Shown in pieces: positions 1-64,000 of a stretch of DNA of 64,000 nt. A program made the translations under genes and the position numbers. Each line of letters starts with the position of its first letter. Within the stretch, counting starts at the first letter, position 1. The DNA comes from Streptomyces sp. BA2 (lineage in GTDB: Bacteria > Actinomycetota > Actinomycetes > Streptomycetales > Streptomycetaceae). The notes below the pieces were generated by a model that saw nothing but the letters and a program-made list of their open reading frames with translations, did no database searches and was not told the origin of the DNA. The DNA lies in the NCBI RefSeq assembly GCF_009769735.1, contig NZ_WSRO01000001.1:186001-250000 (forward strand). The letters are read 5' to 3'.

Positions 1-1236
1 CTTGGCGAGGTAGCGAAGGACCCGGAAGTTGTCGTTGCGCATGATGTCACTGTCGAGTTTCCCGCGCTGGTCCTTGCAGTGGTGCGCGGTCTGGAATGCC
101 CGGGTGAAGGACTCGCCGATGCGTCCCATGGCCTGCGAGTCGGAGGAGAAGATCGAGATGATTCCCTCGTCGTGCAGGACCGTCTCGGCGGCGATCGTCT
201 CGGCGCGCACCCGGGAGTCGGCGAAGGAGACGTCCTCGGGGATCTCGCGGGACAGGTGGTGGCAGACCATCACCATGTCGAGCAGTTCGTCGACCGAGTT
301 GATGGTGTAGGGCAGCGTCGGGTTGGTCGAGGAGGGCAGGACGTTGGGCTCGCCCGTGACCCGCAGGATGTCGGGTGCGTGACCGCCGCCCGCGCCCTCG
401 CTGTGGAAGGTGTGGATGGTGCGGCCGTTGATCGCGGAGCGGGTGTCCTCGAAGTAGCCGCCCTCGTTGAGGCTGTCGGTGTGCACGGCGACCTGGATGT
501 CGTACGCGTCGGCGACGGTCAGTGCGCAGTCGAGAGCGGCCGGGGTGGCTCCCCAGTCCTCGTGGACCTTCAGACCACAGGCACCGGCTTCTATCTGCTC
601 GACGAGCGCGCCGGGCAGAGAGCCGTTGCCCTTGCCGAGCAGCCCGGTGTTGACCGGGAGTGCCTCCACGGCCTGGAGCATCCGGGCGAGGTTCCAGGCG
701 CCGGGGGTGCTGGTGACACCATTGGTGCCGTCCGCGGGCCCGGTGCCGCCGCCGACCATGGTGGTGATGCCGTTGGACAGGGCGGACAGCGCCTGCTGCG
801 GGGATATGAAGTGGATGTGGGTGTCGATGCCGCCCGCCGTGGCGATCTGATGCTCGCCCGCGATCACCTCGGTGCCCGGGCCGATGACCAGGCGCGGGTC
901 GACCCCGGCCTGGGTGTGCGGGTTGCCGGACTTGCCGATGCCCGCGATCCGGCCGTTCTTGATGCCCAGGTCGCCCTTGACGACGCCGAGGAGTGGGTCG
1001 ATCACCACGACGTTGGTGATCACCGTGTCGAGGGCGATCGCACCGGTGGCCGAGGGGTCCTGGGCCATGCCGTCGCGGACGGTCTTGCCGCCGCCGTAGA
1101 GCGCCTCATCGCCGTAGTGGCCCTCGTTGTAGTCCTTTGACACCTCGACGACCAGGTTCGTGTCGGCGAGATGGAAACGGTCACCGACGGTGGGACCGAA
1201 CAGGTCGGCGTAGTGCTTGCGGGTGAGCGTGGCCAT
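1..1236 (-). CDS. ureC: Urease subunit alpha, 3' end cut by window edge
   Basis: Catalytic subunit of cytoplasmic urease, which hydrolyses urea to ammonia and carbamate at a di-nickel centre. The visible part is the first 412 codons of an enzyme normally about 570 residues long; the C-terminus lies left of position 1. Visible metal and active-site positions: H140 and H142 (THIHF), the carbamylated lysine K223 (LKVHEDWG), H252 (VHTDSLNE), H278 ([10 protein letters not shown]), the mobile-flap histidine region (MVCHHL, 326-327) and D366 (SSDSQAMGR). All expected ligands are present, so this stretch looks functional. The ATG at 1236 overlaps the ureB stop (TGATG), implying translational coupling. 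Last visible gene of the urea operon. Confidence 0.97.
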
Positions 1237-1625
1237 CAGTTCTCGCCTTCCTTGCGGGCGCCCTTGAAGCCGCGCTCCACGGCCCGTGCCAGTGCCCTGG
1301 TGCGGGTGTCTTCGGCGGTGATGCCGCCGTCGGTGAGGTTGCTGAAGCCGACCAGGCGCTGGTGGCCCGCGTACGCGGTCAGCTCCACCTCGCGGGTCGC
1401 GCCCGGTTCGAACCGCACCGAGGTGCCCGCGGGAATGTCCAGGTGTTTCCCCAGGGTGGCGTTGCGGTCGAAGTCCAGGGCCCGGTTGGCCTCGAAGAAG
1501 TGATAGTGCGAGCCGACCTGGATCGCACGATCACCCGTGTTGCTGACGGTGACGGACGCCTTCGCGCGGCCCGCGTTGATCTCGATCGGCTCGTCGCCGT
1601 ACAGGTAGTAGGCGCCAACTGTCAT
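1236..1625 (-). CDS. ureB: Urease subunit beta
   Basis: Small structural subunit of urease, 129 residues, a normal length for stand-alone UreB. It carries the family landmarks [10 protein letters not shown] near the N-terminus, the [14 protein letters not shown] segment (about residues 37-50) and the G(T/A)SVRFEPG region near residue 70. It assembles with UreA and UreC into the (ABC)3 cytoplasmic enzyme. It starts 14 nt after the CbiX-like gene and ends inside the first codon of ureC, so it is clearly mid-operon. Confidence 0.96.
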
Positions 1626-1639
1626 GGCAGGCGTTCCCT

Positions 1640-2497
1640 TCAGGGGTTGGGGCGGGGATGGGTGTGGCTGGGCTGACTGTGCTGGCTGTGCGCGTGGTGT
1701 GCTGACGCGTGGCTATGGCTGTGCTCGCCCGGCTCGTGGGTGTGCGCGTAGCCGTGGCCGTGCTCGGCGTCCAGACCGGCGCCGATGCCGTTGTCCCCGT
1801 GGGCGAGGCGGCGCAGCGCGGCGGCGATCCGGGCCTCGAGGACTCCCGCGATGGCGGAAGGGGCGAGGAGAGCCCCGTGGTCCATCAGGCCTCCTTGATC
1901 GGCCGGCGCCGCGGACTCGGCTTCCGGGGCTCCGAACGCGGCCGGAATCAGCACCACTTGGCTCGCTCCGAGCCGCCGGCAGCGGTCGATGCCCTCGGCC
2001 ACGTCCGGGTCGCCGCCGTGGAAGGCAACCTCCACCCAGCGGTGCTGGCCGTACTGGCGAACCAGACGGGCCACCCGGAACAGGTCGGCATCATCGAAGG
2101 GGTCGGCTGCCGGAGCGGTCAGGAGCACCGCTGTGCCCGGTTGCGCGTACGGGCGCAGGGCCGCGCGCAGCCATCCGACCAAGTGGCCTTTCGTGCCGAA
2201 GGGTTCGGCCAGGACGATCCGACCGGCGCCCTCGCCCCGGGCCAGCCAGCGCAGCGCCCGTGCCGTGTCGGCGACCAGGTGCGGATCGCGCCCCAGGGTC
2301 ATCGGCACGACGCACACCGGGCCTTCGGCCGTCGCCAGCGCCTCGCTGACCGCCGCACGCACCGCGCGTCCGCCGGCCACCGCGTGGAAGCCGGGAGCCC
2401 CGGGGCCGCACTCGTGCCCGGTGACGAGCACACGGGTAGACGTCACCTCGGGTGCCTTCGGGGTGGTCGCGGGTGCCTTCGGGGTGGTCGCGGCCAC
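1640..2497 (-). CDS. CbiX/SirB-fold chelatase-like protein with His-rich tail, inside urease operon
   Basis: A 285-residue protein with the look of a sirohydrochlorin chelatase (CbiX/SirB) duplicated fold: an N-terminal strand ending in VTGHE where chelatases have an H-G-S motif, then a second half with [13 protein letters not shown] and the VVLIPAAFG strand. Residues 230-285 form a low-complexity tail with about 14 histidines among Gly, Ser and Ala, reminiscent of nickel-storage tails on UreE or HypB. GTG start, only 3 nt after ureA stop and 14 nt before ureB. The position between urease structural genes suggests nickel handling for urease maturation. Family resemblance is read from motifs; the nickel role is inference. 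It could instead be a degenerate tetrapyrrole chelatase that has drifted to metal buffering. Confidence 0.8.
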
Positions 2498-2500
2498 CTC

Positions 2501-2806
2501 TCAGGCACCCACGGGGTCGTGACAGGAGACGAGCTTGGTTCCGTCGGGGAAGGTGGCCTCGATCTGTATCAGCGCGGCCATGTCCCGTACGCCGGCCATG
2601 ACTTCACTGCCGCTGACGATGGTCTTTCCGAGCTCCATACACTCCGCGACGGTCCTGCCGTCGCGGGCACCCTCGAGGATGGCCTCGCTGATCAGTGCCA
2701 CGGCCTCGCTGAAGTTCAGCTTCAGCCCGCGCTCGCGGCGCTTTTTTGCCAGGTCGGCCACGATGTACACGTACAGCTTGTCGATCTCGCGCGGGGCAAG
2801 GTTCAT
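2501..2806 (-). CDS. ureA: Urease subunit gamma
   Basis: Gamma subunit of urease, 101 residues, the usual size for UreA. The sequence begins MNLAPREIDKL and contains the conserved LNFSEAVALI, DGRTVAECMELG and C-terminal FPDGTKLVSCHDP segments. It lies 64 nt downstream of the urea transporter and 3 nt upstream of the CbiX-like gene, within a single minus-strand operon. UreA, UreB and UreC are separate genes here rather than fused. Confidence 0.97.
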   Translation of the reverse strand: MNLAPREIDKLYVYIVADLAKKRRERGLKLNFSEAVALISEAILEGARDGRTVAECMELGKTIVSGSEVMAGVRDMAALIQIEATFPDGTKLVSCHDPVGA

Positions 2807-2870
2807 GAGGGTCTCTCTTCGTTCATGGGGGTCTCTCGCTTTCGTGATCCTGGACGTCCGCGCTGAGCCG

Positions 2871-3836
2871 TCAGGTCCTGCGCAGCCGGTCCAGAGCGGG
2901 GACGGCGGCGACGAATGCCAGCGCGGTGAGCACGAACGGCCAGGTGAAGGTGTGGCCGCCGAATGGGTCGAAGAAGTTGGTCATGGCGGCCGTAAGGCCG
3001 GTGGCGGCCGCTGCACCGATCACCGCGTATGTGATGCTCCATCCGCTGACCTGGATGAACACCCCGCACAGGGCCATGGCCACGAGGACCGCGTTGTAGC
3101 CCATCAGCCCCTGGTGCACCCCGGCGGCCGGGGCCCCGAGCGCCCACGCGGTGAAAATCCCGACGAGGCTGCCGACGCAAGCCATTACGCCCGCGACCCA
3201 ACTGGCCGCGAAGATGCCGAGGAGGAAGAGCAGGCCGACGTACCACTGCGGCATGAAGAAGACCTGGCCGACGTTCGCGAAGAAGGCGTGCCAGAGGTCG
3301 TCCCAGGCCAGGTTCGTCGCTTCCCTGCTCGCCTCGGGCAGTTGGGAAAGCCCGAGCCCCTGGTGCCAGACTCGCTCGAAGCTCGGTGCGGCGACCGTCA
3401 TCGCGCTGGCCATGATGCAGAACGGGAGGGTGAAGGTCGGGATGTTCCAGGTGGCGAGGATGCCGGCCAGGGCGGCGGTCACCATGACGACCGTCACACA
3501 GCCGCCGATGGCCAGCAGGACCGTGGAGAGGTGATCGGCCCCGAGGAAGACCGCGTAACCGGTCGCCACCAGGCAACCGTTGAAGCCCTCCAAGCCTGCC
3601 GCGATGCGGCTCCGGTCGGCGCCGAGGGCGTAGGCGGCGGCCGTGGAGACCGCGGTGCCGAGCAGACCATACAGGCCGTACTCCCAGCCCGAGGCGAAGA
3701 GCGCGGCGGTGAAGAAGAGGCCGCACAGGACGCTGGGCATGAAGTCGACTTGGGCAATTCCCTTGACGGCTTCCGCGATGAATTTCGTCGGGTAATTTTG
3801 GCGTGATCCAAGCCACCGGTCGAGCTCCTTGAGCAT
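2871..3836 (-). CDS. Urea transporter (UT family)
   Basis: Polytopic membrane protein of 321 residues that should carry urea across the membrane to feed the urease encoded next. It shows UT-family traits: two homologous halves, Gly-rich helices, an EGFNGCLVATGY segment in the first half and a QGLMGYNAVLVAMAL segment in the second, matching the repeated LNG/YN motif of urea channels, plus an IPTFTLPF loop. The reading frame is open upstream, but the ATG at 3836 is preceded by GGAG at good spacing and begins the homologous region, so this start was chosen. First gene of the urea operon. Confidence 0.9.
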   Translation of the reverse strand: MLKELDRWLGSRQNYPTKFIAEAVKGIAQVDFMPSVLCGLFFTAALFASGWEYGLYGLLGTAVSTAAAYALGADRSRIAAGLEGFNGCLVATGYAVFLGADHLSTVLLAIGGCVTVVMVTAALAGILATWNIPTFTLPFCIMASAMTVAAPSFERVWHQGLGLSQLPEASREATNLAWDDLWHAFFANVGQVFFMPQWYVGLLFLLGIFAASWVAGVMACVGSLVGIFTAWALGAPAAGVHQGLMGYNAVLVAMALCGVFIQVSGWSITYAVIGAAAATGLTAAMTNFFDPFGGHTFTWPFVLTALAFVAAVPALDRLRRT

Positions 3837-4899
3837 TGAACTCCGCTTTTCGGAAAGGAGAGCCAGCGCTCTCCGCGGGATAGCGATAACGCTAGAGCAG
3901 TAGGACCTCCAGCGCACATGGAGAAGACTCGATGTGCCACTCGCGGACATACAGAGGACTAAGGGGAGAATGCGAAACAGGGAGAGGGGCCCGGATGGGC
4001 AAGTCACCGTTCGGCAGTCAACTGCCTTCTATGAGCGCGGTGTTGCGTCAGCCATGTTCAGCCGCGTAACGCTCAGCTGGATTCCCCGGAAAGACGCACC
4101 AGGACTCCCCCGTTCTACGGAGACCGCACTCTACGGCAGTAATCTTCCACTCCCCCGTCGTTCACATAAAGAGAATTCTTTTCAGAATTCCAGGATCTTC
4201 ATCATTCCTGGACGCCGTTCACTTGACCGAGACGCACAGAAGCTCGACGCAGGCAGAGCCCATCTACCGGTCGACGGAATCCGAGCACTTCTGCGGCTGC
4301 CAATCGATGGTGGCGCGTAGGTGGGGGCAATACTGGAAACGGGCGCGATATGGCGCGGCCAACCATCCGGGCACTCCGGATTGATGCGCGGGTTGTCCTC
4401 GTCAGGCAGCGCCAGGGCGTATGGGCGCATGCAGTAGGGGCCCCACCGGGGTGGGCGCGCCGCGCCGGGATGCAAAGGAGACCCGGCGTTTGCCGATCGC
4501 TCCCTCGGGCTCTTTCGCGTCCAGGCGCCGGTCACGCCTTGAGGGCGGCAACCTCGCGGCGCACGGAGACAGTTCGTGCACGTCGAGGAAGCGGCCCCAC
4601 GAGGCGGAGGCGGCGTACAGGCGGCCGTGGGCGAGCGGGAGGCAGTGGGCCCACCACGGTCGGGCGGATGAGGGTGGCCTGGGATGCCACGCCCGCCCGT
4701 GGTGGGCCGTTCTCCGTTGCCACGTGTGCGGCGCGCATCTGGTACATCAACCACCTTCCAGACGAGGGCGGTTGTGGGCCGCAGTTGCGCGCCGAACGGG
4801 TGAATCGCGCGTTCCGTCCGGGCCGGGCACACATGCCCAGAGCATTGAGATAAGGACGGATCAACCCGTTTCGCTGGCCGCGGAACGGGGCCAATGTGA
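3837..4899. other. 1-kb intergenic region upstream of urea operon
   Basis: No convincing gene on either strand. It must hold the promoter of the minus-strand urea operon near its left end. AT-richer patches (about 4160-4200, with paired GAATTC words) and the structured element at 4648-4708 are the only notable contents. Confidence 0.5.
4648..4708. repeat. Multi-stem inverted repeat
   Basis: Arms GGCCCACCAC (4648-4657) and GTGGTGGGCC (4699-4708) are perfect complements. Inside them a CGGGCG/CGCCCG pair and a GTGGC/GCCAC pair can also form, giving a three-part stem over about 60 nt. It is not next to a gene end, so it may be an attenuator, a small RNA or an IS relic. Confidence 0.45.
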
Positions 4900-5466
4900 C
4901 TAGCGGGAACTCATCAATTCCTCGGAGGACGGCACCTTGTCGTCGACATGGGCACCGGCACTCGATCCGGCGTTCTTCACCTTGCGGATGACGTCCTGGT
5001 AGCTGTTCACCGTCTTGTCGGCGGAGTCTCGCTTGTGGAAATCATGCGGCAAATTTTTCAAACCATCGATACCTGCGGTGAGCGGCGCAAGGGCCTTGGA
5101 AAGAGCGGGGTCTGCTTGCGCATTGCGCTCCGCCGCCTTGAGTCGGTTATATGCGAACGCCCCGCCGAGGCCGGCCTTGACCAGGGCCATCGTGCGACCG
5201 TGGTGGTGCTTCTTGAACTTGCCTTCCTTGAAGGGCTTCACGATCCACTCATATGTAGCACCCGCGGCAAGACCCGCATCCACCACGAAACGGGTCTTGG
5301 CGAGCTTTCGCTCCTCGGTGGTGGGTCTGGGGTGCGGGGCGGCGACACCGTTGACATCAGCCGCAGTGCTGCGGCTTTCGGTGCCGCCGCTGCAGGCGGT
5401 CGCACCGACTATCAGAGAGAAACAAAGGGCGAACGCCAAGACAAGGCGCCGTAACGGTATGTTCAT
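4900..5466 (-). CDS. Putative lipoprotein of unknown function
   Basis: A 188-residue protein with an N-terminal Arg pair, a hydrophobic segment (about residues 8-24) and a lipobox-like ATAC with Cys25, so it is probably an exported lipoprotein. The mature part is Lys/His/Ala-rich, with a KKHHHGR patch and alpha-helical character, and no domain is recognised. The ATG is preceded by GGAGAAG at proper spacing. Codon 5 is TTA, the rare leucine codon read by bldA tRNA in Streptomyces, so expression may be tied to development. No obvious operon partner. Confidence 0.75.
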   Translation of the reverse strand: MNIPLRRLVLAFALCFSLIVGATACSGGTESRSTAADVNGVAAPHPRPTTEERKLAKTRFVVDAGLAAGATYEWIVKPFKEGKFKKHHHGRTMALVKAGLGGAFAYNRLKAAERNAQADPALSKALAPLTAGIDGLKNLPHDFHKRDSADKTVNSYQDVIRKVKNAGSSAGAHVDDKVPSSEELMSSR

Positions 5467-5742
5467 ATTCTTCTCCAGGGAAGTTACTTCGGGCGGTCTC
5501 GGGGAAACGACCCCCTCGAAGCGGAAAACTCAGCTCCCAGCGTCACCTTGAATCGACAGATTCGCCAATCGGGGAAATCTGGCGACCACCAGATGCGCTC
5601 TCAAGCCCGCCCGCTGCGGCCCTCGGCGGCACCGGTCACCGCCAGAATCGTGAGGGTGAGCTGCTGCGGGCATCTCCAACCCTTCGCAGCCCTGCTTGCC
5701 TTGACCGCAGGGCTAAGGGCTCGCAGACAAACCGGGCAGGTT

Positions 5743-6010
5743 CGTGGCCGACCGCGGCTACGACCACGACAAGTACCGCCGTCTGCCGGCAGCGCGGGAT
5801 CCGGCCGGTGATCACGGAGCTGGGCCATCCGCACGGCACCCGTCTGGGTATCTTCCGCTATGTCGTCGAGCGCACATTTCCTGGGCTGCACGGATTACGA
5901 CGCCTACGCATCCGCTGACAACGACGCGACGACATCCACGAAGCTTTCCTCGGCCTCGCCGTCGGCCTGATCGCAACTGCCACTGCCCAGGGCGCAGCGG
6001 CTGGTGAAGT
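5743..6010 (+). pseudogene. IS5-family transposase C-terminal remnant
   Basis: Translation gives ADRGYDHDKYRR, then after a frameshift RGIRPVITELGHPHGTRLG and FRYVVERTFPGLHGLRRLRIR, then an in-frame TGA where a Trp is expected, then RRDDIHEAFLGLAVGLI. This is the end of an IS5-group DDE transposase, including the YVVERTF.WLH segment around the catalytic Glu. The N-terminal two thirds are missing. At least one frameshift and one nonsense mutation make it dead. Confidence 0.8.
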
Positions 6011-6021
6011 CGCCGCACGGC

Positions 6022-6047
6022 GACCCGCGGCCGGAAGGCCGCGGGTC
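6022..6047. terminator. 11-bp perfect hairpin
   Basis: GACCCGCGGCC pairs perfectly with GGCCGCGGGTC across a GGAA loop. It lies just after the IS5 remnant, so it may be the remnant's 3' structure or a factor-independent terminator without a U tract. Confidence 0.5.
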
Positions 6048-6630
6048 AGGAGGTTCGGCACTGGTCATGCTGATGACCCTGCGACGGAGATGGTCGCGCA
6101 GGTGGACCTTACGGATCCGTCTCCCCGCGAGTGCCCCAGGCCTCCCGCGCATCGGCCTCCGAGCGTGTCCCCCATTTCCTCGTGGGAAGCTTCCGGGGGC
6201 CTTGGTGCCGGGCTCCAGCCTCGGGCCAAGCGCGCCCGGCAGACGGCGAAATCGATGACGACCGGCCCACTCCTTTCGCCGGCTTTCGGGCCAATCGCGG
6301 TCGGGACATACGGCATCGGCCTGGACCCAGCCCGCCATACAGGCCGGGTGGTGGGGGGTGCGAGGAGCCGACCGGGTGATGGGAGCGTCCCCCTTAAGTT
6401 TCGGGGGCTGAGAGGCCGAGGGGGCAAGTGGCGCGGGTGACTAGAACGAGAGCGGGATGTCGATCGGGCAGCCGTGTCCGATTACCGCACGCGGCTCATC
6501 GAGGAACGGCCGACCGGCCGACTTCCCAGCGAACGCACGGCACATGGTCCTCGCCAACACGGGGGCCATGCGGTGCGTGGTTCTCGCTCACTACTCACGG
6601 GCAATGAGCCCTACTACTGGAGGCTGGACG

Positions 6631-7911
6631 ATGACGAATTCCGACACGAAGGCGACGGCAGGGCGCGAGGTACGGCAGGCGGACAATGCTGACGCGTACC
6701 CGCCCACGATCATCTGCGCGTCCCAGGACTGCTACCAGGCCATCACCGACCCGCCCTTGGCGGGGTCCATCGCGTTCGACGCAAAAAATGACGCCTACGT
6801 CAGCACCTGGGACGGAAACCTGTTCAAGCTGTCCCAGCCGTCGGTCGGGGGGGAGAACGAGCCGCCCGAGCCGCCCGAGCTGATCGCCTCCGGCCTGAAT
6901 GTCGAAAGTCCAAGCTCCACCAACGGCCTGGCGTTGGACGGGAAGGGCAACGCCTACGTCGTCAATGACGCCACCCAGGACGGGAAGTCCGGGCAGTTGT
7001 GGCGAGTGCCACTGGACGGGGAAGACCCGGAGCTGCTGGCCACCGGCCTGACCACTACGCAGAGCCAAGGCCCGCAAGCCCTAACGGTGTCCTGGTCAGG
7101 CGATCACGCCTATGTCATCAATCTTGATGGTGTGCTGTGGCGGGTGTCCTTGCGTGATGGGACGAAGAAGCAGGTGGCCACCAACCTGGGCGATACCTGC
7201 GGCGTGGTGCTGGACGGGGACAGCCAGAACGCCTACGTCGTCAACCGGGCCGGTGTGCTGTGGCGGGTGCCCTTGCCCACCTGGGACAGTGATGAACTGG
7301 CGGTTCCGGTGCAGGTGGGCACCACTGTTCTCGGAGGCCCTATGGCCCTGACGCTGGACTGGGCCGGCCAGAACGCCTACGTCGTGGGTTGGGCTGGCGT
7401 GATGTGGCGGGTGCCGTTGAACGGTGGGCCCCAGCAGCGGGCGGCCGTCTTTCCTGACGTCAAATTCCTTACTGCGGTGAGGCTGGACCCGCGAGGCAAC
7501 GCCTACATCACCGAAGCCGACAATAACCAGACAGCCTCCCGCATCTGGCGGGTTAACGGTGTGGCAGCGTCGGCGCCGGCGCCGACGATTGACGCTCCGC
7601 CGCAGGGTGCGCACACGGCCAAGACCGTGAAGTTCAACGGCCATGCCCCCGGGGCCGCCGGCATGATCGTGCAGGACATGCACCGCAACGCCCTGGGCTC
7701 CAACCCCGTGGTCGCCGCCTACTGGGCCTGGGCCCTGGGCGAGAACCGGCTGAGCATCGAAACCCTCGCCGAAGGGGTCAATGTGCGGCCCGGACCAGTC
7801 TCCCACCGCGGCCTGCCCTGGGACCCGGGCACGCACGTCGTGCAGTTCGTGGGCGCCAACGACATCGGCTACACCGAACCGACCCCCATCACCTTCACCG
7901 TCGACAGCTAA
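6631..7911 (+). CDS. Repeat-built beta-propeller-like (NHL/SMP-30-like) protein
   Basis: A 426-residue protein made of about five repeats with the pattern NAYVV(N/G)..GVLWRVPL followed by a Gly/Asp turn, then a C-terminal beta domain of about 100 residues ending in FTVDS. The pattern resembles NHL or SMP-30-like propeller blades. No signal peptide or membrane segment is seen, so a cytoplasmic location or release without Sec is implied. The frame is open upstream, but ATG 6631 has a strong GGAGG 7 nt before it, so this start is preferred. Function unknown; such propellers bind ligands or proteins. It stands alone and ends before a large palindrome. Confidence 0.8.
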   Translation: MTNSDTKATAGREVRQADNADAYPPTIICASQDCYQAITDPPLAGSIAFDAKNDAYVSTWDGNLFKLSQPSVGGENEPPEPPELIASGLNVESPSSTNGLALDGKGNAYVVNDATQDGKSGQLWRVPLDGEDPELLATGLTTTQSQGPQALTVSWSGDHAYVINLDGVLWRVSLRDGTKKQVATNLGDTCGVVLDGDSQNAYVVNRAGVLWRVPLPTWDSDELAVPVQVGTTVLGGPMALTLDWAGQNAYVVGWAGVMWRVPLNGGPQQRAAVFPDVKFLTAVRLDPRGNAYITEADNNQTASRIWRVNGVAASAPAPTIDAPPQGAHTAKTVKFNGHAPGAAGMIVQDMHRNALGSNPVVAAYWAWALGENRLSIETLAEGVNVRPGPVSHRGLPWDPGTHVVQFVGANDIGYTEPTPITFTVDS

Positions 7912-8113
7912 GCAGCCCACCCCAGACCGGCCGGTCCACCACACCGGCCGGTCCACCAAACCGGCTGAACGAGCTGTTCATCGACGCTGACTTCGCCAAC
8001 TGGTGGTGTACTCACCCGCGCCATCTGGAGCGACAACGACAGCGAAACTATCCATCCCTGATCCTCGGACGCCGGAGCGAGCTCACCCGCGCAGCGACCG
8101 GTAGCCGGGGCCT

Positions 8114-8149
8114 GTCACGGGGTCGGGCGCATGCGCCCGACCCCGTGAC
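8114..8149. terminator. 36-bp perfect palindrome between convergent genes
   Basis: A continuous 36-nt perfect palindrome centred on GCGCATGCGC. It sits between the plus-strand propeller gene and the minus-strand sugar fusion gene and most likely terminates transcription from both sides. Confidence 0.75.
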
Positions 8150-8245
8150 CAACACGATGAGAGCCCCTCACCGACCGACGGTGCCCTCCAGAGGGGTGCC
8201 CGGACACAGCGCGCTTCGCGAGGCGTCCCGGACCCGCATCGGTGG

Positions 8246-13273
<5,028 letters not shown>

Positions 13274-13989
13274 AGGTTTCAATCCTTCTCGTCTTGTGTA
13301 ATGGGCGCAGGCGGCTGGCTGTTTCGATGCCGACTGGGCAGAACAAGGCCAGGCAATCACCCCGTGATCGCCCTCCTCAGGGATCCTAGCTCCGAAGGAG
13401 CACAGGAAGCGGGATGAAGTTGACGACACTTATTCGAAGGTGGAAACGGTCGGCATCTCCAGAGGTGAAAGGACTCATGCATCGAAATTGCTGGCCTCGG
13501 CATGGTCTCCATCACGCTCTGCTCGAGCGACGCCCAGGTTCCCCATACTGATGGGTTCGTGGCATTCGAAAGTCCTAGAACCAACTGGTGTGCCTGCGCG
13601 AGGGGTTCGGCTTTCCAGGGTCCACATTCCGAGGCGCCGCAAGCGCGGAACGCTCAAGTGGTACGAGGACTACACGCCCACAGGACGTCGCAGCAGGACC
13701 TGGGGGGCGCGACAGCTCGCGATTGGCTGGCGCCCAGATGACCTTGGCAAAACGATCGGCCAGGGCCAGTGGATATCGCCGTGTGTCCGTGCCTGACTTC
13801 CGCCCGTAGGTGCGGAACTAGGCGCCACATTGCGAATCCGGGAGCAGTTTCCGCAGTTGCGATGGTCTCTTCTTCCCCTGAATTGACGGTGGTTGGGACG
13901 GCTGACAGCGTCATCAACGGTTCACGCACTTCCGCACGACCCCATGCCTGGTGTGACCGGCTCATTCAGCGGCCGAGACTGGAGTACCG
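13274..13989. other. Divergent promoter region between sugar operons
   Basis: About 700 nt between rmlA (minus) and the 2,3-dehydratase gene (plus). No gene is supported; the short open frames here lack ribosome sites and homology. It should contain promoters for both sugar operons. Confidence 0.5.
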
Positions 13990-15426
13990 ATGATCACCCT
14001 GCCTGCCGCGCAGTCCGCCCCTGTTCCCACGGCGCAATGCCGCCAGACGTTGGCACGCAGACTCGTCGAGTCGGCCCGCACGGTGCCGGACCTGACGGGA
14101 TTCGATCACGCGCTGAAGGACACACGCGAACGCGTCTTCACCGTCACCGAAGCGGTGCCACTCGACCGCCTGAACGGCTGGCATTACGACAGGAATTCGG
14201 GTTCCATCGTTCATGAAAGCGGCAGATTCTTCTCTGTCGAGGGCCTCCAGGTGACGCCTCCTGGTCCCGCCGAACCGTGGGGGCAGCCCATTATCAATCA
14301 GCCGGAAACCGGAATTCTGGGTTTCCTGATGAGGGACATCGACGGGATCCCGCACTTCCTCGCACAGCTCAAGGCAGAGCCGGGTAACCGCAACGGCATT
14401 CAGCTCTCCCCCACGGTCCAGGCGACCAGGAGCAATTACACGGGTGTCCACGGCGGTCGGCGTGTGCCGTACCTGGAGTTCTTCCAGGATCCGGCGCGGC
14501 GGCGGGTCATCGCCGACGTACGCCAGTCCGAGCAGGGCGCGAGGTTCCTGCGCAAACGGAACCGGAACATGATCGTGGAAACTGCAGAGCCCGTCGAAGC
14601 CCAGGACGGGTTCATGTGGCTCACGCTCGGCCAGTTGCACCGGCTGCTGGCCGTCGAGGATCTGGTGAACATGGACACCCGTTCCGTGCTCGCCTGCCTC
14701 CCCCTGGAGAGCGGTCACCTCCCCGGGGACGACGGCGAATTCGCGGCACCGTCGGCACTCCCCATGGCGTCGGACAACTCTGCGCTGCATCCGCTGGTGG
14801 ACGTCCTGAGCTGGATCACCGAGGCGAGGACGCACGAGGAGATGCTCGTACGCACTGTCCGTCTGGACGAACTCGCCGAGTGGGAGTTCTCCGGCGGTCG
14901 CCTCAGCCATCAGTCCGGCCGGCAGTTCGAGGTGATCGGCGTTCGGGTGGAAGCAGTGGGCCGGGAGGTCGCCCAGTGGTGTCAGCCCATGTTCCGGGAC
15001 AAAGCCCTGGGATTGCTGGCGTTTGCCGTCACCCGGGTAGGCGGTGTGCTGCATGTTCTGATGCAGCTGCGGGCGGAGCCCGGGCTCAGGGACGCCGCCG
15101 AGCTGGCGCCCACGGTGCAGTGCACTCCGGATGAATGCACCCATCTGCCGCCCGAGGAACGGCCGCCCTTCTTCGATCTGGTGCAGAATGCCCCAGCTGA
15201 CTCCATCCGGTTCGACACCGCACTGTCCGACGAGGGCGGGCGCTTCTATCACACCGGAAACAGGCATCTCGTGGTGGAGACCGAGAGGCTACCGGAGCCC
15301 CCGGGGTTCCGATGGTTGACGCTGGGACAGCTCGAAGAACTGACCCAGCACAGTCATTACCTCAATATGCAGGCTCGCAGCATGCTGGCCTGTCTGCGTT
15401 CTCTGTCCTCCGGAGGCCTTCGATGA
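13990..15426 (+). CDS. NDP-hexose 2,3-dehydratase
   Basis: A 478-residue member of the EvaA/TylCVI type family, which removes water across C2-C3 of dTDP-4-keto-6-deoxyglucose, the first committed step to 2,6-dideoxysugars. The protein is an internal duplication: residues 53-225 and 285-460 share the order (V/L)DxLxxW, SGRxFxVxG, WxQPxxxxxxxGxLxF, LAQLKAEPG or LMQLRAEPG, and xPTVQ, as in known members. ATG 13990 has GGAG 5 nt upstream. Its stop overlaps the next gene's ATG (ATGA), so the two are coupled and probably act in sequence. Confidence 0.92.
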   Translation: MITLPAAQSAPVPTAQCRQTLARRLVESARTVPDLTGFDHALKDTRERVFTVTEAVPLDRLNGWHYDRNSGSIVHESGRFFSVEGLQVTPPGPAEPWGQPIINQPETGILGFLMRDIDGIPHFLAQLKAEPGNRNGIQLSPTVQATRSNYTGVHGGRRVPYLEFFQDPARRRVIADVRQSEQGARFLRKRNRNMIVETAEPVEAQDGFMWLTLGQLHRLLAVEDLVNMDTRSVLACLPLESGHLPGDDGEFAAPSALPMASDNSALHPLVDVLSWITEARTHEEMLVRTVRLDELAEWEFSGGRLSHQSGRQFEVIGVRVEAVGREVAQWCQPMFRDKALGLLAFAVTRVGGVLHVLMQLRAEPGLRDAAELAPTVQCTPDECTHLPPEERPPFFDLVQNAPADSIRFDTALSDEGGRFYHTGNRHLVVETERLPEPPGFRWLTLGQLEELTQHSHYLNMQARSMLACLRSLSSGGLR

Positions 15427-16433
15427 GCGCTGCCAGCAGCGAAAATCAGCTCTACACCAGGCTGGGCCGTACCGGGCTGCGGGTCAGCCGCATCTGTCTC
15501 GGCACGGTGAACTTCGGTGGCCGAGTGGTGGAGCCCGAGGCGCGAGAGCTGTTGGACTACGCGGTCGACAGCGGAATCAACTTCGTGGACACCGCGAACA
15601 TGTACGGCTGGCGCGAGTACAAGGGCTACACCGAAGACGTCATCGGCAGGTGGCTGGCGTCCCGCCCGTCTCTGCGCGATGAGGTGGTGCTGGCCACCAA
15701 GGTGGGCAACCCCATGAGCGACGGCCTCAACGAACAGGGACTGTCAGCACGGCATATCGTCTCAGCCTGCGAGGCGTCACTGCGCCGACTCGGCACCGAC
15801 TGGATCGACCTGTACCAGATGCACCACGTGGACCGGGACGTCGGCTGGGATGAGGTCTGGCAGGCCATGGAACTCCTGGTTCAGCAGGGAAAGGTGCGCT
15901 ACGTCGGCTCGTCCAACTTCGCGGGCTGGGACCTCGCCACGGCCCAGGAGGCGGCGCGGGCACGGCACTTCCTGGGTGTGGTGTCCGAACAGTGCCTGTA
16001 CAACCTCGCGGTGCGCTACCCGGAGCTGGAACTGCTGCCCGCGGCGCGCGCATACGGGGTGGCCGTGCTGCCCTGGTCCCCTCTGCACGGCGGCCTGCTC
16101 AGCGGCGTCCTGCGGAAGAGCGCCGAGGGTTGCGCGGTCAAGTCGGGGCAGGGGCGGGCCGCGGCGGCGCTTGGCACGATGCGCAGCACGATCGAGGAGT
16201 ATGAGCAGATGTGCGCGGAGTTCGGACGTGATCCGGCGCAGGTCGGCCTCGCCTGGGTGATGTCCCGGCCCGGGGTGACCTCCACGGTCATCGGTCCGCG
16301 CACCTGCGCCCACATCAAGGACGCGCTGCAGGCGCTGGACTCGCCCCTGTCGGACGAGGAAACCGCCCGACTCGAGAAGTTGTTCCCGCCGGTCGGCCAC
16401 GGCGGGGCGGCCCCGGACGCATGGCTCACCTGA
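15423..16433 (+). CDS. Aldo/keto reductase, probable NDP-hexose 3-ketoreductase
   Basis: A 336-residue AKR with the full tetrad: D56 (FVDTANMYG), Y61, K93 (ATKVGNP) and H134/H135 (YQMHHVD). Overlap with the 2,3-dehydratase gene matches the EryBII/TylCII/AveBVIII type of AKR, which reduces the 3-keto (or 2,3-enone) product of the dehydratase to a 2,6-dideoxy-4-keto sugar. The exact regiochemistry cannot be read from sequence. NADPH is the expected cofactor. Last gene of this short plus-strand operon. Confidence 0.88.
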   Translation: MSAASSENQLYTRLGRTGLRVSRICLGTVNFGGRVVEPEARELLDYAVDSGINFVDTANMYGWREYKGYTEDVIGRWLASRPSLRDEVVLATKVGNPMSDGLNEQGLSARHIVSACEASLRRLGTDWIDLYQMHHVDRDVGWDEVWQAMELLVQQGKVRYVGSSNFAGWDLATAQEAARARHFLGVVSEQCLYNLAVRYPELELLPAARAYGVAVLPWSPLHGGLLSGVLRKSAEGCAVKSGQGRAAAALGTMRSTIEEYEQMCAEFGRDPAQVGLAWVMSRPGVTSTVIGPRTCAHIKDALQALDSPLSDEETARLEKLFPPVGHGGAAPDAWLT

Positions 16434-16590
16434 GCGCGCATACCGATCGGCACATCGGACCCTGTTCGGGAACACACATGAGTGGTGCCCGCACAGGGTT
16501 CCGCCGTTCTGGCGCACGAGTCAAAGCAGCAAAGACCCGCGCAGAAACGGCTCGCCAAGCTCATGTCCGACACGCCATCCCGACCGTGAG

Positions 16591-16690
16591 TTGACGCGGC
16601 TGGCTGGGGTTTGGCCGCTGGTTCCGGTGTGGGTCCGGGCGACTTACGACCTGTTCCGGCGCTGGCAGCGCGACGACACCCCGGCGCACG
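16591..16690 (+). pseudogene. IS5-family transposase N-terminal scrap
   Basis: About 30 codons read WVRATYDLFRRWQRDD, typical of the N-terminal DUF4096-like region of IS5-group transposases. Nothing else of the element follows in frame. The rest of 16434-16981 shows no recognisable gene. Confidence 0.5.
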
Positions 16691-16981
16691 GCGGTGAATA
16701 CGCGGCGGGGGTCATGCGAGTGCTGCAGTCCGCTGCGGGATCAACTCCCGGCGGACTTCGCACGCATCGGGCTCCTCGGGCCGCGGGCGTCGTTCCCCTG
16801 CATGCCAACGAGTCTGGTCCCGGCCCATCCGGGCCGGGGCCAGAACCCCTACATCTTCAGCAGCCTGCTGGGCGTGCTGGCTCACCTCAAGTGGCCGAGC
16901 GACACGGTCGCTGCGCGGGGGACGCTGGATCGGGCCGGTCGGATCTGCGCTGGCTGGCCGTGCCCGGTGCCAAGGCACCTC

Positions 16982-17578
16982 TCATCGGGCAGCGTCGATG
17001 CGGCGCGCTACGTCGTAATCGGGGAGCAGGCCGCGCTCGTCGAGCTCCTTCAGGGTAGGGGCCAGGCGATCCCGCTCCGACAACAACAGATCGACCCCGT
17101 CCGGGAGCGGCAGCGCCAGGTCGGGGTCGAGCGGGGACAGCGCGAGTTCATAGGTGGGTGCGTAGGTGCCGGACATCATGTACGACATGACGGTGCCATC
17201 GCAGAGCGCAGCGAAGCCGTGGCCCACACCGGGCGGGATGTACAGCGCCCGCATCGTCGTGCCGCTCAGCACAGTGGTGTCGCAGCGTCCGAAGGTGGGA
17301 GATCCCGTGCGCAAGTCCACGACGAAGTCTTGTAACTCACCGCTCAGACAGCACACGAACTTGGCCATGCCAGGCGGGCACTGCGTGAAGTGAACTCCTC
17401 GCACCGTGCCGCGCTGTGAGGTGCTGTAGCTGAGCTGCGCGGCGGGAAAGGACTCCCGGCCGACGTGCGCAGCGAGCGCTTCCCCGGTGAAGGGGGAAAC
17501 GAAGGATCCCCGTTGATCCTCATGGATCTTCGGGATGAACTCGACGACACCTTCTACATTCAGTTGGCGGGAACGCAC
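16982..17578 (-). CDS. dTDP-4-keto-6-deoxyhexose 3- or 3,5-epimerase
   Basis: A 198-residue RmlC/EvaD-family cupin. RGVHF (catalytic H63), K73, the PPGVGHGF motif (H120) and Tyr133 are all present, unlike in the RmlC domain of the fusion gene, where the H120 equivalent is Asn. It probably inverts C3 and/or C5 of the keto-deoxysugar to give an L-sugar. GTG start with a strong AAGGAGA 5 nt upstream. It lies 9 nt after an IS701-type gene, facing the AKR gene, so it may have been moved here. Confidence 0.9.
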   Translation of the reverse strand: MRSRQLNVEGVVEFIPKIHEDQRGSFVSPFTGEALAAHVGRESFPAAQLSYSTSQRGTVRGVHFTQCPPGMAKFVCCLSGELQDFVVDLRTGSPTFGRCDTTVLSGTTMRALYIPPGVGHGFAALCDGTVMSYMMSGTYAPTYELALSPLDPDLALPLPDGVDLLLSERDRLAPTLKELDERGLLPDYDVARRIDAAR

Positions 17579-17587
17579 GTGATCTCC

Positions 17588-18619
17588 TTAGTTCGGCAGG
17601 GGGAGGGCAGGAGGGTTGGCGGTGATGCGCAGCACGGCGTGCGCGAACATGGCAAGCGTCATGTGCCGGTACCAGGCCCGCCATTTGCGGGCGGAGTAGC
17701 GGTCAAGTCCTGCCTCTTCCCGCGCGGAGGCGAAGTGGGCCCGCACGGCATAGCCGGCGGAGGCCGCAGCTTCGGCGCACTCGCCGAGAGCGGTGCGAGC
17801 CGGGGCATAGCACAGGTACGAGCCTCCCTCGCGGCGTGCGAACTGCCAGCGGATGTAGCCGTCAGGGACGGTCTGCTGCCATACCAAGGGCCCGTTGTGA
17901 TTGCTGGCCAGTGCATAGGGCATACGTCGGCGTTCCAGAGCGCTGCGGAACTCCACGCTGTCGCCGTAGTAGGGCGTATCGGCCATCACCCAGCGTGCGG
18001 GCACCCCGCTGTCGAGCGCCCGGCTGATCATGACGAGGGCGGTTTCCTCGCGGGAGAGGCATTGGCGCTTGTCGGGGATGCCAGCCTGTCGGCGAGCTGC
18101 GAGGCTGTCCGCCCACGGGGGCGGTATCAGCAGTTCCCGGTCGATCGCCATGGTGTTCCCCAGGGCATCCTTGCTCAGTAAGAACACACCGATCTGGCAG
18201 TTCTCGACACGGCGAGACGTCGTGCAGTACTGACGGCTCACGCCGGCCGAACTGCTTCCCTTCTTGATGAAGCCCTCTTCGGCGATGACCAATGAGGTGT
18301 CCCTGGTGGCCAGGTGCCCGACCACCAGGTCGCGCACCCGGTCCCGTACCTTGTCCTCGTCCCACCGAGCGGTGGTCAACAACCGATTGCGGCCGTCCTC
18401 GCTACCCAGCGGCATGGGTTGGGAAAGCAGCCAGCACACGTACTTATACGCGTGGCGGCGGGGCTCCTCTCGGCTGAACACGTCTTCCAGGTGCTGGAAG
18501 TAGTGACGGAGAGGCCCAGGACCCGTACTGCGCGGAAGCGGAAACTGGAACATGTCCTGTCGGCTTCCCAGGACGCGGGAGGGTGGTAAGTCGTTGCAGA
18601 GTCGCGTCTCTGTCCTCAC
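17588..18619 (-). CDS. IS701-family transposase-like protein, active site doubtful
   Basis: A 343-residue DDE-fold protein of the IS701 family. It has the family block around IKKGSSSAGVSRQYCTT, the NCQIGVF strand, DRELLIPPPW, the second catalytic Asp (WVMADTPYYGD) and the C-terminal KWRAWYRHMTLAMFAHA. In the first block, where members usually have V-x-D-x-T-G-F, this one has VIAEEGF. The usual W-x-I-E-E-x-F is YAVRAHF. So the first and third acidic residues appear lost, and it is shorter than the roughly 400-residue family norm. The start could also be the Met 22 codons downstream. No terminal inverted repeats were found. Either an immobile relic with an intact frame or a domesticated protein. 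Confidence 0.75.
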   Translation of the reverse strand: MRTETRLCNDLPPSRVLGSRQDMFQFPLPRSTGPGPLRHYFQHLEDVFSREEPRRHAYKYVCWLLSQPMPLGSEDGRNRLLTTARWDEDKVRDRVRDLVVGHLATRDTSLVIAEEGFIKKGSSSAGVSRQYCTTSRRVENCQIGVFLLSKDALGNTMAIDRELLIPPPWADSLAARRQAGIPDKRQCLSREETALVMISRALDSGVPARWVMADTPYYGDSVEFRSALERRRMPYALASNHNGPLVWQQTVPDGYIRWQFARREGGSYLCYAPARTALGECAEAAASAGYAVRAHFASAREEAGLDRYSARKWRAWYRHMTLAMFAHAVLRITANPPALPLPN

Positions 18620-19473
18620 GGAATCACCCTAAGACAGTCTTCACGGACTTATCCGACGACACACCTTAAGCGGACCTTGCCGCCGGTCACCCCACCGACT
18701 GAGACACGCAGGAGCCCTAATGCCGTGACTCTGTTGGCGATCTTGTCGGGCGGTAGCGAGGGCGACGGCTACACCGCGATGGACTGTGCGCAAGGCGGCG
18801 CGAGAGCCAAGCACGCACCTGCCCCCTCAGAACGAACGTACGCCTGCACCCCGTGCGGACACCGCTCGCCAGAGAGAAGAACGCCGCCCGCCTCATGTCT
18901 GTTCGAGCTGGTCTTCAACCCGGCCAGCGCGGATCCTGAAGACTGAGGCAAGCGTTCCTGGCCGGCTATCCGGAGCTGCGCGCGGCAGCGGCGGAACAGC
19001 GCTGCGCACGGCGGCGGACACACGCCGGGGCGGAGCTCCTTCATAGGCGCGATCTCCGAGTTGGTGCCAGCTGACAGGGCGTCAGCGTGTGTCGGGTGAG
19101 TGCAAGGCCGGAGTGAGATGCCGTCGGCGGCGCCAGACAGTGCTGAGCGGCCGACACCGACGCTGTCAGTGGCGGGGGTGGGCTTCGCGGGCTCCGGCGC
19201 AGCTCACTGTCTCCGGCGTCGAGAGACGCTGACCCGGCGCCACCCATTGCAGACTCCAGTCATTCACTCGAATGGCCCTACGGGCGAGGGGGGCTGGAGA
19301 GCGGTCGAATCGGCCCTCGGCCGCCAGGGCGAAGGGCTTTCCCCCATGGGCGGTCACTCATTGTGCGGCTCCTCGCCTTGCGCCGTAGACCCGCGCGGAG
19401 CGCTATGGAAGCCAGCGTGCGCCGCCCGTGGCGTCTCCCGCCCGTCGCGCGCTGATTGAGGGAGTGATGACCC
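18620..19473. other. Intergenic region without supported gene
   Basis: About 850 nt between the IS701-like gene and the PRC-barrel gene. Several short open frames exist, but none has a ribosome site or recognisable family. Confidence 0.4.
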
Positions 19474-20385
19474 ATGACACAGGATGACGCAGGCTTAACC
19501 AACCCGGAAATGCTCAAGGGCCTGACGGCCTATGACCGAAACGGCGAGAAGATCGGCAGCGTCGAGCGGGTGTATCTCGACGCCCACAGCGGTCATGCCG
19601 GATGGGTGACGGTCAAGACCGGCCTGTTCGGAACGAAGGAGAGCTTCGTGCCACTCGACGGAGCACGCCTTCAACAGGACGCTTTGCACGTGATGGCCAC
19701 CAAAGAGGCCGTGAAGGGTGCGTCGACCGCGGACGTCGGCCAAGGCCTCGAGCCCACTCTGGAGCATCAGCTCTACGCTCACTACGGCCTGGACAGCACT
19801 GCCGAAGCCACTCGTGGCACGGCCGGAAACCTCGACACGGCGTCGGTCAGGAGCACCTGGAGTGCTGACGAGCAGACAGCTAGGGAAACTGAAGGCATCG
19901 TCGGCGCGGCTGGCGCGGGGCAAGGACACGAGGCGCGTGAGTTCGCCACCCGCTCGGGACCCGCTGCCGACAGCGAGGCTCACGAGATGGTGCGCTCCGA
20001 GGAGCGTCTGCACGTGGGCACCAGAGAGGAGGAAGTGGGCCACGCCCGACTCCGCAAAGTGGTCGTCACCGAGGACGTGACCAGATCCGTGCCCGTCTCC
20101 CATGAGGAAGTCCGCGTCGTCCGTGAGCCCATCGCGGAAGGGGAGGACGTCAACGCCGATATCGGCGACGCCCAGACGGAAGTGACCTTGCACGCTGAAA
20201 AGCCGGTCGTACGCAAGGAAGCCGTGGCGGTCGAACGTGTGCGCCTGGAGGTCGAGAAGGTCACCGAAACTGAAGAGGTCTCCGACACCGTCCGCAAAGA
20301 GCGGGTCGAGTTCGACGATGCCAAGGCGGACGACGGCGGCATGGGCAAGGCCTGGCGTGATCGGAAGCAGGGGCCGCGCCACTGA
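19474..20385 (+). CDS. PRC-barrel and DUF2382 stress protein
   Basis: A 303-residue protein with an N-terminal PRC-barrel (about residues 10-80: LKGLTAYDRNGEKIGSVERV, SFVPLDGA) and a C-terminal DUF2382/YsnF-like domain (about 172-285: SEERLHVGTREEEVGHARLRK, VVTEDVTRSVPVSHEEVRVVREP). This pair is common in actinobacteria and is linked to general stress, but the biochemical role is unknown. No signal peptide, so cytoplasmic. GGGAG precedes the ATG. Followed by a hairpin terminator and monocistronic. Confidence 0.9.
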   Translation: MTQDDAGLTNPEMLKGLTAYDRNGEKIGSVERVYLDAHSGHAGWVTVKTGLFGTKESFVPLDGARLQQDALHVMATKEAVKGASTADVGQGLEPTLEHQLYAHYGLDSTAEATRGTAGNLDTASVRSTWSADEQTARETEGIVGAAGAGQGHEAREFATRSGPAADSEAHEMVRSEERLHVGTREEEVGHARLRKVVVTEDVTRSVPVSHEEVRVVREPIAEGEDVNADIGDAQTEVTLHAEKPVVRKEAVAVERVRLEVEKVTETEEVSDTVRKERVEFDDAKADDGGMGKAWRDRKQGPRH

Positions 20386-20409
20386 CGTGGCGGGCCTCCC
20401 TCATGTCCC

Positions 20410-20442
20410 GAGCCCCCGAGGCCAGCCATGCCCCGGGGGCTC
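20410..20442 (+). terminator. Hairpin after PRC-barrel gene
   Basis: GAGCCCCCG pairs with CGGGGGCTC (9 bp) 25 nt after the stop codon. There is no U-run, as is common for high-GC terminators. Confidence 0.65.
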
Positions 20443-20617
20443 ACCTGGACGTTCTACGGCGTCCACCAGGTGACCGCGTACCGTACCTGGTGCGATCGGC
20501 TCGCTGCATCCCCTGTCAGGAAGTAGCTGCCGGCGCGCACGCGGATAGCACGAGGGTGTTCGGCTCGTATTCGCGGCGAACTCGTGACGGCGAGCTGTAT
20601 GAGCAGTCAGGTGTGGG

Positions 20618-21226
20618 CTAGGGACCTGTGCACGCCGAGGGCAACGCCCGCTCCAGCCCCTTCAAATGCAGGACATCCAGCTTATGGTCGTAGGCCGACC
20701 TGGCGGCCGCACCGTACAGCCGCAGCTCGCACGACGGCGAGTTGCGCACGTCCTGTGTCGCCACCAGAGTGGTGAGTATCTGCGTGGTGATGCGATCGAG
20801 CGCCGGGCGGACCTCCTTGTCGAGGTCCGGCCGTTGGGCGGGGCGCTCGTCGGGATGCTCGTCCCAGCGCGTGTACAGCCCGCGCTGCACCAGCTTGTTC
20901 GCTTCCATCTGGTCCCGGAAGACGGCGACCGCTGCGTCGGGAGCCAGCCCGAGTGCGAGGGCTCGGGCGGCGACGTCATCGAGAATCTTCTGCTCTCGCG
21001 CGGGATCGTCGATCGGCCGGCCGGATCCGTACTTGGCAGCGGCCACCTTGTCGGCGATCAGCAGCCGCTCGGCGAATAGGTCGGTCAGCGGGGTAAGTCC
21101 GTGAACGGCAGAAGGCACGGCGGCCGGGGCCTGCGGCTGGGCGACGGAGGGCACGGCAGCGGCACCGAAGAGCAGGAGCGCGGCGGATGTGGCGACTAAC
21201 GCAGACGTCGCATGTCGGATTCGCAC
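20618..21226 (-). CDS. Secreted AroQ-type (gamma) chorismate mutase
   Basis: A 202-residue protein with a signal peptide (hydrophobic run ALVATSAALLLFGAAAV, cleavage near SVAQ) and an all-helical chorismate mutase domain of the exported AroQ gamma class. It contains LFAERLLIADKVAAAKYGSGRPI, DDPAREQ and FRDQMEANKLVQRGL, which place the Arg, Lys, Asp, Glu and Gln active-site residues as in secreted mycobacterial enzymes. It converts chorismate to prephenate, but outside the cell, where the role is obscure. GTG at 21226 with AAAGGA upstream is chosen; the longer open frame upstream is not supported. Confidence 0.88.
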   Translation of the reverse strand: MRIRHATSALVATSAALLLFGAAAVPSVAQPQAPAAVPSAVHGLTPLTDLFAERLLIADKVAAAKYGSGRPIDDPAREQKILDDVAARALALGLAPDAAVAVFRDQMEANKLVQRGLYTRWDEHPDERPAQRPDLDKEVRPALDRITTQILTTLVATQDVRNSPSCELRLYGAAARSAYDHKLDVLHLKGLERALPSACTGP

Positions 21227-22093
21227 AGAGATATCCTTTACATGGGGAATGCGACCAAGATACAGGGGTGCGTACGGTCGGCGTGGAGGGGGCTTTTCGG
21301 GCCACGAGCGTTCGGCGCGCTCGCGCCGGAGGTGCACGCGGCGCTGAGCACCCCAGTGGCGGCCGGAACCCGCGATCCCGTTCATCAGCGGTGGCGGGCG
21401 GCGCGGCGCCGGGCCAGGCGGCCCGGGCGTCCTCAGTGAGGTCGAAGGACCGACGTCTTTCTGTTCGACAACCGTGGCGCCGGGCGGACAAGCACGGTTA
21501 GAACCGGCCTCGGAAGCGTGACCTTTCGGCGAACGCGCCCTGCCGGAGATCGTGATGCAGCAGACTCACCCGGGCGGCCTTGGTCCCGACAATGTGAATG
21601 CGCGCTCTGGACTGCACGCAGGTGGAGACCAAGGCCGCCGCTACGTGAGCGATCAAGTGGCGTGCGCCTTCAAGAATCTTCAATGCGTTGCTTGTGCCGG
21701 GGCAGTGCCGATGCCTGTCATGGCCAGGCAGGCGGGGCGCCACGGGCAGGGTGATATCGCAGCGCGTGGGCCGACTCCGCTGTTGTTAACCAACGGAAAG
21801 ACATCCCGCTTTCACCTGCCTTCAGGCACTGTGACCCATTTTGCACATTCTTGGTCGACTCGTCCGCAACCACATACCCAGGCGCGCGCTCTTACGCCGT
21901 GCCAGATATAGAGACCAGTCACGGGAGGCAGGCGCGTTCGTGCGCTCGATGACCGAGACGGAATGCCCACGTTGCGTCTACGTCCCATCCGGTGGGCGCT
22001 GAGTGATCCAGTCAGTCCCGTGCCAGTGGCCTGCGGAGAGCCGCAGCGTTGGCATCTCAAGCCCGACCAATTCAAGACGCTGATGGAGTACTG
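21227..22093. other. Intergenic region without supported gene
   Basis: Nearly 870 nt between divergent genes (chorismate mutase, minus; cupin, plus). No coding signal with start and ribosome site was recognised. Confidence 0.4.
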
Positions 22094-22525
22094 ATGCACG
22101 CCAAGAGATTCGCTGGACTCATAACAGCCGCCATCGCAGGCCTCGCCCTGACAGTTGGCACCGCACAAGCCACGCCCTCCAACGGCGTTGCGGCCAAGAT
22201 CATCTCGAAGGAGACCTCACCCACATATGAGATCGTGCGGGCCGAGATCACAATCCAGCCCGGGGGAAGCACTGGTTGGCACTACCACGATGGCCAAGTG
22301 TCGGGAACCGTCAAGGAGGGGACGTTGAGTCACTTCGACTCCACCTGCAAGTCGGATGGCACATACCATGTCGGTGACCACATCACAGAATCCAGCGGCC
22401 CCGGGTACGTACACATCGGGCAGAATCGCGGAACCACGCCGGTCGTTCTTGACGTTACGTACATCAACCCGATCGGAAAGCCCTTGTCAGAAGACGTCCC
22501 CAACCCGGGCTGCTCCTTCCAGTAA
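22094..22525 (+). CDS. Secreted small cupin protein
   Basis: A 143-residue protein with a signal peptide (residues 1-27, cleavage near AQA) followed by a single cupin barrel. The metal-binding motif G-W-H-Y-H-DGQVSG is present in motif 1, then DHITESSGPGYVHIGQN in motif 2, and two Cys that may form a disulfide in the exported protein. Function unknown; extracellular cupins often bind small ligands. GGAG lies 5 nt before the ATG. Monocistronic. Confidence 0.82.
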   Translation: MHAKRFAGLITAAIAGLALTVGTAQATPSNGVAAKIISKETSPTYEIVRAEITIQPGGSTGWHYHDGQVSGTVKEGTLSHFDSTCKSDGTYHVGDHITESSGPGYVHIGQNRGTTPVVLDVTYINPIGKPLSEDVPNPGCSFQ

Positions 22526-22904
22526 CCCTCACTCGTTGAACCCGGGAGACGCGGCAACTTGCAGCGGTGCACGGAAGGTTGACGCTTGGTGGTAGCGGCG
22601 CCATAGATGGCGTCGCAGGAGCAGCACGCCCCTATGACGACTATCCGCGACAAGTAATCGAAGCCCCTCCGGCGGCCATTCGACACAGGTTCCGCCCGCA
22701 GGGGACGATTCGTTTCCCCGGATCGCCAGGTGACACGGGGGGCACCGCTGCCTTCAGGGCTGTCGGGTGCCCCTCCTGGCCTACCCACCCTTGCCGCCGA
22801 ATCCCGCGCTGCCGCGGGCGACAAGCACATGCCAGCCGACGTGGCTCACAGCATCCTGTGTCCTGGGTACCACGCTCGGCCCTGACACCCGATGGTGGTC
22901 CTCG

Positions 22905-23387
22905 ATGATCACCGAACTGCTCAGGGCTACACCGGCGAAGACGGCCGCCGCACCGTGGCCCCTCAACGGGATCCTGACGAGGGCCTGGGGCGCCACAAGG
23001 CATCTGTCATCCGTCGACCTAACGGACGACGCCCCCTGGAAGAAGGCATCCGCCTCCAACAGCGGCGGCGGCTGCCTGGAAGTCGCTCTGCTGGGCAACG
23101 GCTACGTCGCCATCCGGGACAACGAGGGCCCGGGCAGCGCCCCCTTCATCGTCACCGAGCACGTATGGGAATGCTGGCTCGACGGTGCCAAGGGCGGCGA
23201 GTTCGACCTCCCCTCCACCTGCTCCCCGCCCTCAAGGACGGGGAGACAAGCGAAGAGACAAGAGGAAGCCGCGGTCCGCAAGCAACATCATTCTGGATCA
23301 ACTGAGTTCAGAGGCGAGGCAATTCACTGCAGGCACTCAAGTGCCCCGCCCGGAGGCCGGGTTAGGGCCGAAGCGGGGAATGACTGA
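22905..23387 (+). CDS. DUF397-domain protein with aberrant ends
   Basis: The middle of this frame (about 22990-23215) encodes a DUF397 domain: APWKKASASNSGGGCLEVA followed by YVAIRDNEGPGS and WECWLDGAKGGEFDL. In Streptomyces DUF397 proteins are about 60-80 residues, start just before the W(R/K)KS motif, end after EFD, and usually sit beside an XRE regulator. Here no start codon lies close upstream and the frame runs on 50 codons into an IS605-like end, so both termini look disturbed and no XRE partner is seen. Probably a broken copy; the start given is only the nearest plausible ATG. Confidence 0.5.
   Translation: MITELLRATPAKTAAAPWPLNGILTRAWGATRHLSSVDLTDDAPWKKASASNSGGGCLEVALLGNGYVAIRDNEGPGSAPFIVTEHVWECWLDGAKGGEFDLPSTCSPPSRTGRQAKRQEEAAVRKQHHSGSTEFRGEAIHCRHSSAPPGGRVRAEAGND
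23222..23378 (+). mobile_element. Possible IS200/IS605-type end with hairpins
   Basis: CTCCCCG (23222-23228) pairs with CGGGGAG (23239-23245) around CCCTCAAGGA, a hairpin like those at IS200/IS605/IS1341 ends. About 100 nt on, CCCCGC (23344-23349) pairs with GCGGGG (23373-23378) around an inner CCCGG/CCGGG stem. No TnpA or TnpB coding sequence remains. Confidence 0.35.
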
Positions 23388-23552
23388 CGGGAATCTTGAG
23401 ACTCTCAGGTAGTACTTAGCGGTTTCAGGTAAGCCTTGAGGCGTATGGCGACATAACCCTCGGGGCTGATCTTGTCACGCGTCTGACGCATGGATGATGA
23501 GTTGGTGTCGCGGGACCGATCTCGCCGTCCAGAGCATCAGAAAAGGATGTAC

Positions 23553-24449
23553 ATGAAAAACAAATGGGCAAGCCTCGGCGCGACAGCCGCTGCGGTTGCT
23601 GCGACCCTCGGATTAACTGCTCCTGCCTCCAGCGCTGTCAGCACTGACAGCGCTTCAGCATCTCAGCCTGCTGGAAAATCGAGTAACCCCTCCCCGGAAC
23701 GCCCCCGGATAATCTCCCCTATCGTTGGCGGTTCTCAGGTACCAAACGACGCATACCCCTTCATGGCTGCTCTGCTTAACAAGCAGACCCCGGGCGGCGC
23801 ACTCAAAAAGCAGTTCTGCGCAGGAACGCTCTACCAGCCGGACGTGATCCTGACCGCAGCGCACTGTGTAGCGCACCTCGAACCCGAGGATGTCAGGGTG
23901 GCCGTGGGGCGTACCGTTCTCTCTGACTCCAAGCAGGGGCAGGTACGCCAGGCGGTCAGCTTTCAAGTTCATCCCAGTTACGACCAAGAAGAAATTTCCA
24001 CGCGGCCTGGATATGACATGGCGCTCATCGAACTTGACAAGCCTGTTAAGGGCATCACCACCGTCCAACTGCCAACTCCAGGCACTGATGCGTTGATCCG
24101 TCCCGGCGCCCAGGCCGTCGCCGCCGGCTGGGGAATGACCGATGACATTCTAGAGCATTCTCCCGATCGATTGCGGCAGGTTACAATACCTATCCTTTCG
24201 CAAGCTGAATGCAAAACGAGTTACGGCTCTGACCAGTTCAATGCAAAAACTGACATATGCGCCGGATCCATGGGCAAGGCATCATGTTCGGGGGATAGCG
24301 GTGGACCTCTTCTCCGGAAGGTCCCGGGCCGGGAGGAGCCAATCCAGATCGGCATCGTCAGTAGAGGCGGAGAGGAATGCGCCTCCCAGGGCACGCCTGG
24401 GATTTACACCTCCCTCAGTTCGAAGAAGCTCTGGGATTCATTCGTGTGA
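23553..24449 (+). CDS. Secreted S1-family (trypsin-like fold) serine protease
   Basis: A 298-residue preproprotease: signal peptide (1-29), a Ser/Pro-rich propeptide, then the mature chain from IVGG (I57). The catalytic triad is H104 (LTAAHC), D155 (DMALIELD) and S249 (CSGDSGGP). The residue equivalent to trypsin Asp189, six before the catalytic Ser, is Ala243, so Arg/Lys specificity is not expected. Four cysteines in the visible disulfide positions. ATG 23553 has AAAAGG upstream; two near-upstream ATGs are less well placed. Codon 21 is TTA, suggesting bldA control, and base composition is less GC-rich than neighbours, which hints at transfer. Confidence 0.9.
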   Translation: MKNKWASLGATAAAVAATLGLTAPASSAVSTDSASASQPAGKSSNPSPERPRIISPIVGGSQVPNDAYPFMAALLNKQTPGGALKKQFCAGTLYQPDVILTAAHCVAHLEPEDVRVAVGRTVLSDSKQGQVRQAVSFQVHPSYDQEEISTRPGYDMALIELDKPVKGITTVQLPTPGTDALIRPGAQAVAAGWGMTDDILEHSPDRLRQVTIPILSQAECKTSYGSDQFNAKTDICAGSMGKASCSGDSGGPLLRKVPGREEPIQIGIVSRGGEECASQGTPGIYTSLSSKKLWDSFV

Positions 24450-24712
24450 GCGTCCGGTTGAATTCGTGGCATCCGGGGTGGAATAACGCCCTCAGCCATC
24501 CGACTGTTTCTGCGGCGGCTGCGCAATATGGTCAAGCCGGATCGTGGACTATGGGACGTGGGGCGCCAAGACCGATCCCTTTGCGCAACGCGGAGTAGCC
24601 CGGGTTCTGCACTCACGAACGGCGGGGCGTTCGTGAGTGCGGACCTCATCAGCCGTGCTCGGGAATCCGGTTTAGCCGCAAGAACGGCGGCCCCCGCCGT
24701 TGCCGAGCCCCC

Positions 24713-24783
24713 TGGCTCATGGCTCATGGCTCATGGCTCATGGCTCATGGCTCATGCCCCAATGCTCCATGGCTCATGGCTCA
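24713..24783. repeat. 7-bp tandem repeat TGGCTCA
   Basis: Six contiguous perfect copies of TGGCTCA (24713-24754), then after 15 nt two more (24770-24783). It lies just upstream of a hypothetical gene whose other side carries six copies of CGGCACA. Both fit YGGCWCA. Confidence 0.9.
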
Positions 24784-24889
24784 TTGCCCGCGTTTCACAA
24801 CAGGCAGCAACGATCGTGCCACCAGCCCGGTCGCGTGCGGACCGTGTGCCGCCTTGAGGTCGAAAGCTGAGTCCGCAAAGCTGCATTCT

Positions 24890-25378
24890 GTGAGCAAGAC
24901 AGGGACGAAAGCGCGTCAGGCCGCCCGCCAGAATCGTGCCGCCCGGGTGCAGGCTTCCATCGCGGCCGCGGTGGACTGCCCGCTCTGCCCGGACATCACA
25001 GCTGAGCGAGGGCTAGAGATCCTGACGAAGACGCTGAGTCCCGGCCGTGGACGCAGATGGTGGACGACAACCAAAGCGGTACAGGGGCACGCCATGCGGT
25101 TATCCAGTGACCCTGCATGGCGTGAGCAAGCTCTTCAATGGATCGATGCCTATCAAGAGGCGCATGGCCATGGGCCAAGCTGGCAGCAGTTCTGGCGAGC
25201 ACCCTCCCTCTGGCCCGACGAGACGACTGCCGCACTGCTGAGCGCAGTGGTGCGCCAGCTCAACGAAGGCGGGTGGCTCGACGGCACGAAGACGCCGTTC
25301 GCTCTGTGCCGAAGGGCAGGAAACCGAGCTGGTCGCCCATTGCAACGCACTGGAGTAGGCACGCCGTTGCAGCCCTAG
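24890..25378 (+). CDS. Hypothetical Trp-rich protein flanked by heptamer repeats
   Basis: A 162-residue protein with a basic N-terminus (KARQAARQNRAARVQ), a CPLCPD motif, and a Trp-rich region (RRWWTTTKAV, SDPAWREQALQWIDAYQ, SWQQFWRAPSLWPDE) ending in VVRQLNEGGWLDG. No family recognised; the basic start and helical pattern would fit a nucleic-acid-binding protein, but that is a guess. GTG 24890 is chosen because upstream codons consist of the heptamer repeat. Codon 71 is TTA. Short tandem repeats lie on both sides. Confidence 0.55.
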   Translation: MSKTGTKARQAARQNRAARVQASIAAAVDCPLCPDITAERGLEILTKTLSPGRGRRWWTTTKAVQGHAMRLSSDPAWREQALQWIDAYQEAHGHGPSWQQFWRAPSLWPDETTAALLSAVVRQLNEGGWLDGTKTPFALCRRAGNRAGRPLQRTGVGTPLQP

Positions 25379-25436
25379 GTGGCGCACGCCCCCGTGTCGC
25401 GTCCCCCCGGGCCCCCGCGCTGGCACGATTGCGGTA

Positions 25437-25478
25437 CGGCACACGGCACACGGCACACGGCACACGGCACACGGCACA
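25437..25478. repeat. 7-bp tandem repeat CGGCACA
   Basis: Six contiguous perfect copies of CGGCACA, about 60 nt after the end of the hypothetical gene. Same unit length and core as the upstream TGGCTCA array. Confidence 0.9.
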
Positions 25479-26022
25479 GCTGACACGAAGTAGGCGCCGC
25501 CCCGCTCCCCCTCCCCCGTGCTAGTTGACGCTCACCCGCCCGGGTCCAGGCCATGCCCTGACAACGGGCATGGCGTACCACGTCACGTGGGACGGTTTCC
25601 ATATCGGCACGTTGTTCCCTGAACCGTGTGTCAGTTTCCCCCAGGTACGCGCGGGCAGGCGGGATACCTCTGACGCGACGGCGGAGCGTGGTCCAGGTGC
25701 CTTGCGGAGGCCGGTGGGGGCCGAAGTGTCTGAAAGTTTTTGTACATCGTCTCCGTCAGCGGGCGCATTCCATTGATATGGATGCACATGCCGAGGAGAT
25801 CGGTAATGCGCAAGCGGTCGGAAATCCACAATGAGAGCCGACTGGAGGAGATCAATGAGGTTACGAGGAATTCAGCAGCCGGTATGAACAGGAGAAGCGG
25901 GGGAAATCGGAATCACTCGACCCTGTTTTCCCTGGCGCGACGTCGTGGACGCAATCTTCCGTGACTGCAGACCTTACGAAGCCCGGCCACAATTGCGTCT
26001 TACCGCTTGAATTCAATTCACA
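25479..26022. other. Intergenic region without supported gene
   Basis: About 540 nt; short open frames only, no ribosome site or family recognised. Confidence 0.4.
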
Positions 26023-26397
26023 TTAGGCAGCACTCCGGTGATCGTAGGTGCGGCAGGTGGTCTCGTGGCTCTGGCCGGCGGATGTCCACCAGCGCTCGCA
26101 GCAGGCGGCGGCGAGTTCGACGCGAGCGAGGGCTGCGGCATCCTCGACGCTCCATCTGCGGCGGGTTGCGCGCTCGAGGCGGTTGACCACGGCCCGCTGC
26201 CCGTTGGCGAGCTCGGTCTCACGCATGACGGCGAGCTCAGTCTCACGCGCAACGGCAAGCACGGGGACGATCGAGGCCGCGGCGAACACGAACGCGGCCC
26301 ATACGTCGCCGTATCGGAACTGCTGCACAGCGCAGAACGCGAGCAGCACGAAGAGCGCAGCATGGAGGCTGCACAAGGTGCGGGCGAGTCTGCTCAT
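26023..26397 (-). CDS. Small membrane protein, conserved hypothetical
   Basis: A 124-residue protein. The N-terminus holds two hydrophobic helices (LHAALFVLLAFCAVQQF and VWAAFVFAAASIVPVLAV), followed by a charged helix rich in Glu/Arg and a Cys/His-containing tail (AACCERWW...HETTCRTYDH) that might bind metal. It resembles small Streptomyces orphans that occur near phage-like and integrative elements, from memory only. The start at 26397 has a clear GGAG 7 nt upstream; the longer upstream frame does not. Confidence 0.65.
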   Translation of the reverse strand: MSRLARTLCSLHAALFVLLAFCAVQQFRYGDVWAAFVFAAASIVPVLAVARETELAVMRETELANGQRAVVNRLERATRRRWSVEDAAALARVELAAACCERWWTSAGQSHETTCRTYDHRSAA

Positions 26398-26644
26398 CTC
26401 TGGTCTCCGTAAATTGTTGTGCGGTCCGGGAGGATCGGGCGTGGCCGATGTGGTCTTGCCATCAGTGGCTTCCAAGGAGCGGCCGCCCCGGCTCTCCGGG
26501 GCGCCCTGGCTGTTGATTGAGATGCGCGCGCTTCGTGCGGTCGCTGATTACGGGGATGACAGCGAAGGTGTCCCTCGGGCCGACGGCATGCCGTGCGCAA
26601 CGAGTAGGGGCAGTGAGCGAGCAACGCGCCCAGGTCTGGGCCGG

Positions 26645-26905
26645 TTACGTTTCCGGCCGCACGGTCCGCCGGATGGCCGGGGCCTACCGTGGCAAGGCCA
26701 AGACCGACGCCCGTGATGCCTACGTCATTGCGGAAACTACCCGCCGCCGGGACTTCGCTGCCATCGACGTGCCCGTCCAGCTGGCGGCCGACCTCGCGCT
26801 GTTGACCGCTCACCGTTCCGACGTGGAAGCTGACCGGGTGCGGATGATCAACCGGCTCCGTGACGTGCAACAGACCGCGTTGCCCGGTGAGAACGTAGCT
26901 GTCCA
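26645..26905 (+). pseudogene. IS110-family transposase N-terminal fragment
   Basis: Encodes GRTVRRMAGAYRGKAKTDARDAYVIAE in part and later DLALLTAHRSDVEADRVRM, the DEDD RuvC-like N-terminal domain of IS110 transposases, with the KTDARDA acidic motif. The frame loses homology after RLRDV, and the C-terminal Ser-containing domain is absent. Dead fragment. Confidence 0.8.
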
Positions 26906-26986
26906 GATTGAGGCACCTGGTCAGAGCCGGTCACCTCCGGCGGGTAGGCGGGCGGGGATGCCCGCCCTCTAGGACGAAGGAGGATG

Positions 26987-27130
26987 TCAATTGCCACTCC
27001 TGCGGTAGGCGTGGAGAGTCCCAGCGATGGTGAGGACCACACCGAGGGCGAGGACCGCACTGAGCGCGGCGGCCCAGGCGGTGGAAAGGAAGGCAACGAG
27101 GCTGGCTGCGTGGATAATGTCGCGGATCAT
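26987..27130 (-). CDS. 47-residue single-helix membrane protein
   Basis: Starts MIRDIIHAASLVAFL, has one long hydrophobic stretch (about residues 9-38) and ends in a basic HAYRRSGN tail. Its ATG overlaps the stop of the LuxR-like regulator gene by four bases (ATGA), which strongly supports translation despite its small size. It may anchor or modulate the regulator; that is inference from coupling only. Confidence 0.65.
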   Translation of the reverse strand: MIRDIIHAASLVAFLSTAWAAALSAVLALGVVLTIAGTLHAYRRSGN

Positions 27131-27882
27131 GCGAGGGCCTGGGCCCTCTTGGGTGGTTGAGCGTGGCCGAGGAGCCCTATGTCCCAGCCGAGGTCAACCG
27201 CATGTGTATGCGAGCGTGCTTCCAGCAGGGCATGCCGCCAGTGGGACGTGGCGATGTCGGAACTGACCCGCATCCCTTCCCCTGTCTCACCGGCGAAGAG
27301 GCCACGCGTGCGGGCGTCGAGAGAGTGAGCAGGCCGGCCGATCTGTGGCCGCGTTTCGGTGACAGGACCGCGGAGATGTGCGTACCGGTAGAGGTAGTCG
27401 ACGAGGGAGGGCTGCGGGTGGCCGGTGGGACTGAGGCGATGGGTGAGTTGACGACGGCTGCAGTGCCTGGCACGTGGGCACTTGCTGAGGTCGTCGCAGA
27501 CCTGGCCGAGGGCATGACCGCGGGCAAGTCCGGCGATCACTTTGACGTCGTCGGGTAAGACGGGTCGGCGGCGCGCGCAGGGCTGTGTGCTCTGCGGCGG
27601 ACTCACCGCCTCGTACGTCTCGGCGGGGCCATCCCCCGCGCCGGAGCACAGTTCGCCCTTCGCTCCACCCACGATGTGCTGGCCCTTGCAGCCGGCCCCC
27701 CGAGCTGAGTCCAGCTCGTCGTACACGGCGGCACTCATGTCGGGAGCACCCGTACCCCGCTCCGCGTCGAAGGTCATGCTGTTCCCGGAGCCGGTCCATG
27801 CGATGACGTCGACGGCGCTGCCGCCGAGCCACTGAATGGTGACCGCCTCGATGGACTGCTCACGGTGGCGGGTAATCGTCAC
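27127..27882 (-). CDS. LuxR-like regulator with two C-terminal HTH-like modules
   Basis: A 251-residue protein. The C-terminal half holds two segments patterned like LuxR/NarL helix-turn-helix ends: one with VKVIAGLARGHALGQVCDDL, RQLTHRLS and SLVDYLYRYAHL, and one with LFAGETGEGMRVSSDIA, HALLEARSHTHAVDL and the closing GWDIGLLG. The duplicated VD(Y/L)xxRxxxL ending is characteristic. GTG 27882 has GGAG 6 nt upstream and is preferred to longer frames. It overlaps the 47-residue membrane protein gene by four bases. DNA-binding is predicted; target unknown. Confidence 0.55.
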   Translation of the reverse strand: MTITRHREQSIEAVTIQWLGGSAVDVIAWTGSGNSMTFDAERGTGAPDMSAAVYDELDSARGAGCKGQHIVGGAKGELCSGAGDGPAETYEAVSPPQSTQPCARRRPVLPDDVKVIAGLARGHALGQVCDDLSKCPRARHCSRRQLTHRLSPTGHPQPSLVDYLYRYAHLRGPVTETRPQIGRPAHSLDARTRGLFAGETGEGMRVSSDIATSHWRHALLEARSHTHAVDLGWDIGLLGHAQPPKRAQALA

Positions 27883-28284
27883 GACTGCTCCGGGGTGTGC
27901 TCGGGCTCGACGCGTACGTGGTCGTCGCACGCACCAGGCGGAAGAGAGATGGGCCTGCCGGACCCAGTGGTGCCACGCGGGAGCAGGTCGATGCCCTCTG
28001 CGGTCCGCGCGGTTCCGTACCGTGCCCAACGGCTGCCGGCCCCAAGGGTTTCGACGAACCACCCGCAGAGGCGGGTCGGGCGTTCCTCGGTGGCCCGATG
28101 TGCGAGCTCAGAGCGCACGTTCGGTGGGTAACACCCACAGCATCTCGGTAACCCGACATGGCCCAACGGGTGCGAGGAGGACAGCAAGCGGGTGCACGCT
28201 GGGCGGCGCGCTGGACCGCGTCCTGAGGTGCTGCTCCAGTTCCCGCCGTACGGAGGGTCGCGCGATGGGCCGCATCGAATCTCA

Positions 28285-28313
28285 GATAGCTTCGCGCCGA
28301 TTGCGAAGCTATC
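28285..28313. repeat. 11-bp perfect inverted repeat
   Basis: GATAGCTTCGC and GCGAAGCTATC separated by 7 nt. It lies about 65 nt before the IS5 remnant and could be an operator-like site or an IS-associated repeat. The rest of 27883-28374 shows no supported gene. Confidence 0.6.
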
Positions 28314-28374
28314 GGCAAGGTGACCTCGACCAGCGGGCCCAACTGGCTCTGTCTGAGTGGGGAACCGTCAGCCG

Positions 28375-28815
28375 CGACCGTGGATCGTGTCGGACGAACT
28401 GCGTTCGCTCATTGACCCGTTGCTGCGTGAGCCTGCTCCGGAGCTGGTCGAGGGCGGGCCTCGGGTATCGGACCGGCAAGTGTTGTGCGGATCCTCTTCG
28501 TCCTGCATAACGGCATCCAATGGGAGTACCTGCACCAGGAGTTGGGCTTCAGATCGGGCACGACCTGCTGGAGACGCCTGGCCGCCTGAAACGAAGCCGG
28601 CGTATGGGACCGCCTGCACACCGCATTGTTGAAAGAGCTGCGGTCGATGGACAAGCTGGACTGGTCGCGGTGCGGGCCACCCGACGGGGCCCAAAAAGGG
28701 GGCCCAGCCCGGTCGACCGCGCCCGGCCGGGCAGCAAGCACCACCTCATCGTCGACGGCCAGGGCATCCCGCTTGCGGTGTCACCGTGACCGGAGCAAAC
28801 GTCGACAGGGGTGAA
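28375..28815 (+). pseudogene. IS5-family transposase remnant
   Basis: Reading across frames gives WIVSDELRSLIDPLLREPAP, then FVLHNGIQWEYLHQELGF, SGTTCWRRLAA, a stop, NEAGVWDRLHTALLKELRS, then RRGPKRGPSPVDRARPGSKH and HLIVDGQGIPLAVS. This is the first two thirds of an IS5-group transposase with at least two frameshifts, one nonsense codon and loss of the C-terminal third. Inactive. Confidence 0.85.
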
Positions 28816-28958
28816 CGGAGACAGGCCCGGCGCGGCCCCTGACCTGCATTGTTGCCGGGACACCCACCCACCCAGGCGCTACCCTCCAAGCGTAATCCGT
28901 GAACTCATCTGGATTCAGTTCCGCGAACTCAGCGAGCACCAGCACCGAGAGGGCAGCG

Positions 28959-29102
28959 ATGAGCGAGCAGCCGTGGACCATCGACGCGATCGCGCACGCG
29001 ATGCCCGTCGCCGACACCCGCGAACAACTCCCTGCGGATATTCACGCCCTCATCGAGGTGCGACCGCACACGTCCACGGCATGCGAGACCGCACACTTGT
29101 GA
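28959..29102 (+). CDS. Short hypothetical protein, 47 residues
   Basis: ATG preceded by a GAGAGGG stretch; begins MSEQPWTIDAIAHAM, an amphipathic acidic peptide. The stop falls in a 9-bp inverted repeat (29099-29126). No family recognised; it may be a remnant of a longer gene. Confidence 0.35.
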   Translation: MSEQPWTIDAIAHAMPVADTREQLPADIHALIEVRPHTSTACETAHL

Positions 29103-29126
29103 ACGATGGCGATTTTGATCGTTCAC
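29099..29126. repeat. 9-bp inverted repeat
   Basis: GTGAACGAT (29099-29107) pairs with ATCGTTCAC (29118-29126), loop 10 nt, at the end of the 47-codon frame. Terminator-like or regulator-binding. Confidence 0.5.
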
Positions 29127-29193
29127 AGGTTGTGCGGAACGCAGCAAGTGAATACCTCCGCGAAGACGGCGGGCGCCGAGTCGAGGTGCGCGT

Positions 29194-29418
29194 TCAGCGG
29201 ACCAGGATGATGCGCGGCGGCCACAGCACGTCGGCCGCCATGAGGAGCGCTGGACCGAGGTGCACCGGACAGACCGGCAGCGGGGGTTGGTAGTGGCGGC
29301 CGATCTCGAAGCGAGCGGCGTCCTGACAGTCATCCGCGCTCTCCCGGCCACCTAATGGGCCTTTGCATCGTCCGTCGGCAGCTCGGGGGGAACTGGAGGG
29401 CTTGGGGCGATCGTTCAT
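29194..29418 (-). CDS. Small hypothetical protein, 74 residues
   Basis: The start at 29418 has a textbook AAGGAG 5 nt upstream. The protein begins MNDRPKPSSSPRAADGR, has an acidic/Gly N-terminal half and a hydrophobic C-terminal half (PVCPVHLGPALLMAADVLW) that could touch a membrane. No family recognised. Confidence 0.5.
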   Translation of the reverse strand: MNDRPKPSSSPRAADGRCKGPLGGRESADDCQDAARFEIGRHYQPPLPVCPVHLGPALLMAADVLWPPRIILVR

Positions 29419-30271
29419 GGTGGCTCCTTGAATAGCAATCTTCAGAGCGGTAACTGGTCGGGCGACAGGAGATATGCGTAACAGGTGAGGCCCAGGGACG
29501 GTTGAGCGAGATTCCTGACGTCTCAACTCGCGGCCCGGGGCCTCAATGCGGACTCAGCGTGACTTACTGGTCCTGCTGCATACCCTCGTGGAGTAGGCAA
29601 CCATGCTTATCGTCGCCCGCAAGAGTGGATTCGACGGTCCCTACTGAGAAGGTGTCCTGAGAAGCCGGTGGGCGTCAGCTCTCACCGGTATTACTACCTC
29701 GGTGAGCATCTCGGCGTGGCGATGACGGACGTGGAGAGCGCCTACACGGGCGGCTTGACCGTGAAGCGTTCACATGATGGCAGGGCACGACTGCGTGATC
29801 CATCACTTGATTCTCGACGCGCCTACGGTCATCGCGCCCTCTGGAAATCGGCAGGTCTTCGCGCTCATCCATCGCGCGTCCTTTTGAGGCCGAGACCCGG
29901 CTGAGGGGGTGAGGGGCGCCTGCTTCTTTCGGTTCCGCAAACGGGCCTGGAGCACTTGGAGGCGGGTCAAAATATCGGAAGACTCGAGAGGTCATTCACA
30001 CCATCGAGGCGGGCGAGTCTTTCGTGATCGGCGACCAACCGGCCTGTCCGCGGGTTCTGCTCCTGCCAGCTGAGCGGGCAGAAGTCCCGCCCCGTAACTC
30101 GTCGCCTCCAGGCAGCACCGAGTGCCGAATCACGCCGCCCCCCCAGCGGGGCCTGCCTCCGCAACGCAGACAGCCCTCCGGAAGGCCCGCCCGCTCGGAC
30201 CGCGCATCCGCTTCGAGACCTCGCCCAAAACCCACCCCACGAAACGACACCGAACCCACCCTGAATACGAC
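29419..30271. other. Intergenic region without supported gene
   Basis: About 850 nt. Open frames exist on both strands but none combines a ribosome site with a recognisable product. Confidence 0.4.
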
Positions 30272-30311
30272 GGCGGCCTGTACAACTCCAGGGGGGGTCG
30301 CACAGGCCGCC
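30272..30311 (-). terminator. Hairpin downstream of antitoxin-like gene
   Basis: GGCGGCCTGT (30272-30281) pairs perfectly with ACAGGCCGCC (30302-30311). It lies about 110 nt beyond the minus-strand gene ending at 30423. Confidence 0.4.
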
Positions 30312-30422
30312 ATCCGCAGACCGTGGATTCACCACCGGCGTCCCTTGCGGGGCCGGGGCATGGGGCAGAGCGGCCAGCAGCACTGCGGCCGCAGCACCAG
30401 TTACTGCAATCAGCCCCCGGCG

Positions 30423-30611
30423 CTACGACTGCGGGGGCTTGTCCTGATCCTGGCCTAACTGGTCCTTGAGCTTGTCCTGGACGGTGTCGACCTGGCGGGA
30501 GTACTTGCCCTGGGTCTTTTCGTCGACGAAGTCGCCCGCCTTGTCGATTCCCTGCCCGGCCGGGCCCTCGTGGCCTTTGAGCATTTGCTTGAGCTTGTCA
30601 ATGACTGACAT
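30423..30611 (-). CDS. MT0933/Rv0909-type antitoxin-like protein
   Basis: A 62-residue, highly charged helical protein beginning MSVIDKLKQMLKGHEGPAGQG, then IDKAGDFVDEKTQGKYSRQVDT, matching the MT0933 antitoxin family that is widespread in actinobacteria. In mycobacteria a member pairs with a toxin; here no adjacent same-strand toxin is seen, so a stand-alone or stress role is possible. The downstream tail is Gln/Asp-rich (QDQDKPPQS). Confidence 0.8.
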   Translation of the reverse strand: MSVIDKLKQMLKGHEGPAGQGIDKAGDFVDEKTQGKYSRQVDTVQDKLKDQLGQDQDKPPQS

Positions 30612-30788
30612 TGCAACGCCTTTCTCTGTAGCCCCCGCGTCCAGGCTCACATTGCGAAGCGCGGTGCGCATCCGGTGGTCTGGCGGCGCGTTGCCCCGCC
30701 GGATCGCCGAAGGCTGAGCGCCCGCCCCGGCCTCACAGGAGGCACAACTGATGCACGCCACTGCATTTCGGTGGCTAAGTTTGGTGGC

Positions 30789-30980
30789 ATGGCCGTCATG
30801 ACATTACGCATCCCCGATGACCTTGATCCTTCAATCCGCGCCGCTGCCGCGGCGGTCGGCATGTCGTTGAACGCCTATATCGTGCGCGCTGCACGCCGCC
30901 AGTCGGTACTCGACGCCGCGCAGCAGCTCTCCGCGCTCGGTCTCGGTGACGATCTGGCAGGCGAGGGCGACCTCCTGTGA
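30789..30980 (+). CDS. Ribbon-helix-helix antitoxin
   Basis: A 63-residue protein with a RHH fold pattern: MTLRIPDDLDPSIRAAAAAVGMSLNAYIV in two pieces (strand TLRIPDDL, then the two helices), and an acidic tail (GDDLAGEGDLL) suited to neutralising a toxin. ATG 30789 or 30798. Its stop overlaps the GTG of the next gene by four bases (GTGA), the classic antitoxin-toxin layout. It likely binds its own promoter. Confidence 0.78.
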   Translation: MAVMTLRIPDDLDPSIRAAAAAVGMSLNAYIVRAARRQSVLDAAQQLSALGLGDDLAGEGDLL

Positions 30981-31273
30981 GGCGTGGTGACATCTGGACG
31001 CTCGCGGATGGCCGCGACGTCCTGCTCGTGGCCCTTGATGGTCTGGAGGCCATGTTCGGTACGGCCCTCACGGTCGTGCTGCACCCTCCCGGCCGGTTCC
31101 CGGATACCGCCATGTCCGTTGTCATCGGTGAGCCGCTGCCGTGTACCGCGGTAGCGGTCAACCTCCAGCAACTGCGAACGGCCCAGTTCGAAGGCGCGCA
31201 GCACATCGGCACCGTAGCCCCCGAAACGATGGCACGCGTCGACCAGGCATTGCGCGCAGTCCTCGATGTGTAG
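30977..31273 (+). CDS. MazF/PemK-like toxin
   Basis: A 98-residue protein opening MRRGDIWTL, the N-terminal mark of MazF/PemK endoribonucleases, followed by beta-rich segments (VLLVALDG, MSVVIGEPLPC, AVAVNLQQLRT) and a terminal helix (PETMARVDQALRAVLDV). Expected to cleave mRNA when not bound by the upstream RHH antitoxin. The central loop is shorter on Arg/Lys than canonical MazF, so activity is uncertain. GTG start overlapping the antitoxin gene. Confidence 0.7.
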   Translation: MRRGDIWTLADGRDVLLVALDGLEAMFGTALTVVLHPPGRFPDTAMSVVIGEPLPCTAVAVNLQQLRTAQFEGAQHIGTVAPETMARVDQALRAVLDV

Positions 31274-31708
31274 GCGCCGAAGCCAGGGCTTGTTTTCCTC
31301 TGTGCTGCAACCACAGCAGCCCAACGGGCTCTTTCACGCCGACACCTTGCGTTTGGGTACGTCGGAAATGGCACGGTGCCTCCCGGGGGCGTTCGACCCA
31401 ACTACGGCTGCATGACCGCCCTGCTGAACAAGACACAGAAATGTTTGGTGTCGATCGAGAGAGGCCGCTCGAACAGCTTCGGAGTCATCTCGCTAATGCG
31501 TGTTGCCGGGTCAAACCCGCCCCCAGTGCACCCGCCTGTGGGTCATCAGCGCGTACTCTTCCCTACCACGCTGGACATGAGTTACTACTGTCACAGGCTG
31601 GCCAGTCAGATCTCAAGGTTCACTAACAAGGCACGCCCCTCATAAACACTCAGTGTGATCATGTCTCGCGACCCTCACCACCGCGTGCACTGACGAAAGG
31701 TCACGGTT
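31274..31708. other. Intergenic region without supported gene
   Basis: About 435 nt following the toxin gene; nothing recognised except the likely promoter of the next gene near its right end. Confidence 0.4.
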
Positions 31709-32392
31709 ATGTCAGATGTTCGGCCGGAAACTGCCGGAGTGCGGGCCCGGTACGCCGCCCAGGTAGCCGCAGACCTGGACACCAACCGCAAGGAACATGA
31801 ACGTATCGGGACTGAAGTAGCGGCGCTGCAGGAGCTGTTGCAAGCCCTGGAGAACGACTACGCCCTCTTGCTGAGCATGCAGCAAGCTCTTGGCTCCCCC
31901 GGCGCACCGGCGGTCGCCGTCAACACGGCGTCAGCCTTCAAGAAGGATGTGCCTGCCCCACGGGAAGGTGCAAACGGTTCCCGTACGGCCCGAACGAAGA
32001 AGGCCACGGCCGCCAAAGCCAAGAACACGCTCAAGGACAAGGACAACGGCAAGGCCGCCGCGAAGAAGCCCGCCGAGACGGCGGCGGGGCCCACTCTGGT
32101 CCAGCTGATCGGCAACCACCTCGGCCGGCAGAACGAACCGCGCTCCGCCGCCGAGATCACCACCGCCCTCGCCCAGGACCACCCGGACCGCACCATCAAG
32201 ACCACCGTCGTGCGCACCACGGTCGAGGGCCTGGTCGCCAAGGGCCGGGCCCAGCGCACCAAGCAGGGATCCTCCGTCTTCTACACCGCAGCCGCCCCGG
32301 CGCAGCAATCCGCCGCATCTCAGCCGGAGACGCCCACCAGTGGAGGGGCCGCGCCCTCTCCAGTCGGTCCGAGTGTGACGGCCGAAAAGTGA
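31709..32392 (+). CDS. Coiled-coil, Lys/Ala-rich linker, winged-helix regulatory protein
   Basis: A 227-residue protein in three parts. Residues 8-65 form a coiled coil (RKEHERIGTEVAALQELLQAL). Residues 85-125 are Lys/Ala-rich and histone-like (ARTKKATAAKAK). Residues 126-195 are a winged-helix domain (LVQLIGNHL, SAAEITTALAQDH, TTVVRTTVEGLVAKGRAQR, SSVFYTA). The tail is Ala/Pro-rich. Probably a DNA-binding regulator or nucleoid protein seen in Streptomyces. An AAAGG sits before the ATG. Confidence 0.75.
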   Translation: MSDVRPETAGVRARYAAQVAADLDTNRKEHERIGTEVAALQELLQALENDYALLLSMQQALGSPGAPAVAVNTASAFKKDVPAPREGANGSRTARTKKATAAKAKNTLKDKDNGKAAAKKPAETAAGPTLVQLIGNHLGRQNEPRSAAEITTALAQDHPDRTIKTTVVRTTVEGLVAKGRAQRTKQGSSVFYTAAAPAQQSAASQPETPTSGGAAPSPVGPSVTAEK

Positions 32393-32474
32393 CTTGATGT
32401 GCGAAGCCCACGCCGGTAGGCGCCCCCTCACGCCCCCTCCAACTGACTGTCTCGCCCCGCCCTACGGCGTCGTC

Positions 32475-33242
32475 TCATCCCAAGCCGCCCCGGACCACGG
32501 CCGTTTGCTCGCTGGCCGGGGTCGGGGCTGGGGCGACCTGGGCGCCCTCGTCCCCGGTGGACCAGCGCCGGGCGGGGTCCACGTGGTGCAGGCCTGGCCA
32601 GGTTGTGGGGTTGAGGGGGAGGACATCGCCGACACCGGCGATGTCCTCCTGATCGGTGAGGCTGCGCGAGCTGAGCTGGATGAAGTAGCGACCGCGGAAG
32701 AGGTAGGCAGTCGCGCCGTCGGCTGTGGTGACAGCACAGTCGATTCCGCGGCGGAAGTACCGCGGGAGCCAAGGGAGCGCCTCCGCAATAGAAGCGTCCT
32801 CGCCTTCACCAGGACGGGCCGGATCAAAGGCATAGACCCGGTCACCCGAGAAGAAGTAGGCCAGTTTCCGCGAGGTGGCGCCCGACGTGCAGGTGATGGC
32901 TGCATCAATGCGGGTGAAGGGAGTGATGTCAGAAACCCGCCCCGGGGCAGCCGTCTCATCGTCTTCAGGGCTGTAGACCAGGTACTTGTTCCACTGGAAG
33001 AAATACGTTGCATCCCGGCCGAAGACGCAGACAGCGTCCAGGCCACAGCGCCAAAGATGCGGGATGGAAGGTAGGAGCGCACTGGTCCGGCCCCCTCCCT
33101 CCGCATGGCCCCCTTCGCGGGTCCCACCGGGACCCCAGGCAAACCTGGTGTACTCGGCACCTGAGAGGAAGTACGCCGCTTCTTCGTCTCCCGCCTGCGC
33201 GATGAGGCAAAACGCTGCGCTGAAAAGTCCGTTGTACGTCAT
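32475..33242 (-). CDS. Hemopexin-repeat protein
   Basis: A 255-residue protein containing four hemopexin-like blades with the pattern (A/T)(A/V)Y(F/L)F.G..Y..(F/Y): AAYFLSGAEYTRF, ATYFFQWNKYLVY, LAYFFSGDRVYAF and TAYLFRGRYFIQL. Each is followed by an acidic/Pro turn and a next-blade IDAAIT/IDCAVT start. This forms a four-bladed propeller. No signal peptide. ATG 33242 is preferred over two GTGs just upstream. The same blade type occurs at the N-terminus of the glycine-rich protein at 53608, so the two may belong to one system. Confidence 0.85.
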   Translation of the reverse strand: MTYNGLFSAAFCLIAQAGDEEAAYFLSGAEYTRFAWGPGGTREGGHAEGGGRTSALLPSIPHLWRCGLDAVCVFGRDATYFFQWNKYLVYSPEDDETAAPGRVSDITPFTRIDAAITCTSGATSRKLAYFFSGDRVYAFDPARPGEGEDASIAEALPWLPRYFRRGIDCAVTTADGATAYLFRGRYFIQLSSRSLTDQEDIAGVGDVLPLNPTTWPGLHHVDPARRWSTGDEGAQVAPAPTPASEQTAVVRGGLG

Positions 33243-33254
33243 CTCCTGCACCAC

Positions 33255-33783
33255 CTCTGAAGTTCTCGCGGCGCGTTGTGGCGCTTTCCGGTGACGAGTT
33301 ATATGACCCTACGCACGGCGTACCCCTCGCGGCGGACGGCAGGTAGCACGCCTCGGTCGGGACGACACCTTGCGCGATGCTGGCTAGTGCACATCTCACT
33401 CCGCCGGCGGTCCCCCCAACCGTCCCTGCGCGACCACCTGGTCCGGGCCGTCCCGTCCGGGCCAGGCATCCCGCAGGCTCGGCTCTGTCCGCTGGGCGAC
33501 GCTCGGTGAGCGAACGCTGCGCCGGTCCGCTGTGGGCCTACCTGGGCCGCTGATGACGTCCGCGTTGCACTGGCCGTGCCGGCGGCGGACGCCGTCTGGG
33601 GGAATGTGCCGACGTGGCCAGTTGCCGCACCGCGGTCTGCGATCCCCGCCTCGAGTTGCAGCACATCCAGCGGGAGGGGAAGCAGCGGGTGGCGGACATA
33701 AAAGTAGGCGTCAGCGACTGGAACAGCTGACCTGACGCTGCTGGCGATCAGATTATGACTCAGATTCGAACGAGGTGAGATCA
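33255..33783. other. Intergenic region without supported gene
   Basis: About 530 nt with no convincing coding signal. Confidence 0.4.
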
Positions 33784-33855
33784 ATGTGTGGCTGCCGCAA
33801 AGGGAAACGTCCACCGCCTCCGCCGCCTCCGCCGAGGCCGGGCATCAGCACATAG
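33784..33855 (+). CDS. 23-residue Cys/Pro-rich peptide
   Basis: ATG with GAGGTGA about 6 nt upstream; the product starts MCGCRKGK, continues with an Arg and a run of eight prolines, and ends RPGIST. Short CGC-motif peptides of this kind occur in actinophage genomes close to DUF1360 genes, one of which follows 180 nt downstream. Translation is plausible but not proven. Confidence 0.45.
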   Translation: MCGCRKGKRPPPPPPPPRPGIST

Positions 33856-34033
33856 CCGGGCCTGGCAAGTGGCGTGATACCGAAGGCGCCAAATAATGTC
33901 CATTCTCCGGCCGAGTAACAGCAACTCAACGTTTCCGGTTCAAGGCGGCGCTGAGGACTGCGACTGCGGGATTAAATGGCCCTCAGAAATTACTGACGGA
34001 ATTTCACCGGATGCAAGAAGGGGTTCTTGAGGC

Positions 34034-34366
34034 ATGCATACGGCGCTGCTCCTGCTCGTGATGACTCTGGCTACTTACCGATTGACCCGCCTCGTGGTCA
34101 AGGACGATTTCCCGCCGCTGCTCTGGATACGACACAAGCTGGCCGGTGGCTGGGCAGGACCCGACCAGGACGTGCCAGTGTATCGAGCACGCTGGTCTCC
34201 GCAGTGGCTCGCCGACCTGGTCTCTTGCCCGTGGTGTGCCTCGGCTTGGGTCGCGCTTGGGGTGTTGGGCGGGACCGCTATGGCTGTGGCGGTTCCGGTT
34301 CCCGTGCTGGTGTGGCTCGCGGTGTGGGCCGGCGCAGCGCTCCTCGCATCGCAGGATTGGGCGTAG
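34034..34366 (+). CDS. DUF1360 membrane protein (phage-type)
   Basis: A 110-residue protein with an N-terminal amphipathic helix (LLLLVMTLATYRLTRLVV), a conserved LVSCPWCASAWVALGVL motif with two Cys, and two C-terminal hydrophobic helices. This matches DUF1360, common in phages and phage remnants of actinobacteria and Firmicutes; function unknown. No phage structural genes surround it, so it is likely a leftover. Confidence 0.75.
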   Translation: MHTALLLLVMTLATYRLTRLVVKDDFPPLLWIRHKLAGGWAGPDQDVPVYRARWSPQWLADLVSCPWCASAWVALGVLGGTAMAVAVPVPVLVWLAVWAGAALLASQDWA

Positions 34367-34643
34367 GGCGCAGGTGTTTCGGCAGATCCACTCTGTCAGG
34401 CAGGCCCACGGTCTGCGGAACATCTCTGCGTCGCGGGGACGGTTCTATGGCTGACCAATCCCAATCCCAATCCCAACCCGCCCGCGACGTTCGCGCTCGC
34501 CGTCCAACTCCAGCGGCCCCGCATCGAGCGGTGTTCGCCCTGACTGTTGCGGCGAAAGGTTGAGAGGGCCATGTATGGCGGCGGGAGGCCATCCATCGCG
34601 TGCGTCTCCCACCCGGAGGCGGGGCGGCCAGCGCGGCGCAGTA

Positions 34644-35215
34644 GCGCCGGTGGGTCGACGAGCTGGCCGCGGGCATCGGTGACCGCGCTGCGTACGTCAT
34701 CGTCGGACCGGACACCGTGGCGCAGAAGATCGCGGGCTGCGCGAGGGCCGACGCCGAGGAGCGGCGGTACGGGCTGCGCGCCTACGCCGTCGACCGCCTC
34801 ACAGCACGCCCTCGCACCGGGGTCTGTCTCGACACGGGCAACCGCGACTGGATCCCCGACGAGAACCGACTGGTCGCACCGCTGCGACAAGCTGGGGTCG
34901 CCGGTTCCGACGGATTCGCGGTCAACATCTCCAGCTACCAGACGAACGCGGCGGGTTTGGCCTACGGCCATCGCGTCATCAGGGCGCTCGGCTGCGCCAT
35001 CGGCGACCAGTCCTGGTGCAACCCGCCGGGCCACGCCCTGGGCACCCCACCCATCACCGCCACCGCCACCGGCGACCCCGCGCTCGACGCCTACCTGTGG
35101 ATCAAGCGGCCCGGCGAATCCGACGGAACCTGCGGGGGCGGGCCGCGGGCGGGGGCAGTGGTGGCCGCAGTACGCGCTGGGCTCGCCAGCGGGGCCCGGG
35201 GGGAGGTGAAGCGCT
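34644..35215 (+). pseudogene. GH6 (cellulase) pseudogene
   Basis: The translation WVDELAAGIGDRAAYVIVGPD, then AVDRLTARPRTGVCLDTGN, DGFAVNISSYQTNAAGLAYG, WCNPPGHALGTPP, AYLWIKRPGESDGTCGGGP and, after a frameshift, QWWPQYALG follows glycoside hydrolase family 6. An in-frame TAG lies just before it. The N-terminal part of the enzyme is absent, the LEPD motif reads VGPD, and the VIDTSRNG block between YGHRVIRALG and WCNPPG is deleted. Not functional. Confidence 0.85.
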
Positions 35216-35336
35216 CAGGTAGAGGCTTCATGATAAAGACGCATGCCTCGCGGGCCCTTTGATGACCCGGAGTCCAAAGCCTTCAAAGTACTTGTCGCCG
35301 GTGCCGGGCGAGCGTGTACCAACACGGACTGACTTC

Positions 35337-35368
35337 ATGGGCCGGGCGCCTCGCGGCGCCCGGCCCAT
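35337..35368. terminator. 14-bp perfect hairpin
   Basis: Bases 35337-35350 pair perfectly with 35355-35368 around a TCGC loop. It lies between the GH6 pseudogene and the convergent glycosyltransferase gene and can terminate in both directions. Confidence 0.75.
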
Positions 35369-35602
35369 TCCCCCCGCCCTCATGCGTACCCAGTCACCGC
35401 CCAATTCACTGACGGCTGCTCCCACCAATGCGACACCACCCGTCCAACAGCGAAGGCTGCACATTACTGCTGCGGTGACCATCCGTCATAGGGGCGATCG
35501 ACCGCCTAAAATGGAAGCGTCCCGTCGCCGAAGAACGACACAGAGATTTGGCCAACGAAGCCAAAGAAGCCAGCGTCTCCTGGACAAGAGGTGCGCCACA
35601 CT

Positions 35603-35644
35603 GAACTGCCCTCCCGCGGACGGGAACTGCCCTCCCGCGGACGG
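35603..35644. repeat. Two tandem 21-bp copies
   Basis: Two perfect consecutive copies of a 21-bp unit beginning GAACTGCCCTCC, immediately downstream of the glycosyltransferase stop codon. Confidence 0.8.
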
Positions 35645-35649
35645 ATCGG

Positions 35650-36906
35650 TCATCTGCGTGTCCGGGACAGTAGTTGGACGTAGGTCTGGATGAGGAAGTC
35701 CGCCTGCTCGTCGGCCGTGACCATGCCCAGGTCGATGGGCGCCCGCTCCCCGGGCCTGTCCGGTGGCCCCTCGGCCAGCCGATCCAAGACCGCGGTGAGC
35801 GCGTCCGGATCACCGGCCGGAAAGAGCCAGGCCCACGGACGCCCCGCGAGGCGGGCACTCAGGTCCGGGTCATGCTCGGATACCAGGAGAGGGACGCCGA
35901 GGCGTACGGCGTCCATGATCGGCCGGGGCTCCTTGTCCGCCCCGGGGAGTTGGGCGACGAGGGCCGCGTCCGCGGCAGCGTAGACGAACCGCAGGACGTA
36001 TTCGCCGACCGAGCCCGGAACAGCGTGGACGCGCCATCCCGGCAGGCCCCGCCACCGGGCAAGGACCTCCTCCTGCGGCGGCGCACCGCACACCACCAGG
36101 TGCAGCGGCTGCCGCACGCCCTTGAGCGCGCCGCTGACCGTGTCGATGTCCCCGTACGGGCCCCAACCGTCAATCAGACACAGCGCGGTGGCCGCATCAG
36201 GAATACCGAAGGCGGCACGGCCGGCCTCCCGCTCGGCGTCAGTGAGACGCTTCCCGTCGTCCACAGCGAAGGTCCGCACCGCGCCGGGCAGGCGGGGAAA
36301 GGCCGCAGCCACCTGGTCACGTAGGGCAGCGGTCGGGTACAGCGCGAATACGTGACGTTCTCCTCGTCGGGTGAGCCGGCCAAGGATCCGAAGGGCCGCG
36401 TCTTCGGTAGCGACCCTGCCGTGGACGAAACGCAGGTGGGCCTGTCCGCCGAGTAGCGCGGCCGCTCCGTGCAGGGCTTCGCTCGCGCTGAGCACCACCA
36501 CGGCTCCCGGATCTCGTACGAGATGCCGAGCAGTCCGCAGGCACGCGGCCTCGGTCAGACACCGGGCAAGGAGCGTGATCTGATCGGGAAGGCGCCGCAG
36601 ACGGCTCGGCCAGCGGCGCTGGGATAACGCCCGCTGGGCGACAGCCGATACATACGACGCTGCCCGTGCGCTGGCCAGCAGCCGGGCGGCGCTACGCCCC
36701 GCCGATCCAGTGATCACTCGGGCCTGCGCCTTGCGTAAGGTGGCGAGATCAGCGGCTCCGTTGGGGGCAATGACCAGGCTGCCCGGCCGGGCGGCGGCGA
36801 GCGCGGCCAGGGTGTGCTGGCGGGGCCCGCGATGCTGGTGGGCGTGCGGCTCGATAAGCACCAGCAGCGCGTCGGTCACTCCGGTGGCTGCCTTCCGTAC
36901 ACGCAT
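35650..36906 (-). CDS. Glycosyltransferase, GT4-like (GT-B fold)
   Basis: A 418-residue GT-B-type glycosyltransferase. The N-terminal half has the LIEPHAHQHRGPRQHTLAALA start and Ala/Arg-rich helices. The C-terminal half has DGWGPYGDIDTVSGAL, HLVVCGAPPQEE, VGEYVLRFVYAAADAAL and the donor-site region KEPRPIMDAVRLGVPLLVSEHDPDL. Donor and acceptor are unknown; the deoxysugar genes 20 kb away are candidates for donor supply. ATG 36906 with GGGAG 6 nt upstream. Divergent from the large plus-strand operon starting at 37538, with which it may share a regulatory region. Confidence 0.8.
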   Translation of the reverse strand: MRVRKAATGVTDALLVLIEPHAHQHRGPRQHTLAALAAARPGSLVIAPNGAADLATLRKAQARVITGSAGRSAARLLASARAASYVSAVAQRALSQRRWPSRLRRLPDQITLLARCLTEAACLRTARHLVRDPGAVVVLSASEALHGAAALLGGQAHLRFVHGRVATEDAALRILGRLTRRGERHVFALYPTAALRDQVAAAFPRLPGAVRTFAVDDGKRLTDAEREAGRAAFGIPDAATALCLIDGWGPYGDIDTVSGALKGVRQPLHLVVCGAPPQEEVLARWRGLPGWRVHAVPGSVGEYVLRFVYAAADAALVAQLPGADKEPRPIMDAVRLGVPLLVSEHDPDLSARLAGRPWAWLFPAGDPDALTAVLDRLAEGPPDRPGERAPIDLGMVTADEQADFLIQTYVQLLSRTRR

Positions 36907-37537
36907 GGACGCTCCCTCGGCCTCGCCTATAGGGAAGTCGGGGTGATCGCGAGGCTGCCGTCTGGTTTATCAACCGGTTCGGTGGCGTGCTGGCAGGCCC
37001 GCCGCATTCCGCATGCGCACTACGTTTCACCGCTTTGCCCCCCGCGGGGGTGCTAGCGGTCCAGGCCGTCAGGGCGTCGACCAGTAGTGAAGGGTGGACG
37101 GTGGCACGGCCGGTCTACGGTCTGGACGGCAGGGCACAAGTGCGCTGCACAGCGCGCGGGCCCCCTCAGCTCGTCTCTGCCTCCCTGTCCGTGCCACGCG
37201 ACACCATCAGCCCTCGCGCCCTCGCATCGCATCACCAACTCCAGCGCCCACAGGACAGTCAGCTGCAAGCCGGGCCTTTAGCGCCGAGAAGATGACTAGC
37301 GGCGTTCTCCCGGTGTACTCCGATCGACGACGGGGGCTCGGCCGCCGCCTACCAGATGCACACCCTGATCTGGCATCCGCATCGCGGAGATACGCGGTCA
37401 AGCGGACGCACCAAACGGCAGCCGCCAGGGATCCAACTTGTAGCTCTCACTTTGACGATCCCCTGGCGAGGGGCTCGGGGCTGTTCGGGCACCTATGACG
37501 CAACGCGAGTGAAGCTTTCCAAGGAAAGGGGCCCCTG
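36907..37537. other. Divergent promoter region before the large operon
   Basis: About 630 nt between the glycosyltransferase gene and the first DUF6603-type gene. No gene supported; the AAGGAAAGGGG just before 37538 is the ribosome site of that gene. Confidence 0.5.
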
Positions 37538-39901
37538 ATGCCTGAGCGTGCAGAGTTTGTCCCGACAAACCCGACCAGTGCTGGGCCACCGGCCGAAGCC
37601 GCGGCCAGCGCGACGGGGGTCGCCTGGATGGATTTGAACTATCCGGTGGGCTTGCTGGCGTTACGGCGTCTGGGGCTCGCCTACGCCCCCGGCGACGGCG
37701 GCCCGGGCGAAGTGTGGATATGGGTGGATGCCTCCCTGGCGACGACCGCTCTCGAGATAGACGTCACCGGGCTGGGCATCGGGATCCCACTGGATGGCAA
37801 GTTCAAATGGAAGACCGTGGTCCAGGGGCTGGGGGTCGATTTCAGCGCGGGTCCGATTGAGATCGGTGGAGGGCTGGTATTCGAGGACAATGCTGACTAC
37901 GACCCGCTGGTGGAGGGCGGAGTGATCGTCCGTGCCCCGCAGCTCAGCCTGCAGGCCATGGGGGCCTACGCACGGGCCAAGAAGGAGCCGGAGTTCACCT
38001 CGTTCTTCGTGTTTGTCCGGGCCAGCGCGTCCGACGGCGGGGGCGAGGAGACCATGCCTGCGGCGGGGATCCCGCTCATTCCCGGTGTCATCGCCCTGAC
38101 CGGTTTCTGTTTCGGGTTCGGTTTCAACAGCCAGCTGAGAGTGCCTGGGCCGGACGAGGTGATGACTTTCCCGCTGCTGGTCGGCCTCACCCCGCAGACC
38201 GGTGGCAAGGGGGCGACGGGGCCGCTGGCGGCCCTGGATTCGCTCACCAGCGGGCCGGCGAACTGGGTGACGCCGCAGGACGGCGCGTATTGGGGAGCAG
38301 CCGGTCTCCAGGCGGTCCTCTGCGACATCATTTCCTGCTGGGCTCTTCTCGTGCTGTCCTTCAAGGATGAGGTGACCGGTGCGCTCCTCGGTCTGGTGGA
38401 TATGCAGGCGGAGAAGGTGGCGAGGATCCAGGCCGACGTGGAGGCCGAGATCACCGGAGAGCGGATTGCCATCGGCGCCTCGCTCACTGATCAGTCCTAC
38501 TTCATCATCAAGGACGCCAACGTCACTGGCGCGATCGATCTGTATGTGTTCATCGGCGGGGATCACCGGGGTGAATTCGTCCTCACCGCCGGCGGATACC
38601 AGTCGGGCTTCGATGCGCCCGACTACTGGCCGCAAGTGCACAAAAGGATCGGCCTCGACTGGAGCATCAACAGCTGGCTGAGTGCGAGCGCGCAGTACTA
38701 CTGGATGGTCTCTTCACACGGGATGATGGTCGGCGGCGCCATGTCGTTCGACGTGGCCAAGAGCATCCCCGGCGGAAGCATCCACGGGTGGCTCAGTCTC
38801 ACCTTCGATGTGACCGTGCAGTGGCGCCCCTTCTACATGCACTTCCAGGGGAGCTTGACTGTCGGTCTGCGGGTGACGATGTTGTTGGTGTCGGCTTCCG
38901 TGGAGCTGGGGCTGTCGCTGGAGGGGTGGTTGCCGCCGGTGGGCGGCCGGGTCGAAATCGATCTGCCGTTCGGCATCACGATCGGTGTCGGCTTCGGTTC
39001 GCAACTCGAAAGCGGCCTGAAACAGCTGACCTGGGATGAGTTCGCGGAGCAGAAACTCCCCGACGCCGCCCACCGCATACAGATCACCGCCGAAAGCGGA
39101 CTCCTCGCCGTCCCGGGCACCCCACCCGACCCCAACGGCAAAACACCCGTCCCCTGGATCGTCTCCACCCACGGCTTCGTCTTCTCCACCCGCTGCGTGG
39201 TCCCCACCACCACCTTCCACATCAACCCCCCCACCAACTACCCCCTGCCCCTCAACGACCCCCACCACGGCGAAGCACCCGACCCCAACCGGAAACTCAA
39301 CGTCCGCCCCATGGGCAAACCCAACGGAGCAGACCTGAAATCCACCCACACCGTGACCATCGCCCACGGAAAAACCGGAGTCCTCGTCGCACTCGACGAC
39401 AAGGACTGGAAAGTCAACCTGGTCACCGAAGGCCTCCCCCAGGCCCTGTGGGGCACACCCCTCGACAACCTGGACACCACACCCCCCACCAGCGGAACCG
39501 GCCTCATCGACGACCAATACACCGGCATCCGCGTCAGCATCCCCGACGCCCAACTCGGCCCCTCCCTGCCCACCATCCACGCCACCGACCTCCAACTCGA
39601 AGACGTCGAACCCGACAGCGACCTCCCCCTCAACCCCACCAACACCACCCCACCCAACACCCCACCCACCCAAAACAACCAAGCCATCAACACCATCACC
39701 ACCACCATCACCACCACCCAAACCACAACCGCCCGCACCAACCTCGACACCGCCCTCACCAACTGCCAAATCGCCCACACCAACACCACCCCCCAAACCA
39801 CCAACGACTACAGCCCCCACACAAACGACCCCCTCACCCACTACACCACCCGCCTCAACAACGGCCTCTACAACACCAACCCCCTCCTCCTCACCACCTA
39901 A
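37538..39901 (+). CDS. DUF6603-type large beta-rich protein, copy 1
   Basis: A 787-residue protein matching, from memory, the uncharacterised DUF6603 family. Residues 60-480 are rich in alternating hydrophobic/aromatic beta strands with landmarks GLGVDFSAGPIEIGGGL, FGFGFNSQLRVPGPDE, LYVFIGGDHRGEFVLTAGGY, SAQYYWMVSSHGMMVGG and VTVQWRPFYMHF. These repeated amphipathic strands could form a barrel or elongated sheet. Residues from about 690 on are Thr/Asn/Pro-rich low complexity. No signal peptide. Codon 42 (37661) is TTA, so translation likely needs bldA. The last 922 bases of the gene plus 17 more are identical to copy 2. First gene of the large operon. Confidence 0.85.
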   Translation: MPERAEFVPTNPTSAGPPAEAAASATGVAWMDLNYPVGLLALRRLGLAYAPGDGGPGEVWIWVDASLATTALEIDVTGLGIGIPLDGKFKWKTVVQGLGVDFSAGPIEIGGGLVFEDNADYDPLVEGGVIVRAPQLSLQAMGAYARAKKEPEFTSFFVFVRASASDGGGEETMPAAGIPLIPGVIALTGFCFGFGFNSQLRVPGPDEVMTFPLLVGLTPQTGGKGATGPLAALDSLTSGPANWVTPQDGAYWGAAGLQAVLCDIISCWALLVLSFKDEVTGALLGLVDMQAEKVARIQADVEAEITGERIAIGASLTDQSYFIIKDANVTGAIDLYVFIGGDHRGEFVLTAGGYQSGFDAPDYWPQVHKRIGLDWSINSWLSASAQYYWMVSSHGMMVGGAMSFDVAKSIPGGSIHGWLSLTFDVTVQWRPFYMHFQGSLTVGLRVTMLLVSASVELGLSLEGWLPPVGGRVEIDLPFGITIGVGFGSQLESGLKQLTWDEFAEQKLPDAAHRIQITAESGLLAVPGTPPDPNGKTPVPWIVSTHGFVFSTRCVVPTTTFHINPPTNYPLPLNDPHHGEAPDPNRKLNVRPMGKPNGADLKSTHTVTIAHGKTGVLVALDDKDWKVNLVTEGLPQALWGTPLDNLDTTPPTSGTGLIDDQYTGIRVSIPDAQLGPSLPTIHATDLQLEDVEPDSDLPLNPTNTTPPNTPPTQNNQAINTITTTITTTQTTTARTNLDTALTNCQIAHTNTTPQTTNDYSPHTNDPLTHYTTRLNNGLYNTNPLLLTT

Positions 39902-39918
39902 CCCACACCACACACCCC
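38980..39918 (+). repeat. 939-bp exact direct repeat, copy A
   Basis: Identical to 42551-43489 over its whole length, judged from identical translations in several frames on both strands plus direct reading of the ends. It covers the last 307 codons of DUF6603 copy 1 and 17 nt after the stop. The plus strand is strongly G-poor in this block. Confidence 0.95.
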
Positions 39919-40322
39919 GCCCCGGAGGAAGCCACCAGGTTCCTGGTGCGAGCTGTGATGGCGGGGCCTGGCGGTGCCCCTTCCGCCATGACCCATGTGT
40001 TGGTTCACACCCTCGCCCAATTGGGTCCGCGGAAAGAGGAACGTTCCGAATAACGCGGGCAGCTCCTTGGCCCACAACATGCGGCACCGGTTCGAACGCA
40101 TCGTCAGTTCTGTGTGCAGCCTGATGGCATCGCCCCTCTCTTACCGGGGACTCGCTCGTTCATCCGTCGGCCCCTGCCAACGCTCCGGCCTCTCCAGGGC
40201 CCGCCGCAATCGATGTTGCCTTCGCCTCGATGAGGTCCTGCCCCCGTGCCCGCGAGTGGGGCTGTGCACAGTGCGCCGCCTCCGGTCGAACAGCGCCTGA
40301 GGTGCACCAGCGCAGAGGCTTA

Positions 40323-40353
40323 CTCGGCGGGGCTTTGGAATTGCCCCGCCGAG
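40323..40353. terminator. 11-bp hairpin between the two DUF6603 genes
   Basis: CTCGGCGGGGC pairs perfectly with GCCCCGCCGAG across a 9-nt loop. Located in the 610-nt gap (39902-40511), which otherwise shows no gene, it may end the transcript of copy 1 or act as a partial terminator. Confidence 0.55.
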
Positions 40354-40511
40354 AGGCCCTCAGGGTGAGGTTTGAACTGGGTCGAGGGCAGATCGTGGCT
40401 GGTCCACCTACAAGGGGCAAAGGCGGCAGGAGCTGCCGCGGTTGCAGGTGCTGTCCCTTAGCTCGTTTACGGCCTGTCGAGGCCAAAGCAACGTTATCCC
40501 GGAGGTGTGGC

Positions 40512-43472
40512 ATGGCCGGATACCGCCCACAGGGCACGGCATCCCGCGATGCAGCAGATCCCACTGTCGGTGATCTGCTGGAGCAGTATCAAATCGACCA
40601 CGGCCAGATGCCTGCGGCCTCGCTGACCCCGGTGTTGACCCGCGTCGCTGTGGTCGGTGACCCCGCGAAGCCGGATGCGGTGTATGGGGAGTCGAGCGAC
40701 GGCCTGTGCCGCCTGGTGATCGGCGGAGTGCAGGTAGGAAAAAATCCTGTTTACGCGTTGATGTCGACCCGCGATATCGGCTACAAACTCTCGCACCTGC
40801 CGCTGGTGGGTGGCGGCGTGGACGCGGATTCGGATATCTCTGTGCAGCATACGGGGACGGGGGTGGCGACAGGCTCACTGGATGCGAGCCAGGTGAGAAC
40901 CATCAACTCCAATATTCTCGCTGCATACGGCTCGCTGGATCCGCCGCCTTCTTCGAAGAGTGGCCCGCCGCTCTTTCCTGAGGACAATCTCGCGGAGAGC
41001 TCAGGCTTTGCCGAGCTGGGATTTACCCCTCCCAAGCTGGGAAGCCCCCCTCCCTTCAGTGAGCACGGGAGCGGATTCGACAGTTGCGTATTCCTGCCCT
41101 TGTCGCAGAAGTCGAAGCCGGTATGGGTGAACGTGTACGAAGCGCTTGGGCACATCTATGTCCGCCGCATGGGGATCACGTTGGTCGATGTGGGCACGGA
41201 GGGTGATTTCGAACTTCTCTTGTGGGTGGACGGTTCGTTGGGGACGGCGTGTACCGCCTCGGCCGACCAGAAAGAGCGGAACGGGCTCACCATCGAGATC
41301 GTGGGCCTGAGTGTCGGCTTCACCACCGTGACGGCGGAATACGGGTGGGAGCAGATCAGGGCCTACCCGCCACAGGGGCTGGGTGTTGATTTCAGGTCGG
41401 GTGCGATGGAGATCGGCGGTGGGCTGATCTACGAGAATAACGCCGACTATGACCCGCTCGTGGAAGGCGCAGTTCTTGTCACCGTTCCCCAGATCAGCAT
41501 CCTGGCGGAGGGGGCCTATGCACACGCGAAAGAGAGTTCCGGCAATCCGTCGTTCAGCTCGTTCTTTGTGTTTGTCCGGGTGCAGAAGCCGCAGGGCGCA
41601 CAGCAGATGCCGCCGGCTCCGGCGGCGGGCCTGATTCCTCTGATCCCCGGTGTCATCACCTTGAGCGGCTTCTGCCTGGGGTTCGGTTTCAACAGCCAGC
41701 TGAGGGTGCCGGGACCGGCCGAGGTGACGCGGTTCCCGCTGCTGCTCGGTCTCACCCCGCAGGTCCAGGGCAAGGTCCCGCAGGGCGCGCTGGGGGCGCT
41801 GGAAATGCTCACCGAGGAGCCGACGAAGTGGGTGACGCCGCAGGACAGCGCGTACTGGCTGGCCGTCGGCGTCCAGACGGTCCTCGTCGACTTCATCACC
41901 TGCTCGGCGCTGCTTGTCCTGTCCTTCAAGAACGGGCTGAGCGGTGCCCTCATCGGCACCCTGGACATGTCGGTGGCGAAGATAGCGAAGTTCCAGGCTG
42001 CCGTTGAGGCAGAGGCCTCGGGGGAGCTGGTGGCCATCGGCGCCTCACTCACCGACGATTCATTCTTCATCACCGAGAAGGCCAAGATCAGAGGCGCGCT
42101 CGATCTGTATGTGTTCATCGGCGGGGACCACCGGGGTGAATTCGTCCTCACCGCCGGCGGCTACCGGGTCGGCTTCCAGCCACCCAAATACTGGCCGCAG
42201 GTTCGCGACAATGAAAGGATCGGGCTCGAGTGGAAGATTTCCAGCTGGCTGAGCGCGAACGCGCAATTCTACTGGATGGTCTCTTCACACGGAATGATGA
42301 TCGGCGGCGACTACTCGTTCGACGTCTCCAAGGACATCCCCGGCGGAAGCATCAAGGGGTGGCTCAGCCTCGCCTTCGACGTGACCGTGCAGTGGCGTCC
42401 CTTCTTCCTTCTCTTCTCCGCGGGTCTCAGTGTCGGTCTGCGGGTGAAGATGCTGCTGGTCACCGTATCGGTGGAGCTGGGCGTGGCACTGGACGGGTGG
42501 CTGCCGCCGGTGGGCGGCCGGGTCGAAATCAAGCTGCCGTTTAGTGTCAGGATCGGTGTCGGCTTCGGTTCGCAACTCGAAAGCGGCCTGAAACAGCTGA
42601 CCTGGGATGAGTTCGCGGAGCAGAAACTCCCCGACGCCGCCCACCGCATACAGATCACCGCCGAAAGCGGACTCCTCGCCGTCCCGGGCACCCCACCCGA
42701 CCCCAACGGCAAAACACCCGTCCCCTGGATCGTCTCCACCCACGGCTTCGTCTTCTCCACCCGCTGCGTGGTCCCCACCACCACCTTCCACATCAACCCC
42801 CCCACCAACTACCCCCTGCCCCTCAACGACCCCCACCACGGCGAAGCACCCGACCCCAACCGGAAACTCAACGTCCGCCCCATGGGCAAACCCAACGGAG
42901 CAGACCTGAAATCCACCCACACCGTGACCATCGCCCACGGAAAAACCGGAGTCCTCGTCGCACTCGACGACAAGGACTGGAAAGTCAACCTGGTCACCGA
43001 AGGCCTCCCCCAGGCCCTGTGGGGCACACCCCTCGACAACCTGGACACCACACCCCCCACCAGCGGAACCGGCCTCATCGACGACCAATACACCGGCATC
43101 CGCGTCAGCATCCCCGACGCCCAACTCGGCCCCTCCCTGCCCACCATCCACGCCACCGACCTCCAACTCGAAGACGTCGAACCCGACAGCGACCTCCCCC
43201 TCAACCCCACCAACACCACCCCACCCAACACCCCACCCACCCAAAACAACCAAGCCATCAACACCATCACCACCACCATCACCACCACCCAAACCACAAC
43301 CGCCCGCACCAACCTCGACACCGCCCTCACCAACTGCCAAATCGCCCACACCAACACCACCCCCCAAACCACCAACGACTACAGCCCCCACACAAACGAC
43401 CCCCTCACCCACTACACCACCCGCCTCAACAACGGCCTCTACAACACCAACCCCCTCCTCCTCACCACCTAA
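40512..43472 (+). CDS. DUF6603-type large beta-rich protein, copy 2
   Basis: A 986-residue paralogue of the 37538 product with an extra N-terminal region of about 200 residues (DLLEQYQIDHGQ, then a VGGGVDADSD segment) before the shared beta-rich part. The shared part is clearly divergent from copy 1 (GLGVDFRSGAMEIGGGL, FGFGFNSQLRVPGPAE, SAQFYWMVSSHG-type strands) until residue 680, after which the two proteins are identical to the end because of the 939-bp repeat. ATG 40512 has GGAGGT 5 nt upstream; longer upstream frames are unsupported. No signal peptide. Function unknown; presumably interchangeable with copy 1 in one assembly. Confidence 0.85.
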   Translation: MAGYRPQGTASRDAADPTVGDLLEQYQIDHGQMPAASLTPVLTRVAVVGDPAKPDAVYGESSDGLCRLVIGGVQVGKNPVYALMSTRDIGYKLSHLPLVGGGVDADSDISVQHTGTGVATGSLDASQVRTINSNILAAYGSLDPPPSSKSGPPLFPEDNLAESSGFAELGFTPPKLGSPPPFSEHGSGFDSCVFLPLSQKSKPVWVNVYEALGHIYVRRMGITLVDVGTEGDFELLLWVDGSLGTACTASADQKERNGLTIEIVGLSVGFTTVTAEYGWEQIRAYPPQGLGVDFRSGAMEIGGGLIYENNADYDPLVEGAVLVTVPQISILAEGAYAHAKESSGNPSFSSFFVFVRVQKPQGAQQMPPAPAAGLIPLIPGVITLSGFCLGFGFNSQLRVPGPAEVTRFPLLLGLTPQVQGKVPQGALGALEMLTEEPTKWVTPQDSAYWLAVGVQTVLVDFITCSALLVLSFKNGLSGALIGTLDMSVAKIAKFQAAVEAEASGELVAIGASLTDDSFFITEKAKIRGALDLYVFIGGDHRGEFVLTAGGYRVGFQPPKYWPQVRDNERIGLEWKISSWLSANAQFYWMVSSHGMMIGGDYSFDVSKDIPGGSIKGWLSLAFDVTVQWRPFFLLFSAGLSVGLRVKMLLVTVSVELGVALDGWLPPVGGRVEIKLPFSVRIGVGFGSQLESGLKQLTWDEFAEQKLPDAAHRIQITAESGLLAVPGTPPDPNGKTPVPWIVSTHGFVFSTRCVVPTTTFHINPPTNYPLPLNDPHHGEAPDPNRKLNVRPMGKPNGADLKSTHTVTIAHGKTGVLVALDDKDWKVNLVTEGLPQALWGTPLDNLDTTPPTSGTGLIDDQYTGIRVSIPDAQLGPSLPTIHATDLQLEDVEPDSDLPLNPTNTTPPNTPPTQNNQAINTITTTITTTQTTTARTNLDTALTNCQIAHTNTTPQTTNDYSPHTNDPLTHYTTRLNNGLYNTNPLLLTT

Positions 43473-43489
43473 CCCACACCACACACCCC
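42551..43489 (+). repeat. 939-bp exact direct repeat, copy B
   Basis: Second copy of the block at 38980-39918, offset 3571 bp. Unlike copy A it is followed at once by AGGAG and the next gene, so copy B is in the operon-continuous context. Confidence 0.95.
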
Positions 43490-43502
43490 AGGAGAACCCA
43501 CC

Positions 43503-45860
43503 ATGCCCTCCAAAGAGAGCCCTCCTCCTTCCACGCGCGTCCTCACGTTCTCCGATTCCAAGGTTCCGGCCCTCACGGGGGGCAAGTACACCATCACCAT
43601 CGACCAGGAGGTCGCCGACAGCTCGGGGGTAGTTCTCAGCAACACGGATCAATTCCCCACGGCCACCCAGAAGTTCGAGGTCCACGCCCCGCGGTTCGCC
43701 TTAGACCCCAGCTTCATTCATGCCGAGCACCCGCCGAACGGATCAGTGGGCAACTTCGACAACCGTCTGGCCCATGTGAGCCTGACCCGGACAACCCTGC
43801 CCTGGGAACAGGAGCTGGAAGAAGGCCTCACCGGTGAGCGCATGCCGTGGATGGCGCTGCTCCTTTTCGCGGAAGGTGAGCTGCCAAATGACCCTCACTC
43901 GGAAGGAACCGTCAACACGAGTTTCACGGTCCAGGAGCTGCTCGATCTGCAGAACAAGCATGTGGGGGATAAGGACTACAACGTACTCGGCCCGGAGATC
44001 GAACCAGACACCGTTGTCGATCAAGTTCTGGCGGGGGTCTGCAGCACGATCGACGTGCCCGCGGCCGTGTTCACCGCTGTGGTCCCCTACGGGGAGCAGC
44101 TGACGCACCTGGCGCATGTGCGTGATGTGGGTGATGAGCCGTCATTCTTCAGGGCGTCGAACCTGGACATGACCGACCCCGGCACGTACAGCATTGTGAT
44201 GACCAACCGGTTCCCCCGCACCTCCGGGAACTACGCGGCTCATCTGGTCTCGCTGGAAGGCTTCCTCGAACAACTGACCAGCTATGGGCTGCCCAAGGGC
44301 AAGGACACGGTGAGGTTGGTGTCCCTGCGTTCCTGGTCGTTTACCTCCCACCCGGACCCGGGCGGGCACTTCGCCGATGTGGTCAAGAATCTGGCGGCCC
44401 CGGGCACCGATGCGGACCACGCGCACGCCGCCGGCCAGCCTTCGCCCGAGGCCGCGCTGTCGTTGCGGCTGCCGCCGCCCATCAACGATGAATCGCAGGA
44501 AGCAATTGAGGTAAAGAACCGTCTAACGTGGGGGTATGTGCCCCTGTCCTATGTGACAGCCGAGGGTGAGCGCACGCTCAGCTGGTACCGGGGGCCGCTG
44601 ACCCCCGTCCCGCCGTCGACCGTCCCCGGACTGCAGCTGCCCAGCGACACGCAGCAGGACAACGGGGTAGACACCAAGTCGTCTGACGACCTGCTGGTCT
44701 ACCTGCCCGACTGGGGCGTGTTCGACCTGTCCTATGCGGCGGCATGGACCATGGGCCGTCTGGTGGCGCTTTCCCACGCACCGGCGGGTTCCGCGGTATC
44801 ACAAATGCAGCAGCAGGCTCGCGCCGCCGCGCTTCGGGTGCTGTCCCGCCTGAGCACTTCTCCGGAGATCAGCGGCCTGGAGAGCGGGGTGAGCCCCACG
44901 CTCGAGGAGCTGACCGGGAACTGGCCCGCGCTGCGCCGCTTCCACCAGCTGGTGGGAGATGGTCTGGCGCAGCGTCTGGAACGGATCCCGGCGGCCGACG
45001 CGGCGCGACCGGCCGGGACGGCGTCTGTGCCGGCGTCCGTGCCGGCGAACACGGCCGGGTCCAGGGCGGAGTGGCTGCGCACTGCGCTGCAGCGCGAGGA
45101 GGTGCGCACGGTACTGGCCGAGGCCCTGACGGACGAAGCCGGGCAGGTGGCGGACATCATCGAAGCGCTCTACACCCTGGAGCTGGTCTCCTTCGACCAC
45201 CTGGTCGCCGACCCCCGGATGCTGCCCCCGGAGAGCGTGCGCTTCTTCCACGTGGACTCCACCTGGATCGCCGCACTGGTCAAGGGACTTGCGAGCGCCG
45301 GCGTGAGCACCACGCTGGACCAGGCCCTCCAGGAGACCGTGACCGCGGCCGTGACCGCCCACCTGGACTCGCGCCAGCCGCCGCCGCAGGCCGGACTGCT
45401 GCTGCGGTCCCGGCTGGCCAAGGACTGGCCGGGCCTAATCATCGAAGCATCCCAGGGCGGAAACCCGGTGACGATCGTGCGCCGGGACTACCTCGGGCCG
45501 GACCTGCTGCTGTGCCTCTTCGACCAGGTGCCCGACATCGTCACGCTCGGCCAGCCCCACCAGGATCTGTACTTCGGCGCCGAGGGCGATGACTACGTCA
45601 TCGACCTGCGCTATCTGAAGGGCGACCACCCGGGCGCCCCGATCACCGGGGCCTCGTTCTCACTCAAGAACCTTTTCCGGTCGCCGGCGCCGCCGGGTGC
45701 CGCTCAGCCTGAGGTCTTGCAGCTTTCCCAGGTGGTGAACCTCCTGACCACATCACTCAGAAATCAGCAACAGCTGGATACGGGCGAGCAGGTATCGCCG
45801 GCGGGATTTGCTGTCCAGATGATCCAGTCCCCCCACCGGCAGATCTTCCGTCAACCGTAA
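43503..45860 (+). CDS. Large operon protein, 785 residues, unknown family
   Basis: Begins with an Ig-like/beta region (TGGKYTITIDQEV, FEVHAPRFALDPSFIHAEHPP, HVSLTRTTLPWEQELE, PWMALLLFAEGEL), then a VVPYGEQLTHLAHVRD and NRFPRTSGNYAAHLVSLEGFL core. The C-terminal half is helical, with RFHQLVGDGL and LYTLELVSFDHLVADPRMLP, and a final beta part (GPDLLLCLFDQVPDIV). I do not recognise an experimentally described family. No signal peptide or TM helix. ATG 14 nt after the repeat, with AGGAG. Codon 67 (43701) is TTA. 32 nt before the next gene. Confidence 0.85.
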   Translation: MPSKESPPPSTRVLTFSDSKVPALTGGKYTITIDQEVADSSGVVLSNTDQFPTATQKFEVHAPRFALDPSFIHAEHPPNGSVGNFDNRLAHVSLTRTTLPWEQELEEGLTGERMPWMALLLFAEGELPNDPHSEGTVNTSFTVQELLDLQNKHVGDKDYNVLGPEIEPDTVVDQVLAGVCSTIDVPAAVFTAVVPYGEQLTHLAHVRDVGDEPSFFRASNLDMTDPGTYSIVMTNRFPRTSGNYAAHLVSLEGFLEQLTSYGLPKGKDTVRLVSLRSWSFTSHPDPGGHFADVVKNLAAPGTDADHAHAAGQPSPEAALSLRLPPPINDESQEAIEVKNRLTWGYVPLSYVTAEGERTLSWYRGPLTPVPPSTVPGLQLPSDTQQDNGVDTKSSDDLLVYLPDWGVFDLSYAAAWTMGRLVALSHAPAGSAVSQMQQQARAAALRVLSRLSTSPEISGLESGVSPTLEELTGNWPALRRFHQLVGDGLAQRLERIPAADAARPAGTASVPASVPANTAGSRAEWLRTALQREEVRTVLAEALTDEAGQVADIIEALYTLELVSFDHLVADPRMLPPESVRFFHVDSTWIAALVKGLASAGVSTTLDQALQETVTAAVTAHLDSRQPPPQAGLLLRSRLAKDWPGLIIEASQGGNPVTIVRRDYLGPDLLLCLFDQVPDIVTLGQPHQDLYFGAEGDDYVIDLRYLKGDHPGAPITGASFSLKNLFRSPAPPGAAQPEVLQLSQVVNLLTTSLRNQQQLDTGEQVSPAGFAVQMIQSPHRQIFRQP

Positions 45861-45892
45861 CCATTGCGGAATAGAGAATCCTGGAGCTAGCT

Positions 45893-48800
45893 GTGACCAA
45901 TCCACTGATCGTTCCCGTTGAGATCGAGGTCTACCTCGTCAACTCCCAGATGCAGAGCGAGGAGGACCCTGACCCGTACGGGCGCTGGGAACTCGACTTC
46001 TCGGATCCCAAGGAAATCTCCAACCCCCCTGAGCCGTATCCGTTCACTGGAAGGCAGGACATCGCTCCACAGACCGGGGCGCAGGTGCACTGGCTGGTGC
46101 CCGATGCTTTTCGCACCCAGAGCGATACGGACGGAAAATTCCCGCCGGTCCCCAACCGCTGGATGGTCGTCCGTTCCAGCCGGCCGTCCGGCCAACCGGA
46201 GGCGACCCCGACCTTCAAGGCATGGGTGGTTGAGAGCGATTACCTCGCCGAGTACCAGCAGGACCCCTACGACTACCCGTGGAACGGAAACTACGCTGCC
46301 TGGGCCCACCAGGTCACGGAAACGGACCACTATCCGGGATACGACCCAGGCGACTACATGCCGATGACGATCGGACGGGTATGGGAGTTGCAGGAGTGGG
46401 ACTACAGCCGCACCGAGGGTAATCCTCTCTTCCTCACGGCGGTAGGGCCGGGAATTATGGCATTCTGCGGCTACCAGCCCTACAACCAGGGCGTCTTCTC
46501 TTTCTACGACAACCTGCACGACATCGACCCCGCGCAAGCGACACTCGATTACCTGGTGTGCGGCTGGTTCTCGCCGGAGAGCGGGGACATCCTCGCCGGC
46601 TCGGGTGGCGTTGCCGCGCTGATGGAGGAGCTCGACTGGACGACCAGCGGGACCCCGGACGCGATGTCCCTGTATGCCGGAGCGGCCCTGCGGCTGGAGT
46701 GGGACGACACGGCCAATGCCCCGGCTCTCACCGGGAACAGGCCCGACAGCCTGGCTCAGGTCTTTTTGGCGGTGGGGCACAACGCGGCCGACGCGGCGAC
46801 CGCGCCCGGCCTGCACAAGACGAACGATGTGGCGGCCGGACGCCTGTTCCAGGCCTTTTTAACCGGCAAATTCGAGCAGCTCGATCAGAACCCCGAAGGG
46901 TTCGACGACACCCTCCACAGCACGTGGTTCACCCCGAACAACACCGATCACACCTGGCAGATCACAGACCCGCCCTCCGGGCTGTCGGAGCCGTTGACGG
47001 ACGCCGAGCTGGTGAAGGAACGCAACTGGCTGGCCGACCTCAACGCCAAACAGGCGAGCTACAACCAGCTGGCCCGGTACGCCTCCGGGCTGCGGTTCCG
47101 CCTCTATGAGCTGTGGCGGCTGAGCATCACACCCTTGGAAGACAACTTCGACAACCCCGGCGGCCGCCCGGAGTCCTTCCAACCCACGCCCATGATGGAC
47201 GAGCTGGCCGCAAGTCTGCGGGCAGTGCTGGCCGAGATGACCGGACTCATTCAGGACCAGGTGGTCAACGGAGTGTCGGGCATTCCCGGCCTGCCGCACG
47301 GAGACACCGAGCAGGCGTTCGCCGACAGCATCGCCAAGTACGCTGGGGCCTGGGGCCTGGACCCGGACGGCACGGATCCGAAAAAGGTGCACCGGGTGCT
47401 GAAGTCTGTTCCGCTGCCGGCGTTCCAGACGCCCAACGACCCGGTGGTCCTGCTCGGCGGGCTCTGGAAGGACCCCGCGAAAAAGCCGCAGCCGGACAAG
47501 GGCCCGCTGTTCTGCCGCACCCGCGATCAGCTAGTGGCCAGCATGCTCATCAAAACCACGATGCAAACCGGCCCGCTGGCTGGCCCGCCCCAGGGCTGGG
47601 ACCGCCTGCCGCCGCAGGTGCAAGACACCTTCACCGGCCTGTTCGCCGAATTCACGCTGCTCTCCGCTGCCGCCGCCACCGGCACCGCGGACAGCAACGA
47701 CCTCATCAACGACGTGAACAGCCTGGACCCCGACACTCATGTCTCCCGCTCCTTCCTCAACTCGGCGGGGAACCCGGCCGGCCCCGGGCACTTCACCGCC
47801 ATCAGGCCCATCTGGGACCAGGCCTGGTCACCGGTCTACCTGCTGTGGCGGATGCAGTACTACCCGGTGCCTCTGGAGGGCGACAAGGACTACCAGTGGG
47901 TCTTCAACCCCCAAAGCGGCCGGTATGAGCTCACCAAGACCTCCACGGGCAAGCCGACGGTGGCGCCCCTGCATCTCAGCGGCCGCTGCGCCCTGACCGA
48001 CGTGCCCCGGGTTCTCGTCGGGGGCGGCGCCGACCGGCACATCCGCACCTTCCCTGACGCGCCCCACCAGGGCTTTGAGGAGCTGGTCGGCAAGGCCGAC
48101 GAGTTCGGGCAGATCTCCCAGACGGTGGAAGGCCTGCACCGCTCGCTGCTCCAGCGCCTGTCCGGCATCGGCATCATCCCCAATGCCGGTGCTCCATATA
48201 GCGACTTGCTCACCGACTATCCGCACGACGGCTTCCCCGCGCCCGCCCCCGACTACGCCATGGGCTCGAAGGGTCCCACGCTGCGGTTCACTCCGGCCGG
48301 AGGAGCACAGTTCGTCTTCACCTTCGCCGGAATCGTCGACTCCATGGGACGTCACCTGACGCTCATCGACGCCTGGGGCGAGGCGGATTCCAACACCTTC
48401 CCGGAGATGCACCCCCCCTACCGCGCCCCCAGCGTCACCCCCAACCTGGTCGCCCCCAACACCTACCTCACCTTCGGCGACACCACCAACCCCGACCCGG
48501 ATGACATCCACGTCGATGACCAGGACTGCTATCTGCAGCTGACACCCCGCATCCTCCAGCCGACCCGGCTGCGGTTCGACTTCGTGTCCACCAACGACCC
48601 CTACGCCGACGGCGAGCTGGTCGCCCCGACGGTCGTGGATGATCCGCCCGAGGTCGCCACGCACGACCACCCCGAGACCACCCCGGTGGTCGGCTGGCTG
48701 CTGGCCAATCACCTCACCGGCTCCCTGCTCATCCACGACCAGCACGGGCGCGGCATCGTCGAAGCCCGCAAGGGCATCGGCATCAGCAACGGAAGCGAAG

Positions 48801-49987
48801 TGCCCGCCGTGGACTGGGCCACCCTGCCCTACTACACCGACCCGGACGACGACACCGCCTACAACGACGATCCTTTCGATGCACAGAGCGACTTCGCCAC
48901 CCAGTGCCCCGAACTCTTCCACTTCATCACCGGCCTGCGCAGCAACGGGCCCGATGCTTTCGACGCCCTCATGGCTCGCATCGATGCTCCGACCACCGCC
49001 GCCCAGCCGCCCGCCACCGCCGGCACCATGATGGCCCCGCTGATCGGCCAGCCCGTCGCCCTGATCCGCGCCCGGCTCACCCTGGAGACCGACACCCTCC
49101 CCTACACCGACCCCACCTGGGACAAGGCCCTGGACTTCACCACCCCCGACTATCTAACCCAGCAATGGAAATGGAACATCCGGCTGGGCGGCCCGCCGCG
49201 CGACGACAACGGCGTCACGAAGACCACCGACGGGCTCATCGGCTACTACACCCACAAGACGGGGGCCGACGGCCGCATCGACCCCACCCAGCCGACCGAC
49301 TACAACGTCTTTCGCACCCCGGTCGGCGCGGCGAGCGGCTACGCCCAGCAGATCGATGCCCACGACCTGGCCCTGCCGGTCAACCCCGCCCCCGCCCCCA
49401 AATCCGAAGTCCTCGACGCCGACGCGGCCTTCGACCCGACGAATCCGTATACCGCCTTCGTCACGCTGGTGGCCCACCCCTGGTCGGACATCAACGCGAT
49501 CAGTGACGTTCTGCCCGCGGCCACCTTGCGCCTGCCCGACGAGGACGTCCGCACGCCCCTGTCCCACCTGCGGATCGCCTCGCGCACCGGTCCTCTGCTG
49601 GCCGGCACCCGCCCCGTTCCCACGGGGGAGACCGGCACCGGCGACGACCAGGTCACCGCCGTGGTCATGCCCTGCCCGTCGGCCTGGAAGGGCATCTGGG
49701 ACTGGTCCCAGCCACAACCCCCCCACGAAACCGCCTACCAGAGCGCCTCCGCAGCCCAGGACGCGCAGGCCGCCGAGCCGTGGGACCACTACCCCATCAC
49801 CCCCACCGACAACGCCGCGCATCTCGACCAGGCCCCGCCCCCGGCCCGCACCGGCTACCTCACCCTGACCACCGCCGTCGGCCAGACACCGCCTCCGGAG
49901 AAGGTCCGGCGGGCCGGCGACAACGCCGACCAGTCCCCTGCCCATTCCCCCGACCCCGCCTCAAACCGCACGGAGCCGCAACCATGA
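45893..49987 (+). CDS. Giant operon protein, 1364 residues, unknown family
   Basis: Largest product in the window. The N-terminal 200 residues are Tyr/Trp/Pro-rich (VEIEVYLVNSQ, PFTGRQDIAPQTGAQVHWLVP). A region around 205-230 contains LDYLVCGWFSPESGD. The middle is helical (ELWRLSITPLEDNF, ASMLIKTTMQTGPLAGPP), followed by QAWSPVYLLWRMQYYPVPLEGDKDYQW. The C-terminal third is beta-rich (TPVVGWLLANHLTGSLLIHD, ALIRARLTLETDTLPY) with a Pro/Ala tail. No signal peptide or TM helix. GTG start with GGAG 6 nt upstream. Codon 323 (46859) is TTA. Its stop overlaps the next ATG (ATGA). No known enzyme motif seen; a scaffold role is a guess. Confidence 0.85.
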   Translation: MTNPLIVPVEIEVYLVNSQMQSEEDPDPYGRWELDFSDPKEISNPPEPYPFTGRQDIAPQTGAQVHWLVPDAFRTQSDTDGKFPPVPNRWMVVRSSRPSGQPEATPTFKAWVVESDYLAEYQQDPYDYPWNGNYAAWAHQVTETDHYPGYDPGDYMPMTIGRVWELQEWDYSRTEGNPLFLTAVGPGIMAFCGYQPYNQGVFSFYDNLHDIDPAQATLDYLVCGWFSPESGDILAGSGGVAALMEELDWTTSGTPDAMSLYAGAALRLEWDDTANAPALTGNRPDSLAQVFLAVGHNAADAATAPGLHKTNDVAAGRLFQAFLTGKFEQLDQNPEGFDDTLHSTWFTPNNTDHTWQITDPPSGLSEPLTDAELVKERNWLADLNAKQASYNQLARYASGLRFRLYELWRLSITPLEDNFDNPGGRPESFQPTPMMDELAASLRAVLAEMTGLIQDQVVNGVSGIPGLPHGDTEQAFADSIAKYAGAWGLDPDGTDPKKVHRVLKSVPLPAFQTPNDPVVLLGGLWKDPAKKPQPDKGPLFCRTRDQLVASMLIKTTMQTGPLAGPPQGWDRLPPQVQDTFTGLFAEFTLLSAAAATGTADSNDLINDVNSLDPDTHVSRSFLNSAGNPAGPGHFTAIRPIWDQAWSPVYLLWRMQYYPVPLEGDKDYQWVFNPQSGRYELTKTSTGKPTVAPLHLSGRCALTDVPRVLVGGGADRHIRTFPDAPHQGFEELVGKADEFGQISQTVEGLHRSLLQRLSGIGIIPNAGAPYSDLLTDYPHDGFPAPAPDYAMGSKGPTLRFTPAGGAQFVFTFAGIVDSMGRHLTLIDAWGEADSNTFPEMHPPYRAPSVTPNLVAPNTYLTFGDTTNPDPDDIHVDDQDCYLQLTPRILQPTRLRFDFVSTNDPYADGELVAPTVVDDPPEVATHDHPETTPVVGWLLANHLTGSLLIHDQHGRGIVEARKGIGISNGSEVPAVDWATLPYYTDPDDDTAYNDDPFDAQSDFATQCPELFHFITGLRSNGPDAFDALMARIDAPTTAAQPPATAGTMMAPLIGQPVALIRARLTLETDTLPYTDPTWDKALDFTTPDYLTQQWKWNIRLGGPPRDDNGVTKTTDGLIGYYTHKTGADGRIDPTQPTDYNVFRTPVGAASGYAQQIDAHDLALPVNPAPAPKSEVLDADAAFDPTNPYTAFVTLVAHPWSDINAISDVLPAATLRLPDEDVRTPLSHLRIASRTGPLLAGTRPVPTGETGTGDDQVTAVVMPCPSAWKGIWDWSQPQPPHETAYQSASAAQDAQAAEPWDHYPITPTDNAAHLDQAPPPARTGYLTLTTAVGQTPPPEKVRRAGDNADQSPAHSPDPASNRTEPQP

Positions 49988-51936
49988 CCACCCGCACCGT
50001 CACCAACGCCAGCGGACTGCGCTACACCCTGCGCAGCACCCCCACCTTCCTCGACACCGAACAAGTCGCCACGCTCACGCTCACCGCCACCAACGACAGC
50101 GACCAGCCCATCGACTGCCCCAGCATCAGTCTCGGTTTCCCCCTCACACCCCAGGGCCCCGACACCACCGTCCTGACAACCAGCCCCGAGACCATCCACG
50201 CCGCCGTCAGCCAGGGCTTCACGCTGACCGCCGGTTCCGGCGCCTACACCCTGACACCATCCACCACCCTCGCCCGGCTGGCCCCCGGCGACCATTTCAC
50301 CCTCACCCTGGACAACATTCAGCCGCCGACGGCCCCCGGCGTCGCTCCTCTGCATCTGACCGAGGGCTCCGACCCTGCCGCCCAGATTTCCTACCCCCTC
50401 CCCGTGGTGTTCTGGCCGGGCGGCGACCAGGGAATTTTCGAGGGCTTCCGCGCCGACGACGCACCCGTCCAACGGGGTAATTCGACCACCCTGCACTGGC
50501 GCTGCGCCGCAAACCCGAAAATCCATTACACCCTGTACTACAACACGGGCAGCACGGCAGGAGACCTCCCCCCGGTAACGGACAGCGAATTACGCAATCC
50601 GGCAAACTATACCGCCGAACAGGACTCGAACATCCTGGACTTCTCCTACACAACCGAGCCTCTCTACAGCATCGCCATCGGATACCACCTCCAGGCCACC
50701 TGGCAGGAAGAGGCCAGGTACCAGACCACCGCGAGCTTCGTCATCGGCGGAGACCTCGACACCGGCGACATCAACGTCAAGGGAAATGCCGGGATCCTTC
50801 ACCCCGTCGGCCAGACCGCTCTCACGGCAGGCACCGTCTACACCGCACCCACGGACGGATTCCTCTTTGGCTCCGTCACGGCGAACAACAACAACGTCCA
50901 AAGTACCCTCACGGCCCAGATTGCGCCCCGCGGCGCCCTCCAGTCGGCCGTTCACGCCATCACATCCGAATCAGCCAGCGACGAGGATAACCACAACTTC
51001 ACCATCCCCGTCAGCAAATGCAGCACGCTTCAATTCACCGTCCCCTACGACGCCGACTGCTACCGGCTGATCTGGCAGCCCCTCGGCGACGGTGACCTCG
51101 TCGAAGGCACCGGGACGGACTGCCTGTCATGGAGAAACCCGCACTCCGCCGCCTCCGCCCCGCCCCCCAGCCCCGCGGGCCGCAGCGGGACAGCGGACGG
51201 CGGCCGACGCCATCGGCCCGCGAAGGACTCCGGCTGGCCGACCGGGGACAAGGGCGTGTTCGAGGACTTCCATCCCGATGACCTCCCGGTCAGCGCAGGC
51301 GCCACGACCAACCTGCACTGGCACTGCTCCCAGAACACAGACATCGAATACGACCTCTACTACAACACCACCGACCCGCAACAGGGGGTCGTGCAGGTGC
51401 ACGTAGCTGACGCGGACCTGCGGAACCCCAGCAACAGCTACTTCACCCCTGACCCGGCCGACGCCGAACTCTGGTATTTCACGGTCCCCACCCAGCCGCT
51501 GAACGGCCTCACCATCGGCTACCACCTCCAGGCCACCCACACGCCCAGCGGGGAAATCAAGAGCCAGACCACCGCAAGCGTCATCACCGACGGAGACCTC
51601 ACCGCCGGCAACCTGACCGCCAGCGGGCACGCCGGCATCCTCCACACCAGCTCCGACACCTTCGACATCGGCACCGCCTACACCGCTCTCAGCGACGGAT
51701 TCATCTTCGCCGCACTCAACCAGGACTGCAGCGGCAACCTCCAGGCCCAGATCACTTCAGGATCAACGGTTTCCACCGCGACCCTCACCGGCCAGTCCGG
51801 ATCAACGCAGGACAACAACAAGAATTTCACTTTCCCCGTCCGCAAATCCAGCACGGTTGAATTCACGGTGCTCCCCAATGACCCTTCCGACTACATGCTG
51901 ACCTGGCTGCCCCTGGGCACCGGGAAACTCGCCTAA
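49984..51936 (+). CDS. Operon protein with two tandem beta modules, 650 residues
   Basis: An N-terminal Ig-like domain (residues 1-140, LTLTATNDSDQPIDCPSISLG) is followed by two copies of a module of about 230 residues. Each copy runs FWPGGDQGIFEGF..DD or GWPTGDKGVFEDF..DD, then LHWRC or LHWHC, YYN, an IGYHLQAT strand, GNAGILH or GHAGILH, TDGFLF or SDGFIF, and a closing Y.L.W.PLG.G. This spacing suggests repeated beta-sandwich plus tip domains as in fibre proteins. ATG overlaps the previous stop; codon 203 (50590) is TTA. A frame open upstream of 49984 is not used. No signal peptide. Confidence 0.83.
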   Translation: MTTRTVTNASGLRYTLRSTPTFLDTEQVATLTLTATNDSDQPIDCPSISLGFPLTPQGPDTTVLTTSPETIHAAVSQGFTLTAGSGAYTLTPSTTLARLAPGDHFTLTLDNIQPPTAPGVAPLHLTEGSDPAAQISYPLPVVFWPGGDQGIFEGFRADDAPVQRGNSTTLHWRCAANPKIHYTLYYNTGSTAGDLPPVTDSELRNPANYTAEQDSNILDFSYTTEPLYSIAIGYHLQATWQEEARYQTTASFVIGGDLDTGDINVKGNAGILHPVGQTALTAGTVYTAPTDGFLFGSVTANNNNVQSTLTAQIAPRGALQSAVHAITSESASDEDNHNFTIPVSKCSTLQFTVPYDADCYRLIWQPLGDGDLVEGTGTDCLSWRNPHSAASAPPPSPAGRSGTADGGRRHRPAKDSGWPTGDKGVFEDFHPDDLPVSAGATTNLHWHCSQNTDIEYDLYYNTTDPQQGVVQVHVADADLRNPSNSYFTPDPADAELWYFTVPTQPLNGLTIGYHLQATHTPSGEIKSQTTASVITDGDLTAGNLTASGHAGILHTSSDTFDIGTAYTALSDGFIFAALNQDCSGNLQAQITSGSTVSTATLTGQSGSTQDNNKNFTFPVRKSSTVEFTVLPNDPSDYMLTWLPLGTGKLA

Positions 51937-51957
51937 CACCACGGAGGAACGCCCATC

Positions 51958-53202
51958 ATGACCGACTACCCAGATGTCCTGCTCAGCTACGACTACAGCA
52001 CCGACCCCGATATGGCGACGGTCGGCAGCATCGTCAACCTGATGTGCACCGTTGAAAATAAGCAGGACGTCGCAGTCAGCTGCGCATACATCAGTATCGA
52101 CCTTAATCCGGGTGATGGACCCGAAAGCCTAGCCACCGAGGACGCCCTCGGAAACGCCACGCCCCAGAAGCCCACTGGCATCAATGCAAGCTTCACCAGA
52201 AAACTAGTATCGGGCCCTGGCGACGGCACGAGTACGAAATACTATTTCATGCTCACCCCACCGGGGTCCAAGTACTTCACTTTCAAACCCGGCGACAAAT
52301 TCGAGTTCTCGCTCCAGATCAACAAAATTCTGGTCAACAATGCGCTCGGCGCAGACGGCACGCTGACGACGGCGAAGTGCAGGACCATCGAGAAAAGCTC
52401 TTTGAGCGGCAACCCCGTCACCAACATTACGGGGTTCACCGTCCCTAAATACCCCACAGGCACTGCTTTCCGCAACTTCACGACCTCCCCTGCGGACCAA
52501 GTGGTCGTTAAACGAGGAGATCCTCTCAGACTCCAATGGACGGCCAAGCCCCCCTTCTCGAAAAAGACAAAACACCCCTCCCCCCCCTACTACACCATGA
52601 CAATTTACTACGACCAGGTCGATAAGCCCGTGGATGTCACGGACAACAACAGCGACAACGGCGGAGGATCCTTCACCGGCCAGGGAGGCGAGCTCCTCAC
52701 CCTCTCCCACACCACCCCCTTCACCCTCTACCTCACGCTCTGCGACAAAAACGGCCAGCAGATCACCCACAGCCTGACCACACTCGCCGTGGTCTCCCCC
52801 ACCGACGTCACCCTCACCGACCTGGACCTCAACGAGACCGCGAGCATCCTGACCATCGCCAATCCCGTGACCCAGGCAGATACGGCCATCGCCAGCACCG
52901 ACGGGTTCCTGCTGTGCACCGTCCAAGGCTCCGCCAACAGCGAGCCCTCCGAAGTGGTCATCAGCCTCACGCCCCCCGAAGGGGGGGACGCCGTCCCTTA
53001 CGTCATCACCACCGATGAGGGATCCCAACCGGACGACGGCTACACCTTCGTCGGCCCCCGAATCCTTCTCCCCGTCGCAAAAGGAACCACGGTCAATCTC
53101 ATCCAAACGCAATCCGCCGGCACTTACCGAGCCATGTGGTACCCCCTCGGCACCGGCCCTCTCCTCGGCCCCCTTCCCCCCCAACCCGCACCCTCCGCAT
53201 AA
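51958..53202 (+). CDS. Operon protein with one diverged beta module, 414 residues
   Basis: Same plan as the preceding protein but with one module: an Ig-like N-terminus (VNLMCTVENKQDVAVSCAYISIDL), a basic central part (KPPFSKKTKHPSPPYYTMTIYYDQ) aligning with the LHW...YYN segment, and the tip domain STDGFLLCTVQG ... YRAMWYPLGTG. The tail is Pro-rich. GGAGG 9 nt before the ATG and 21 nt after the previous stop, so co-transcribed. Function unknown; likely a paralogous subunit. Confidence 0.83.
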   Translation: MTDYPDVLLSYDYSTDPDMATVGSIVNLMCTVENKQDVAVSCAYISIDLNPGDGPESLATEDALGNATPQKPTGINASFTRKLVSGPGDGTSTKYYFMLTPPGSKYFTFKPGDKFEFSLQINKILVNNALGADGTLTTAKCRTIEKSSLSGNPVTNITGFTVPKYPTGTAFRNFTTSPADQVVVKRGDPLRLQWTAKPPFSKKTKHPSPPYYTMTIYYDQVDKPVDVTDNNSDNGGGSFTGQGGELLTLSHTTPFTLYLTLCDKNGQQITHSLTTLAVVSPTDVTLTDLDLNETASILTIANPVTQADTAIASTDGFLLCTVQGSANSEPSEVVISLTPPEGGDAVPYVITTDEGSQPDDGYTFVGPRILLPVAKGTTVNLIQTQSAGTYRAMWYPLGTGPLLGPLPPQPAPSA

Positions 53203-53203
53203 C

Positions 53204-53238
53204 CCGCTGCCCACACCCAGCCCAGACCCGGGCAGCGG
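53204..53238 (+). terminator. Hairpin after the 414-residue protein gene
   Basis: CCGCTGCCC pairs with GGGCAGCGG (9 bp, loop 17 nt) directly after the stop. The following 370 nt to 53607 hold no convincing gene, so the glycine-rich gene may be partly separately transcribed. Confidence 0.45.
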
Positions 53239-53607
53239 ACGAGGCAACTTCATGACAGAAGAATCTGCCTGCGCTCAGCTCCCCACGGCGATCAGCAAGC
53301 CATCTCGTAGCAGTCGAGACGCTCACGGTTACAGGAAATCCCGCCGACACAGCACCACAACCTGGAGATCAACCCACTGCTGGCCCAACCACTGCCACAC
53401 CTGCGAAGACAGGATGCACGTCGGCACCGCCTGCTGGTCAGGGTGGGCAGAGGCGAGGGCCAACAGCGCGGGACAGACCCATAGCCAGAACAACGAATTT
53501 CAGAGACATCAGCGCAGGCAGAACTGCGCCAGTTGTCTGTGTGCGCCCCGATACGCCATGGCGCGGGACGCCCTCGCCCCTCCCCCTGTCCGGAAGGAAG
53601 CACCACC

Positions 53608-55476
53608 ATGACAACTACCTACAATGCGGCGTTCTCAGCGCCGGCAGTGCAAACCCCCTTTGACGGCCATAGCCACCGCGCACCGAGCCTGTACTGCCTC
53701 AACACCGCAGCAAACACCTATGACCGCTACGAATGGTCCGGCACCAAACGCCCCTGGTTCGGCGACACACCCGACGGTCAGGGAAACCTCGTAGGGACCG
53801 CAGCAGACCCCGGCCTGTTCGGCCACTGGGACATCCCCTGGGACACCGTCGACGGCACCCTCTGCGTAGACACCAAACACATCTACCTGTTCAACGGCAC
53901 CACCTGCATCTACTACACCCTCGAAGCAACAGGCTCCTACACCGACCACACACCACAAACAGACGACGTCATCGACCCCATACCCATCTCCCAAGTATTC
54001 GGAGCCACCTACACATCGGACAGCACAACCAAGCCCCCCACACAATCCACGGTCTTCCCCCTCCCCAAAGTCGACGCCGCCTTCCTCACCGCCAACAAGA
54101 AGATCTGGTTCTTCGGCGGCAACCAGTGCTACCTCATCGACGCCACCACCCACACCCCCGAGGACGACTTCAAAGACAACAACGGAAAACCCACAGCCCT
54201 CAACATCAACGCCACAACCAACGCACAAGGAAACCCCTGGACCGGCTGGACCGGCCTCCCCAACGACCTCAACAACGGCATCACCTGGGCCGCCCCCACC
54301 CTCAACAGCGACGGCACCGTCAAAGACAAGGCACACCTCGTCACCGGCACCGAATGGGCCCCTGCCGTCCCCAGCACCAAAACCGCCTGTGTGCAGACCT
54401 ACACCACCCCCGGCGGCCCCGATCCCACGTTCACCGTCCCCGCCGGCGTCAAACAAATCACCGTCGAACTCTGGGGACCCGGAGGAGGCGCCGGCGACAG
54501 TATCAACGGCGCCGCCCACGCCACCGGTGGTGCCGGAGGTGCCGGCGCCTATCTCCGCGATACTTTTAGCGTCGACCCAGGGAACAGCCTCAGCTTCCAT
54601 GTGGGTGGTGCGCCAGGTGACACTCAGAGCACTTACTACCCCAGCGGCGACGTGAAGCTCGTCGCAGGCGCCGGTGGGGGCGGCGGCGGGGCCGGGGCCC
54701 AGGGCATCCCCGGGGGTGACGGCGGCGGCGGCTCCGGCCTCGCAGGCACCACCACCGAGGGCTACCCCGGCGGCCCCGGCGGTGGCGGTATCGCCGGCGG
54801 CAAGGGTGGCCAGGGCGGCCAGGCCACCGTTCTTGGGAACTTGTGCGCCAGGGGTGGTGATGGTGCCGACACAGGCCCCGCCGGAAATCCGGGCGGTAAC
54901 GGCCAAGACGCCCTTCAGCATGGAGTGGGCCCCTACGGCGGAGGTGGCGGAGCCGGCGGAAGCAACGGAAGCGCCGGCGCCGGCGGAAGTGCCGGCGTCG
55001 GTACCGTCCCCGGGGTCGTGGCCCAGGCCGGGACCAGCGGTCACGGCAGCGGTGGAGGCTACGGCGGCGGAGGCGGCGGCGGGATCGGTGCCAAGACCGA
55101 AGGCGGCGGAGGCGGCGGAGGCGGCGGAGCCGGAGGCGGCGGCGGCGGCGCGGGCGGTCGCTGCGCAGGGAATACGCCCGGTCCCGGCGGAGGCGGAGGC
55201 GGAGGCGGCGGCGGCGGGATCGGCGCCGGAGGCTACGGTGCTGGCGGCGGCGGCGGCGGTGCCGGCGCTTCGTTGGGCTTCGGCTTTGGCGGTGGCGGGG
55301 GCGCCCAAGGCCCGAGCCTGACGCAGGCCAGCACCCACTTCAACGCAGGCAACGGCCCGACGCCCGCCGGCTATTCGCCCGGCGGCGCCGGCACCGGAGG
55401 CAGCCCTGACAGCAGTGGCCCGGGCAACCCCGGCGCGAACGGCGCCGTCAGGATCACCTGGACCCCAGGCGAGTAG
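53608..55476 (+). CDS. Hemopexin-like N-terminus plus polyglycine C-terminal domain, 622 residues
   Basis: Residues 20-235 contain hemopexin-like blades (APSLYCLNTAANTYDRYEW, KHIYLFNGTTCIYYTL, KIWFFGGNQCYLID). Residues 265-330 are a beta domain (TFTVPAGVKQITVELWGPGGGAG). Residues 330-600 are over half glycine in runs of GGG and GGGG with Ala/Ser, and the end reads GANGAVRITW, the closing strand typical of glycine-rich domains in phage tail adhesins. Polyglycine-II sandwich folding is plausible. No signal peptide. GGAAGGA precedes ATG 53608. Last gene of the operon and a good candidate for its surface- or target-binding component. Confidence 0.85.
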   Translation: MTTTYNAAFSAPAVQTPFDGHSHRAPSLYCLNTAANTYDRYEWSGTKRPWFGDTPDGQGNLVGTAADPGLFGHWDIPWDTVDGTLCVDTKHIYLFNGTTCIYYTLEATGSYTDHTPQTDDVIDPIPISQVFGATYTSDSTTKPPTQSTVFPLPKVDAAFLTANKKIWFFGGNQCYLIDATTHTPEDDFKDNNGKPTALNINATTNAQGNPWTGWTGLPNDLNNGITWAAPTLNSDGTVKDKAHLVTGTEWAPAVPSTKTACVQTYTTPGGPDPTFTVPAGVKQITVELWGPGGGAGDSINGAAHATGGAGGAGAYLRDTFSVDPGNSLSFHVGGAPGDTQSTYYPSGDVKLVAGAGGGGGGAGAQGIPGGDGGGGSGLAGTTTEGYPGGPGGGGIAGGKGGQGGQATVLGNLCARGGDGADTGPAGNPGGNGQDALQHGVGPYGGGGGAGGSNGSAGAGGSAGVGTVPGVVAQAGTSGHGSGGGYGGGGGGGIGAKTEGGGGGGGGGAGGGGGGAGGRCAGNTPGPGGGGGGGGGGGIGAGGYGAGGGGGGAGASLGFGFGGGGGAQGPSLTQASTHFNAGNGPTPAGYSPGGAGTGGSPDSSGPGNPGANGAVRITWTPGE

Positions 55477-55499
55477 CCCCCGGGCGCTTCTCGCGCCCC

Positions 55500-55530
55500 T
55501 GCCCCGGCCGCACCGGTCACGGCCGGGGCA
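55500..55530. terminator. 11-bp hairpin, first of two
   Basis: TGCCCCGGCCG pairs with CGGCCGGGGCA across 9 nt, 24 nt after the glycine-rich gene. Confidence 0.7.
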
Positions 55531-55553
55531 GGCGCCCCAGCATCGAAGTCCCG

Positions 55554-55589
55554 TCGCCCCGGCCATGCTTCACGGCATGGCCGGGGCGA
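55554..55589. terminator. 15-bp perfect hairpin, second of two
   Basis: Bases 55554-55568 pair with 55575-55589 across a 6-nt loop. With the preceding hairpin it separates the large operon from the convergent ABC transporter operon. Confidence 0.8.
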
Positions 55590-55623
55590 TGGGACGTCGT
55601 GGCCACCCTGAAGTACCGTCCCC

Positions 55624-58197
55624 TCACTCCGTCTTGATGGCGTCCAGGGCATTGAGTTTGGCTGCATGGCGCGCGGGCCACGCGGCCGCCACCATGCCGA
55701 TCGCTCCGGCCATCAGCAGGAAGAGGGCAATCCGCGGGTAGGGGATCGTCATCGTGTAGGTCGGCAGGCTGTTGGTGATGGACGTCCCGATCGCCCAGGC
55801 CAGGCAGATCCCGAGGCCGATGCCGAGCACCGCTCCGAAGAGGGATATGACGATCGACTCGAGGCGGACCATCTGCTTGGTCTTGGCGCGGGCGAGACCG
55901 GTCGCGCGGAGCATGCCGATCTCATGCCTGCGTTCGAAGACCGACATGGCCAGGGTGTTGACCACACCGAGTACGGCGATCACGAGGGCCATCGCCAGCA
56001 GCCCGTACAGCACGTTCAGCATCAGGTTGACTTGTAGGCTGTACTTGTCGCTGAGGGCCTTCTTGTCGAGGACATCGATGGCCGGGTTCTGGCCGAGGGC
56101 CTTGACGATGGTGTCCTCGGCCTTGCTGGACGGGCCACCCTTCACTTTCACCAGCACCAGATCGTCTGCAACCGTGGCAAGGTGCTTGTCCACCACGGTG
56201 GTTGAGACACGGATACCGCTGTCGATGAACATCTTGTTGCCGGCGTTGCCCTCGTACACTCCGGCGACTGTCAGGCGTTCGGCTTTGCCGTCATGGAATT
56301 TCACCGCGAACGCGTCCCCGGCCTTGAGGCCGGCCTTGTCGGCGGTCTCCGAGTCGACCAGGGCGTCGCTGGCCGACAGGTTCTTCGCGGAGCCGGATGT
56401 GAGGTTCACGTTGAGCAGTTCACCGATGCTCTTCATGTCGACACCAGAGATCCCTGTCGGTGTCCGTGCCCCGTCGACGACAACGCCGGTCAGGCGCCGC
56501 GGGCTGGAGGCCGTCACCTCGGGCAGCGTATCCAGCGTCTTGCGTACGTCCGGGGAGAGCGGGTCGCCGTTGGCCATGCTGATGACGTAGTCGGACTTGA
56601 GAGCGGTGACCGACCTGTCGTCACTCGCGCCCTGCACGGAGACGGCGACGACGGTCATCGAGGTGATGAGGGAAAGCCCGATCATCAAGGCGGCGGCAGT
56701 GGCTGCCGTGCGGCGCGGGTTGCGCAGCGCGTTGCGCCGGGCCAGCTTGCCCGCCACGCCGAAGCGGTCGAGCAGCGGGGCGGCGGCTGCGATGACCGGC
56801 CGGGCCAGCAAGGGGGTCAGCATGAAGACACCAATGATCAGCAGGGCGGTACTGAGCCCCAACGGGTAAACGGCGTCGCTGAGCTTCATACCGGTCGTGA
56901 ACAAGACCCCCGCGGCTCCGCCGACCACGGCGAGAGAACCGATGCTGTTGCGCAGGACCAGACTGCGGGTGGTGGGCGTGGCGTGCACGCTGTTCATCGC
57001 GGCGACCGGGGGGATCCTCGCGGAGCGGCGGCCGGGCAGCCACGCCGCGAGTACGGTCACGCCGACGCCGACCAGCAGCGCGTAGATACCGGTGCTCGGC
57101 GCGACAACGAGAGGGCCGTCGGGCATCGAGGCGCTGCCCATCGCCGCCCGCATGCCGGCCGCGATGCCGAGTCCGAGCAGGAAGCCGCTCACCGAGGCCA
57201 CCAGGCCGATGATGACCGCCTCCGTCAGCACCGATCGCGTCACCTGACGGCGGGAGGCGCCGATGGCGCGCAGCAGCGCGACCTCCTTGCTGCGCTGGGC
57301 GACCAGCATGGTGAAGGTGTTGGCGATGAGGAAGATGCCAACGAACAATGCGATGCCGGCGAAGCAGAGCAGCACATGACTCATGTCGTCGGTCTCTTGG
57401 GTGATCTGGGCGGCCTGCTCGTCCGCGAGAGTCTTCCCGGTGACGGCCTCGGTGCCCTGCGGCAGGATCTTCTCGATCCTATTCTTGAGCGCGGCGTCGG
57501 GGGCGCCGGGCACGGCCTTGACGGTGATCTCGTCGTACTCGCCCGTCTTTCCCAGCACTTTGTGGGCGGTGGCATTGTCGAAGAGGACGAGCGTGCCGCC
57601 GGCTGCGACCTTGCCGTCATCGGTGTCGAAGATACCGGTGATCTTCTGCTCCGTCACCGGGCCGTTGGTGGAGACGCTTGCCAAGTCGCCGATCTTGTAG
57701 CCGGTACGCTCGGCGGTCTTGCTGTCGAGAGCGATCTCGGCGGAAGTCTTGGGCGCACGGCCGTCGGTGAAGTGGTAGCGGGTGTCCGCACCCTTCGTGG
57801 TGGCGGGGTAGTAGTTGCCGCCGGTGGTGCCCCATGTCTGGCCGACAGGCTTGCCGTGCTTGTCGGCAAGCGACACGGAGCCGGACAGCACGCCGGTCGC
57901 CGACTCGGCACCGGGCAGACCCCCGGCCCGCTTCAGTAACGCGTCGGTGAGTTTGGGGTCCTGCTTTGCCGTTTGGCCCCTGCTGAAAGGGGAGTGACCG
58001 GAGGCGGATTCGTCGGGGCGTATCGCGACGGAGACGTTGGTGAAGCTCTTGGCGGAACTCTTCTTGAAGGCTTCACCGAACGTGTCGGTGTAGACCAGGG
58101 TGCCGGAGACGAACGCGACGCCGAGCGTGACGGCGAGTACGGTCATCAGCAGCCTGGCCTTGTGCGCGAGAACGTTGCGCAGGGCGGTGCGGAACAC
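55624..58197 (-). CDS. ABC transporter permease, FtsX/MacB type
   Basis: An 857-residue integral membrane protein with an N-terminal TM helix (LLMTVLAVTLGVAFVSGTLVY), a large extracytoplasmic region, and two FtsX-type four-helix permease domains. One is central (ALFVGIFLIANTFTMLVAQRSKEVALLRAIGA, in pieces) and one C-terminal (VLGVVNTLAMSVFERRHEIG followed by MLRATGLAR). The RR/EI(G/A)LLRA(I/T)G coupling motifs are intact in both. Such permeases export lipoproteins, peptides or antibiotics, or act in mechanotransmission. It lies 49 nt after its ATPase. Substrate cannot be inferred. Confidence 0.92.
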   Translation of the reverse strand: MFRTALRNVLAHKARLLMTVLAVTLGVAFVSGTLVYTDTFGEAFKKSSAKSFTNVSVAIRPDESASGHSPFSRGQTAKQDPKLTDALLKRAGGLPGAESATGVLSGSVSLADKHGKPVGQTWGTTGGNYYPATTKGADTRYHFTDGRAPKTSAEIALDSKTAERTGYKIGDLASVSTNGPVTEQKITGIFDTDDGKVAAGGTLVLFDNATAHKVLGKTGEYDEITVKAVPGAPDAALKNRIEKILPQGTEAVTGKTLADEQAAQITQETDDMSHVLLCFAGIALFVGIFLIANTFTMLVAQRSKEVALLRAIGASRRQVTRSVLTEAVIIGLVASVSGFLLGLGIAAGMRAAMGSASMPDGPLVVAPSTGIYALLVGVGVTVLAAWLPGRRSARIPPVAAMNSVHATPTTRSLVLRNSIGSLAVVGGAAGVLFTTGMKLSDAVYPLGLSTALLIIGVFMLTPLLARPVIAAAAPLLDRFGVAGKLARRNALRNPRRTAATAAALMIGLSLITSMTVVAVSVQGASDDRSVTALKSDYVISMANGDPLSPDVRKTLDTLPEVTASSPRRLTGVVVDGARTPTGISGVDMKSIGELLNVNLTSGSAKNLSASDALVDSETADKAGLKAGDAFAVKFHDGKAERLTVAGVYEGNAGNKMFIDSGIRVSTTVVDKHLATVADDLVLVKVKGGPSSKAEDTIVKALGQNPAIDVLDKKALSDKYSLQVNLMLNVLYGLLAMALVIAVLGVVNTLAMSVFERRHEIGMLRATGLARAKTKQMVRLESIVISLFGAVLGIGLGICLAWAIGTSITNSLPTYTMTIPYPRIALFLLMAGAIGMVAAAWPARHAAKLNALDAIKTE

Positions 58198-58246
58198 GGT
58201 GCTGTTACTCCTGTGAGTTTCGATCCGGTGGCCGGGCGGGGCTGAG

Positions 58247-59029
58247 TCAGCTGGTGCGGCCGTGGGGCTCGAATTGCTTCATCCGGTCAAGGACGGCGTC
58301 CGCGGTCGGCTTTCGCAGCTCGTCGACGATGCGGCCGTCGGCGAGGTAGACGACGCGGTCGGCGTAGGCGGCGGCGACCGGGGCGTGAGTGACCATCACG
58401 ATCGTCTGGCCCAGCTCACGCACGGAGTTGCGCAGGAAGCCGAGCACGTCGGCGCCGGATCGTGAGTCGAGGTTGCCGGTCGGCTCGTCGGCGAAGATGA
58501 TCTCGGGCTTGCCCACCAGCGCCCGTGCGACGGCAACGCGCTGCTGCTGTCCACCCGACAGTTCAGTGGGCCGATGCCTCAGACGTTGGGACAGACCCAC
58601 CTGCTTGATGACCAGATCCAGCCACTCCTTGTCGGGCTTGCGGCCGGCGATGTCCAACGGGAGGGTGATGTTCTCCAGGGCATTGAGCGTGGGCAGCAGG
58701 TTGAAGGCCTGGAAGATGAAGCCGACCTTGTCCCGGCGCAATGTGGTGAGCTGCTGTTCGTCCAAGGTCGAGAGCTCGGCCTCACCTATCCACGCATGCC
58801 CCGAGGAGATCGTGTCCAGGCCCGCGACGCAGTGCATGAGTGTCGACTTGCCGGAACCAGACGGGCCCATGATCGCGGTGAACTCGGCCCGCCGGAACTC
58901 GACGGAGACGCCGTCCAAGGCAGCCACCCGGGTCTCCCCCTGGCCGTACACCTTTGTCAGATCGACGGCATGGGCGGCCACCGCGGTGGCGGGGGCGGTC
59001 TTCTTCACGGCCAGGGGGGATGCAGTCAC
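58247..59029 (-). CDS. ABC transporter ATP-binding protein, MacB/LolD type
   Basis: A 260-residue ATPase: Walker A GPSGSGKST (55-63), Q-loop FIFQAFNLLPTLNALEN, signature LSGGQQQR (157-164), Walker B IIFADEPTGNLD, and H-loop H215 (MVTHA). It belongs to the MacB/LolD/FtsE group that partners FtsX-like permeases such as the next gene. GTG 59029 with AGGAG upstream is preferred to the ATG 16 codons upstream. First gene of a two-gene operon. Confidence 0.93.
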   Translation of the reverse strand: MTASPLAVKKTAPATAVAAHAVDLTKVYGQGETRVAALDGVSVEFRRAEFTAIMGPSGSGKSTLMHCVAGLDTISSGHAWIGEAELSTLDEQQLTTLRRDKVGFIFQAFNLLPTLNALENITLPLDIAGRKPDKEWLDLVIKQVGLSQRLRHRPTELSGGQQQRVAVARALVGKPEIIFADEPTGNLDSRSGADVLGFLRNSVRELGQTIVMVTHAPVAAAYADRVVYLADGRIVDELRKPTADAVLDRMKQFEPHGRTS

Positions 59030-59466
59030 GGACGGACTCTCCTGTTCAAAAACGACACAAAGGGGCAACTCGTCCATCGTCCCGGCCCCGCGGAACGTAA
59101 AGGTCGAACCCCGGGCCCGTTCCGAGCCATGCTTGAGAGGTATCTGGTGCTAAGCGGTCATACCTGGGGATGACGTGTCCAACACTGCATAAAGCGGCAT
59201 AACGGTTCCCGAGCCGCCCGGCGGCAAGCAGGTACCTGTTGACTGTGCGAGTGATCCCGGCCTGCAGGCGGGGCGGATCTCAGCCGTGGCCGAAAGGCGC
59301 GATGCAGGCACGCGGCGTGTGTCTCGACGGCGAGGCAGCCATCGAAACGGCAGCGCCTGGCCGGCCCGCCCATGGAGCAAGAAGGTCTCCCGGCGACCGC
59401 CGCGATTCACCGACCGAGCCGCTGGGTCGGCCACCCGAACTTCCCTCGCTCGCAAAGCCCTTGTGG
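59030..59466. other. Intergenic region without supported gene
   Basis: About 440 nt containing the promoter of the ABC operon at its left end; nothing else recognised. Confidence 0.4.
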
Positions 59467-59754
59467 TCACACCTTGAACTGTCCGCGCACGGCCGCGCCG
59501 ACATCATCCGAACGCATCCACCGGAAAGTGCGGTCCGCCACCCTCATCCTGGTCACCGTCGCGCACATCCGGTCTTTGTCCGGACTCAGAAGGCGAGCAC
59601 CGCGGCTGTCTTCGATCTCGCAGACCTGCCGCAGCGCCTCGGTCATTCCTGTCAGCAAGAAACGGAGTTGCGTCGGAGTGGCCTTGGAATCGGCGAGCAG
59701 GTCATCCGCTGGGTCAAGCAGATCACCTGCGATGCCGAGCTGCACGCTCTCCAC
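59467..59754 (-). CDS. Hypothetical protein, possibly incomplete
   Basis: Up to 95 residues from a GTG: VESVQLGIAGDLLDPADDLLADS then TQLRFLLTGMTEALRQV and a charged C-terminus (SPDKDRMCATVTRMRVADRTFRW). The amino-acid composition looks protein-like, but there is no good ribosome site, and the upstream continuation of the frame is Arg/Pro-rich shadow. It may be a truncated gene. Confidence 0.3.
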   Translation of the reverse strand: MESVQLGIAGDLLDPADDLLADSKATPTQLRFLLTGMTEALRQVCEIEDSRGARLLSPDKDRMCATVTRMRVADRTFRWMRSDDVGAAVRGQFKV

Positions 59755-60546
59755 GTGTCCGCGACACGGGCGGAGAAGCCGCCGCCTCCCCTGGCACAGC
59801 AGGGCTTGCCTTGCGTGATCGCCCGCGGCGACTGCCGCACGGGGATCCCGTGGTGGTCCACGTCGACCTGTACACCCCCTGGACGTTCGCGCGAACCCAG
59901 TTGGCGATTTTGGGTGCGGAATCTCGTGCCGAACTTCGAACTGTAGCGAGCGCACTCGTCACCTTCAGCTCCTGCACATGACCTCTCTGTTCTCCACGGC
60001 TCCCACCTGCGCAAGGGGCAGCCATACGCATTCAGGCGCTAGTGGTAAGCCCGGCAGGATCTCTTCGGGTTCGTCGCTGATGAAGGGCATGCGTGGCCAG
60101 CCTCACGGTTGCGAGCTCTCCGCACCCGGGGGCGGTAGCACGGGCCGCAGGGATCGCGAGCGCCGTCCTCTCCGCTGTCACCCTTCGAGCGGCAGAGACG
60201 TACCCGCCCTGATCATCGTCGTGGCCAACGCCCTCTCCTTCAGCGCGCTCACGGACCGGCTCATGACGTCTCACCAGCGGAAGGCCATCGACGGTGAGGG
60301 GAGACCGCATGCCTAGTGAAGGCCCCAAGCAATCTCCTCGAGCCTCCTGGGTCCGAAGAACGAGACAGGGCCCGCAACTTCGCACCCCCTGCCGACGAGG
60401 GGCGGGGCGGCCTAGGCGACATAGAACTGTCACTTGCAGGCGCTTGCAGAATCCTTGATCGCAAAGGGCGAATGGATCCATTCCACTCAATGAAGTCGAC
60501 AACCAGGACGTTGCGGGCGCCTTGTTGCTGACGATACGGAAGAGCG
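59755..60546. other. Intergenic region without supported gene
   Basis: About 790 nt with only poorly supported open frames. Confidence 0.35.
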
Positions 60547-60723
60547 ATGAAAATGATCATAAAGTTCGAGGAGGCTCTGGCGCTCTATCTTCAGACAGCC
60601 CGTGAGATGACTCAGACCGAGGTAGATGCGCGGGCTTCATCGAGAGCAGCCGATGACGTCACAGCCCACGATCGCGCAGAGGCTGCCGTACATCACGCGG
60701 AGTACGAAGTGCCGCGGCATTGA
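60547..60723 (+). CDS. Small charged hypothetical protein, 58 residues
   Basis: ATG with GGAAGAG just upstream; begins MKMIIKFEEALALYLQTARE and continues as a Glu/Asp/Ala/His-rich helix ending EYEVPRH. No family recognised. It is below usual length cut-offs, so translation is uncertain. Confidence 0.35.
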   Translation: MKMIIKFEEALALYLQTAREMTQTEVDARASSRAADDVTAHDRAEAAVHHAEYEVPRH

Positions 60724-61329
60724 ATGCCTTTTGTGCTCCTTTTCGGCCGATTTCAAGAGGGCAGACTGCCGTAGTGATCGTCCGTGCGGTGGCACGGGGC
60801 CCCGCCCAGGCGCTGAGGTTGTTGCCGCCGTGGTGAACGCGCTGTCGCCGCAGACTGGTGTCGTCGTTGTGTGATAAACGCTCTGGATGGGAGCGCTCCT
60901 TGTGAGGTGCCACCGACGGGGCAGACCACATGTTGGCATTGTTGATCGGGATGGGGAGGGGTTGCGGGCTTTCCATCGTTGTCTGTCAAGACGGGGCCGC
61001 CAGTGGCGCTTTGATGTCGTGGGACTGTTGCCACCGAAGATCCAGAAGGGGCCGTTGGGTGACGGGAACGGCGGCGCCGATTTCATCGAGCGGAAGATCC
61101 CTTTGTATCCGAATTGCGAGGCGATCCATCGACCGGAACTGCCCCAATTGATCACGCTCGGTACCTGTCGGAGTACGGAGGAATCGTTCCACCGCACTCG
61201 GGAGCGTATGCTTTTCGGGCATCAATCTCGATGACCGCATTGCGGAAAAGCAGCATCGCTGTTACCTTCCGATCACGGGTTTCAAGAACTCGTGATGGAC
61301 GCCCCCGGAATATGGAGTATGATCCGGCC
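60724..61329. other. Intergenic region upstream of lsr2
   Basis: About 600 nt with no supported gene; AT-richer towards 61240-61330, as expected for the lsr2 promoter. Confidence 0.4.
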
Positions 61330-61662
61330 ATGGCTCAGAAAACTGTCACAATCTACACTGACGACCTCACGGGCAAGGAATCCTCGGAGGCCCGGACACA
61401 CACGTTCACGCTAGACGGAGTGGGCTACGAAATCGATCTCGCGCCGGAAAGCTACGACCAGCTCTTCGAGGCACTGAGCCCTTTCATCGACAAGGGACGC
61501 AAGACAGGTCGCGTCAAGGGAGCCCGGAAGGTGCGGTCGGTCCCCGCAGGTGGACCTAGCACTGCAGATGTGCGCATCTGGGCCAAGGAGAACGGCTACA
61601 AGGTCAATGACCGTGGCCGCGTCCCGTCCGACGTTCGCGAAGCATTCGAAGCCGCTCACTGA
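61330..61662 (+). CDS. lsr2: Lsr2 nucleoid-associated protein
   Basis: A 110-residue Lsr2 homologue that binds AT-rich DNA and silences horizontally acquired genes. The N-terminal dimerisation domain (QKTVTIYTDDLTGKES, TFTLDGVGYEIDLAPESYDQL) is followed by a basic linker (KGARKVRS) and a C-terminal DNA-binding domain with VRIWAKENGYKVNDRGR; the AT-hook-like RGR is at 95-97. Start chosen at ATG 61330 with GGAG upstream; an upstream extension is unsupported. Streptomyces usually has more than one Lsr2; this one sits among foreign-looking DNA. Confidence 0.95.
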   Translation: MAQKTVTIYTDDLTGKESSEARTHTFTLDGVGYEIDLAPESYDQLFEALSPFIDKGRKTGRVKGARKVRSVPAGGPSTADVRIWAKENGYKVNDRGRVPSDVREAFEAAH

Positions 61663-61671
61663 TCAGACGAG

Positions 61672-61698
61672 AAGCCCCCGGCGGAATGCCGGGGGCTT
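61672..61698 (+). terminator. Terminator after lsr2
   Basis: AAGCCCCCGGC pairs with GCCGGGGGCTT across GGAAT, 9 nt after the lsr2 stop. Confidence 0.85.
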
Positions 61699-62303
61699 TG
61701 CTCTGGGCGGGGCCCAAGGCGTCGTCCCTCGCCGTTCCGCTCCATCTCGACGATGGTCTCCCGTCGCTGCCGAAAACGATTGACTCCCGCGTCTGGACCC
61801 CCGCTGTAGCCGTTGCCGCATCCTGGGTGACGCCTTCGCGAGGCTGTCCAAGCGGGAGGCCTCGGCGACGGAGCCTGCAGGGAGCGGTCTGCTTGCTGGG
61901 CGAGACAGTGAAACTCTTCTATGGTCCGGCTTCTAACGCTATCAGGAGCCGCATCAATAACGGGTTCCGTCTAGATCGAAACCGAACTGCGGCTGTAGCA
62001 GTGCCTTGATAAATGGGTCGCTACCAAGCGGATTCTTTCATCCCTGCTGAAAGCTGGCTGCGGAGCAAGCTGATCAGCGCCGCGGGACGTCGCCTCAAGC
62101 TGAGCGAGGTGGCCTCACATGAAGGCTCCGCGCTCGTAACGACGTTAACCCCACGCGCGGCAGGCGGTCCGCCCGCAGACGTGCCCGGCGCGTACTGCGA
62201 TCTGCGCGCCTGTCACGTGCGCTCGTCTGCGCCCTTCCTGCTCAGGCCGTGTCGGTGTCACCCTGGGCATCACCGGGGACTGGGACATCATCCCGTCCCA
62301 TCC
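61699..62303. other. Intergenic region without supported gene
   Basis: About 600 nt, nothing recognised. Confidence 0.4.
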
Positions 62304-62326
62304 GAGGGTGGTCTTAAGCCACCCTC
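62304..62326. repeat. 8-bp inverted repeat upstream of secreted protein gene
   Basis: GAGGGTGG and CCACCCTC flank TCTTAAG, 20 nt before the start codon at 62346. Could be an operator or mRNA leader hairpin. Confidence 0.45.
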
Positions 62327-62345
62327 ATGCCGTTGGGGGGATGGA

Positions 62346-62888
62346 ATGCGTAAGGTCATGTGGGCCCTTGGTGGGGCTGCGGTTCTGCTATCTGGCATGC
62401 TGTCGGCGAATTCAGCGTCAGCCGACACGCCATTAGTGACCTGCACAGGCTCGAACGTCATCAAATACGAGCCAGGCGTCACCTACACGGAGAAGACCGT
62501 TCGCATCACTGGCGTGGACAGTGCGGCCTTGTGCGTGGACGCGGCGAATCCTCTTGTGCCGCTCTCATTCGAAGCGCCATTCTCCGGCGACTTCACTACC
62601 TCGTGCGCCTCAGTGTTTTCCGGGGGCACCGGCACCCAGACCCTCAACTGGAAACGGGCTGGTAAAGCCACCGGGGAAACCAGCGAGTGGCACTGGACCA
62701 TGCACTTTTCGACAAACGCCAACGGCCAGCTGCTGTCCATCGCAGACGGACCAATCGTCAACGGCAAGTACGCGGGGAAGGAACTGCGGCAAGTCATCAC
62801 CGTGGCCACCGGCGATCAAACTGCCTGTTCCAAACCGGAAGGGCTCACCGAGACCAGCGGGCCATCTAACTGGGTGTTCACCTTCTGA
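62346..62888 (+). CDS. Secreted protein of unknown function
   Basis: A 180-residue protein with a signal peptide (ALGGAAVLLSGMLSANSASA, cleavage before DTP) and a beta-rich mature domain with four cysteines (VTCTG, ALCVD, TSCAS, TACSK) likely in two disulfides. Trp-rich strand EWHWTMHF and the ending SNWVFTF. No family recognised. Codon 30 is TTA, suggesting bldA dependence. A GGATGGA lies just upstream of the ATG. Confidence 0.75.
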   Translation: MRKVMWALGGAAVLLSGMLSANSASADTPLVTCTGSNVIKYEPGVTYTEKTVRITGVDSAALCVDAANPLVPLSFEAPFSGDFTTSCASVFSGGTGTQTLNWKRAGKATGETSEWHWTMHFSTNANGQLLSIADGPIVNGKYAGKELRQVITVATGDQTACSKPEGLTETSGPSNWVFTF

Positions 62889-63932
62889 CGTCCATTCCGC
62901 AGCGGCGAGGTGACCGCCCTCCGTCCTGTCCCAAGTTCCTCGGGTGGGAGGGAGGGTGGCCAGCCGGGGTGTGCGGCATGGCCGGTGCTGCCGTTCCATG
63001 CGGTCGTCATCCCTGGACAGATGATCTCGGGTCAGTTTGTTGCTGCCGCCAAAGCAGGCGCAACCAGCGGCGCACCCGCGAGGGGTGATGCTTCGTCACA
63101 CTGCGCAGATCGGTCAAAGCCTCAAGGCTCGCTCTACCCGCCTCCACCCACCTCCACCCGGGCCTCAATACCTGCGCCCTATCCAGGCGCCTTCACATCA
63201 CCGGGACTAATAGCTCCATATATACCCGGCCGAGGAGGTTGCTCTTACTCCTGAGTCGACAGTGGAGGGCGGTTCGGGATTCCAGTAGCAGCCAACGGGC
63301 TTCTTATCCTTCCCGCTCTGGCATCATTCCCACTTGTCGCGCAATGCTAAAGCCAGGTCCGCGTGGTTGACGATAGCGATTTTTGACAGAAAGTCTATTG
63401 TCAATATTTCCTCTCCTTGCGGCTTGGGGGCCCTAATTCCGAAGCCGCCTTACAGCACTGCCCACTGCCCACGTATTGCTTGTTGCAATCCGCGCGAGGC
63501 GCCCAATATCTTCCTCGGTTACATGTGCCTGCTCCTCCCCCTTGCCTGCGCATGCGCCTGCTGACGATGGTCGGCACGCCCACTAGCCGCATCCAGCGGG
63601 CCGCTCACCCGCAGGACTTGGACCCGCCCTGGCCAAAGGTGTGTCGGTGTGCCCGGGGCGCAGTGCCGGTGGGGTACACAGACCATGGCAGGCAGGCCGA
63701 CGACGCAGCCGTTTCCTCCCGGCCTGTGAAACGAACGCTCTCGGCGGCAGATCGCGCCGCCAGGCCAGCCCCGTCAGCGGCGCGGCGGGCCAGCCAAACT
63801 CTACTGCCCTGCCTCATCACCGCGATCACCCAGCAGCCAGCACAGGGTCGCGAAGACCTTAGATGTTCAACTCTTTCGCTTATCCACTCTCACTAAGAGG
63901 CAATGAAGTCTCTTTTTCCGGAGGGTCTACTG
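62889..63932. other. Intergenic region without supported gene
   Basis: Just over 1 kb; short frames only, none convincing. Confidence 0.4.
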
Positions 63933-64000
63933 ATGGAACGCACGTATATCCTGGTTCAAACTTCGCTCGGTAAGGCCGCCTCGGCGGCGGCCTTAGTCTC
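63933..64000 (+). CDS. AsnC/Lrp ligand-binding-domain protein, 5' end only
   Basis: The first 22 codons read MERTYILVQTSLGKAASAAA and onward, the opening strand and helix of the stand-alone AsnC/Lrp effector-binding (RAM) domain family. GGAGGG lies 7 nt upstream of the ATG. Codon 21 is TTA. The gene leaves the window on the right. Confidence 0.65.
   Translation, partial: MERTYILVQTSLGKAASAAALV

Follow-up and report, generated by a model that had tools for sequence, protein, structure and literature searches.

A conserved gene system of DUF6603 proteins, large core proteins and fibre-like proteins in Streptomyces sp. BA2 and other bacteria

Introduction

The described systems that come closest to the genes considered here are the contractile systems (eCIS), with which hemopexin is named as an associated domain in the available part of the eCIS source (PMC8213781), and the umbrella particles of Streptomyces, presented in the available part of their description as built on a large, repeat-containing toxin whose spokes bear lectin tips (PMC11062931). 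A row of seven genes in Streptomyces sp. BA2 (P1 to P7, Table 1), lying in a 64,000-nucleotide stretch of contig NZ_WSRO01000001.1 (the window), resembles eCIS, as far as that source goes, in being a multi-gene locus with hemopexin as an associated domain and, in some related loci, toxin-like enzyme neighbours, but it has no sheath, tube, baseplate or AAA genes. With the umbrella particles it would share, in idea, an actinobacterial protein particle, binding tips and a variable toxin; it differs from them, by that same description, in its core (DUF6603, P3 and P4), in its spread over six phyla and in having its enzymes as separate genes. No Pfam, NCBIfam or PADLOC match suggestive of an umbrella was found on P1 to P7. 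Phage tail fibres and adhesins offer a third comparison: PHROGs 863, 5795 and 8469 are matched by P7 and by single members of the P5/P6 family, but at least 60 of the 65 P5/P6-family proteins scanned have no PHROG match. A search of 50,697 phage records and a scan of viral contigs found no relative of P3, and a phage origin of the system was rejected on these grounds.

P1 and P2 are members of DUF6603 (PF20248), a family to which the Pfam description seen assigns no function and which (as DUF6603, PF20248 or IPR046538) is named by no publication found in our literature search.

The gene row

All seven plus-strand genes of the preliminary description are present as frames of the lengths that it gave (Table 1). 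It had also pointed to short gaps, an ATGA overlap and good ribosome sites between 40512 and 53202, and these are seen from P2 to P6: the gaps are of 30 nt (P2–P3), 32 nt (P3–P4) and 21 nt (P5–P6), P4 and P5 overlap by ATGA, and GGAG-like ribosome sites occur in the stretch, GGAGG preceding the ATG of P2 (40512). P5 and P7 likewise have ATG starts (49984 and 53608). P2 to P6 are tightly spaced and operon-like, and the wider gaps of 610 nt (P1–P2) and 405 nt (P6–P7) make it less sure that P1 and P7 belong to the same transcript. No enzyme motif, again as had been said, was found in the seven proteins by Pfam, PHROG, PADLOC and NCBIfam scans. PADLOC families were absent at E 0.01 and the NCBIfam scan was empty, and a known anti-phage defence system was rejected on these grounds.

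The two DUF6603 genes have identical 3′ ends over 922 nt, a point absent from the preliminary description; a recent gene conversion or duplication would account for this.

Table 1. Features of the gene row and its surroundings (positions in the window)
Feature	Position	Strand	Remarks
P1, DUF6603 protein, 787 aa	37538..39901	+	Pfam PF20248, 303.7 bits; AlphaFold model
P2, second DUF6603 protein, 986 aa, extended N-terminus	40512..43472	+	Pfam PF20248, 255.9 bits
P1 3′ end, 922-nt block	38980..39901	+	Identical to 42551..43472 in P2
P2 3′ end, 922-nt block, other copy	42551..43472	+	Identical to 38980..39901
P3, 785-aa core protein, anchor of conserved system	43503..45860	+	No fold match
P4, 1364-aa core protein, no known family	45893..49987	+	Directly 3′ of P3 in 78/79 loci
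P5, 650 aa, fibre family	49984..51936	+	Repeated unit, separate profile matches; P5/P6 family
P6, 414 aa, fibre family common to P5	51958..53202	+	P5/P6 family profile
P7, 622 aa, weak hemopexin-like repeats and polyglycine tail, candidate adhesin	53608..55476	+	
Separate hemopexin-repeat protein near operon, possible accessory	32475..33290	-	Pfam PF00045, 4.2e-12

Conservation across bacteria

Do these genes belong together, as the preliminary description supposed? A neighbourhood test, which that description had itself named as able to refute its proposal, was run with P3 as sole anchor; the genes do co-occur, and the answer is stronger than the one first offered. There are at least 664 P3 relatives and 270 loci in genome contigs, and the 79 genome loci taken here represent the best 80 matches of the 270 confirmed relatives (they include L079 and L080, at two ends of one chromosome, and, like the 85-locus set used below, near-identical relatives, among them L040 with L041, and L076 with L084 and L089). 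DUF6603 lies immediately 5′ and P4 immediately 3′ of P3 in 78 of the 79, the one miss in each case being a contig end, with the DUF6603–P3–P4 order on one strand throughout; a relative of P5 and P6 is found downstream in 70, and eight of the nine misses are contig ends. Neighbouring genes were called simply as longest frames and not with a trained gene finder. The record titles place the loci in Actinomycetota, Bacillota, Pseudomonadota, Bacteroidota, Acidobacteriota and Chloroflexota, these being the phyla to which we take the genera named in the titles to belong. Over 80 loci, the identities between pairs of loci correlate among the three core proteins (r 0.91–0.96, shared descent being uncontrolled). 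The row thus represents a gene system that is conserved across phyla in strict gene order.

P4 has at least 15 relatives, and in a class of distant loci no P4-like homology of the third gene was detected. DUF6603 occurs in four of 198 genomes of the phylum, that of the window included. A protein search (P0001) listed at least five proteins, of which two come from the window itself; as its candidates are limited by length and shared words, it says little about the breadth of DUF6603.

The seven proteins had been described as signal-less, and the relatives of the core proteins conform to this: by a crude test from the farthest start, a signal-like N-terminus was found in none of 84 DUF6603, 83 P3, 60 P4 and 86 P5/P6 proteins (in seven of the 84 DUF6603 frames an in-frame ATG, followed by a hydrophobic stretch, precedes the domain). 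In keeping with the lack of recognisable secretion signals, assembly of the proteins would probably be cytoplasmic, with release through lysis or by some other route.

Fibre-like proteins and their tips

P5 and P6 belong to one family, and of 94 family proteins 65 were used for PHROG and domain scans; the second half of P5 repeats part of the unit, as seen both from the repeat and from separate profile matches. A boundary between N- and C-terminal halves was found in 61 of the 94, and 56 of these were used. Among 102 pairs with N-halves at least 55% identical, 31 have no match between C-halves at 1e-3: on the evidence of sequence, relatives of P5 and P6 keep their N-halves and swap their C-terminal tips. 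Tips were read by eye among those listed. The domain scans found F5/8C discoidin domains (three of the 65 proteins), a haemagglutinin repeat (one) and a FapA solenoid (one), and a tail protein PHROG (3e-18) and a tail fibre PHROG (8e-17) are matched by one member each, perhaps the same one. Most tips have no match, and for the window's own P5 and P6 nothing exceeded the Pfam and PHROG cut-offs. An adhesin or fibre character of the family is supported at sequence level, and there is a weak profile match (E 0.0025) to a solved tail-fibre protein.

The preliminary description had taken the last protein, P7, for the adhesin and had assigned hemopexin and polyglycine to it. The glycine-rich tail is plain (Gly makes up 44% of the last 330 aa). 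Evidence for hemopexin is weak: the Pfam match (E 0.019) does not reach the cut-off, but a local hemopexin profile gives 2.5e-8. P7 has no solved structural relative by sequence; PHROG 863, a family annotated as tail fiber assembly, matches it at 8.8e-12 in a 647-aa frame. A hemopexin profile also matches the separate minus-strand protein in Table 1, and hemopexin is fused in frame 3′ of DUF6603 in 12 of the 79 loci. An adhesin role is suggested for the polyglycine and hemopexin genes, but receptor binding fits P5 and P6 at least as well.

Enzyme genes beside DUF6603

An enzyme-family gene abuts DUF6603 in 16 of 85 P3 loci (six MBL, six EEP, two M91 and two subtilase), a raw count, and one that concerns enzyme families that are common; the 85 comprise 79 genome and six plasmid loci, L086 and L007 being counted even though they have no DUF6603. 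In the 16 loci the distance between the end of the enzyme gene and DUF6603 is -41 to 139 nt, and motifs are present in the six MBL (HxxxDH), the six EEP (WNIE and SDHxP) and the two M91 proteins (HExxH), although some Pfam scores fall below cut-off (EEP at L052, 17.4 against 24.5; M91 at L029, 19.9 against 25; MBL at L009, 21.8 against 22.7). Several of these cases come from relatives, including four Paenibacillus EEP, and both M91 loci are presumably from one order. No abutting gene of these four families was found in the window's operon or in 69 of the 85 loci (67 if L023, beside a separate N-module gene, and L055, judged by eye, count as enzymes). Upstream of the three distant loci lie an M64 peptidase (77 bits, over cut-off), a weak PhoD match (23.6 bits, below the cut-off of 27) and a WD40/hemopexin-like gene, one in each; the upstream genes of L061 and L081 have no Pfam or PDB relative. 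The Pfam scans of neighbours covered 40 genes, picked by eye among 92 candidates upstream and 136 downstream, and the tallies are therefore not those of a random sample.

The preliminary description had envisaged a self-assembling particle, fibre or surface coat, and co-occurrence, the signal-less core and the fibre character of P5 and P6 speak in part for that idea; between a plain structural coat and a particle that carries enzymes, we find the second likelier, given the nuclease- or protease-like genes that abut DUF6603 in these 16 loci.

Core proteins: surface coat, lipid binding or particle?

P1 and P2 both exceed the curated PF20248 cut-off of 27 bits, and the amphipathic strands earlier attributed to the pair are borne out in the protein modelled, P1. 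Its AlphaFold model (pLDDT 80.5, pTM 0.65) is a long meander of amphipathic strands, about 24 of them long, over residues 29–487, with an alternating contrast of 2.66 against 1.16 (sd 0.18) that none of 2000 permutations reaches. DUF6603 has no solved structural relative by sequence. The first Foldseek match of the model is weak, to an S-layer deinoxanthin-binding complex (E 3.9e-4), and the second is to ApoB100 (E 9e-4); among the matches listed, porins have rmsd values of about 14 to 20 Å, with TM to the model below 0.2. The P3 model (pLDDT 82.2) has as its weak first match the S-layer protein SbsC (E 0.025), and a known fold for P3 was set aside in the absence of a significant match in PDB or BFVD, though a weak or missing match is still compatible with one. 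Neither P3, P4 nor P6 has a Pfam match at E 0.1, and the single PDB match of P4 by sequence is at E 0.35.

The S-layer matches would fit an assembly at the cell surface or in the extracellular matrix: P3, P4 and DUF6603 would coat the producer or make up a filament on it, hemopexin, CBM96 and discoidin domains would bind polysaccharides, and the enzymes would remodel the surroundings. CBM96 is indeed carried by P3 in four of 120 listed relatives, and the F5/8C tips and hemopexin fusions fit as well. We nevertheless consider such an assembly unlikely: the core has no signal-like N-terminus, the exchange of tips while N-halves are conserved is more reminiscent of fibres that switch targets than of a self-coat, and nuclease-like neighbours would fit poorly.

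The ApoB100 match raises a different idea, that of a complex working inside the cell in conflict (immunity) or in the handling of lipid, with DUF6603 binding lipid in an ApoB-like manner and the hydrolases acting inside the producer. Strong strand amphipathicity in the model, the lack of secretion signals and a likeness of the hydrolase families to effectors known from bacterial conflict systems are consistent with this, but PADLOC families are absent from all seven proteins, the recurring NTPase family proved to be an ABC-transporter cluster (five of 91 loci; identified in the window), and the fibre and adhesin modules point outward, so that we regard the proposal as improbable.

Relationship to contractile systems

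The preliminary description denied a contractile system for want of sheath, tube or ATPase genes, and this holds for the operon: Pfam and PHROG found no sheath, tube, baseplate or AAA genes among P1 to P7, only the tail-adhesin-like PHROGs on P7. About 26 kb after the operon, on the same contig, there is however an eCIS locus (sheath, two tube genes, baseplate hub, PAAR, baseplate J and AAA), with the genome's only sheath match. Might the seven proteins be loaded or displayed by this eCIS, as cargo or an accessory module? The association of hemopexin with eCIS, on the available part of the source (PMC8213781), agrees with this, as does the sheath match in 24 of the 37 P3-bearing genomes that contain the 39 loci (of the 79) used in this test. 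In the other 13, most of them draft assemblies, no sheath was matched; they are three Paenibacillus, three Nocardia, three Streptomyces, Nonomuraea, Microtetraspora, a member of Bacteroidota and an Acidobacteriota MAG. A sheath match thus does not accompany P3 in every genome. On the two chromosomes that carry L044 and L070, megabases separate these loci from the sheath genes, which in the L070 genome lie about 0.25 Mb from a second operon, L079. The accessory idea, prompted by proximity, is weakened accordingly, and we think it very improbable.

A possible non-contractile particle

Our preferred reading, held tentatively and with somewhat less than even confidence, is of a non-contractile particle that is built in the cytoplasm, binds cells through its fibre tips and carries enzyme cargo. 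The layout is an optional, variable hydrolase gene, then DUF6603, P3, P4, the P5/P6 fibre-family proteins and further candidate adhesins (hemopexin, polyglycine). The body would be built from P3 and P4, probably in the cytoplasm. P5, P6 and the hemopexin and polyglycine modules would serve as receptor-binding fibres, with tip exchange changing the target, while the amphipathic strand meander of DUF6603 may insert into or coat a lipid surface; the adjoining hydrolase (DNase-like, ComEC-like nuclease, metallopeptidase or subtilase) would be the cargo delivered. What the data show is the gene order, the exchange of tips, the missing signal-like N-termini, the amphipathic strands of the model and, in a minority of loci, the adjoining enzyme genes; that the parts assemble, are released, act on membranes, find targets and deliver cargo is inferred. 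A fuller version, a hitherto undescribed non-contractile delivery machine of at least six phyla with a P3/P4/DUF6603 body and exchangeable receptor fibres, in which DUF6603 would open the target membrane, or coat it, and so let the neighbouring nuclease or protease in, is in our opinion doubtful.

Whatever the function, a gene set in strict order in 78 of 79 loci, whose DUF6603 family is named by no paper that our literature search found, makes a testable question. If the particle reading is true, the system would be a new kind of extracellular machine, present in six phyla and not based on a contractile tail; it would give a function to DUF6603 and to several hundred 'hypothetical proteins', and would show exchangeable targeting tips and an enzyme cargo brought together in nature.

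The operon and its genome

The seven genes (P1–P7) that the preliminary description reported as a closely linked series are all present, with starts at 40512 (P2), 49984 (P5) and 53608 (P7), and the linkage claimed from P2 through to P6 is seen in spacings of 30, 32, -4 and 21 nt, GGAG-like sites preceding the starts. P1 is separated from P2 by 610 nt, and P6 from P7 by 405 nt. P1 and P2 belong to the DUF6603 family (Pfam); none of the five proteins P3–P7 gave a Pfam family above the cut-off. The P1 and P2 proteins are about 75–76% identical, and their genes share an identical 922-nt 3′ block, with identity continuing for 17 nt after the stop; upstream of the block they have diverged, a pattern suggesting that one gene was recently converted by, or duplicated from, the other. 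The single copy of P3 in this genome is on a 602-kb contig, separate from the large contig and possibly a megaplasmid. No paper naming DUF6603, PF20248 or IPR046538 was found in a literature search that reached few subscription journals and preprints.

Features of the operon and of related loci (positions in the window unless a locus is named)
Feature	Position or loci	Remark
Identical 922-nt block, 3′ end of DUF6603 gene P1	38980-39901	identity with P2 copy
Identical 922-nt block, 3′ end of DUF6603 gene P2	42551-43472	identity with P1 copy
Separate hemopexin-repeat gene	32475-33290	minus strand, about 4 kb upstream of P1–P7
MBL adjoining DUF6603	L009, L011, L022, L026, L050, L083	
EEP adjoining DUF6603	L052, L074, L076, L082, L084, L089	
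M91 adjoining DUF6603	L029, L033	
Subtilase adjoining DUF6603	L064, L065	
CATRA-associated and CHAT-domain genes (annotated names), L006 (Streptomyces plasmid)	2-7 kb	about 5 kb upstream of DUF6603 operon
DUF4280, baseplate V and GH-E nuclease genes, L008 (Paenibacillus polymyxa plasmid p-YT9A)	0.2-5 kb	about 8-12 kb upstream of DUF6603 operon
eCIS locus of the same genome, L104	1635-18438	contig C1, about 267.6-284.4 kb; about 26 kb downstream of operon, same 602-kb contig

A conserved gene order

P3, which carries no annotation able to bias the locus search, was its sole anchor. There are at least 664 P3 relatives; 270 loci were confirmed in one-genome-per-species data, and six-frame translations of the best 79 distinct loci were searched with profiles for DUF6603, P3, P4, P5/P6, hemopexin and three enzyme families. 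That the genes keep company elsewhere, the absence of which the preliminary description named as a refutation, is borne out: among these best 79 of 270, DUF6603 lay immediately 5′ of P3 in 78 and P4 immediately 3′ in 78 (each miss being a contig end), and a P5/P6 relative followed P4 in 70, eight of the nine misses being contig ends and the sole exception, L064, having something else after P4. Six plasmid records with P3 had DUF6603 (five), P4 (all six) and P5/P6 (four). To go by their record labels, the loci belong to Actinomycetota, Bacillota (Paenibacillus), Pseudomonadota (Marinomonas, an Emcibacter MAG), Bacteroidota (Chitinophaga, a MAG), an Acidobacteriaceae MAG and a Chloroflexota MAG. 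Across 80 loci the pairwise identities of the DUF6603, P3 and P4 proteins are mutually correlated (0.91-0.96), part of which shared descent alone could explain. We regard a conserved DUF6603–P3–P4–P5/P6 gene system as secure, with hardly any reservation.

Three further DUF6603 loci, from genomes of the same phylum as the window, make up a second and more distant class. In them the gene after DUF6603 encodes a remote P3 relative of 926-1084 aa (profile E values 9e-8, 4e-5 and 0.044; profile–profile probability 92%), and no similarity to P4 was detected in the product of the next gene (1563-1936 aa). The gene directly upstream of DUF6603 encodes an M64 peptidase in one locus (77 bits, over the cut-off), gives a weak PhoD match in another (23.6 bits against a cut-off of 27) and is WD40/hemopexin-like in the remaining one.

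Predicted structures and the site of assembly

The AlphaFold model of P3 is fairly confident (pLDDT 82, pTM 0.75), and no significant fold match for it was found in PDB or BFVD. That of DUF6603 (pLDDT 80, pTM 0.65) has about 24 long strands in residues 29-487, some of them separated by short helices. Hydrophobic and polar residues alternate along these strands much more strongly than in permuted ones (mean contrast 2.66 versus 1.16, reached by none of 2000 permutations), unlike those of P3, whose contrast was reached by 238 of 1000; such alternation is common in soluble sheets too, and so is no proof of membrane contact. Among solved structures, outer-membrane barrels, an S-layer complex and ApoB100 come nearest, but their TM to the model is below 0.2 and the rmsd is large. 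We take the modelled DUF6603 to be an amphipathic sheet, which could cross or cover a lipid surface; a closed pore would go beyond the model.

The absence of secretion signals, also claimed earlier, extends to the relatives: by a crude hydropathy test from the farthest start, no signal-like N-terminus was seen among 84 DUF6603, 83 P3, 60 P4 and 86 P5/P6-family proteins. (In seven of the 84 DUF6603 frames, an in-frame ATG before the domain is followed by a hydrophobic stretch.) This agrees with assembly in the cytoplasm. Phage tails and eCIS are assembled there.

Fibre-like proteins and binding modules

P5/P6 relatives have an N-terminal half common to the family (Ig-like by eye) and a variable C-terminal half. 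Among the proteins listed of 94, the C-halves have diverse tips and carry 'LTVxGxLxA'-type repeats, which seem to us to resemble the shafts of fibres or beta-solenoids. Of 102 pairs whose N-halves share 55% identity or more, 31 had no C-half match at 1e-3, whereas in three of 63 pairs with similar C-halves the N-halves were less than 40% identical or unaligned; to judge from sequence comparison, the tips have been exchanged. In 65 proteins scanned there were F5/8C discoidin (three), haemagglutinin repeat (one) and FapA (one) domains, and one match each to a tail protein family (3e-18) and a tail fibre family (8e-17), possibly in the same protein. With the profile of the whole family, a solved tail fibre protein was matched weakly (E 0.0025). 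Against this, most tips contain no recognised domain, at least 60 of the 65 had no PHROG match, and P5 and P6 themselves had none over the cut-off in Pfam or PHROG.

A hemopexin profile matched in 26 of the 79 P3 loci, in 12 as an in-frame fusion behind DUF6603. Two Nocardia loci (L012, L013) have a P7-like polyglycine gene directly ahead of DUF6603, while in L079 and its chromosome-end copy L080 the P5/P6 relative is followed by another Gly-rich gene; a CBM96 domain occurs in four of 120 P3 relatives listed. Hemopexin, polyglycine and CBM96 are binding modules and speak for an outward-facing role.

Enzymes beside DUF6603

Once antisense artefacts and commonplace families are set aside, the larger non-core gene clusters in the loci include hemopexin, MBL-fold, M91-like metallopeptidase and endonuclease/exonuclease/phosphatase (EEP) families. 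In 16 of 85 P3 loci a gene of an enzyme family lies upstream of DUF6603, with its end at a distance of -41 to 139 nt, a raw count in which related genomes are over-represented and several Pfam scores are below cut-off; no adjacent MBL, EEP, M91 or subtilase enzyme was found in the other 69 or in the window's own operon. Motifs are intact in six of six EEP, eight of nine M91 and six of nine MBL cluster members, and in all 14 DUF6603-adjoining EEP, M91 and MBL proteins. Similarity to ComEC was seen in one MBL protein (E 0.0017), and to DNase gamma in one EEP protein (E 0.0018). L023 has an M91 homologue whose motif is not intact and which adjoins a separate N-module gene preceding DUF6603; the MBL-like protein of L055 was identified by eye only. 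Stand-alone homologues of the long-DUF6603 N-terminal extension, beside the core operon in L051, L058, L059, L066, L075 and L079, adjoin M91-like proteins.

Relationship to contractile systems

The eCIS locus (by Pfam: sheath, two tubes, baseplate hub, PAAR, baseplate J, AAA) holds the one sheath match that this genome has. P1–P7 could have been an accessory to it, a reading helped by this proximity and by sheath matches in 24 of 37 P3-bearing genomes; the other 13, many being drafts, have none, so the link is not general. The explanation that fits best, a tentative proposal from genes and models which we would put somewhat short of probable, is a non-contractile particle, built in the cytoplasm, whose fibre tips would bind cells and which may carry the neighbouring enzyme as cargo.
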